From assembly GCA_022508425.1 (NCBI GenBank), contig JAFLVF010000012.1, positions 1-34,757 of the forward strand: 34,757 bases of DNA, written 5' to 3'. The notes beneath the pieces were generated by a model that had not been told where the DNA came from, did no database searches, and worked only from the letters and a program-made list of their open reading frames with translations. Source of the DNA: Clostridiales bacterium. Its GTDB lineage: Bacteria > Bacillota > Clostridia > Christensenellales > Pumilibacteraceae. Below, piece by piece: positions 1 to 34,757 of this stretch (position 1 is its first letter; each line of letters starts with the position of its first letter). The position numbers were made by a program, and so were the translations under genes.

Positions 1-59
1 GATAGAGCGTCTGGCTACGGACCAGAAGGTTGGGAGTTCGAGTCTCTTTGGGTGCGCCA
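1..59 (+). tRNA. tRNA-Arg (anticodon ACG), 3' part
   Basis: The window opens inside the D-arm of a tRNA. The anticodon stem TCTGG/CCAGA closes a seven-base loop CTACGGA, so the anticodon is ACG (arginine, CGN codons). The T-arm has the loop TTCGAGT on a five-pair stem with two G-U pairs. The 3' acceptor strand ends with discriminator G and an encoded CCA at 57-59. The 5' third lies outside the window. Confidence 0.95.
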
Positions 60-104
60 CGCAAAAAGGATATGCTTTACGGCATATCCTTTTTGCGTGG
101 CGCA
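53..104 (+). terminator. Large hairpin/terminator that includes the tRNA 3' end
   Basis: Arms 53-75 and 82-104 are perfect reverse complements (23 bp) around a six-base loop. The inner 15 bp, with an A5/T5 tract, look like an ordinary intrinsic terminator. The outer 8 bp of the left arm are the last acceptor bases plus CCA of the tRNA, so the right arm holds an inverted copy of the tRNA end. Terminator function is inferred from position and shape. Confidence 0.75.
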
Positions 105-248
105 TTCGTAGCACGAGTAGTGCGGCGTTGAGAGTACAAACACTTGCAATCTTCAAAGAAACGAGTTTATTTCAAATATGCAAAAAGATATTTTGCAGCA
201 CTGTTCGTTGCGCTTGCGCTTTAGCGCAAAGCACATCCGCGATTCCGC

Positions 249-307
249 GGATATTCTCTTTGGGTGGAAGATAAAACGGCTCGGACTTTATGGATATTCT
301 CTTTGGG
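249..307 (+). repeat. Direct repeat pair related to the tRNA-Arg 3' end
   Basis: GGATATTCTCTTTGGG occurs at 249-264 and again at 292-307. The part TCTCTTTGGG plus one or two following bases also occurs in the tRNA at 43-54. These may be leftovers of duplicated tRNA ends, as integration or recombination at a tRNA gene leaves behind. The shared part is only 10-12 bp, so chance or a short local duplication remains possible. Confidence 0.5.
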
Positions 308-324
308 CGCAATTAAATTTGCCG

Positions 325-353
325 TTGCGTTTATTATTTTTTTATGGTACAAT
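325..353 (+). promoter_or_regulatory. Promoter of the helicase gene
   Basis: TTGCGT (325-330), a 17-bp spacer and TACAAT (348-353) preceded by TGG, an extended -10. Transcription would start near 360, leaving about 95 nt of leader. Confidence 0.6.
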
Positions 354-454
354 ATAATAAATCACAATTACGGGAAGATAATAGCCGTTAAACTATTGTT
401 ACGAAATCGAAAAATCAATCTGTGATTGTGTGATTGTGATATTGTAATTATAAT

Positions 455-3103
455 ATGTTCGAAAACATTTATTTTCACGGACAATTCCGCACCTATCAGC
501 AGAGCATTCTCGACAGTGCGGACGAATATTTGCAAGACGGACGGATTAACATAGTCGCCGCCCCCGGTAGCGGAAAGACCATTCTCGGTTTGGAGCTTAT
601 CCGTAGGCTGCGAGCGCCTTGTATTATCCTGTCGCCTACAACGACAATTCGCAATCAGTGGGGCGAGCGCTTCACGGAAAATTTCTTAGACGGTCAAGAT
701 CCGGACGAATACATTTCCTATGCTCTCAACCGTCTGTCGCCTTTGACGTCCGTTACTTATCAAGCTTTGCACGCGGCGATGAAACGCACGCGAGACGCAG
801 AAGAAGGCTTCGATTATACCTCGCTTGATTTAATAGCGGAGGTTAAACGCTACGGCGTAAAAACCGTCTGCTTGGACGAGGCGCATCATCTGCAAAACGA
901 ATGGCAGAAAGCCCTTGAAAGTTTTCTATCGGCGCTGGAAGGCGAAATCAAAATTATCGCTCTGACTGCGACGCCGCCTTATGACGCGAAGCCAAGCGAA
1001 TGGAAACGCTACGTCGGGGTGTGCGGAGAAATCGATGAGGAAATATTCGTCCCCGAGCTTGTGAAACAAGGAACGCTGTGTCCTCATCAAGACTATTTGT
1101 ATTTTAATTTTCCGACTGCCGCGGAAACCGCAGATTTTCAAGCCTATCACGAGCGGGCGACCGCCGCTACCGACGAGCTGCTGTCGTCAGACATTGTAAA
1201 GACGGCGTACGAGCGTATGCTCGGACTTGCCGACGACTATGATTTTCTCTACACGAATACCAAGGAAATAATAGCGTTTCTCGCTTTGTGCACGAGCGTC
1301 GGAATAACTGTCGATAAAAAATTCATTAGTGCGCTGACTTCGGGCAAAACGTTGCCTTCAATCAATCCCGAGCTGACGGAGCGTGCCGTAAATTTCCTGC
1401 TGAAATGCACGCTCTTGACCGAAGACGAGCGTGAAATATGCGCCGAAATTTTCAAGCGGCACGGCGTGACGGAACGCGGAGAAGTCAGTTTGGGACTAAG
1501 CGAAAAACTGAGAAAACGACTCGTTTCTTCCGTCGGAAAGCTTAAAAGCATCGAAGAAATCGTAAAGAGCGAACAAGAAGACAAAAAAGAAGAGTTGCGA
1601 CTACTCATTCTTACCGATTATATCAGAAAAGAAAACCTCTCCGTTATCGGCACCGATGCAAAACCGGACAGTGTGAGTATCGTTAGCGTTTTTGAAACGG
1701 TTCGCCGTACGGGCGCTAATGTCGGCGCACTGTCGGGCAGTCTTGTGATTTTGCCATCCGCCTGCGCCGATATGCTCCGCGCCGAAAAATCCGACTTTGC
1801 TTTGACGGCTCTCGGCGACACAGGGTATTCGGCTTATGATTTTCGCGCAAACAACCGTGAAAAGGTGCGTGTAGTAGGAGAGCTGTTCGAGAAAGGTATT
1901 ATCAACGTGCTTGTGGGAACTAAATCATTGCTGGGCGAGGGGTGGGACGCGCCGTGCGTCAATTCTCTCATTCTCGCAAGCTTCGTGGGAAGCTTCATGC
2001 TCTCCAATCAAATGCGCGGACGGGCTATTCGCACGGACAAGAACCAACCGAACAAAACGGCAAATATCTGGCACCTTGTCACCGTCGAGCGCCCGTACCT
2101 TTACGCCGACAGCATCAGCGATAAATTATCCCGTCTTGCGAACGAAAACAAAAATGAGCTCGAATCCTTCGATCTCGTAACGGTATCACGCAGGTTTGAC
2201 TGTTTTGTCGCGCCCAACTACGAAACGGGCGAAATCGAAAGCGGAATATCTCGAGTTACTGTTATGAAGCCGCCGTACGACGAAAGAGGTGTCGCGCGCA
2301 TAAACCGCGAAATGATTGACCGCTCCCGCAAGAGAGATAAATTAAGAGAAGTTTGGCGCACTGCGGTAAACGATTCCACGCGGCTCAATGAAGTTAGCTT
2401 CATGCCCGATGAGAAAAGGATGCCCCCGTTCTTGTTTGAAAATATTGCATTTGCAACATTGCTACTCGCGCTCTTTAGCGGAGGGCTTGTGATTTTTCTC
2501 TTTACTTTTATACGTTTCCTTTTTGCCGCAAGCGGTTTGCGGCTTCTCATTGCAATCGTCGCTTTAACGGGTAGCGTGATTGCCTTGGGCTTCTTGCGTT
2601 TGTTGCTGGCGGAAAGGATTTTGACGCACTTAAACCCTGTGCGATCGGTGCGCACGCTTGCCAATTGCGTGTTGAAAGCCATGCAGGAAGTGGGGCTTGT
2701 GGCCGATGGCGCGCGCGTCAACGTTATAGCGGACGATGAGGGGCTTTACTTTCTAACGGAGCTTTTGAACGCCTCAGTCCACGACCAAAACCTTTTCCAT
2801 CAAGCAATCAAAGAGCTGTTTTCGCCAATTGAAAATCCGCGGTACTTGTTGATTCCGCGAGGGAAGTTCGGGCGCTACCGCTACCGTTATGCGCTCGCTT
2901 GTCCCGAGGCGCTCGGTTCGAAAAACGAATACGCCAAATGCCTTGCAAAACACCTGCAAAAATCTATGGGTAATATCGAGACCGTGTACACGCGCACGGA
3001 GCAAGGGCGCAAGCTCATTCTCACTTGCCGCAAGCATTCGTATATTACATACAACTACAACGAACTCTACGGCAGGCGCAAGCATATTTCCCGTTGGGAA
3101 TAA
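455..3103 (+). CDS. SF2 DEAD/DEAH-type helicase with C-terminal membrane segment
   Basis: An 882-residue superfamily 2 helicase/translocase. Visible motifs are a Q-like FRTYQQ (11-16), Walker A APGSGKT (36-42), motif Ia around ILSPTTTIRNQW, the Walker B box DEAH (141-144), motif III TATPP (171-175), and motif VI QMRGRAIR near 518-525. After the helicase core comes a region with two strongly hydrophobic segments (about 663-715), then a basic C-terminal domain of about 165 residues that I do not recognise. Soluble DNA-repair or restriction helicases do not normally carry membrane helices, so this one may act at the membrane. It stands alone, with its own promoter and no nuclease or methylase beside it. 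The ATG at 455 has no clear Shine-Dalgarno but begins right before the Q-like motif. A defence or plasmid-control role is possible but unproven; the helicase-family call is secure. Confidence 0.85.
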   Translation: MFENIYFHGQFRTYQQSILDSADEYLQDGRINIVAAPGSGKTILGLELIRRLRAPCIILSPTTTIRNQWGERFTENFLDGQDPDEYISYALNRLSPLTSVTYQALHAAMKRTRDAEEGFDYTSLDLIAEVKRYGVKTVCLDEAHHLQNEWQKALESFLSALEGEIKIIALTATPPYDAKPSEWKRYVGVCGEIDEEIFVPELVKQGTLCPHQDYLYFNFPTAAETADFQAYHERATAATDELLSSDIVKTAYERMLGLADDYDFLYTNTKEIIAFLALCTSVGITVDKKFISALTSGKTLPSINPELTERAVNFLLKCTLLTEDEREICAEIFKRHGVTERGEVSLGLSEKLRKRLVSSVGKLKSIEEIVKSEQEDKKEELRLLILTDYIRKENLSVIGTDAKPDSVSIVSVFETVRRTGANVGALSGSLVILPSACADMLRAEKSDFALTALGDTGYSAYDFRANNREKVRVVGELFEKGIINVLVGTKSLLGEGWDAPCVNSLILASFVGSFMLSNQMRGRAIRTDKNQPNKTANIWHLVTVERPYLYADSISDKLSRLANENKNELESFDLVTVSRRFDCFVAPNYETGEIESGISRVTVMKPPYDERGVARINREMIDRSRKRDKLREVWRTAVNDSTRLNEVSFMPDEKRMPPFLFENIAFATLLLALFSGGLVIFLFTFIRFLFAASGLRLLIAIVALTGSVIALGFLRLLLAERILTHLNPVRSVRTLANCVLKAMQEVGLVADGARVNVIADDEGLYFLTELLNASVHDQNLFHQAIKELFSPIENPRYLLIPRGKFGRYRYRYALACPEALGSKNEYAKCLAKHLQKSMGNIETVYTRTEQGRKLILTCRKHSYITYNYNELYGRRKHISRWE

Positions 3104-3141
3104 AGCGGAATTACAGTCGGCAACGAGACAATACAACGAGG

Positions 3142-3169
3142 TTGCATTTATTGTTTTTTGTGATAAAAT
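3142..3169 (+). promoter_or_regulatory. Promoter of the SDR gene
   Basis: TTGCAT (3142-3147), 16-bp spacer, TAAAAT (3164-3169) preceded by TGA (extended -10). It lies in the short gap after the helicase stop codon, so the SDR gene is probably transcribed separately. Confidence 0.6.
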
Positions 3170-3197
3170 ACTGTAAATCACCAGGGAGGGATATATT

Positions 3198-3944
3198 ATG
3201 CTTTTGAAAGATAAGGTTGCAATAGTTACGGGCGGGACGCGCGGAATAGGCTACGCCATAGTAAAAGAATTTTTGCGCGAGGGCGCGATTGTCGTGCTGT
3301 GCGGCTCTCGTCCCGAAACCGCCGACAAAGCGGTGAAAGCACTTAAAGCGGAAAACGACGATTGGAGCGTAAGCGGGATTTCGCCCGACCTTACCGATTA
3401 CGCTTCGGTCAAAGCGGCGTTCGACGGCGTGGAAAAGCAGTTCGGAAGAATAGACGTGCTTGTCAATAATGCGGGCATGTCTGCAAAAGAACCGTTCAAC
3501 ACGTACACCGAGGCTATGTTCGATTCGGTCATGGACCTTAACCTCAAGGCCGTTTACAACTGCTGCCGCGCCGTCACGGACGGAATGCAGGCCCGCCGAA
3601 GTGGGTGCATACTCAATACGAGCAGTATGGTGAGTATTTACGGCCAGCCGTCGGGCATAGCGTACCCGACGAGCAAGTTTGCCGTCAACGGCTTTACGCT
3701 GTCGCTTGCGCGCGAGCTCGGCCCGTACGGCATTCGCGTAAACGCCGTCGCGCCCGGCGTAACCAATACCGACATGATGAAGGCGGTGCCCAAACAGTAT
3801 ATCGAGCCGCTCGTCAACAGCATACCGCTAAGGCGCATAGGCGAGCCGGAAGAGGTAGCTAACGCGTTCGTATTCCTCGCAAGCGATAAGGCGAGCTATA
3901 TCACGGGCGTCGTTTTGAGCGTCGACGGCCTTGCGCGAAATTGA
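3198..3944 (+). CDS. SDR-family oxidoreductase, FabG-like (3-oxoacyl-ACP reductase type)
   Basis: A 248-residue classical short-chain dehydrogenase/reductase, the usual FabG length. It has the nucleotide-binding TGGTRGIG (11-18), NNAG (90-93), catalytic S143, Y156 and K160 (YPTSK), and the RVNAVAPG and C-terminal SVDG motifs. FabG reduces 3-oxoacyl-ACP with NADPH in fatty acid synthesis, but without fab neighbours the substrate is uncertain; another ketone or sugar reductase is possible. The start is fixed by GGGAGG at 3184-3189, eight bases before the ATG. There is no terminator after the stop codon. The last 109 bp recur at 4632-4740, where a strong terminator follows, so the region downstream has been rearranged. 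Confidence 0.88.
   Translation: MLLKDKVAIVTGGTRGIGYAIVKEFLREGAIVVLCGSRPETADKAVKALKAENDDWSVSGISPDLTDYASVKAAFDGVEKQFGRIDVLVNNAGMSAKEPFNTYTEAMFDSVMDLNLKAVYNCCRAVTDGMQARRSGCILNTSSMVSIYGQPSGIAYPTSKFAVNGFTLSLARELGPYGIRVNAVAPGVTNTDMMKAVPKQYIEPLVNSIPLRRIGEPEEVANAFVFLASDKASYITGVVLSVDGLARN
3836..3944 (+). repeat. 109-bp direct repeat, copy 1 (3' end of SDR gene)
   Basis: This segment of the SDR gene recurs at 4632-4740 with three differences. All are third-codon-position transitions that leave the protein unchanged (Ala GCA/GCG, Asp GAT/GAC, Val GTT/GTC). The repeats flank the lipoprotein gene. Confidence 0.92.
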
Positions 3945-4029
3945 AAATTATGTTGCGATTTCAGTTTTTATGTGTTAGATGAAAATTACGGCTTGTTGCA
4001 AATCGTAAAATGATGTTATTTTAATTATA

Positions 4030-4059
4030 TTGCGAAGCTCTTGCAATCCGTCATATAAT
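4030..4059 (+). promoter_or_regulatory. Promoter of the lipoprotein gene
   Basis: A consensus TATAAT at 4054-4059 with a weaker TTGCGA 18 bp upstream (4030-4035). The start codon follows at 4095, with AAGGAGA at 4077-4083. Confidence 0.55.
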
Positions 4060-4094
4060 ATGATAAACTTATCAAAAAGGAGATATAGGGGCGA

Positions 4095-4583
4095 ATGAAA
4101 ATAACAAAAAAAATAATAGTATTGATAGCGGCACTTTTCTGCGCTTTCGGTTTATTCGCTTGCGGAACAGAAGCCGTCGGTAACGACGAGCCGCAAATGG
4201 TAGAATTCGAGCATATAACGGTCGACGCCGATACGGTCAACGAGATAAAAACTGCCTTTTACGGAGAGGATAGCGATTATTACACATCGTCGAAATGGGG
4301 CTTGGAGATTTACGGCGAATACAACGGTGCTTATGCATTTTACGCTACAGATGCCGCTTCTGCGGCTGTTGTCAGTTGTGAAGTAGTCGACGGTCTTATA
4401 TTTACGTATAGTTGTGGAATGCCTATGCTCGTTTATAGTGACGGAAATATCATGCGGTTGCAAGAGGCATACGATAGCGGAATATTATCCTACGACGATT
4501 TAATAGATTTAAGTGAAAAACACGAAGGCGGTTTATTTTACTACACCGACGAGAGCGATATTGAAGGTTATCATAAAATATAA
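4095..4583 (+). CDS. Small putative lipoprotein of unknown function
   Basis: 162 residues. It begins with lysines, a hydrophobic segment and a lipobox LFAC with the lipidated cysteine at residue 23, so it should be anchored on the outer face of the membrane. The mature part is acidic and rich in Asp, Glu and Tyr, with no motif I recognise. AAGGAGA at 4077-4083 is eleven bases before the ATG, slightly far. The gene sits exactly between two copies of the SDR 3' end and is followed by a truncated ORF, so it probably arrived by recombination or integration. The lipoprotein call is good; the function is unknown. Confidence 0.8.
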   Translation: MKITKKIIVLIAALFCAFGLFACGTEAVGNDEPQMVEFEHITVDADTVNEIKTAFYGEDSDYYTSSKWGLEIYGEYNGAYAFYATDAASAAVVSCEVVDGLIFTYSCGMPMLVYSDGNIMRLQEAYDSGILSYDDLIDLSEKHEGGLFYYTDESDIEGYHKI

Positions 4584-4597
4584 TCTTTGAGGTAAAT

Positions 4598-4636
4598 ATG
4601 AATAATTTAACGGCTCTATTGGCGGCGGCAACATAG
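4598..4636 (+). pseudogene. Cut-off small ORF after the lipoprotein gene
   Basis: An ATG with a good ribosome binding site (GAGG at 4589-4592, five bases before) starts 14 nt after the lipoprotein stop. It reads 12 codons, then hits TAG just inside the duplicated SDR segment that begins at 4632. It looks like the beginning of a gene linked to the lipoprotein and truncated at the recombination junction. A chance mini-ORF cannot be excluded. Confidence 0.4.
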
Positions 4637-4740
4637 GCGAGCCGGAAGAGGTAGCTAACGCGTTCGTATTCCTCGCGAGCGACAAGGCGAGCTATATCAC
4701 GGGCGTCGTCTTGAGCGTCGACGGCCTTGCGCGAAATTGA
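4632..4740 (+). pseudogene. 3' fragment of a second SDR (fabG-like) allele
   Basis: 109 bp matching 3836-3944 and ending at the same TGA stop codon. It encodes the last 35 residues of the SDR in an unbroken frame with no start. The three differences are silent, which suggests an allele kept functional elsewhere rather than a copy decaying in place. A strong terminator follows at 4771-4805, probably the original SDR terminator. Confidence 0.88.
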
Positions 4741-4770
4741 TTTTTAACTTTACAATATGAACAATTATCA

Positions 4771-4805
4771 CGCAAAAACCGAGGTTTGTAGCCTCGGTTT
4801 TTGCG
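4771..4805. terminator. Bidirectional intrinsic terminator
   Basis: CGCAAAAACCGAGG (4771-4784) pairs perfectly with 4792-4805, with A- and T-tracts on either side. It serves the SDR side on the plus strand and the exonuclease gene, which ends at 4808, on the minus strand. Confidence 0.9.
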
Positions 4806-4807
4806 TT

Positions 4808-5365
4808 TTATGATAAAGTTACGACAGAGCCTTTTTTGAGGTTTTGGTAGCAGGCGTTGCATATTTCGCAGTCGCGGAGGGCGCGGTGGGAACCTGCCGT
4901 GTTTATCCCGTAGTATTCGGCGACGGTGATTTGTTTGTGGTTTGTAAGAAAGGGTAGGGCACGTCTTGCGAGTCTAAGCGTGTCGACAAAGTTGTTGTCG
5001 AGCACGAGCCCGTTATGCAGCCAAAGGTTGTCGTACAGAAAGTTTACGTCGAAGTGGACGTTGTGCCCTATCAAAATGTCTTTGCCGATAAACCCGTAAA
5101 ACGCCGTCATCACAAGCCGTATGTCGGGTGCGTTCTTCGCCATTTCATCGGTTATTCCCGTCAGGTTTGTTATAAACTGGTCTATCGGTTTCGACGGCTT
5201 GATCAGGGTGGAGAAGGCGCCGACTATGCTGTCGTTTCGGACTTTGAGCGCGGAAACTTCCAATATTTCGCATACTCCGGACACAAGGCCGTTTGTCTCT
5301 ATGTCGACGACGGTATAGTCGGACGGAAAAGCGAACAGGCTGTGGCCTTTGAATTTACGTTCCAT
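4808..5365 (-). CDS. DEDDh 3'-5' exonuclease (DNA polymerase III epsilon-like)
   Basis: 185 residues with the full catalytic set of the DnaQ/epsilon exonuclease family: DIET (D21, E23), HNVHFD (D106), and SHRALRD (H160, D165). It should remove nucleotides from 3' ends using two metal ions. At this size it is a free-standing exonuclease, not part of PolC or DinG, and could serve in proofreading, repair or RNA turnover. AGAGGAAAG stands about five bases before the ATG. The gene overlaps the end of the upstream YjbR-type gene by 11 bp, so the two are probably translationally coupled. Confidence 0.88.
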   Translation of the reverse strand: MERKFKGHSLFAFPSDYTVVDIETNGLVSGVCEILEVSALKVRNDSIVGAFSTLIKPSKPIDQFITNLTGITDEMAKNAPDIRLVMTAFYGFIGKDILIGHNVHFDVNFLYDNLWLHNGLVLDNNFVDTLRLARRALPFLTNHKQITVAEYYGINTAGSHRALRDCEICNACYQNLKKGSVVTLS

Positions 5366-6113
5366 CGCCGCTTTCCTCTAATTGTGCGCGCAAGCCGAAA
5401 GGCACGCTGCGCGGACCGCGCACCGACACTACGCCGTGCTTTTTAAGCGCTTCGACGCCGAACGCGCCTTTATCGTAGGTGTGGAGGCGTTTTATTCGCA
5501 TCACCTTGTCCATGCGCACGTTCTCGTCGCTGTACTCGTACGGAATGTCTACCTCCACGGCTTCGCATTTGTACATTATGCACGAGTACGGCGATGCGAT
5601 ATACAGATACACGGTGTCGCCGACGTTTATGCGACTGCTTTGCTTCCACAGTATTATATCGTTTTCTGCAAAAGCCCGCTCGATATCGTAGTATTTTGGG
5701 TTGGCGGGGACGAGCCAGCTCTTTTGCACGGCTATGGTCGGCCTTTTGCTTTTGCCACCCGCTATTTCGTAGCTGTCGGCGAGAAGCTTGAGCGCCGTGT
5801 CTTCGTCGACAGTGCCGTCAAGAAGTACGCTTATCCAATGTTTGCGGTTTAGGTGGTAGGCGGGAAGTATTCCCGGTTTAGTCAACAGCTCGTCGCGCAA
5901 AAGCGGATCGCACTTTATATCCAAAACGTCTACGTACTCGTCGCTGTTCAGCCCGAGCTTATTCATCGGCACGTTCATTATTATTGCGTACCACTTCTTG
6001 TTGTCCGCACGCCTAAGTACCGAGTACAGCGGAAACGCCGCCCAAAGATGTTCGGGGGACGTGCCGTACTGATTGTCGGCGTATTCGTATATCGTATCGC
6101 GCGTCGCGCCCAA
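5355..6113 (-). CDS. MmcQ/YjbR-domain protein with EVE/PUA-like C-terminal domain
   Basis: About 252 residues from the chosen start. Residues 1-118 look like the MmcQ/YjbR fold, with the typical path NKLGL, VDVLDIKCDP, GILPAYHLNRKHWISV. Residues 130-252 resemble an EVE/PUA-like domain (KSWLVPANPKYYDIERAF, then VGDTVYLYIASP), a fold that often binds modified bases. It is followed by an overlapping exonuclease gene, suggesting a shared job in nucleic-acid handling. I chose the TTG at 6111-6113 because GAAGAGG lies eight bases before it. A TTG at 6138-6140 in the same frame has no ribosome binding site and sits almost on the -10 box. Domain calls come from motif patterns and should be confirmed by profile search. 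Confidence 0.75.
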   Translation of the reverse strand: MGATRDTIYEYADNQYGTSPEHLWAAFPLYSVLRRADNKKWYAIIMNVPMNKLGLNSDEYVDVLDIKCDPLLRDELLTKPGILPAYHLNRKHWISVLLDGTVDEDTALKLLADSYEIAGGKSKRPTIAVQKSWLVPANPKYYDIERAFAENDIILWKQSSRINVGDTVYLYIASPYSCIMYKCEAVEVDIPYEYSDENVRMDKVMRIKRLHTYDKGAFGVEALKKHGVVSVRGPRSVPFGLRAQLEESGDGT

Positions 6114-6144
6114 TGGGATTACCTCTTCTGTAGTTTTCAATTAC

Positions 6145-6172
6145 AGTATAACATACACCGAAATAAAATCAA
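6145..6172 (-). promoter_or_regulatory. Promoter of the YjbR-exonuclease operon
   Basis: On the minus strand, TTGATT (6167-6172), a 16-bp spacer and TATACT (6145-6150) preceded by TGT. Transcription would start near 6138, supporting the start codon at 6113 over 6140. Confidence 0.65.
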
Positions 6173-6216
6173 GTCCCAAAGCAACTATTTTCGTCGTGAA
6201 TTATTGATATAAACAT

Positions 6217-6246
6217 TTGACAAACTTATATCGTGGGTGATATACT
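6217..6246 (+). promoter_or_regulatory. Promoter of the cysteine desulfurase-scaffold operon
   Basis: TTGACA (6217-6222), 18-bp spacer, TATACT (6241-6246) preceded by TGA. It diverges from the promoter at 6145-6172. Confidence 0.75.
6227..6244. promoter_or_regulatory. Possible operator palindrome in the desulfurase promoter
   Basis: TATATC, six bases, then GATATA form a perfect inverted repeat covering the spacer and most of the -10 box. A protein bound here would block the polymerase. No Rrf2/IscR-type gene lies nearby, so the regulator is unknown. Short AT-rich arms mean chance is possible. Confidence 0.4.
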
Positions 6247-6276
6247 GTTAATACCTTGTAAATAGGTAGGAATTAT

Positions 6277-7464
6277 ATGAAGGTTTATGCGGACAATGCG
6301 GCGACGCGAAAGATGCGCCCCGCCGCAATCGATACAATGTTAAAGACGACGGAGGAGTATTACGGAAATCCGTCGTCGCTGCACAGTATGGGACAGCGCG
6401 CGAAAGAGGTGCTCGAGGACGCGCGTCAGAGCATAGCGAATCTTTTGGGCGCTAATGCAAACGAGATTTATTTTACTTCCGGCGGAAGCGAGGCAGACAA
6501 CCAAGCTATTTATTCGGCAGTGCACGCGCCCAAGAATAAGGGCAAAAAGCACATCGTTTCGACTGCATTCGAGCACCATGCCGTACTGCACCCGCTCGAA
6601 AAGCTTGAGAAAGAGGGATATGAAATTACTCTCCTCGACGTAGGGGAAAAGGGGTTGGTCACGGCCGAGCAGGTTGCTAAGGCCATTCGTCCCGATACCT
6701 GTCTTGTAACAGTAATGTACGCCAACAACGAGATAGGCACTATTCAGCCGATTGCGGAGATAGGCGAGGTTTGCCGCGAAAAGGGCGTGCTCTTCCACAC
6801 CGACGCTGTGCAGGCGGTTGGTCACCTTCCCATAGATTTGTCCAAGATGAAGGTCGACTATCTGTCGTTGTCGGCGCATAAGTTCGGCGGACCGCGCGGG
6901 ATAGGCGCTCTGTACGCTAGACGCGGCGCTTACGTCGCAACATTCGTGGAGGGCGGGGCGCAGGAGCGCAACAAGCGCGCCGGCACCGAAAACCTGCCGG
7001 CAATCGCAGCCATGGCGGTCGCACTCGACGAGGCGGTCAAAAACATGAAGTCGGCTAATACTAAAATTTCCGCCATGCGCGACAGGCTGATTGACGGTTT
7101 GAAGAAAATACCGCACTGCGCGCTAAACGGCGATCAAACAAAACGCTTGAGCGGCAACGTCAGCTTTTGCTTCGAGGGCATAGAGGGCGAGTCGCTCCTG
7201 TTATGGCTTGACGAGGCGGGGATATGCGCGTCGTCGGGGTCGGCTTGCACGTCGGGCTCACTCGATCCGAGTCACGTTCTGCTCGCTATAGGCAGAGTGC
7301 ACGACGTGGCGCACGGCTCGCTCCGTCTCACTCTCTCCGAGGACAACACCGACGAAGAAGTAGACTATATGCTCGAAAAAATCCCCGAAGTCGTCGCGTA
7401 TCTTCGCGGCATATCTCCGGTTTGGCGCGATTTGGTTAACGGTAAACGTCAATATATTCTCTGA
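6277..7464 (+). CDS. Cysteine desulfurase (NifS/IscS family)
   Basis: 395 residues, the normal length for the family. This PLP enzyme takes sulfur from cysteine, giving alanine and a persulfide for iron-sulfur clusters or thiolated tRNA. The PLP lysine is K202 in SAHKFGG, and the persulfide cysteine is C324 in the short-loop motif SSGSACTSGSLDPSH, as in group I NifS/IscS. The N-terminal YADNAATRK and the TDAVQ motif also fit. GGTAGGA precedes the ATG by five bases. The IscU scaffold gene follows 181 bp later, with element copy A between them; the stop codon TGA lies inside that element's left end. Confidence 0.95.
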   Translation: MKVYADNAATRKMRPAAIDTMLKTTEEYYGNPSSLHSMGQRAKEVLEDARQSIANLLGANANEIYFTSGGSEADNQAIYSAVHAPKNKGKKHIVSTAFEHHAVLHPLEKLEKEGYEITLLDVGEKGLVTAEQVAKAIRPDTCLVTVMYANNEIGTIQPIAEIGEVCREKGVLFHTDAVQAVGHLPIDLSKMKVDYLSLSAHKFGGPRGIGALYARRGAYVATFVEGGAQERNKRAGTENLPAIAAMAVALDEAVKNMKSANTKISAMRDRLIDGLKKIPHCALNGDQTKRLSGNVSFCFEGIEGESLLLWLDEAGICASSGSACTSGSLDPSHVLLAIGRVHDVAHGSLRLTLSEDNTDEEVDYMLEKIPEVVAYLRGISPVWRDLVNGKRQYIL

Positions 7465-7585
7465 CGTCTTATGCATCGGACGTAGACGAACTACGTGCTT
7501 GCGGCGGCTCAGTCATTTAGGAGGGTCTAAACTCCTTCGCCGCCGCTGCGCCGGTTGTCCGCCTACGCCGCGCCTAAGCCGTCAG
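7461..7585 (+). repeat. Structured intergenic element, copy A
   Basis: A 125-bp element with ends CTGACG and CGTCAG; the outer 14 bases pair with two mismatches. Its left end contains the stop codon of the desulfurase gene (TGA 7462-7464). Inside are a hairpin (7480-7485/7491-7496), a GC stem (7501-7508/7539-7546) and the conserved core TCATTTAGG...TCTAAACTCC. TTAGG at 7517-7521 can pair with CCTAA at 7573-7577. Related copies are at 11787 and 21073. Function is unknown; it lies inside an apparent operon and has no U-tract, so it is not a simple terminator. Confidence 0.75.
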
Positions 7586-7645
7586 TTCCGGCAAATGAAG
7601 TGTCGGGCACTTTCAAAAAAGTTTTTAAGGAGGTCATGGTTAATT

Positions 7646-8089
7646 ATGGCTTTGTACAGCGAAAAGGTTATGGACCATTTCAAGAATCCGCGCAACGTCG
7701 GCATAATAGAGGACGCCGACGGCGTGGGCGAGGTGGGTAACGCCAAGTGCGGCGATATAATGAAAATCTATCTGCGCATACGCAACGATATAATCGAGGA
7801 CGTCAAGTTCGAGACTTTCGGTTGCGCTAGCGCAATTGCGAGCAGTTCGATGGCTACCGAGCTCATAAAGGGCAAGCCCATTTCCCAAGCGTTGGAGCTT
7901 ACCAACAAGGCTGTCGCCGAAGCGCTCGACGGGTTGCCTGCGTACAAACTGCACTGCTCGGTGCTCGCCGAGGAAGCGATTAAAAACGCCATCGTCGACT
8001 ATTATGAGAAAAACGGCATAGAGTACGACAAGGCAAAGTATGCGCCCGGCAATTGCCCTCATTGCCACGATGACGGTGAGGGCGCTTGA
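7646..8089 (+). CDS. Iron-sulfur cluster scaffold protein, IscU/NifU N-terminal type
   Basis: 147 residues. The three cluster-ligand cysteines are C35 (NAKCGD, with D37), C60 (FGCASA) and C104 (HCS), so clusters can be built here from sulfur delivered by the desulfurase encoded upstream. The LPPVK Hsc66-recognition motif of true IscU is absent, as in NifU-like scaffolds of Firmicutes. The tail ends in CPHCHDD (C137, C140), an extra metal-binding-like pair. The start is the ATG at 7646: AAGGAGG at 7627-7633 is twelve bases before it. An ATG at 7636 is out of frame and almost touches the ribosome binding site. A longer upstream reading would run through the repeat element and is rejected. Confidence 0.92.
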   Translation: MALYSEKVMDHFKNPRNVGIIEDADGVGEVGNAKCGDIMKIYLRIRNDIIEDVKFETFGCASAIASSSMATELIKGKPISQALELTNKAVAEALDGLPAYKLHCSVLAEEAIKNAIVDYYEKNGIEYDKAKYAPGNCPHCHDDGEGA

Positions 8090-8106
8090 CGGTATAATTT
8101 GTAAAT

Positions 8107-8144
8107 AAAAAGCCGACGGGGTTTTCACGCTCTGTCGGCTTTTT
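8107..8144. terminator. Bidirectional intrinsic terminator
   Basis: AAAAAGCCGAC (8107-8117) pairs with GTCGGCTTTTT (8134-8144). It lies between the converging scaffold gene and aldehyde dehydrogenase gene and can end both transcripts. Confidence 0.88.
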
Positions 8145-8156
8145 GTATGTGCAAAA

Positions 8157-9533
8157 TTATTTTAGGAAGAACTTGATGAGATTGTCGTTGCTCTTCTTGT
8201 ACGGCTGGTATCGCATGGGAAGGTCGATAAAATTCTTCTTGTCGACTATGCTCTTGTAGTGTGTAAACGTTTCGAAGCCCACCTTGCCGTGATATGCGCC
8301 CATGCCGCTAGCGCCGAATCCGCCGAACGGTACATGCGGATTGGCGAGGTGTATTACGACGTCGTTTACGCAACCTCCGCCGAAGCCGAGATTGCGCGTA
8401 ATGCGCTTGATAAACTTTCTATCCGTCGAGAATACGTACAGCGCGAGCGGACTGTCGTGCGACGATACGTACGAAACTATCTCGCGTTCGTCTGTATACG
8501 TGACGATGGGTAGTACCGGACCGAAAATTTCTTCGCCCATGACGGCATCGTCAAAAGTGACGTTGTCGAGGACGGTGGGCTCGATCTTGAGTGTGTCGAC
8601 ATTTGACTTGCCGCCGCAGACGATTTTGTTCTCGTCGATTAACCCTTTTATTCGCTCGAAATGCTTAGCATTGACAATCTTGCCGTAGGCGGAGTTGTCG
8701 AGCGGGGAAGACCCGAACTGTTTTTGTATCTGCGTTTTGAGTTCTTCGATCAGCTTGCCCTTAACGCTTTCATCGCAAAAAACATAGTCGGGAGCTACGC
8801 ACGTCTGACCGCAGTTTAGGTATTTTCCCCAAACGATGCGTTTGGCGGCGAGCTTAACGTTTGCAGATTTATCGACTATGCAAGGGCTCTTGCCGCCCAG
8901 CTCGAGAGTGACGGGCGTGAGGTTTTCGGCGGCCTTGCCGTAAACGAATTTGCCTATATTCTTACTGCCCGTGAAGAACACGTAGTCGTATTTTTCTTGC
9001 CACAGCGCTTCGTTATATTCCTTGCCGTAGACGGCGGCAACGTATTCGCGCGGGAATACGTCATCTATGATTTTCTTGATAACCTCGCTCGTGTTGGGCG
9101 CCGACGAACTTGTTTTGAGAACGACGGTGTTGCCCGCGGCCAATGCGTCGACGAGCGGGCCCATTGCGAGCAGGAAAGGATAGTTCCACGGGCTAAGCAC
9201 CAAAACCGTGCCGTACGGCGAGGGCAGACGGTAGCTCTTGGACGCAAAATGCACGAGCGGCGTTTTTGCGCGCTTTGCTTTGGAAAATTTCTTTACGTGC
9301 TTTAGCATGAACGATATTTCGCTCATTACAAGCCCCGTTTCGCACATGTAGCTTTCGCTAGCGCTCTTGCCGAGGTCGGCGTGAAGTGCATTGTGGATGT
9401 CATCGAGGTTAGCCTTGATAGCGTTGTACAGCGATGAGAGATATTTCTTTCTGAACTTGACGTCGAGCGTCTTACCGACGGCGAAGAACGCCTTTTGCTC
9501 AGTGACTATTTGAGTAAGTTGATTTTCAGACAT
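8157..9533 (-). CDS. NAD(P)-dependent aldehyde dehydrogenase (class 3-like)
   Basis: 458 residues, the size of class 3/fatty aldehyde dehydrogenases rather than the roughly 490 of most ALDHs. It oxidises aldehydes to acids. Visible are the cofactor segment FTGS (187-190), the general base E211 in ELGGK, and the catalytic C245 in NCGQTCVAPDY. The C-terminal PFGGFGASGMGAYHG is typical of the class. AGGAG lies six bases before the ATG at 9533. It is the last gene of a three-gene operon: the alcohol dehydrogenase ends one base upstream. Together they could turn an alcohol into an acid, or act in reverse for aldehyde removal. The true substrate is not visible. Confidence 0.92.
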   Translation of the reverse strand: MSENQLTQIVTEQKAFFAVGKTLDVKFRKKYLSSLYNAIKANLDDIHNALHADLGKSASESYMCETGLVMSEISFMLKHVKKFSKAKRAKTPLVHFASKSYRLPSPYGTVLVLSPWNYPFLLAMGPLVDALAAGNTVVLKTSSSAPNTSEVIKKIIDDVFPREYVAAVYGKEYNEALWQEKYDYVFFTGSKNIGKFVYGKAAENLTPVTLELGGKSPCIVDKSANVKLAAKRIVWGKYLNCGQTCVAPDYVFCDESVKGKLIEELKTQIQKQFGSSPLDNSAYGKIVNAKHFERIKGLIDENKIVCGGKSNVDTLKIEPTVLDNVTFDDAVMGEEIFGPVLPIVTYTDEREIVSYVSSHDSPLALYVFSTDRKFIKRITRNLGFGGGCVNDVVIHLANPHVPFGGFGASGMGAYHGKVGFETFTHYKSIVDKKNFIDLPMRYQPYKKSNDNLIKFFLK

Positions 9534-9534
9534 T

Positions 9535-10731
9535 TTAAGCTCCTATTTTTTCGTACATTTTAGCGAGTTTCTTTTTGTCCCACAGTACGGGAACGGGGTA
9601 TAAGGGATTTGCTTCCTTGTCCGCGTAGGCTGAGAGGGCGGGTATGTCCTCTTGTTTGATTTCGTCTATATGCGAGGGTATGCCGAACTTGTCGTTTAGC
9701 CGTTCGATTTCGGCTATTATGCGCTCGGCGGCGACGTCTGCCGGCGTGTCCTTGTCCGCAAGAGAGCAAAATACTGCGATTTTCTTTAATTTCTTGTGCG
9801 CGTGCTTTCCGTACTCGCTCAAGACAATGGGGAGTATGACTGCGTTGGCAAGCCCGTGCGCGACGTTGTATTTACCGCCGAGCGCGTGCGCCAAGGCGTG
9901 CACATAGCCGACGTAGCTCTTGGAAAAGGCGCGCCCCGCAAGGTGCGACGCCATAAGCATGTTCTTTGCCGCGTCGCGGTCACGATAGGTGTAAAACTTT
10001 TCAAGATTTTCGAAGATCAGCTTGATAGCGTTTAGCGCGTCGGCGCGCGTTGACTTGTTGCCCGATTTACCTATATACGCTTCGACAGCGTGCGTGAGAG
10101 CGTCCATGCCCGTGGTGGACGCCACATGCGGAGGGAGAGAAAGTATCATTTCCTCGTCTAGCACGGCGTACTTGGGTATGAGCGGGAAATCGTTGATAGC
10201 ATACTTGTGCCGCGTAACCGAATCCACTATGACGCAGGCGAGCGTCGTTTCGCTGCCTGTGCCGGCCGTCGTCGGCACGGCTATGAGAAGGGGGATCTTC
10301 TTGCGGACCTTGAGTATTCCGCGCAATTTACCGAGAGTCTTTTTCGGCCGCGCGACGAGTGCACCGACGCCTTTTGCACAGTCTATGGGCGAGCCGCCGC
10401 CAAAGGCTATGATGCTGTCGCAACCTTCGTTTTTGTATATCTCTAACGCTTCCGACACGTTGTCCGTCGTCGGGTTGGCAACGACGTTGTCATATACGGC
10501 GTAGCTCATTCCTTTTTCTTTCAGCGCGTCTTCCGCTTTTTGAGTAAGGCCGAGAGAGCGCACGGTCTTGTCGGTGACTATGAGCGGTCTTGTTTTCCCG
10601 CAGGAAGCGAGAGTAGCCGCGACGTCCTCGGTCTTGTCGATTATCTGGGGGTCTTTGTAGGGGAGAATGGGCAGCGCGCACTTGAAAACCAATTGAAAAG
10701 CGCGGCAGTACAGTTTTTTGAAAATGTTCAT
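9535..10731 (-). CDS. Iron-containing alcohol dehydrogenase
   Basis: 398 residues, group III (Fe-ADH) family. It has the nucleotide-binding GGGSPID (111-117), the PTTAGTGSE motif, and the four metal ligands D210, H214, H278 and H292 in the usual spacing. The enzyme interconverts alcohols and aldehydes with NAD(P)H. AAGGA precedes the ATG by about seven bases. The neighbours are a MarR regulator 17 bp upstream and an aldehyde dehydrogenase one base downstream, so the product aldehyde is probably passed on. Butanol, ethanol or 1,2-diol metabolism are possible. Confidence 0.93.
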   Translation of the reverse strand: MNIFKKLYCRAFQLVFKCALPILPYKDPQIIDKTEDVAATLASCGKTRPLIVTDKTVRSLGLTQKAEDALKEKGMSYAVYDNVVANPTTDNVSEALEIYKNEGCDSIIAFGGGSPIDCAKGVGALVARPKKTLGKLRGILKVRKKIPLLIAVPTTAGTGSETTLACVIVDSVTRHKYAINDFPLIPKYAVLDEEMILSLPPHVASTTGMDALTHAVEAYIGKSGNKSTRADALNAIKLIFENLEKFYTYRDRDAAKNMLMASHLAGRAFSKSYVGYVHALAHALGGKYNVAHGLANAVILPIVLSEYGKHAHKKLKKIAVFCSLADKDTPADVAAERIIAEIERLNDKFGIPSHIDEIKQEDIPALSAYADKEANPLYPVPVLWDKKKLAKMYEKIGA

Positions 10732-10748
10732 AGTTGTTTCCTTGCAGA

Positions 10749-11192
10749 TTATTTGGCCGATATTTGTTTGTAGTAGTTGGTCAGGTTGTCGGCAATGGCG
10801 TGGAGCGATTGGTAAAATTGTACGCGCTCCTCGTCTGACAACACGGCGCTGCCGGCATTGACCGCCTTTTCGGATTTGTCGGTGATAAAGTCGGCGACCT
10901 TCTTGCCTTCGTCGGTAAGGCGAATAACGGCATTGTACGTGTTGAGATCGTACGATACGTACCCTTTGCTCCTCAGCAACGACAACCCGCGCGATATTGC
11001 CGCTTTGTCCTCGAACGTCAGCTTGATAAGCTCAGTCGCCCGAAGCCCTTGCGGATTCTCGTTAAGATAGTAAATACACATGACGTGTATGGCCTTAAGC
11101 CCGTAGCTCTTCATCTCGTGTACCTTTATCCTATTGACGAGCTTGTTCAGTTTCATTACTGTAATCGTGAAATTTTCGAATACCTTTTCCAT
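10749..11192 (-). CDS. MarR-family transcriptional regulator
   Basis: 147 residues with the MarR winged-helix layout: helices for dimerisation at both ends, a helix-turn-helix around 53-74 (ATELIKLTFEDKAAISRGLSLL) and a wing to about 92. It heads the operon with the alcohol and aldehyde dehydrogenases and very likely represses it, with release by an alcohol, aldehyde or related ligand. Two identical inverted repeats sit on its own promoter. I chose the ATG at 11192, with AAAGG five bases upstream. The same frame opens with a TTG at 11225, but that codon lies inside an operator at the transcription start and cannot be the start. Confidence 0.9.
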   Translation of the reverse strand: MEKVFENFTITVMKLNKLVNRIKVHEMKSYGLKAIHVMCIYYLNENPQGLRATELIKLTFEDKAAISRGLSLLRSKGYVSYDLNTYNAVIRLTDEGKKVADFITDKSEKAVNAGSAVLSDEERVQFYQSLHAIADNLTNYYKQISAK

Positions 11193-11212
11193 GATGACCT
11201 TTGCACCTCTTT

Positions 11213-11226
11213 GTTGATTTGTCAAC
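11213..11226. promoter_or_regulatory. MarR operator O2 at the transcription start
   Basis: GTTGA-TTTG-TCAAC, a perfect inverted repeat lying directly after the -10 box of the minus-strand promoter. The same arms recur at 11244-11257. Confidence 0.75.
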
Positions 11227-11227
11227 T

Positions 11228-11256
11228 ATTATACATAAAATTTGTTGAGTGGTCAA
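11228..11256 (-). promoter_or_regulatory. Promoter of the marR-adh-aldh operon
   Basis: On the minus strand, TTGACC (11251-11256), 17-bp spacer, TATAAT (11228-11233). The -35 box is inside operator O1 and the start site is at operator O2, so repression by exclusion of the polymerase is expected. Confidence 0.85.
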
Positions 11257-11257
11257 C
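11244..11257. promoter_or_regulatory. MarR operator O1 over the -35 box
   Basis: GTTGA-GTGG-TCAAC has the same arms as O2 but a different centre. The 31-bp centre-to-centre distance is about three helical turns, placing both sites on one face of the DNA. Confidence 0.75.
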
Positions 11258-11348
11258 TAAATATAGGGGCAAAATCGGAATGTGACCGAATTTTTGCCGA
11301 GCGCCGCAGTGCCTATACAAATTTTTTTCGGTTTTTTCCGTAAAACGC

Positions 11349-11378
11349 TTGACAATGTGGTGTTATACGGCATATACT
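11349..11378 (+). promoter_or_regulatory. Promoter of the metal-resistance operon
   Basis: TTGACA (11349-11354), 18-bp spacer, TATACT (11373-11378). The start site would fall at the edge of the palindrome 11383-11406. Confidence 0.8.
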
Positions 11379-11382
11379 GTTA

Positions 11383-11406
11383 TTGAACAATTGAATAATT
11401 GTTCAA
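11383..11406. promoter_or_regulatory. ArsR/SmtB-type operator
   Basis: TTGAACAATT, four bases, AATTGTTCAA: a perfect 10-4-10 palindrome. The TGAACA/TGTTCA arms are typical of SmtB/CadC/CzrA operators. It covers the transcription start of the adjacent arsR-family gene, fitting metal-released autorepression. Confidence 0.85.
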
Positions 11407-11436
11407 CTGTAATAATTTTCGAGTGCGGAGGTCGGT

Positions 11437-11790
11437 ATGGAAGAGCCTATGCTTGAAGAAATAGGCGAGCACGGCGAAACCGTAAATAAGGTTAAGGCGG
11501 GAATGCCCGACGAGGATATGTTGGTCGATATAGCCGAATTGTTCAAGGTGTTCGGCGACTCGACTCGCACCAAGATATTGGCGGCGCTGTCCGTATCGGA
11601 GTGCTGTGTGTGCTGTCTGTCGTCGGTGCTGAACATGAGCGTGTCGGCGGTGTCGCACCAGCTCCGCATCCTGCGACAGTCCAAGCTCGTCAAGACGAGG
11701 CGAGAGGGCAAAGAGATATATTACGCTCTCGACGACGAGCATATAGGCGAGATATTTACTACCGCGCTTGAGCACGTAAAAGAACTCTGA
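11437..11790 (+). CDS. ArsR/SmtB-family metal-sensing repressor (CadC/CzrA-like)
   Basis: 117 residues, typical for the family. The winged-helix core carries ECCVCC (C56, C57, C59, C60) in the place of the CadC/ArsR ELCVCDL sequence, a soft-metal site for Cd, Pb or As. The last helix shows D100-x-H102, then H113 and E116, close to the zinc site of SmtB/CzrA. So it may carry both site types. It should leave the operator at 11383-11406 when metal binds, switching on the HMA protein and P1B ATPase encoded downstream. GGAGG is five bases before the ATG. The TGA stop codon is part of element copy B. Cd/Zn/Pb sensing is inferred; the family call is secure. Confidence 0.93.
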   Translation: MEEPMLEEIGEHGETVNKVKAGMPDEDMLVDIAELFKVFGDSTRTKILAALSVSECCVCCLSSVLNMSVSAVSHQLRILRQSKLVKTRREGKEIYYALDDEHIGEIFTTALEHVKEL

Positions 11791-11909
11791 CGGCGTATCC
11801 ATCGCGCGATAGTTCGTCGGCCTTCGCGCCGCCCTCGGTCATTTAGGTCAGACTAAATTCCCGTCGGTCGGCGCTTAGGTGTCTGCTCACCGCGCGCCTA
11901 ACCCGTCGG
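11787..11909 (+). repeat. Structured intergenic element, copy B
   Basis: A 123-bp copy of the family at 7461 and 21073. It begins CTGACGGC, containing the arsR stop codon, and ends CCCGTCGG. Inside are a small hairpin palindrome (11801-11810), a GC stem GCGCCG/CGGCGC (11826-11831/11869-11874) and the core GGTCATTTAGG...GACTAAATTCCC. TTAGG (11843-11847) can pair with CCTAA (11897-11901). It separates the sensor gene from the HMA gene. Confidence 0.75.
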
Positions 11910-11959
11910 AAAAACTTTTAATATTCTATTAGGTGTTTTAATACTGCAAGGGGATAAAC

Positions 11960-12184
11960 ATGAAAAAGACTATCAAGGTAAACAATCTGGACTGCGCCAA
12001 CTGCGCCGCAAAAGCGGAAAAGGCAATAGGCAAGCTTGACGGCGTTAACAGCGCGTCGGTCAACTTTCTCATGCAGAAGATTACGCTCGACGTTGACGAT
12101 AATAAAGTCGACGACGTTTTGAATGCGGTCAAAAAGACGTGCAAAAAAGTCGTGCCCGAGATGGACATAGTTAAGGTGATATGA
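11960..12184 (+). CDS. Free-standing HMA-domain heavy-metal-binding protein
   Basis: 74 residues forming a single heavy-metal-associated (ferredoxin-like) domain with the ligand motif DCANC (C12, C15). Such domains carry Cd, Zn, Pb or Cu(I) and usually form the N-terminus of the matching P-type ATPase. Here the ATPase encoded next lacks that domain, so this protein probably replaces it as a separate metal donor. AAGGGG stands shortly before the ATG. Its TGA overlaps the ATPase ATG (ATGA), so synthesis should be coupled. Confidence 0.92.
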   Translation: MKKTIKVNNLDCANCAAKAEKAIGKLDGVNSASVNFLMQKITLDVDDNKVDDVLNAVKKTCKKVVPEMDIVKVI

Positions 12185-14070
12185 GTAAATTACAAAAAAA
12201 CACCGTACGCATATCGGTTTCGCTCGCTTGTTTTTTTGTTGCGTTCATTTGCTTCAAACTGCTTGGAGGGCGTGCGCCGTTTTGGGCGTGGCTCATAGTT
12301 TTCCTATCCGTCTATATAGCGGCGGGCTACGACGTATTTGTTCGCGCCGTCAGGAATATCGCTCACGGCCGAGTGTTTGACGAGCACTTTCTGATGATAG
12401 TGGCGACAATAGGCGCGTTTGTTCTCGGCGAGTATGCGGAAGCTGTCGCCGTCATGCTGTTCTATCAGGTGGGCGAGCTATTCCAAAGCTATGCAGTCGG
12501 TAAGTCGCGTCGGTCGATTGCCGCGCTTATGAATATTTGCCCGGAGAGTGCGTGTGTCGTCACCGACGGCGGCGAGGAAATTGTTTCGCCCGACGAGGTG
12601 GAAGTGGGTAGCTTAATAGTCGTTAGGGCCGGAGAGAAGGTGCCCATCGACGGCATAATCGAAAGCGGATCGGGATATCTCGACTGTTCGGCGTTGACCG
12701 GAGAGAGCGAGCCCGTCGCCGTAGCGGCAGGCGACGAAGCGCTGTCGGGCGCAATAAGTACGTCGTCCGTTCTCAACGTACGCACGACTAAGCCGTACGC
12801 CGATTCGACGGTGGCTAAGATACTCGACCTCGTCGAGAACGCGTCGTCAAAAAAAGCAAAGACCGAAAACTTTATCACGCGTTTTGCATTAATCTATACG
12901 CCGGCGGTGGTGTTTTCCGCGCTCATCCTCGCCATACTTCCGCCGCTGATAATCGGATACAACGCGGGCAGTGTGTGGCGCGAGTGGGTGACGCGCGCGC
13001 TTACTTTCCTCGTGGTGTCTTGCCCGTGCGCGCTTGTGATTTCAGTACCGATGTCGTTCTTCGGCGGAATAGGAGCGGCGTCGCGGCGCGGAATATTGGT
13101 CAAGGGCGGCAACTATCTCGAGCTTTTGGGCAAGACCGATACCATTGTATTCGACAAGACGGGCACGATAACGGAAGGGAAATTCGCCGTAGTCAATGTG
13201 TTCGGCGACAGACGCGAGGTGCTGACAGTCGCGGCGAAGGCCGAGTGCGGGTCGCTGCATCCGATAGCGCAATCGATTACAAGTGCGGCAAGAGAGCAAT
13301 TCGGCTTCCAATCCGACCGTTGCGATACGACCGAGCTTGCGGGAATGGGGATAGTCGCGAAAACGGACAATGGCCAGGTGCTGTGCGGAAACCGCGCGCT
13401 CATGGAAAAATACGGCGTAGACGTAATAGACGCGGTGCCTGTAGGTACCGTCGTGTACGTGGCCGTCGACGGCAAATGTATAGGCGCAATCGATATTGCC
13501 GACCGTGTTAAACCGGACTCGACGGAAGCAATCGCTTCGCTCAAAGCGGACGGGATAAAGACGGTCATGCTTACCGGCGACAGGGCGGAGACCGCAGACA
13601 GGATAGCGCGCGAAGTGGGAATAGACTCTTCCCGCGCACAACTGTTGCCTGCCGACAAAGTAACGTGTATAGAGAACATTATCGAAGAGCACGGCGGCAA
13701 GGGCAAAGTCGCATTCGTCGGCGACGGCATCAACGACGCGCCCGTGCTGTCGAGAAGCGACGTAGGCATCGCCATGGGCGCGCTCGGCAGTGACGCGGCA
13801 ATCGAGGCGGCGGACATAGTGCTGATGAACGACAAGCTGTCCCAGATAGTCACAGCAAGGCGAATAGCGAAAAAGACTGTGCGCATCGCGCTTCAAAACA
13901 TAATTTTCGCGCTGTCGGTAAAGGCCGTTATCCTCGTGCTTGCGGCGTGCGGAATAGCTTCGATGTGGCTTGCCGTATTCGGCGACGTCGGCGTTGCGGT
14001 AATCGCCATATTGAACGCCATGCGGTGTTTGAGAGTAGGTAAGCGGCAATCTCGCAGTTCTCTTGACTAA
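12181..14070 (+). CDS. P1B-type heavy-metal-translocating ATPase (CadA/ZntA-like)
   Basis: 629 residues. All core motifs are present: TGES (173-176, actuator), membrane CPC (281-283, metal selectivity for Cd/Zn/Pb or Cu), DKTGT with the phosphorylated D325, the HP pair (360-361), and GDGINDAP (514-521). The protein starts directly with membrane helices and has no N-terminal HMA domain, which is encoded by the overlapping gene upstream. With a CadC/SmtB-like repressor in the same operon, export of Cd, Zn or Pb from the cytoplasm is most likely. Copper is less likely given the regulator. No terminator follows; the next gene has its own promoter overlapping this gene's end. Confidence 0.94.
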   Translation: MSKLQKNTVRISVSLACFFVAFICFKLLGGRAPFWAWLIVFLSVYIAAGYDVFVRAVRNIAHGRVFDEHFLMIVATIGAFVLGEYAEAVAVMLFYQVGELFQSYAVGKSRRSIAALMNICPESACVVTDGGEEIVSPDEVEVGSLIVVRAGEKVPIDGIIESGSGYLDCSALTGESEPVAVAAGDEALSGAISTSSVLNVRTTKPYADSTVAKILDLVENASSKKAKTENFITRFALIYTPAVVFSALILAILPPLIIGYNAGSVWREWVTRALTFLVVSCPCALVISVPMSFFGGIGAASRRGILVKGGNYLELLGKTDTIVFDKTGTITEGKFAVVNVFGDRREVLTVAAKAECGSLHPIAQSITSAAREQFGFQSDRCDTTELAGMGIVAKTDNGQVLCGNRALMEKYGVDVIDAVPVGTVVYVAVDGKCIGAIDIADRVKPDSTEAIASLKADGIKTVMLTGDRAETADRIAREVGIDSSRAQLLPADKVTCIENIIEEHGGKGKVAFVGDGINDAPVLSRSDVGIAMGALGSDAAIEAADIVLMNDKLSQIVTARRIAKKTVRIALQNIIFALSVKAVILVLAACGIASMWLAVFGDVGVAVIAILNAMRCLRVGKRQSRSSLD

Positions 14071-14091
14071 AACGTTTATTTATTGTACAAT
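14063..14091 (+). promoter_or_regulatory. Promoter of the phosphoesterase-HD gene (leaderless mRNA expected)
   Basis: TTGACT (14063-14068), 17-bp spacer, TACAAT (14086-14091). A start seven bases after the -10 box falls on the A of the ATG at 14098, so the mRNA would have no leader. This agrees with the absence of a ribosome binding site. Confidence 0.65.
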
Positions 14092-14094
14092 AAA
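14079..14094. promoter_or_regulatory. 16-bp palindrome over the -10 box
   Basis: TTTATTGTACAATAAA is a perfect palindrome centred in the promoter. A wider inverted repeat, ACGTTTATT (14072-14080) with AATAAACGT (14089-14097), encloses it. It may be an operator for an unknown repressor, or a hairpin. Confidence 0.5.
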
Positions 14095-14097
14095 CGT

Positions 14098-15132
14098 ATG
14101 GTATACTTTACTTCCGATTTGCATTTGGGGCACGCGAATTATAACGTTTTCGGGTTGCGCGGATTTTCGTCGGTCGGGCAAATGGACGAAACGCTCATCG
14201 AACGTTGGAACGCGCGCGTAGGCAAGGCCGATACCGTCTATATCCTCGGCGATTTGATCTTCGAGAACAACGGCGAGCCTTTGTCGTACCTGTCGCGGCT
14301 GAACGGGCGAAAAAGACTGATTGTCGGTAATCACGACGTCAAGTGGCTGAAAACTCTCGGCATGGCGGAGGTCTCCGCCGACGGCACGGTCGCTTTTTGC
14401 AATTACTCGGAATACTTTGACGAGATAGCGCAGTACATGGAGCGAAAGATAGGAGGCACGGTCGTCACGCTCTGTCATTACCCGATGTACGAGTGGAAGA
14501 ACAGCCGCAAATTCGGATCTGTCAAGAAACTCGGGTTTTGCATACACGGGCATATTCACAACCGTACCGACGATTTCTTTACGCCCATACTCAAGCTGCC
14601 GCACGCGCTAAACGCAGGCGTGGATATCAACGGGCTGGCCCCCGCGACATTCGACGAGCTTGTTATCAATAACGAGGCGTTTAAGCTGCAATCGCTTGCC
14701 GATCCTCTCGACAGGGCGGAGTATATCGGCGCGAAATATCACATGTACCGGACCGATAAGGCAGGCAAACCTTACATCGCGCATTTGCGCGCCGTTGCCG
14801 CTCGGCTCGACGGGAAAACCGAAAAGTGCGTGGCGTTTCTACACGACGTTTTGGAAGATACCGATATCGACGAAAAGCTTCTGGCAGACAACTTTTCGCA
14901 CGAGATTGTGAGCGCCGTAAAGGCAATGACGCACGAAGCGCAAGTCGATTATTTCGATTATATCGAGAATATTTCGCACAACCCGATTGCAACAAAAGTC
15001 AAGCTCGCAGACCTTAAGCACAATATGGATTTGAGCAGGCTTAAGACAGTGACCGACGCAGATATCGCTCGTGTCGAGAAGTACAAGAAAGCGTACGATA
15101 TCTTGCTCAAGCGCAGTAGCGGGGCTGACTGA
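14098..15132 (+). CDS. Calcineurin-like metallophosphoesterase fused to RSH-type HD domain
   Basis: 344 residues. Residues 1-190 are a small metallophosphoesterase: D7 and H9 (SDLHLGH), GD (51-52), GNHD (77-80), H127 and GHIH (151-154). Residues 205-340 resemble the (p)ppGpp-hydrolase HD domain of RelA/SpoT and small alarmone hydrolases, with H229, HDVLED (249-254) and KLADLKHNM (292-300). No synthetase domain is present. The protein may cleave two phosphoester bonds of one nucleotide, but the substrate is unknown. The start is the ATG at 14098; an in-frame TTG at 14083 lies within the promoter. The HAD phosphatase gene follows after one base. The domain pairing is unusual in my experience. 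Confidence 0.85.
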   Translation: MVYFTSDLHLGHANYNVFGLRGFSSVGQMDETLIERWNARVGKADTVYILGDLIFENNGEPLSYLSRLNGRKRLIVGNHDVKWLKTLGMAEVSADGTVAFCNYSEYFDEIAQYMERKIGGTVVTLCHYPMYEWKNSRKFGSVKKLGFCIHGHIHNRTDDFFTPILKLPHALNAGVDINGLAPATFDELVINNEAFKLQSLADPLDRAEYIGAKYHMYRTDKAGKPYIAHLRAVAARLDGKTEKCVAFLHDVLEDTDIDEKLLADNFSHEIVSAVKAMTHEAQVDYFDYIENISHNPIATKVKLADLKHNMDLSRLKTVTDADIARVEKYKKAYDILLKRSSGAD

Positions 15133-15133
15133 T

Positions 15134-15943
15134 ATGAAAACATTGTATATTACCGATCTCGACGGCACGATTTTGACCAAAGAACAGACCGTGACCGAAT
15201 ATTCCAAGCGAGTGTTCAACGCCCTCTACGAGCGCGGGACGCTTGTTACTTACGCGACCGCGCGCAGTCTCGAGACGGCGACTGTCGTCACACAGGGCGT
15301 AAAGTTCGGCGCGCCGCGCGTCGTGTATAACGGCGCGTTCGTGTTCGGCACCGACGACAAGCCGTTTATATCGCATACATTCGAGGGCGCGGCGCACGGC
15401 GTGATCGACACGCTTTTGTCGGGCGGACTTCCGCCCATTGTGTATTCGCTCACAAACGGTGCGGAAAAGTTTTCGTTCGTGCCGAAGCTGTTAAGTAAGG
15501 GCGGCAGAATGTTTATCGACACGCGGCTGAACTCGGTGCGCATCAATCCCGTTGATTCTACCGACGCGCTGTACAAAGGCGATATATTCTATCTGCTCTG
15601 CATAGACGATAAGGCTAAGCTCTTGCCGTACTACGATATGTATAAAGACGAGTTTCATTGCGTGCTGTCCGTCGAACCGTACACACACAACGATTGGCTG
15701 GAAATCATGCCGCGAGCGGCGACGAAAGCAAATGCGATAAGAGAGCTGAAAGCTAAGCTGAACTGCCGATTGGTGGCGTTCGGCGACGGGAAGAACGATA
15801 TCGACATGTTCCTCGCCGCCGACGAGTGCTACGCCGTGGAAAACGCCGTGCCCGAGCTGAAAGAGATAGCAACCGCCGTCATCGGCAAGAACACCGACGA
15901 CGCCGTCGCCAAATGGCTGGAGAAGAATGAGCCACTAAAGTGA
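15134..15943 (+). CDS. HAD-superfamily phosphatase (Cof/YidA-like)
   Basis: 269 residues, a normal length for Cof-type (IIB cap) HAD hydrolases. The nucleophile motif DLDGT gives D8 and D10. Threonine/serine motif II lies near TARS, and the C-terminal GDGKNDIDM supplies the metal-binding acids. Members dephosphorylate sugar phosphates, FMN or PLP; the substrate cannot be told. The ATG at 15134 is one base after the stop codon of the phosphoesterase-HD gene, with only a weak GGGG before it, so translation is probably coupled. The two proteins may act on the same metabolite. Confidence 0.88.
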   Translation: MKTLYITDLDGTILTKEQTVTEYSKRVFNALYERGTLVTYATARSLETATVVTQGVKFGAPRVVYNGAFVFGTDDKPFISHTFEGAAHGVIDTLLSGGLPPIVYSLTNGAEKFSFVPKLLSKGGRMFIDTRLNSVRINPVDSTDALYKGDIFYLLCIDDKAKLLPYYDMYKDEFHCVLSVEPYTHNDWLEIMPRAATKANAIRELKAKLNCRLVAFGDGKNDIDMFLAADECYAVENAVPELKEIATAVIGKNTDDAVAKWLEKNEPLK

Positions 15944-16155
15944 TTAAGATAAAATATAAGAATTAGGGAGCGCCTGCAACGCTATTTAATTTATATGCGG
16001 GCGCACTTGCGTCCCGGATTCTTCGCTTTTGCTCGGAATGACACCATTAAACCAACCGTGTCATTCTGAGGCCAACGGCCGAAGAATCTAGGCGGCTTTG
16101 CCGCCGCACGCTCGCCGTAAGGCGAATTTCGTTGTATCACCGATGTGACAAAAAA
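15944..16155. other. Gene-free stretch with repeats
   Basis: Nothing coding is supported. It starts with an AT-rich module (15944-15962, matching 21238-21256 with one mismatch) and contains palindromic repeat R1 copy 1 (15995-16108). Confidence 0.6.
15995..16108. repeat. Palindromic intergenic repeat R1, copy 1
   Basis: A 114-bp unit matching 31981-32094 in length and layout. It starts ATGCGGGCGCACTTGCG, has nested inverted repeats GATTCTTC/GAAGAATC and AATGACAC/GTGTCATT, and ends in a GGCGGC/GCCGCC hairpin. The TGTCATTCTGAG...GAAGAAT core is a type of intergenic palindrome I recall from many bacterial genomes. Confidence 0.88.
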
Positions 16156-16188
16156 ATTCCCGACCGTAAAAGCTTATCGGTCGGGAAT
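16156..16188 (-). terminator. Minus-strand intrinsic terminator, distal
   Basis: ATTCCCGACCG (16156-16166) pairs with 16178-16188, and a run of T follows on the minus strand. It is the third terminator after the flotillin gene, over 300 bp away, so it may end a separate small transcript. Confidence 0.65.
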
Positions 16189-16451
16189 AAATATAGTAAA
16201 GCTGTTGAATTTTCCTAATTAGTCCGGTAAAATATTTGACTCGGAAACATTCGGTTGCCTTACATATTATATAGTGTGCCGATTGTCGGCCGATTATTCG
16301 CAACTATCCAAAATAATCGTAATTTTTTTCAAAAAAACTTCCGATCGGCACTAACCTTTCGGAAGTAATTTCGTAAAGCTTTATTTCTTCGGCGTATAAG
16401 AAATTTTCTTTACAACTGTATTATGTGTAGTGTAAATACTTTTATGCACGA
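16189..16451. other. Gene-free stretch between tandem minus-strand terminators
   Basis: No plausible coding frame. A TATAAT-like box on the minus strand near 16264-16275 could serve a short RNA ending at 16156, but a good -35 box is not seen. The minus-strand sequence before the middle and distal hairpins shares AGCTTTAC, hinting at a duplicated unit. Confidence 0.4.
16337..16366 (-). terminator. Minus-strand intrinsic terminator, middle
   Basis: ACTTCCGA (16337-16344) pairs with TCGGAAGT (16359-16366), followed by seven T on the minus strand. It lies between the other two minus-strand terminators. Confidence 0.65.
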
Positions 16452-16483
16452 AAAAATCCCGAGCGTTTACGCGCGGGATTTTT
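16452..16483 (-). terminator. Terminator of the flotillin operon
   Basis: CGGGATTTTT (16474-16483) pairs with AAAAATCCCG (16452-16461), and the inner GCGT/ACGC extends the stem. It stands 14 bp after the flotillin stop codon. Confidence 0.88.
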
Positions 16484-16496
16484 GATGGATTATTGA

Positions 16497-17939
16497 TTAC
16501 GCTTTCTTAGCCGGCTTTTTTGCCGCGTCTGCCGCCTCGGTCGGGGCAGGGGGCGCGCTGTCGTCCACCTTGCCGAGATATTGGGGAAGCTCCATGCCGT
16601 TCATCTTGAACAACTCGTTGAGCGGCGGCACCGCGCCGAGCATGCCGGACAGGAAGTTTGCCGTCGTCGGCTTGCCGTTTTGCATGCTGTCCCAAACGGT
16701 GACCTTGTCGATCTTGAGGTTTTTTATCGCCTCGACCTGCATCGATACGAGGTCTGTCATCTTGTCGGCAATCAGCATCTTGACAGCGTCGTCGCTCTTG
16801 CCGCCCGCCGCCGCTATTATCTTGCCGAAGCCTTCCGCTTGCTTGGACAGTATTTCCAGCTGACCTTTAGCTTCCGCCACGCGCATTGCGTACGCCGCGT
16901 CCGCTTCGCCTTGCGCTTTCCTTCTGATGCGCTCGGCTTCCGCTTCCGCTTCGATTTCGGCTTTCTGCTTTTGAATCTCGGCGTTGACGAGTACGTCCGC
17001 TTCGAGCGTTGCGCGCTCGCGCTTTGCGCGCATGATTTCCGCTTGCTGTTCGGCCTTGTACGCTTCCTCGTTGGCGCGCGCTTCGGCGATGAACTCCGCC
17101 GATTGTGCGGCGCGGTTTGCGTCCGCTTCCGCCTCGCGCAGTTTCGCGTTGGATTGGCTGATCAGTATCTTGGACGCGTTCTCTCCCTCGATTGCCTTGG
17201 AATTGGCATTGGCGACCTTGATGCGCATTTCGGTGTTGGCGGTCGCTTCGCCGATCGAACCCTCGCGGTCTTTCTCGGCAACCGATATCTTCGCGTCGTT
17301 GCGCGCCTTTGCCGCCGCCTCTTTGCCGAGCGCTTCGATATAGCCCGACTCGTCGTTGATATCCGTAACGTTGACGTTTATAAGACGAAGACCGATCTTT
17401 TTGAGCTCGCCCTCGACGTTGAGCGATACGGCGTCGAGGAATTTGTCGCGGTTGGTGTTGATTTCCTCGATGTCCATCGTAGCGATAATCAAGCGCAACT
17501 GACCGAATATGATATCTTCGGCGAGGCGCTGTATCTCATTGATGGGCAGACTCCTAAGCCGTTCCGCGGCGTTTTGCATGACGCCGGGCTCTGTCGAGAT
17601 AGCGACGGTGAAGCGCGACGGCACGTCTATACGAATGTTTTGGCGCGAGAGCGCGTTCTTCAAGTCGATCTGGATGGAAATGGGCGCCAGGTCGAGAAAG
17701 CTGTAGCCCTGTATGAACGGAATGATAAACGCCGCGCCGCCGTGTATACATTTTGCGGATCTGGTAGTGCCGTCCGAGGACTTGCCGACTCGACCGTAAA
17801 TGACCATGACTTTGTCCGACGGGCATTTCTTGTACCTGGTTGCGAGTATCACGACGAGCATGATCAAAAGTATGACGCCCGCAATGACCCCGCCGACAAT
17901 GCCGCCGACTGCGCCGCTTGATAGAGATAGTACTGACAT
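16497..17939 (-). CDS. Flotillin-family (SPFH) membrane-scaffold protein
   Basis: 480 residues, like Bacillus FloT/YuaG. A single N-terminal membrane helix (about 10-34) is followed by the SPFH/band 7 domain (about 38-205). A long Ala/Glu-rich coiled coil (about 210-370) carries many EAE and KAE repeats, and the tail is Pro/Ala/Lys-rich. Flotillins gather into membrane microdomains that organise kinases, transporters and secretion. AAGGAGG stands eight bases before the ATG at 17939. The NfeD gene lies upstream on the same strand, 199 bp away, the classic partner arrangement. A terminator follows closely. Confidence 0.94.
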   Translation of the reverse strand: MSVLSLSSGAVGGIVGGVIAGVILLIMLVVILATRYKKCPSDKVMVIYGRVGKSSDGTTRSAKCIHGGAAFIIPFIQGYSFLDLAPISIQIDLKNALSRQNIRIDVPSRFTVAISTEPGVMQNAAERLRSLPINEIQRLAEDIIFGQLRLIIATMDIEEINTNRDKFLDAVSLNVEGELKKIGLRLINVNVTDINDESGYIEALGKEAAAKARNDAKISVAEKDREGSIGEATANTEMRIKVANANSKAIEGENASKILISQSNAKLREAEADANRAAQSAEFIAEARANEEAYKAEQQAEIMRAKRERATLEADVLVNAEIQKQKAEIEAEAEAERIRRKAQGEADAAYAMRVAEAKGQLEILSKQAEGFGKIIAAAGGKSDDAVKMLIADKMTDLVSMQVEAIKNLKIDKVTVWDSMQNGKPTTANFLSGMLGAVPPLNELFKMNGMELPQYLGKVDDSAPPAPTEAADAAKKPAKKA

Positions 17940-18138
17940 GTTCTTGCCTCCTTAATAGAGCTCTTATACAAGTTTGTGCACCAATCTTGCTGTAAATTTC
18001 AGCGCTATGTTCGTCTACGTGTCGCGGACGTACCGCTACGAGTACGACCACGTTACGTATCCTGCCTATCGCAGAAATTTTCTTTCGCTACTTGGCGCGT
18101 CGCTTGTGACGAGTCTCTTAATATACTTTTTAATATTC

Positions 18139-18873
18139 TCACTCTTCCGTGATTGTAATATTCGGTTTTTTGAGTCGCTCCACGAGCAGGATGTTGCCGC
18201 CGACATGGGCTTTTATCTTTATTTCGGCGCCCGTGGGGATTGCTTCGTCGCAGTCCGTGATAGCTTCGTATTCGGCGTACCGTTCTTGCACGAGAACGTT
18301 GACCTTGCCTTTGCCGGAGCGCGAGGGCGGGATAGTGAGGTAAACCGATCCGGCTTTACCCACGGCGTTGCCGGGATTGATGTTGCCGCTCGACTGTAGT
18401 TTCTCCATGCCGACGAGCGCGCCCGCCATACCGCACGACGCCGCAAACCCGAACGCCACGGCAATCAGTACCGCGAAGTACCAGTCGACGAAGAATGCGA
18501 ACGTGTAGCACATCCAGCTCCCTATGGCGAGAAAGGCGAGTATGGATCGCAGCGAAATCAATTTCAGTCCGAAGGGCAGTATCGAAGAGTACGATTGTTG
18601 CGGAACGTCCGCACCGTCAACGTCGAAGTCTCCGCCTATGTCGGAAATACCTCCGTCGCCCGGCAGACCGCCGATATCGCTCGCGCCGCCTACGTCGCCG
18701 TCCAAACTTATGTCACCCGACGTATCGACGGTTGCGTCCGAGAAATCGCCGTCGGAGCCGCTGTCGACATTGCCTATCAGCATGAGAATTATCTGTACAA
18801 CCAAGATTGCGGTCACGGCGCACGCCATGACGAAAGTCACTTGCTGTAATACCGACAACGAGTTCCACCACAT
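18139..18873 (-). CDS. NfeD/YuaF-like membrane protein
   Basis: 244 residues with one N-terminal helix (about 9-33), two more (about 107-129 and 131-155) and a C-terminal OB-fold-like domain (about 165-244), the layout of the short NfeD/YuaF proteins paired with flotillins. Between the first two helices is an unusually Asp/Gly-rich stretch (about 36-90, nearly all D, G, S, I and V), which could bind calcium or just be a flexible loop. GGAGGTG lies about eight bases before the ATG. A perfect promoter is at 18902-18930. It probably supports assembly of the flotillin encoded downstream. Confidence 0.88.
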   Translation of the reverse strand: MWWNSLSVLQQVTFVMACAVTAILVVQIILMLIGNVDSGSDGDFSDATVDTSGDISLDGDVGGASDIGGLPGDGGISDIGGDFDVDGADVPQQSYSSILPFGLKLISLRSILAFLAIGSWMCYTFAFFVDWYFAVLIAVAFGFAASCGMAGALVGMEKLQSSGNINPGNAVGKAGSVYLTIPPSRSGKGKVNVLVQERYAEYEAITDCDEAIPTGAEIKIKAHVGGNILLVERLKKPNITITEE

Positions 18874-18901
18874 AGTACCACACCTCCGTTAGTATGTCTA
18901 A

Positions 18902-18930
18902 ATTATACACCAATCGGATGACGTTGTCAA
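18902..18930 (-). promoter_or_regulatory. Promoter of the NfeD-flotillin operon
   Basis: Minus strand TTGACA (18925-18930), 17-bp spacer, TATAAT (18902-18907), a perfect consensus promoter. Confidence 0.9.
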
Positions 18931-19013
18931 TATCGGGAATGCCTCCGCCGCCCGATTTAATGTGATTTTAATTTTCCTAATGAGTTTTTAATTTTCGTCC
19001 CGATTTGGTCGGT

Positions 19014-19042
19014 TTGACAGAAACATGTATGTTTGGTATAAT
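19014..19042 (+). promoter_or_regulatory. Promoter of the DUF3810-like gene
   Basis: TTGACA (19014-19019), 17-bp spacer, TATAAT (19037-19042) preceded by TGG. It excludes the in-frame ATG at 19025, which lies in the spacer. Confidence 0.9.
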
Positions 19043-19084
19043 AATAATGTTGTGGAACAGGTGAGCAAGAAGAGTATATCGCGC

Positions 19085-20317
19085 ATGATAAAGCGCGGGC
19101 GGAAGTCCTCCGTCACGGTGAGATACGCACTGCCGCGAGTGTATTTCGTACTCGGCGCCGTCATTTGCGGCCTTGTCGCGACATTTCTCATGATGAACGT
19201 AATCCGCCAAAATCCCAAGACCGCAGAGTTTTGGACGGCGCACATCGAGCGCGGATACGAGCACGTAGTCGGCGTTCTTACGTCCTGGATACCGGTGTCC
19301 GTATTCGAGCTGTTCTTTTGCATAATGATAGGAAGCGGAATATTCCTGCTCGTAAGGCTGGTCGTCAATCTGTGCCGCGCGAACTTTACACGCATACTTT
19401 TGGGCGCGCTGTCACTCGGCACAGCCGCTATGTATATATTAAATATGTATATGCTGTCGATGGGCTTTGGGTATTTCCGCGCAGATATGCCGATAGCGCA
19501 GGCGGGCGCGGATTATGAGGCGGAGCGTGTGGCGACGGTTGCGCGGTATTTCCTCGACGATTACAACAATCTGTCGCGAACGCTCAAGCGCGACGGCAAC
19601 GGCGAGGTGGTTTTGCCTTACAGCTACCGCGAGCTGTCCAAAATAATGCAACAAGAATACGCCCGACTCGGCGGCGACTATTTCTTCTCATACACGCCAA
19701 AAGGCAAGCCCATAATAAACAGCTATGTTTTGTCCGCTTTGAGTATAACGGGCATAACATTCCTGCCCGTCGGCGAATCGACGATAAACATCGCCGCGCC
19801 CAAAACGTACGGCACGTTCACGCTCGCGCACGAGCTCGCGCACGCGAAAGGCGTTCAGCGCGAGGGCGACGCCAATTTGATAGCGCAGTACATCCTCGTT
19901 TCGTCGGACAACGACTATCTTCGTTACTGCGGATATTTTGCGTCCATGAACAACCTGTTGGCGGCGGTCGAGCTTGCCGGCGACGGTGACGAATACCGTC
20001 GGCTCGTAGCCGACATAGACGCGCTTGTGCGCGTGGAAAAGCGTTACGATTACGAGTACTGGACGGCACAGCCGGACATTGTGGGCGAGATAAGCGAGTT
20101 TTTCAATAATCTGTATCTGATGTTTAACGGCGCGGACAACGGCACGGGCAGTTACGACGACGGCGAGCAGATGGAGGTCATACCGCCGCCCGTCAACCCC
20201 GACACCGGCGAGGTTTTGCCCGACCCCGACACGGGCGAGCCGCAAAAGCCAAAGCCCGTGTACTCGGCGTTGCAGAAAATGTATTTCGCGGTGTACGAGA
20301 GTAAGTTCGGCGCCTAA
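19085..20317 (+). CDS. DUF3810-like membrane protein with zinc-protease motif
   Basis: 410 residues from the ATG at 19085. Three hydrophobic helices (about 15-38, 70-95 and 102-122) are followed by a large domain holding HELAH (249-253), the HExxH zinc-protease signature, with further acidic residues in the following EGDAN segment. This matches the DUF3810 family as I know it. A Pro/Asp/Gly-rich linker stands near the C-terminus. The start is uncertain: the ATG has only AAGAAGAG ten bases upstream, and a GTG at 19061 in the same frame also follows the promoter. It may be a membrane-bound peptidase; no substrate can be named. It diverges from the NfeD-flotillin operon. Confidence 0.78.
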   Translation: MIKRGRKSSVTVRYALPRVYFVLGAVICGLVATFLMMNVIRQNPKTAEFWTAHIERGYEHVVGVLTSWIPVSVFELFFCIMIGSGIFLLVRLVVNLCRANFTRILLGALSLGTAAMYILNMYMLSMGFGYFRADMPIAQAGADYEAERVATVARYFLDDYNNLSRTLKRDGNGEVVLPYSYRELSKIMQQEYARLGGDYFFSYTPKGKPIINSYVLSALSITGITFLPVGESTINIAAPKTYGTFTLAHELAHAKGVQREGDANLIAQYILVSSDNDYLRYCGYFASMNNLLAAVELAGDGDEYRRLVADIDALVRVEKRYDYEYWTAQPDIVGEISEFFNNLYLMFNGADNGTGSYDDGEQMEVIPPPVNPDTGEVLPDPDTGEPQKPKPVYSALQKMYFAVYESKFGA

Positions 20318-20419
20318 GCGTGCAAGGTCCGGCGGGCTGACATACTAATGCGACGCGCTCTCATTTGCGCTATAATCGCCGCTTTTTGTCGTTTATGGGC
20401 CGAAAATTTTGGAATATGC

Positions 20420-20448
20420 TTGCATTCGGCGAAACGGTGTAGTATAAT
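20420..20448 (+). promoter_or_regulatory. Promoter of the unknown gene at 20483
   Basis: TTGCAT (20420-20425), 17-bp spacer, TATAAT (20443-20448). Confidence 0.7.
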
Positions 20449-20482
20449 TTAACAGAATAAAAATTGTAAAGGACGAGATTTT

Positions 20483-21076
20483 ATGAATACCAAGACGGTC
20501 AAATTTTACGAGATAGTGAGCGAGTTTTTCGCGTCCGACATTCTCAAGAAAGCGGCGGTAGACAAGTATTTCGGCGCTATGCTCAAGCACGACTATTCCT
20601 CCGCAGAAGATCTTTGGGAATTTATGCTCATTCGTAACGACGCCGATCTCAAAAACTCGGCCGTCGCAGCGCTGTACGTCGACCGCGCATTCGAGCTGTT
20701 CTACGGTGCGGCCGAGCAACGTGCGCTCAAGACGGTCGTCGACCGTCCTGTCGTAATGCGCGCGGTGTTCTCCTTCTCGCCGTCGATTACAGACGGAGAG
20801 CTGTTCGCTTTGCCCGTCAATCTTCTCGTCTCGGGTAAGACGGACACTGTCGACGCAATATTCAAGCTGATAGCCAAGAACGAGGCCATGAAACCGTCGT
20901 TCGGGCAGTATATGATCAATTTCCTCGACCGCTTCTTTATCGAAATGATGAAAAAGAGCACTCAAAGAAAGGTCAAATTGAGCACCAAACAGTCGTCGCT
21001 ACTTCTTTCGACAGTGCAAAAAGTCAAAGGAGACGAGAAGGCTATGCTGGTGCAGAGGGTGAAAGAAGTCATCTGA
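20483..21076 (+). CDS. Protein of unknown function
   Basis: 197 residues that I do not recognise. It looks soluble and mostly helical, with no signal peptide and no membrane segment. The N-terminal part is rich in aromatic residues and the C-terminus in lysine. It has a clear promoter and AAAGGA nine bases before the ATG, so it is a real gene. Its TGA stop codon is contained in element copy C, and pyruvate kinase follows about 300 bp later. Confidence 0.75.
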   Translation: MNTKTVKFYEIVSEFFASDILKKAAVDKYFGAMLKHDYSSAEDLWEFMLIRNDADLKNSAVAALYVDRAFELFYGAAEQRALKTVVDRPVVMRAVFSFSPSITDGELFALPVNLLVSGKTDTVDAIFKLIAKNEAMKPSFGQYMINFLDRFFIEMMKKSTQRKVKLSTKQSSLLLSTVQKVKGDEKAMLVQRVKEVI

Positions 21077-21218
21077 CCCGTATTCATCGCGCGCTTGACG
21101 GCGAATGTATCGCGTGATACGGGCTACGTGCTCCTCGGCAGTCGGTCATGTAGGTTTGACTAAACTCCCGTCGCGCCTCGTCGCCTGTTGCCCGTCTGAC
21201 GCGTACCTACGCCGTCAG
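21073..21218 (+). repeat. Structured intergenic element, copy C
   Basis: A 146-bp, longer member of the family at 7461 and 11787. The left end CTGACC holds the stop codon of the preceding gene and the right end is GCCGTCAG. It contains hairpin GTATC/GATAC (21107-21111/21116-21120), stem ACGGGC/GCCCGT (21119-21124/21190-21195) and the core GGTCATGTAGG...GACTAAACTCCC. GTAGG (21150-21154) pairs with CCTAC (21206-21210), where the other copies have TTAGG and CCTAA. Its CTACGTGCT is shared with copy A. Confidence 0.75.
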
Positions 21219-21237
21219 CACGGAGCGCCGCAAGGCG

Positions 21238-21352
21238 TTAAGATAAAAGATAAGAAATAAGAGATAAAAATTATTGACCGCTACGCGGTGATTAAAAATA
21301 GCGCCGAAGGCGCTCCTAAATTATTATCTCTTATCTATTCATTATTCATTTA
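21238..21352. repeat. AT-rich palindromic repeat R2 before pyruvate kinase
   Basis: Ends form inverted repeats (ATAAGAGATAA 21257-21267 with TTATCTCTTAT 21324-21334) around two small GC hairpins. The segment 21263-21293 recurs at 31945-31975 with one mismatch, and 21238-21256 resembles 15944-15962. Together with copy C it fills the 305-bp gap between genes; no other gene is seen there. Confidence 0.75.
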
Positions 21353-21381
21353 GGTGCGAAGCACCGCTTCGGAGGAAGATT

Positions 21382-22803
21382 ATGAGAAGGACTAAAATCG
21401 TTTGTACGCTCGGTCCGTCGACCGACGACTATACCGTGCTCAAGGCAATGGCGCGCGCAGGAATGAACGTTGCGCGGCTCAATTTCTCGCACGGCAATTA
21501 CGACGAACACCGTCGGCGCATAGATATGGTCAAGCGGGTGAGAAAGGAATTGGCTCTGCCAATTGCCATTCTTCTCGACACCAAAGGTCCCGAGATACGC
21601 GTCAAGACGTTCAAAGACGGCAAGGTCAATCTCAAAAAGGGCAATAAGTTTACGTTTACCACGCGCGAGATAGAGGGCGACGAAAACGCCGTCTCAGTGA
21701 CGTACGAGGATTTGCCCAAGTATGTACATAAAGGCGCGCGCATACTCGTCAACGACGGGTTGATCGAGCTAATCGTCGAGTCCGTCAATTCGACCGATAT
21801 CGTGACGACCGTCAAGAACAACGGCGTTTTGTCAAACCGCAAGAGCATGAATCTGCCCGACACGCCCATCGATATGCCGTACCTATCCGATACGGACAGG
21901 GCGGATATAGAGTTCGGCTTGGAGCAGGACGTCGATTATATCGCCATGAGCTTTGTGCGGTCGGTAGAGGACGTCAGGATAATCAAGCGACTGCTCAACG
22001 AGCACAACAAGAACGAAGTTCAGCTCATAGCTAAGATAGAAAACCGCTCTGGCGTCGACAATATCGCGTCCATTATCGACGAGTGCGACGGCGCAATGGT
22101 GGCGCGCGGTGATATGGGCGTTGAAATTCCGTTCGAGGAATTGCCCGGCATTCAAAAGGACATGATCACGCGGTGCTACCGCAGCGGCAAGAAGGTCATC
22201 ACGGCGACGCAAATGCTCGAGTCAATGATTACCAATCCGCGCCCCACGCGCGCAGAGGTTTCGGACGTGGCCAACGCCATCTATGACGGCACGACGGCAA
22301 TCATGCTGTCGGGCGAGACGGCGGCCGGCGCGTATCCCGTCGAGGCGGTCGCGACCATGGCCAAGATTGCCGAGAATGCGGAGAGCGATATCAATTACAA
22401 GAAGCGGTTTAACGCGCTCGATCCGTCTATCAAGACGATTACCGACGCCGTGTCGCACAGCACTTGCGCGGCGGCGTTCGACCTCGACGCGAAAGCGATT
22501 ATCGCCGTTTCGCGCTCGGGATACACTGCGCGCAAGATTTCCCGATTCCGCCCGGCGGCGCCCATCATTGCGGCGACAACGTCCGAAAAGGCGTACAACC
22601 AGCTCGCCATGAACTGGGGCGTTGCGCCGACAATCAGCAAGATGCAAGAGTCGTCCGACGAATTGTTCCGCCACGCCATCAACTGCGCGCTTAATACCGG
22701 GCTTGTGTCAGAGGACGATCTCGTAATAATTGCGGCGGGTGTGCCCGTGGGTGTGTCCGGCAACACAAACACCATGCGTATCGAGTACGTCAAAAAGTTT
22801 TAG
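21382..22803 (+). CDS. pyk: Pyruvate kinase
   Basis: 473 residues, the standard length without the extra C-terminal PEP-utiliser domain of some Bacillus enzymes. It converts phosphoenolpyruvate and ADP to pyruvate and ATP, the last step of glycolysis. The N-terminal RRTKIVCTLGPS, NFSHG, the active-site DTKGPEIR, the catalytic IAKIENRSG, ARGDMGVE and ATQMLESM segments, and the C-terminal regulatory domain are all present. GGAGGA is seven bases before the ATG. Two-component genes follow after 24 bp with no visible promoter or terminator, so read-through is likely. Confidence 0.97.
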   Translation: MRRTKIVCTLGPSTDDYTVLKAMARAGMNVARLNFSHGNYDEHRRRIDMVKRVRKELALPIAILLDTKGPEIRVKTFKDGKVNLKKGNKFTFTTREIEGDENAVSVTYEDLPKYVHKGARILVNDGLIELIVESVNSTDIVTTVKNNGVLSNRKSMNLPDTPIDMPYLSDTDRADIEFGLEQDVDYIAMSFVRSVEDVRIIKRLLNEHNKNEVQLIAKIENRSGVDNIASIIDECDGAMVARGDMGVEIPFEELPGIQKDMITRCYRSGKKVITATQMLESMITNPRPTRAEVSDVANAIYDGTTAIMLSGETAAGAYPVEAVATMAKIAENAESDINYKKRFNALDPSIKTITDAVSHSTCAAAFDLDAKAIIAVSRSGYTARKISRFRPAAPIIAATTSEKAYNQLAMNWGVAPTISKMQESSDELFRHAINCALNTGLVSEDDLVIIAAGVPVGVSGNTNTMRIEYVKKF

Positions 22804-22827
22804 TCAATACTCGTATCGGTTATCATT

Positions 22828-23502
22828 ATGGACAACGAAAAAAAGAATATTCTAATAGTCGAGGACGAATCTCAGATTTCGCGCTTCCTGCAACTTGAGC
22901 TTGAGCACGAGGGCTATGAATGCAAGGTTGTCGCCGACGGCAGGGAAGCCCTGTCCGTCGCGCTCGACAGTGATTTCGACCTCATCATACTCGACGTCAT
23001 GCTCCCGTCACTAAACGGCATAGAGGTTTTGCGACGGCTCAGACAGGACAAGCAGACGCCGGTCATTATTCTGACTGCGCGCGACCAGGTCGTCGACAAG
23101 GTGACAGGGCTCGACATAGGCGCCAACGACTATATGACCAAGCCGTTCGCGATAGAAGAGCTGTTGGCGCGCATACGCCTGCACACAAAGCGCGCGGCAA
23201 CCCCCGCCGTCGTCATTTCGTGCGGCAAGCTGTCTATCAATCCCGAAGCGCGCGTCGCAACTTACGACGGGCGCCCCATCGACCTTACCAAAAAAGAATT
23301 CGACTTGCTGGAATACCTTATGCGCAACCGCAACATCGTCGTCGGCAGAGAAAAACTCTTGGACGCGGTGTGGGGGTTTGATTTTTACGGCAGTACCAAC
23401 GTCGTCGACGTGTATGTTAGATATCTTCGTTCCAAGATAGACGACGTTTACGGCGTGACTGTGATAGAAACTGTGCGCGGCGCGGGCTACGTCATAAGAT
23501 GA
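22828..23502 (+). CDS. OmpR/PhoB-family response regulator (ArlR-like)
   Basis: 224 residues. The receiver domain (1-120) has the acidic pair E12/D13, the phosphorylated D56 (LIILDVMLP) and the switch lysine in MTKPF. The winged-helix effector domain (about 130-224) ends in VRGAGYVIR. It should bind promoter DNA after phosphorylation by the kinase encoded next, whose ATG overlaps its stop codon. No Shine-Dalgarno is seen before this ATG, so it may rely on read-through from pyruvate kinase translation 24 bp upstream. Confidence 0.93.
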   Translation: MDNEKKNILIVEDESQISRFLQLELEHEGYECKVVADGREALSVALDSDFDLIILDVMLPSLNGIEVLRRLRQDKQTPVIILTARDQVVDKVTGLDIGANDYMTKPFAIEELLARIRLHTKRAATPAVVISCGKLSINPEARVATYDGRPIDLTKKEFDLLEYLMRNRNIVVGREKLLDAVWGFDFYGSTNVVDVYVRYLRSKIDDVYGVTVIETVRGAGYVIR

Positions 23503-24776
23503 GCGAGGAAGTGGAAAAGGACGCTTCGGGCGAAGTTGCACCCACCGCCGCTATAGCTTCCGATCAGGAAAAGAAAGAGGCGGTGCGCGACACTCTCAAC
23601 GAGCTGAAGAGCGAGGCGGTGCATGAGAAAAAGGTTAAACGCACTCCGTCCGAAACGGTATTTCTGATTGTAAAGATAATTTTCTTTCCCGTTACGCTCA
23701 TTGCAATGGGCGTGAGGAAATTTTTCAAGCATTTCAAGGTGGGAATCACGGCGAAAACGACCATAGTCTTTACCGCCGTTTTCGGCTTGATGCTAATCGG
23801 ATTTGCGGCGTTTACGCTTGCGAGCATAGGAAATTTGTTGAAAAGCGGCGGCAACATAACCGACGCTTATATGAAAAGGCTGATAATTACTTCGTCGGTG
23901 CTTGTTGCAGTGTTTATCGTGCTCGGAAGCGTGCTCGGCGGCATGACGAGCAGGTATATGATAAGCCCGGTAAGCAAGATGACCGAGCGCATCAAGCAGA
24001 TAACCGAGGAGAATATCTCGTCGGCACAGCTCGACCCCGTCGACTCTCAAGACGAGCTGATGGAGCTTACCGACCGAATTAACGCCATGCTCGAGTCGCT
24101 GAAAGACGCGTTCGAGCGACAGGAAAACTTCGTGTCCGACGCGTCGCACGAGCTGAAAACTCCGCTGTCCGTCATCGCAGGCTACGCCAATCTTTTGCGG
24201 CGGTGGGGCAAGGACGATCCGCAGATTCTCAACGAGAGTGTGGAAGCGATTACGCGCGAGAGCGAAAACATGAAGCGCATAGTCGATCAACTGTTGTGGC
24301 TTGCCAAGCTGGGCGACTTCGCGCTCAACAATTCCATATTCAACCTCTACGAAACGGTGGAAGATATAGTCGACGGCTACAAGACTGTCAACATCAAGCA
24401 CGAAATCACACTCGACGGCGATCCGTCGATCACGCTGAACACCGACAAAAATCTGATGACCGAAGCCGTGCGCACGCTTGTAGACAATGCTATCAAGTAC
24501 ACGCCCGCCGCCACAGGCAAAATCGATATACGAGTGGCGCGCGTCGACGGCCACGTCGAGCTGTCCATAACGGACAACGGAATAGGTATATCGGAAGCGG
24601 ACGCGGCGCACGTGTTCGAGCGGTTCTACCGCTGTGACAAGGTGCGCGGCCGCGAGTCCGGTTCGAGCGGGCTGGGGCTGACGATATGCAAATCCATCGT
24701 CGAGATGATGGGCGGCAATATCACGCTCAAGTCCAAGCTCGGCGAGGGCAGTACGTTTACCATAACACTATATTAG
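23499..24776 (+). CDS. Sensor histidine kinase (ArlS-like)
   Basis: 425 residues. The catalytic core is complete: HAMP (about 149-200), phospho-acceptor H217 in SDASHELKTPL, the N box DNAIKYTP, DNGIGIS, and GLGLTICK. The sensor part is odd. An N-terminal soluble stretch of about 50 charged residues is followed by three hydrophobic segments (about 53-72, 87-111, 128-148) with only about 16 residues between the last two. The signal is therefore probably sensed in or at the membrane. The ATGA overlap with the response regulator indicates coupling. Confidence 0.93.
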   Translation: MSEEVEKDASGEVAPTAAIASDQEKKEAVRDTLNELKSEAVHEKKVKRTPSETVFLIVKIIFFPVTLIAMGVRKFFKHFKVGITAKTTIVFTAVFGLMLIGFAAFTLASIGNLLKSGGNITDAYMKRLIITSSVLVAVFIVLGSVLGGMTSRYMISPVSKMTERIKQITEENISSAQLDPVDSQDELMELTDRINAMLESLKDAFERQENFVSDASHELKTPLSVIAGYANLLRRWGKDDPQILNESVEAITRESENMKRIVDQLLWLAKLGDFALNNSIFNLYETVEDIVDGYKTVNIKHEITLDGDPSITLNTDKNLMTEAVRTLVDNAIKYTPAATGKIDIRVARVDGHVELSITDNGIGISEADAAHVFERFYRCDKVRGRESGSSGLGLTICKSIVEMMGGNITLKSKLGEGSTFTITLY

Positions 24777-24829
24777 ACTGTCGCAAAATACAAGTATGCG
24801 CGGAGATGATAGCGCATATATTGTATTGT

Positions 24830-25087
24830 ATGGACAAGTCGTTGGAAATTATTTTGACCGTGGTCGCCGCGCTGATTATCACCGTGGTCGTCGTGTGGGT
24901 GACGAGGCAGAAGATGCGCGGCGCGACGAGACTGATTGCTAACACATTGTCGGGCGGCATACTCATCGCAGGGCTGTCCGCGCTCAACATAATCGTGCTT
25001 CCGTTCAATCTCTTGAATGTTCTATTGGTCGGCGTGCTCGGCTTGCCCGGCGCCGGGGTGGTGGCCGCCGCCGCGATTCTATTGTAA
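24830..25087 (+). CDS. BofA-family integral membrane protein
   Basis: 85 residues with two or three hydrophobic helices and the family-like segment ANTLSGG...LPFNLLNVLLVGVLGLPG. BofA in Bacillus holds the SpoIVFB protease inactive during sporulation; relatives also occur in non-sporulating Clostridia. No spoIVF genes are nearby, so its role here is open. The start is uncertain: ATG 24830 and in-frame ATG 24806 both lack a well-spaced ribosome binding site. It follows the histidine kinase by 53 bp on the same strand. Confidence 0.82.
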   Translation: MDKSLEIILTVVAALIITVVVVWVTRQKMRGATRLIANTLSGGILIAGLSALNIIVLPFNLLNVLLVGVLGLPGAGVVAAAAILL

Positions 25088-25130
25088 GCCGCGCTTAATA
25101 TTTGCGAACATGCGGGCAAGTTAAAAATAC

Positions 25131-25159
25131 TTGACCGCATATTTGTTTTGTGGTAGAAT
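25131..25159 (+). promoter_or_regulatory. Promoter of proS
   Basis: TTGACC (25131-25136), 17-bp spacer, TAGAAT (25154-25159) preceded by TGG. The leader is only about 28 nt, too short for a T-box. Confidence 0.8.
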
Positions 25160-25193
25160 GTGCGCATAGAAAAAGCCTAAACAAGAGGACATC

Positions 25194-26639
25194 ATGGCGG
25201 ATAACAAAGACAAGTTTGTAAATCAGATAGCGGACATCGACGCCGACTATACGCAGTGGTACACCGACGTTTGCCTCAAGGCCGAACTGTGCGATTACGG
25301 CCCGGTCAAGGGCACGATGGTTTTTCGTCCGTACGGCTACGCGATATGGGAAAACTTACAGGCCGAAGCGGACAAGAGATTCAAAGCCCACGGCGTGAAA
25401 AACGCGTATTTTCCTATGCTGATACCGCTGTCATTCCTCATGCGCGAGGCAGAACACGTCGAAGGGTTTGCGCCCGAGGTGGCGACTGTTACGCACGTCG
25501 GCGAAACGGAGCTTAGCGAAAAGCTGGTGCTTCGCCCGACGTCGGAGACGGTGATAGGCAATATGTACAGCAAGTGGATAGGCTCGTACCGCGACCTGCC
25601 GCTTAAACTAAATCAGTGGGCTAACGTCGTCAGATGGGAAAAAACGACGCGGCCTTTCTTGCGTACGAGCGAATTCCTGTGGCAGGAGGGACACACCGCG
25701 TTTGCGACTGCCGAAGAAGCGAACAACGACGCGCTCGAAATGCTCGACGTGTACAGCGAGATTGCGCGCGACGTACTTGCGCTTCCCGTATTTACCGGCA
25801 AGAAAACGGAGCGCGAGAAGTTTGCGGGCGCTGTCGCAACATACGGCATGGAAGCGATGATGCGCGACGGCAAGAGCCTTCAAGCGGGTACCACTCACTA
25901 CCTCGGCGAAAACTTTGCCAAAGCCTTCGACATTAAATTTTTGGACAAAGACGGCACGCATAAGTACGCGTATCAAGCGAGCTGGGGAATATCCACAAGG
26001 CTAATCGGCGCTATAATCATGGCGCACGGCGACTCGCGCGGTCTGAGACTGCCGCCCGTCGTGGCCCCCGTTCAAGCCGTTGTAGTGCCTATCGGCGCGA
26101 CCAAGAACGAAAAAGTGGGCGTAGCATCCCGCGAAATATACGACAAACTCATAGCGGCGGGCGTGCGCGCGGAGCTCGACGAGCGCGACCTTTCACCCGG
26201 ATTTAAGTTCAACCATTGGGAACTTCGCGGCGTACCCGTTCGCGTAGAGCTCGGCGGCCGCGACCTCGAGGCCGGGGTAGTCACCTTGTGCCGCAGAGAT
26301 ACGGGCGAGAAAATGACTGTCGCTATGGATAGCGCTACGGATACCGTAGTAAAGTTGATGGACGAGATAATGAACGGACTGTACGCATCTGCCGACAGCT
26401 TCAACAAAGCGCACGTCGTCGAGGTGAAAAATATGGACGAAATGAGCGCGGCGCTCGACGGCGGCAACTTCTGCGACGCATACTGGTGCGGCGATGAGAA
26501 CTGCGAGGTCGAGATCAAGCAAAAATACGCGGCGACGGCGCGCGTGTTCCACGCCGACCAAACCGGCGCGGATAAGCATAAGTGCGTGTGCTGCGGCAAG
26601 AAGGCCAAGCACAGAATTTACTTTGCAAGGGCATATTGA
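25194..26639 (+). CDS. proS: Prolyl-tRNA synthetase, short (archaeal/eukaryal-like) type
   Basis: 481 residues, class II synthetase that charges tRNA-Pro. It lacks the INS editing domain of the long bacterial ProRS and fits the ProS type 3 group found in some Firmicutes. Motif 2 is RWEKTTRPFLRTSEFLWQEGHTA (split around its arginines) and motif 3 includes HGDSRGLRLPP. The C-terminal region has the zinc-binding cysteines (CDAYWCGDENC, then CVCCGKKAKH) and the terminal tyrosine typical of this type. AAGAGGA is five bases before the ATG. It has its own promoter and a strong terminator. Confidence 0.96.
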   Translation: MADNKDKFVNQIADIDADYTQWYTDVCLKAELCDYGPVKGTMVFRPYGYAIWENLQAEADKRFKAHGVKNAYFPMLIPLSFLMREAEHVEGFAPEVATVTHVGETELSEKLVLRPTSETVIGNMYSKWIGSYRDLPLKLNQWANVVRWEKTTRPFLRTSEFLWQEGHTAFATAEEANNDALEMLDVYSEIARDVLALPVFTGKKTEREKFAGAVATYGMEAMMRDGKSLQAGTTHYLGENFAKAFDIKFLDKDGTHKYAYQASWGISTRLIGAIIMAHGDSRGLRLPPVVAPVQAVVVPIGATKNEKVGVASREIYDKLIAAGVRAELDERDLSPGFKFNHWELRGVPVRVELGGRDLEAGVVTLCRRDTGEKMTVAMDSATDTVVKLMDEIMNGLYASADSFNKAHVVEVKNMDEMSAALDGGNFCDAYWCGDENCEVEIKQKYAATARVFHADQTGADKHKCVCCGKKAKHRIYFARAY

Positions 26640-26674
26640 GATAAAACAGGATAGGGCGTAACAAATAAAATTGA

Positions 26675-26709
26675 AAACAGACCGTAGCGTGTAAAGCTAC
26701 GGTCTGTTT
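26675..26709. terminator. Bidirectional intrinsic terminator
   Basis: AAACAGACCGTAGC (26675-26688) pairs perfectly with 26696-26709. It ends proS on the plus strand and the converging DUF2188-like gene on the minus strand. Confidence 0.92.
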
Positions 26710-26728
26710 GTTTGTCATGTAATCTATA

Positions 26729-27673
26729 TCATATCTTTTGGAATTTGCCGTCTTTCTTGTGGACGACGAGCTGGGCGTGGAGCCTGCGCGCAAGGTCCTT
26801 TGCAATGACCAATGCTTCTTGCTTGGTGCCGAGGCGGCGGTACGTTCTGTCGGTATCCGAGCGCAAGACAATCCAATTGTTCTTGGCGCGGTCGAACTTG
26901 AGCGTAACCTTGATTGCCGAGTTCTCGTCGCCGTAATCGTCGTAATACTCGTCGTATTCGTCGTCATCGTCTTCTTCGACGACTTTGGGTGCCGGTTTGA
27001 CTTCTTTGACGGGCTTTGTTTCTTTTGCCGCCTTGGTAGCGGTGGTTTCTGCCGCCGCGCTCTTCTTGGCGGTCGACTTGGTCTCGGTCGGGGTGGTTGC
27101 GGCGAGCTTTTGCTGTAAAGCCTGCGCTTTGATTTGGGCGTTTTCGGCTTTGAGCTTGTTGATTTCGTTTTCTTGCTCGCGCGTCGTTTGATTGAGCTCG
27201 TTTATCTGGCGGTACAAATCTTTGTTGATTGTGCCTGCGCTCGCATTGGACTGTTCAAGCATGGAGGAAAGCGCGTTAATGCGGTTTTGCTTTTCCTTGT
27301 TGCTGTCCTCGAGCACTTCTATTGTGTGCTTTTGCTCGTCTACGCGTGCCGACAATACGCGCGCGGCTGTCTGTGCCTCGTCGAGCTTGGCGGAATTGTC
27401 GCCTTGTCCGACTTCGGCTATCACTTCGGCGCGAATTTTTTCACGAAGCGCCGCCTCGTCAACTTCGGACTTTGACCCGTCGTCGGCTTTGGCCGAAAGT
27501 TCTTTTATCTTTTTCTTGTTCTTGGAATGTCCCACGCCTGCGATTATGAACGTGATGATGAGTATGACAAGAAGCGCCGCGGCTACAATCAGCCACAGAC
27601 TGAAATATTCCACAGTCCACGTTCCGAGCGTATCGACAACCCATTCGTTGATGTTGTTTACAAATTCACTCAT
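26729..27673 (-). CDS. Membrane-anchored coiled-coil protein with DUF2188-like C-terminus
   Basis: 314 residues. A single membrane helix (about 25-47) is followed by a charged helical/coiled-coil region (about 55-185, many E/K/A/Q), an Ala/Thr/Lys/Pro-rich linker with KPVKEVKPA, a very acidic run of Asp, Glu and Tyr (about 230-250), and a small domain (about 253-314) ending VVHKKDGKFQKI that resembles DUF2188. The function of DUF2188 is unknown. The linker resembles those of proteins that span the cell-wall or nucleoid space. GGAGGA stands six bases before the ATG and a consensus promoter precedes it. Confidence 0.8.
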   Translation of the reverse strand: MSEFVNNINEWVVDTLGTWTVEYFSLWLIVAAALLVILIITFIIAGVGHSKNKKKIKELSAKADDGSKSEVDEAALREKIRAEVIAEVGQGDNSAKLDEAQTAARVLSARVDEQKHTIEVLEDSNKEKQNRINALSSMLEQSNASAGTINKDLYRQINELNQTTREQENEINKLKAENAQIKAQALQQKLAATTPTETKSTAKKSAAAETTATKAAKETKPVKEVKPAPKVVEEDDDDEYDEYYDDYGDENSAIKVTLKFDRAKNNWIVLRSDTDRTYRRLGTKQEALVIAKDLARRLHAQLVVHKKDGKFQKI

Positions 27674-27708
27674 TGTTTCCTCCGTATAGGTGTATAATTA
27701 CTTGCAAT

Positions 27709-27737
27709 ATTATACCATTGATTTGTATGCTTGTCAA
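27709..27737 (-). promoter_or_regulatory. Promoter of the DUF2188-like gene
   Basis: Minus strand TTGACA (27732-27737), 17-bp spacer, TATAAT (27709-27714) preceded by TGG. Confidence 0.9.
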
Positions 27738-27776
27738 GAGGTGTAAGAAATTTATAGGCATATGTTATTTCGCCGA

Positions 27777-27805
27777 TTGACATTTGTTGCGCATTACTCT
27801 ATAAT
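27777..27805 (+). promoter_or_regulatory. Promoter of metK
   Basis: TTGACA (27777-27782), 17-bp spacer, TATAAT (27800-27805). The start site lies about 20 bp before the ATG, leaving no room for a SAM riboswitch. Confidence 0.9.
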
Positions 27806-27830
27806 GTATACGATTGAGAGGGTATAGATT

Positions 27831-28985
27831 ATGTTACGAACAGTTTCGTCAGAAAGCGTCACGGAAGGACATCCCGACAAGGTCTGCGATTATATCGCCG
27901 ACTCCATACTCGACGCGGCGTTGTCGCTCGATCCCGACAGCCGCATAGCCTGTGAGGTGAGTTGCGCTACGGGGCTTTGCGTCGTGCTCGGAGAGTTCAC
28001 GACCAAGTCTGACTTTATAGACGTCCAGCACATAGCGCGCGAGGCGATAAGGGAGGTGGGTTATACCGATCCCTCGCTCGGCTTTGACGCGTCGAACTGC
28101 GCGGTGCTCAATTGTATCAACGGCCAGTCGCCCGATATCGCAATGGGCGTCGACAATCCCGTCGATATTTCGACCGACCCGTTTGACAAAATCGGTGCCG
28201 GCGATCAAGGCATGATGTTCGGCTATGCGTGCTCGGAGACAGAGCAGTTGATGCCCATGCCCATCACGCTCGCGCACGGTCTGACAAAACGGCTTAGCGA
28301 CGTGCGCAAATCGGGTGAGCTCGATTTCTTGCGCCCCGACGGCAAGGCGATGGTGTCACTCGACTACGACGGTGGCGTTGTCAAAAAAGTCAAGACGGTG
28401 GTCGTGTCCGCACAGCATGTGGAAAACGTTTCGGACAAAACGCTCAAAGACGGCATAATCGAGTGCGTTATAAAAAAAGTCGTGCCGGCAAAACTACTGA
28501 ACGGCGCGGAAATATTGATAAATCCTACGGGTAGGTTTGTCGTCGGCGGGCCCAAGGGCGATACGGGCGTTACGGGCCGAAAAATCATCGTCGACACCTA
28601 CGGCGGCGCGATTCCGCACGGCGGCGGCGCATTTTCGGGCAAGGACGCGAGCAAGGTAGACAGGTCCGCTTCGTACTACGCGCGTTACGTGTGCAAGAAC
28701 ATCATAGGCGCAAAGCTGTGCGACAAGGTGATGTTGCAGGTGGGCTACGCGATAGGTAAGGCGCGCCCTGTGTCGCTGTTTGTCGACACGTTCGGCACGG
28801 GCGACGACGAGAAGATTCGTAAAGCGGTAGAACGCGTGTTCGATTTCCGTCCCGCCGCCATTATCGACAAGTTGGGCTTGAAAGCGCCGATATACCGTCG
28901 CACTACAAACTACGGTCATTTCGGAAAATCGGATTTGCCGTGGGAACAACTCGACGCAGTAGAAGCGCTGAAGAGCGTGTATTGA
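27831..28985 (+). CDS. metK: S-adenosylmethionine synthetase
   Basis: 384 residues, normal length. It makes S-adenosylmethionine from methionine and ATP. The signature GAGDQGMMFGYA, the N-terminal GHPDKVCD, and the phosphate loop GGGAFSGKDASKVDRS are intact. GAGAGGG is about eight to ten bases before the ATG. RecD2 follows after 51 bp without a terminator, so the two share at least part of their transcript. A very strong promoter fits a housekeeping gene. Confidence 0.97.
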   Translation: MLRTVSSESVTEGHPDKVCDYIADSILDAALSLDPDSRIACEVSCATGLCVVLGEFTTKSDFIDVQHIAREAIREVGYTDPSLGFDASNCAVLNCINGQSPDIAMGVDNPVDISTDPFDKIGAGDQGMMFGYACSETEQLMPMPITLAHGLTKRLSDVRKSGELDFLRPDGKAMVSLDYDGGVVKKVKTVVVSAQHVENVSDKTLKDGIIECVIKKVVPAKLLNGAEILINPTGRFVVGGPKGDTGVTGRKIIVDTYGGAIPHGGGAFSGKDASKVDRSASYYARYVCKNIIGAKLCDKVMLQVGYAIGKARPVSLFVDTFGTGDDEKIRKAVERVFDFRPAAIIDKLGLKAPIYRRTTNYGHFGKSDLPWEQLDAVEALKSVY

Positions 28986-29036
28986 TATCTTGGCAGTTTG
29001 ATTGTAATATTCGGAGTGTTAGAAAGGTAATTTATT

Positions 29037-31214
29037 TTGGACAATATAGACGGAGTTGTGGAAGAGATTGTTTTCCGCAACGACGACAACGGATATACGG
29101 TGCTCGAGCTCGACGCGGACGGCAGTCCGATAACGGTTGCCGGCAACCTGCCGCAGGTCGCGCCCGGGGACTGCTTGGAATTGGAGGGGGAGTTTGTTCT
29201 CCATCCGCGCTTTGGCACGCAGTTCAAAGCAGTTCGCGCGTCGGTCGCTCAACCGCGCACGATTTACGGCATCATCAAGTTTCTCGGCTCGGGTCTTATC
29301 GAAGGGTGCGGCGAAAAAACGGCGTCGCGCATAGTCGAAAAGTTCGGGCTCGACACGATCGAGGTTATTGAAAAAACGCCAGACCGCCTTGTCGAAGTGC
29401 GCGGCATAAGCCCGGCCAAGGCGCAGAAGATATCGGACGCGTTTAACTCGGTGCGCAATCAGCGCGAGGCGGTAATGTTTCTCGCCGGCTTCGGCGTGAC
29501 CGTCAATCTCGCCATGAAGCTGTACAACATCTACGGCGCAAGCACCGTTTCGACAGTCAAAACCAATCCGTACGTACTGGTCGAGGACGTGGACGGCATA
29601 GGTTTTCTTACCGCCGACAAGATAGCGCGGGCGATGGGACTGAAAGACGACGACCCGTTTAGGATACGCGCAGGTATTTCGTACTCGCTTAAAACCGCGT
29701 GCGAGAAAGAGGGCAATACCTACCTTCCGCGCGAGCGGCTTGAAAAAGATACATTCCGTTTGCTTGGGCTGGACAGCGAGAAATATATGCCTGTGTTCGA
29801 TTCGTCGCTCGAGTGGTTGCTCTTGGCGCGAAAGGTCGTATATCCGTTTGACGGCGCGATAATGGACAGTCTGTATTACCATACCGAGCACTCTGTCGCC
29901 GCCAAGATAGTCAGGCGTATAGACGAGGTCGGAATGCTTCCGCCGCCCGATATAACGGAGCTAATCGACAGGTTTGAAACGACGCACGGCATAACCCTGC
30001 ACTCTAAACAGCGCGAGGCGGTGAAAAACGCAGTCGGTTCCGCCGTGTCGGTGATAACGGGCGGACCGGGCACCGGCAAGACAACTATAATCAACTGCAT
30101 TCTATTCGTCCTCGACGCGATGAACGTAAGTTCCATTCTTCTCGCGCCGACAGGTCGGGCGGCAAAGCGCATAACGGAAGGTTGCGGGCGTGACGCATAC
30201 ACAATACACCGCGCGCTGTTGTCCAACGAGGGCGACAAGTTCAGCGAAAATGCCGTCATCGTCGACGAGTTTTCGATGGTGGATATTTTCCTGTTCAAAA
30301 TGCTGCTCGGCGCGATGAACGACAACGCAAAACTGATCGTAGTCGGCGACGCCGATCAGCTGCCGTCGGTCGGGGCGGGCAACGTTTTGCGCGACTTGAT
30401 CGAGAGCGGACTCATTCCTGTGACGCGGCTGGAATTTATCTACCGTCAGTCGGGCAGCAGTCGTATTGCCGTCAACGCTCACGCCATCAACGAGGGGCAC
30501 ATGCCCGAGCTCAAAGCGAAAGACGGCGATTTTTTCTATTTCCCCATGAGAACGCCGGAAGCAATAGCCGATATGACAGTCGAGCTTGCGACTACGCGCA
30601 TAACCGATTTTTGCGGAATCGAGCCGTCAAAGATACAGGTAATTTCGGCGCTCAAAGCGGGCGTGGCAGGCGTGAACAACTTAAACGCGCGACTACAGCT
30701 CGCCCTAAACGGCGGCAGGAAAAACAGCGTCAAGGTGGGGGATATAACATTCTATCCGGGCGATAGGGTTATGCACACAGTCAACAACTACGAATTGGAG
30801 TTTACGCGCGGCACGACAACGGGCACGGGAGTGTTTAACGGCGACATAGGCATCGTGTCGTTTGTGTCGGCGGCGGGCGATATAGAAGTGTTGTTCGAGG
30901 ACGGGCGAAAGGTGATGTACGTGGGCGAAACGCGCAAACAGCTGATATTGTCGTACGCCGTCACCGTGCACAAAAGTCAGGGTTGTGAATTCGACGCGAT
31001 AGTCATGCCGGTAGTCGGCGGATCTCCCGTCATAATGACGAGAAACTTGTTGTATACCGCAATCACTCGTGCAAAGAAAATGGCGGTGCTCGTCGGCGAC
31101 GAGTACCATATAAAGAGAATGGTCGACAACAACTACGTCGCGGAACGCTTCTCGGCGCTCGGCATATTCATAGACGAGGCGAGAGCGGATATGAAAAAGC
31201 TGTTCGGCGATTAA
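29037..31214 (+). CDS. recD2: RecD2-type ATP-dependent DNA helicase
   Basis: 725 residues, SF1B 5'-3' helicase. The N-terminal OB-like part and tandem helix-hairpin-helix motifs (about 85-210; GCGEKTASRI, RGISPAKAQ) mark RecD2 rather than the RecBCD subunit. The motor has GGPGTGKTT (K348), APTGRAAKR, DEFSM, GDADQLPSVG, HKSQGCEFD and NLLYTAITRA. RecD2 works in recombination and repair without RecB and RecC. The start is TTG at 29037, with AGAAAGG nine bases before; no better start exists nearby. Confidence 0.94.
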   Translation: MDNIDGVVEEIVFRNDDNGYTVLELDADGSPITVAGNLPQVAPGDCLELEGEFVLHPRFGTQFKAVRASVAQPRTIYGIIKFLGSGLIEGCGEKTASRIVEKFGLDTIEVIEKTPDRLVEVRGISPAKAQKISDAFNSVRNQREAVMFLAGFGVTVNLAMKLYNIYGASTVSTVKTNPYVLVEDVDGIGFLTADKIARAMGLKDDDPFRIRAGISYSLKTACEKEGNTYLPRERLEKDTFRLLGLDSEKYMPVFDSSLEWLLLARKVVYPFDGAIMDSLYYHTEHSVAAKIVRRIDEVGMLPPPDITELIDRFETTHGITLHSKQREAVKNAVGSAVSVITGGPGTGKTTIINCILFVLDAMNVSSILLAPTGRAAKRITEGCGRDAYTIHRALLSNEGDKFSENAVIVDEFSMVDIFLFKMLLGAMNDNAKLIVVGDADQLPSVGAGNVLRDLIESGLIPVTRLEFIYRQSGSSRIAVNAHAINEGHMPELKAKDGDFFYFPMRTPEAIADMTVELATTRITDFCGIEPSKIQVISALKAGVAGVNNLNARLQLALNGGRKNSVKVGDITFYPGDRVMHTVNNYELEFTRGTTTGTGVFNGDIGIVSFVSAAGDIEVLFEDGRKVMYVGETRKQLILSYAVTVHKSQGCEFDAIVMPVVGGSPVIMTRNLLYTAITRAKKMAVLVGDEYHIKRMVDNNYVAERFSALGIFIDEARADMKKLFGD

Positions 31215-31235
31215 CGAGCAAAAATAAATCATAAC

Positions 31236-31272
31236 AAAAACGGCTGTGAATGTACTATTCACAGCCGTTTTT
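31236..31272. terminator. Bidirectional intrinsic terminator
   Basis: 16-bp perfect stem (31236-31251 with 31257-31272), five-base loop, A- and T-tracts on both sides. It separates recD2 from the converging membrane protein gene. Confidence 0.93.
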
Positions 31273-31286
31273 ATGTTAGCGAATGA

Positions 31287-31802
31287 TTATTTTACAAGGA
31301 CGGAGCTTACAACGCCCGCAGCCGCTCCGACAATGCCCGAAATAAGGCCGAGGATTGTGCCGATTGCAAGCGAATACATCTTGGTGTTGTCAACAGTGCC
31401 GCCGAGCGTGTTGAGGTTGCTTGCCATTACGATGCCGCCGACGAGTACAAGCACGCCGCCGACAAGCGCTACTACGCCGCCGCAGATGCCGAGTATCTTG
31501 ATGTCCTTGCCGACAAACAGCTTAAGGACAAGGTGGCAAACTACGACCAATGCGCCGACTATCGCGACGATAAAGCCGACGATAGAAAGCGTAGGACTGG
31601 CTTTGGTCGCTTTGGTGATGTTCTCCCAGTTGAACACTTTTTCGTCATTGCCGAACAGTTTGACGTTTACGTCGCCCACAATCGGCAAGTCTTTTGCGAT
31701 GAGCGCGGGTGTGACCATGCCGACTATGGCAAGCACAAGCGCGACGACCGCTACGCATAGGAATACTATTCCCATAAGGTTGAGTGATTTCTTCTTTCCC
31801 AT
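31287..31802 (-). CDS. Four-helix membrane protein of unknown function
   Basis: 171 residues with four hydrophobic helices (about 8-30, 71-95, 101-126, 141-168), rich in Gly, Val and Ala. A short loop between helices 1 and 2 contains NVKLFGNDEKVFNW. I do not recognise a family. The start is the ATG at 31802 with GGAGGT six bases before. The same frame extends to a TTG at 31862, but that lies in the -35 box. Confidence 0.78.
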   Translation of the reverse strand: MGKKKSLNLMGIVFLCVAVVALVLAIVGMVTPALIAKDLPIVGDVNVKLFGNDEKVFNWENITKATKASPTLSIVGFIVAIVGALVVVCHLVLKLFVGKDIKILGICGGVVALVGGVLVLVGGIVMASNLNTLGGTVDNTKMYSLAIGTILGLISGIVGAAAGVVSSVLVK

Positions 31803-31833
31803 TATTACCTCCGGTAGGAAAAATATTTGTCTT

Positions 31834-31862
31834 ATGATATCATACGAAGTTGATTTAGTCAA
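31834..31862 (-). promoter_or_regulatory. Promoter of the four-helix membrane protein gene
   Basis: Minus strand TTGACT (31857-31862), 17-bp spacer, TATCAT (31834-31839) preceded by TGA. Confidence 0.8.
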
Positions 31863-31944
31863 TATGTTTGTAAAAAATAAATAAATTTTTGCGAGGAAGA
31901 GTACGGCACACAGTGCCTAATAGAATATTGAACAGATAAAAGAA

Positions 31945-31975
31945 GATAAAAATTATTGACCGCTTCGCGGTGATT
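31945..31975. repeat. R2 repeat segment, second copy
   Basis: 31 bp matching 21263-21293 with one difference (CTTCGC for CTACGC). It contains the small hairpin ACCGC...GCGGT and lies directly before R1 copy 2. Confidence 0.85.
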
Positions 31976-31980
31976 GATTT

Positions 31981-32094
31981 ATGCGGGCGCACTTGCGCCC
32001 CGGATTCTTCGGCCGTCGGACTCAGAATGACACCGTTGGCCGAAAGGTGTCATTCTGAGCGAAAGCGAAGAATTCGGGCGGCTATGCCGCCGCA
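31981..32094. repeat. Palindromic intergenic repeat R1, copy 2
   Basis: 114 bp, the same length and layout as 15995-16108. The outer ends, the CGGATTCTTC and GTGTCATTCTGAG blocks and the final GGCGGC/GCCGCC hairpin are conserved; the loops differ. Confidence 0.88.
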
Positions 32095-32189
32095 ATATCT
32101 GATTAAAAAGCGAAGCGATAACATTAATTCTTATCTATTATATTAGCCACGAAGCGGCGCTTTTTGATGACCGCTTGCATTCAAAATAA

Positions 32190-32218
32190 TTGACAAAGAT
32201 TGCCCGTTACTATATAAT
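32190..32218 (+). promoter_or_regulatory. Promoter of the polytopic membrane protein-fhs operon
   Basis: TTGACA (32190-32195), 17-bp spacer, TATAAT (32213-32218). The expected leader is about 15 nt. Confidence 0.9.
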
Positions 32219-32239
32219 ATACCATGTAGAGTTGTTTGT

Positions 32240-33511
32240 ATGGAAAAGAAAGACAAAATCGTGGATAAGCTCAAGCTCGGAGCATTGTCGTGCGGATCGT
32301 TTACCGCCGCGTATGCTGTTGTGACCGCGTTGTTTTTCGTACCATACGTCAATTCGTACGGAGGCGTTATCGTATCGTCGGTAATGCCGCTTGCGTTCCT
32401 TTTACCATTCATTTTGCTCCCCATAGTGTACTCGCTCATGTACAGGTTTAATCCTCTGATGTTCGGGCGGTATCATCTCGTTATGCCGATATCCGCGATT
32501 ATTTCGGCGCTTGTGTTTGTAACGGCCTTTTCGGTAACAGACAACAGCGTAATAGGTATGCTGACAATAACGATAGGAATGGCGGTGTTTGTATTCTCGT
32601 TTCTCGTGTACTTGTACTGCATGTTCTCGGTGTCCGCCAGACGGGGCGGGGCAAAGATAGGCAAGGCCGATTTCACGTCGGTGTCGGCGGCGTTTATCGG
32701 CGGCGGAGCCGCCGTCGGTACGATGTACGGCTTTTACTGTTACGACAAAGCCGCTATGTACTCTGACTGTGCGCTCACTCTGGCCGCCGCCTGCTTGATT
32801 ATCTCGTTTATCGGGTATTTGGCGACGTTTAACGACGTGCCTGTATTGGGCGGCAAGCAGGTCAGGCCTGTCAAGCGCGTGTTTGTCTCGTTTTACGGCG
32901 GTGTGGACAAGCGTGCGTATTTCTCGGCGCTCATGCTTTTGGCGGCGTTCGTTACGATAGCGGCGCTGTCCGTCGTGCACACGATAAACATTGCACCGTC
33001 AGGCTACGAGTTTGTAGTCGCGGGCAGCGTCGTGACGGCATTTGTTCTGTGCTACTGTCTTGCGCGCATACTGTTTAACCGCCGATACAACGCGCTCGTT
33101 GTTCTCGCTACGTTTTGTCTTATATCGTCTGCGGCATTGTTTATAACGTCGATCTTTATAAACGAAATAGCATTTGTCATTTCCGCTTCCGCGCTGTGCG
33201 GCGGGGGCGGAGCGTTCGCGCTTAAGTTTATGGGCATAAGGTTTTTGTATATCAAGTCGCGCGTGACGAGCGGGCTTGTGTTCAACCTGATGAGCCTTAC
33301 GGTATGCGCCGCATTCGCCGTTGCGCTCGCCGTCGCCGCCGTCGCGACAAACGTAAAAGACGGATTTATATACGGCTTCGCTTTTGCGGGATTGGCCGCA
33401 ATCGTCGGGCCGGCGTTGCATATAAACAAGCTCGCTTCGCTTAAAAAGAAAGGGTCGGCCATCGCCGCTCCGGACAGCGACGAAAACATTGCAGATGAAG
33501 AAAACCTATAA
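32240..33511 (+). CDS. Polytopic membrane protein, about 12 helices, function unknown
   Basis: 423 residues, almost entirely hydrophobic helices with short loops and a charged C-terminal tail ([11 protein letters not shown]). The number and spacing of helices resemble a major-facilitator-like or other secondary transporter, but no signature is clear. A weak TAGAG precedes the ATG. Its TAA overlaps the ribosome binding site of the formate-tetrahydrofolate ligase gene, ten bases upstream of that start, so the two are in one operon. Transport of formate, folate or a related one-carbon compound is a guess from context only. Confidence 0.78.
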
Positions 33512-33521
33512 AGGAGAGAAT

Positions 33522-34757
33522 ATGAAAACCGATATCGAAATCGCCTATGAGGCTGAGCTCCAGCCCATCGAGAAAATCGCCGCCAAGCTGGGCATAAAGG
33601 ACGTTTACCGCTACGGCGATTACGTAGCCAAAGTCAAGCCTGTCGATAAGCCCAAGGCTAAGCTCATTCTCGTCACCGCCATCAATCCGACCCCTGCCGG
33701 CGAGGGTAAGTCCACCGTGTCTATCGGGCTTGCAGACGGCCTCAACAGGATAGGTAAGAAAACGGCGCTCGCACTCCGCGAGCCGTCGCTCGGACCTGTG
33801 TTCGGCATGAAGGGCGGCGCTACGGGCGGCGGCATGGCGCAGATTGCGCCCATGGACGACATCAACCTTCACTTTACGGGCGATCTTCACGCTATCACGG
33901 CGGCCAACAACCTGTTGTGCGCTATGATAGACAATTCTTTATACTTCGGCAATCCGCTGAAAATCGCAAAGGTCACGTTCAACCGTTGTATGGACTGTAA
34001 CGACCGCGCGCTTCGCTCAATCGTCGTCGGCATAGGCGGCAACGCGCGCGACGACTGCTTCAACATCACCGCCGCTAGCGAGGTGATGGCGACGCTGTGC
34101 TTGAGCAGTGATTTCGACGATTTGAAATCGCGCTTGGCGCGCATAGTGGTCGGCTACGACTACGACGGCAACACCGTGACGGCAGGCGACCTCGGCGCGG
34201 CAAACGCCATGGCCGTATTGTTAAAAGACGCGGCCAAGCCCAATCTAGTCCAGACTCTCGAGGGCACGCCCGCGTTTGTCCACGGCGGACCGTTTGCCAA
34301 CATCGCGCACGGCTGCAACTCCGTAATCGCCACAAAGACCGCCGCAAGCTACGCCGACTACGTCGTGACCGAGGCCGGCTTCGGCGCGGACCTCGGCGCG
34401 GAGAAGTTCTTTGATATCAAGTGCCGCACGTCCGGCATACGCCCGTCCGCAACCGTCCTTGTCGCGACAATCCGCGCGCTTAAGTACGGCGGAGGCGGCG
34501 ACCTTTCCGTCGGCATGGGCAACCTGATAAAGCATATAGAAAACTTAACTCGGGTGTTCGGACAGAACGTAGTCGTCGCCATAAACAAGTTTACCGACGA
34601 CACCGAGGATGATATCGCATCCGTCAAGTCCGCGGTGAAAAAGGCGGGCGCAACGGCGGTGCTGTGCGAGTGCTGGGCAAAGGGCGGCGAGGGCGCCGTC
34701 GAGCTTGCTAAGGCCGTTGTGGAAGCGTCAAAGGGCGCGCCCAAGCTTACGTTCAGC
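33522..34757 (+). CDS. fhs: Formate-tetrahydrofolate ligase, 5' part
   Basis: 412 codons, open at the window end; the full protein is usually about 556 residues. It joins formate to tetrahydrofolate with ATP, giving 10-formyl-THF for purine and one-carbon metabolism or the acetogenic pathway. The P-loop TPAGEGKST (57-65) is intact, followed by [27 protein letters not shown] and [13 protein letters not shown], all typical. AAGGAG stands five bases before the ATG. A second strong cue is the ten-base spacing from the membrane protein gene. Confidence 0.96.

Follow-up and report, generated by a model that had tools for sequence, protein, structure and literature searches.

A dispersed palindromic repeat at the 3' ends of genes in Clostridia, frequently with the stop codon in its stem

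In a 34,757-nucleotide stretch of DNA from a Clostridiales bacterium (contig JAFLVF010000012.1), here referred to as the window, three similar intergenic stretches are found in the same orientation as the surrounding genes, and the left end of each holds the stop codon of the gene upstream. What kind of element would end a gene in this manner? An earlier note, made from the sequence alone, left two readings side by side, i.e., an element resembling a miniature inverted-repeat transposable element (MITE) that targets or brings stop codons, or a conserved intercistronic or 3'-UTR RNA.

The coordinates that were given for the first two copies, 7461-7585 and 11787-11909, are borne out by direct reading (Table 1), and the TGA of their left-end CTGAC is the stop codon of the open reading frames (ORFs) that end at 7464 and 11790, which encode an Aminotran_5 and an ArsR-type HTH_5 domain, respectively. 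The third copy had been placed at 21073-21218. A hairpin is indeed present there, but the complete one is found at 21095-21218, while 21073-21094 is a fragment of another copy. The stop codon of the third gene is in the repeat, as claimed, but it is carried by this fragment and not by the complete copy 3. The 197-residue product of this gene matches nothing in Pfam at E≤0.001. Left-end fragments resembling 21073-21094 are also found at C62, C73 and C113 in the genome from which the window was taken (the source genome). The motif ATnCATCG is present behind the stop codon, but starts 5-6 bases past the TGA rather than the eight or nine noted earlier. The inverted-repeat ends are also real, but their letters vary complementarily, CTGACGG..CCGTCAG being the commonest form in the source genome. 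The shared core is recovered in the family as GGTCATKTAGG..CTAMACTCC. In agreement with the claim that the element holds no ORF, the frame listed over copy 1 (7499-8089) is that of the IscU-like gene, extended upstream.

Table 1. Repeat copies and adjoining genes in the window. R1, covariance model built from nine copies.
Feature	Position	Strand	Remarks
Cysteine desulfurase (IscS/NifS-like)	6277..7464	+	PF00266 (Aminotran_5) E 2.1e-84; TGA 7462-7464 inside copy 1
Copy 1, complete hairpin	7461..7585	+	outer stem CTGACG/CGTCAG; R1 score 123.2 bits
Copy 1, conserved core	7512-7535	+	read within copy 1
Copy 1, tail CTTTCAA-AAAAGTTTTT-AAGGAGG-TCATGGTTAATT-ATG	7610..7648	+	ribosome binding site and start codon
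NifU_N (IscU-like) gene, downstream of copy 1	7646..8089	+	PF01592 E 1.2e-50
ArsR-family regulator	11437..11790	+	PF01022 (HTH_5); TGA 11788-11790 inside copy 2
Copy 2, complete hairpin	11787..11909	+	R1 86.5 bits; conserved core ~11838-11862
197-aa protein gene	20483..21076	+	TGA 21074-21076 in left-end fragment
Left-end fragment of second copy (CTGACCCGTATTCATCGCGCG...)	21073..21094	+	22 bases; holds stop of 197-aa gene
Copy 3, complete hairpin	21095..21218	+	R1 117.1 bits

The repeat is dispersed. A search with copy 1 as query found 24 places in the source genome, counting copy 1, with E values up to 6.8e-4. The covariance-model search of this genome and its relatives, which the earlier note had proposed, yielded 76 rows at E≤1 in the source genome, of which one is an antisense self-hit of copy 1; the other 75, including partial and overlapping ones, amount to ~75 places in the 1.83 Mb draft assembly (94% complete). 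Many of the copies in this genome are located at contig ends, as repeats are in draft assemblies. Within the family of the window, R1 was positive in at least 38 of 74 genomes, in 10 of 18 genera and in all 20 genomes of its genus; among 248 genomes drawn evenly from the order at least 17 were positive, eight of these in five other families (both genome counts are lower bounds, since stricter filters were applied). An exact core pattern matched 44 stretches in a collection of species genomes, each of which is labelled as Clostridia, Clostridiales or one of their genera, among them an isolate of Anaerocaecibacter muris (NCBI family Pumilibacteraceae). No match was found among viral contigs searched with two core patterns, nor among phages or plasmids searched with one element.

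Known structured RNAs in Rfam do not account for the repeat: the sole match in the window is a cut tRNA, and a search of eight loci at E≤1 returned three weak matches that stay below their gathering scores and lie outside the elements. The titles and abstract openings that made up the literature search, to which most subscription journals were external, contained no description of this repeat family. The earlier note knew of no named family with this layout, and the repeat is not a member of the families tested (see below).

Each copy forms one long imperfect hairpin of ~125 bases with covarying stems and conserved, near-invariant internal loops, and the outer stem commonly starts N-T-R-A. In 77 copies of type A, with 45 predicted pairs, 85.0% of the cells were Watson-Crick pairs; the 200 shuffles, a control that leaves relatedness in, averaged 63.1% and never exceeded 64.3%, and slid controls gave 23-31%. 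For the 29 variable pairs, the corresponding values were 80.0% and 48.1% in shuffles. Pairing of the stop codon with the right arm is seen for TAA, TAG and TGA alike. In the 35 copies with the stop starting at position +1 of the element (flank rule relaxed), pairing still amounts to 0.89 at the third base of the codon before the stop, and further outward to 0.60, 0.37 and then 0.11-0.51.

These properties bear on the main rival explanation, a rather unlikely one in our assessment, according to which the repeat is a cis-acting intercistronic or 3'-UTR RNA under selection, where the hairpin would sequester the stop codon and thereby affect termination, ribosome release, coupling or the decay of the mRNA, with mobility as no more than its way of spreading. 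The excess of Watson-Crick pairs, the near-invariant loops, the pairing of any of the three stop codons and the fact that the stop-codon copies are co-directional with the upstream gene are all in line with such a role. A sense RNA should, however, favor G-U pairs, and the ratio of G.T to A.C cells is inconsistent: 124 to 101 in variable pairs, and in common pairs 62 to 102 among type A copies and 71 to 52 among those of type B (in a control with tRNAs, only 7 in number and scored by a detector favoring pairs, the ratio was 6 to 1). Furthermore, the antisense strand is the better fold in 37 of 51 copies. Because there is no consistent excess of G.T over A.C, the pairing does not point to sense RNA and a DNA-level palindrome fits equally well; thus, the stems do not demonstrate an RNA function of the hairpin.

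After removal of duplicates, 74 copies from the source genome, 43 from relatives and 44 from named stretches were available, of which 122 were full-length with 200 bases on both sides. The named copies were those with the exact core pattern, and the relatives were represented by the best-scoring loci and 20 picked from positive genomes, i.e., top matches rather than a random sample. Gene ends were obtained from ORFs with a codon-score script, not a gene finder. A same-strand gene end lies within 400 bases upstream of 113 of the 122 copies. The position of the stop codon, which the earlier note had suggested be listed for each copy, follows a rule: a same-strand stop starts at -15 to +3 of the first base in 81/122, 78 copies have a stop at -10 to +3, and in 34/122 the stop starts at exactly +1, within the paired outer stem. 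Further copies are thus present, and the placement at stop codons seen in the window is that of most full-length ones. An ORF runs into the element in five cases, and an opposite-strand gene end lies within -18 to +3 of the right end in four. The script assigned six copies to a position behind another copy (L111 being doubtful) and six to one that follows a terminator T-tract, as do 59 of 6986 positions taken at random. Three copies were labelled as adjoining a tRNA, of which one was upheld, i.e., L136, where ARAGORN places a tRNA-Leu directly upstream that ends at 2572, the element starting from 2570; at L158 the called tRNA is 177 bases off, and L157_436 is a gene end. The remaining 21 copies were classified as "other", of which five (C69_2746, C149_1037, L125_3322, L142_4238 and L132_3661), outside the 81, look like missed gene ends. 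Twenty copies were also chosen from other families of the order. An upstream ORF of 85 codons or more is present at 19 of them, with its stop at -6 to +1 in 16 cases and at +3, +11 and +20 in the others.

Such a distribution could in principle arise from random insertion followed by purifying selection alone, since the built-in TGA would make insertions in the last codon survivable. The high coding density is consistent with this scenario, as is the presence of early stops in two of the three frames of the element, at +1 and about +20. We consider it improbable, because it predicts many C-termini that are off by a few residues, whereas 34 copies were found at +1 and only the five ORFs running in. 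In addition, at each of the window loci and at the PotD-like gene discussed below, the protein ends are flush with those of the closest relatives, and copies that are flush with terminator T-tracts would be left unexplained. Copies behind terminators, which are probably little transcribed, and the copy behind a tRNA also count against the RNA explanation.

Occupied and empty sites were compared at the three window loci, along the lines suggested earlier; most relatives are without a recognisable copy and end the gene with TAA. At iscS, complete copies are present in the source genome and G010 among 18 readable loci in the genus, with a remnant, identified by eye, in G009. At the 197-aa gene (20 loci), the copy is found in the source genome only, although G001, judged by eye, may retain a decayed left arm. 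At arsR (19 loci), there is a copy in the source genome and a decayed one in G018. All five occupied sites, i.e., the three in the window, iscS in G010 and the decayed one at arsR in G018, have TGA, while the 51 copy-free sites have TAA in 42, TGA in seven and TAG in two cases (counted by hand, with G009 set aside and species that are not independent); the probability of five TGA in five by chance is 2e-4. In the source genome, the +1 class has TGA in 15/16 and TAA in 1/16 cases, and the window genes without element have TGA in 8/23. The iscS product ends in QYIL as compared to mostly PHLL or similar at equal length in relatives (in G019 it is one residue longer, extending into iscU), the 197-aa protein in KEVI as compared to KEVL, KEIL, KEVM or KEVK, and the ArsR protein in KEL in the source genome, G018 and six unoccupied relatives, more distant ones being different. 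Hence, the occupied window sites have another stop codon, TGA for TAA, and an unchanged protein end with respect to the closest relatives. Because TGA is found at 5/5 occupied and 7/51 copy-free sites, the claim that the element brings the stop codon is supported. Near-identical genomes, one with an occupied and one with an empty site, from which the exact boundary of insertion could be read, were not found.

Copies are also nested in other copies, as seen by eye at C90:1701 and at C113:10322 with C106:11288. In all six comparable ortholog pairs, which involve five elements of the source genome, another copy from that genome outscores the copy at the same gene elsewhere; for C113 the best score of all was found in another genome, and two further ortholog pairs gave no alignment.

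A PotD-like gene before mnmG (names by eye) carries a copy in 6/20 loci, and R1 agrees. Here, TGA is combined with TCA in the right arm in G013, G014 and G002, and TAA with TTA in G003 and G009; in G010, TAA faces TCA and is unpaired. The close relatives G011 and G015 are without a copy, and the protein end KTL is identical in these two and in the six occupied loci. The stop codon is thus still paired in five of six copies despite the change between TGA and TAA, which suggests retention under a pairing constraint, as the RNA explanation would have it. At rpsE, 18 readable loci hold this family in six, a second hairpin family in three and neither in nine; R1 agrees on the six. In the R1 check of the copies at both genes, L289 was found weakly, at 20.8 bits. 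The outer stems of the six copies mostly differ, each being complementary, and the second hairpin family likewise pairs the stop codon, another point in favor of an RNA role. The absence of the element from most orthologous sites counts against that role. An outer stem formed as an inverted copy of the host flank was considered for rpsE in G010 and G011; TAAAGCAAATTGCG in G010, where there is no element, may be a remnant.

The element does not always end with the hairpin. The TTGAAAGTAC outer-stem subtype runs on into AAGGAGG and the next start codon, and the tail of copy 1 before the IscU-like gene has a layout that is common to tails of this subtype at other loci and in other species. A GGAG..ATG within ~65 bases is found in 13 of the 19 copies ending TTTCAA/T as compared to 17 of 131 others. 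Other copies in the source genome share the tails CACAACTCTTT or CATAGTTCT. A scan with a tail motif that had been picked after seeing the tails gave 22/150 against a background of 0.8%. The conserved ribosome binding site at the end of one subtype is also in line with an RNA function.

What could move the repeat? No match to Y1 transposases (PF01797) or reverse transcriptases (PF00078, RVT_1) was found in the source genome or in G010, G011, G013, G014 and G015, which have many copies; in the family, 31/74 and 16/74 genomes, respectively, have a match. Integron integrases were over the cut-off in none of 20 genomes and in none of 14 controls, i.e., there was no positive control, and sub-threshold matches occur in all 14 control genomes too. 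The models searched, those of Y1, RVT_1 and integron integrases, gave no mover. Among 150 copies, direct repeats 3-8 bases long are not in excess at the boundary; repeats of two bases, one base inward, number 12 against 8.1, and those of four bases inside the ends 11 as compared to 1.9, probably reflecting palindromic ends such as TTAA. The repeat shares terminal inverted repeats, the lack of an ORF (as judged from the ORF list of the window) and the many copies with MITEs, but without a convincing target duplication or a linked transposase it is not a classical MITE.

It is also very improbable that the repeat is an integron-type recombination site (attC), of which the bottom strand is active. 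As described in an excerpt of PMC8876359, attC sites are imperfect palindromes at the 3' ends of cassettes, they form stem-loops in mRNA, and the cassette core can supply a stop codon. The better fold of the antisense strand would fit such a site, but the core box RYYYAAC is found in four, GTTRRRY in three and both in two of 150 copies, which refutes membership, no integrase was over the cut-off, albeit without a positive control, and the copies adjoin housekeeping genes, e.g., iscS and rpsE (most gene names by eye).

From the above discussion we favor, with modest confidence, a non-autonomous mobile palindromic repeat at gene 3' ends, REP- or ERIC-like in lifestyle, of ~125 bases with a short 3' tail. 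This reading is based on copies that are patchy, nested and mosaic, and of the two possibilities raised at the outset it better fits the dispersed copies, the empty orthologous sites, the nesting and the different copies at the same gene. The positional rule, in this family and in others of the order, and the copies behind terminators and a tRNA-Leu also speak for it. Counted against it are that no mover was found with the models searched, that there is no convincing target duplication, that no near-identical genomes give the insertion boundary, and the retention at the PotD-like gene, as well as the use of script-called gene ends and of top-scoring relatives. The element would land at the 3' boundary of a gene, in the direction of transcription. 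An insertion directly ahead of the previous stop codon would let the TGA or TAA of the element take over and leave the protein end unchanged; other landings would mostly be a few bases past the stop. A recombination or replication process presumably moves the element, and the placement may go beyond mere tolerance and reflect a preference for inserting at gene ends. In transcripts, the hairpin would stand directly behind the terminating ribosome. A more far-reaching version, which we put forward only tentatively, is that a mobile DNA element is directed in the sense orientation to stop codons or gene 3' ends and brings a replacement stop codon and, in one subtype, a ribosome binding site. It would then be a natural intercistronic cassette entering operons with both proteins intact, and its targeting would depend on where transcription or translation ends rather than on a DNA motif.

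Here is a repeat that marks exact reading-frame ends in several families within a single order of gut Clostridia. It makes testable why palindromic repeats such as REPs are located close behind stop codons, and whether gene ends rather than DNA sequence can steer a mobile element. If mobile, it would be a natural device for entering operons between genes without damage; if an RNA device, it would be a widespread, hitherto unknown regulator that follows housekeeping genes like iscS and rpsE.

Several known systems display some of these properties. Group IIC introns insert behind terminators. An excerpt of PMC8876359 states that they insert behind inverted repeats such as attC. Here, there is no match to PF00078 in the source genome and none to an intron RNA family. 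The attC sites share a hairpin that is conserved in structure and variable in sequence, located at the 3' ends of genes in the same orientation and with the stop codon in or near it, but differ in having core boxes, an integrase (none over the cut-off here) and an arrangement in cassette arrays instead of dispersed places.

ERIC elements have a TA target duplication. The likeness to the ERIC/IRU/RU-1 repeats of enterobacteria is one of description: excerpts of PMC2229807 and PMC2759123 describe ERIC/RU-1 as a 127-bp, MITE-like repeat that can fuse to the 3' end of a gene. The ERIC fusions described there alter the protein end. No convincing target duplication was seen here.

REP and BIME repeats, found in E. 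coli and others with RAYT/TnpA_REP, occur in mosaic arrangements. REPs are 20-40 bp in size (excerpt of PMC3733652), and some are located at most 15 nt from the upstream stop codon, where they are said to lower translation (excerpt of PMC12306157). Identification as a REP by the GTAG/CGTC tag fails: CGTC ends many copies in the source genome, but those in relatives end with CACTCAA, TACTTTCAA or CGTTAA, and the length is ~125. Other differences are a conserved core, a constant orientation at stops, a stop codon often within the stem and a source genome with no match to PF01797. What the 125-bp repeat shares with REPs is that both are dispersed, extragenic palindromes, mosaic in arrangement and located near upstream stop codons.

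Directly at the rpsE stop codon, three related genomes carry a second hairpin of ~165 bases, which is unrelated to the ~125-base element (fetched loci L278 from G010, L283 from G017 and L293 from G002). This hairpin pairs the stop codon (TAGGATAC with GTATCCTA, TAAGCTAC with GTAGCTTA), and its core, CGTAGCGCTGCTACGAC, is present in 3 of the 295 fetched loci. In G019, of the same genus, a copy of the ~125-base element is found at the end of the gene after rpsE, not at rpsE.

The element also follows both of two GyrB-like C-termini in one draft genome, which are either two topoisomerase paralogues or a result of contamination (6.56%). At the ends of QueA-like genes, the final codons appear to base-pair with the hairpin, GGCGACGC with GCGTCGC. 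Both gene names were assigned by eye.

Some copies, also identified by eye, are nested, with an inner element lying inside an outer copy whose left end precedes it and whose right end follows it. A separate AT-rich repeat, with units like GAATTCGGAATT, is positioned 3' of stop codons at sites without the hairpin (L195, L196, L260 and further loci). In other copies, part of the element's right arm is missing and a variant middle of ~75-100 bases, GCAGCCACAGGCTG...CAGCATTTGGCTGC, takes its place; this variant forms the terminus of several contigs.

Positions of the features (C, contig:coordinate in the draft genome; L, fetched locus)
Feature	Position	Locus	Strand
Nested copies	C90:1701	L030, L039	
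Nested copies	C113:10322	L053	
Nested copies	C106:11288	L042	
Nested copies	C62:3886	L055	
GyrB-like end	C3:336	L032	
GyrB-like end	C71:12828	L007	
QueA-like end		L108	
QueA-like end	C114:9382	L067	
Variant middle	C79:16896		
Variant middle	C93:53		
Variant middle	C138:45		
Variant middle	C69:20172		
Variant middle	C6:2876		
Variant middle	C71:10		
Variant middle		L170	
Element after rpsE-following gene, G019	2227-2351	L286	+
tRNA truncated by window start	1-56	window	+
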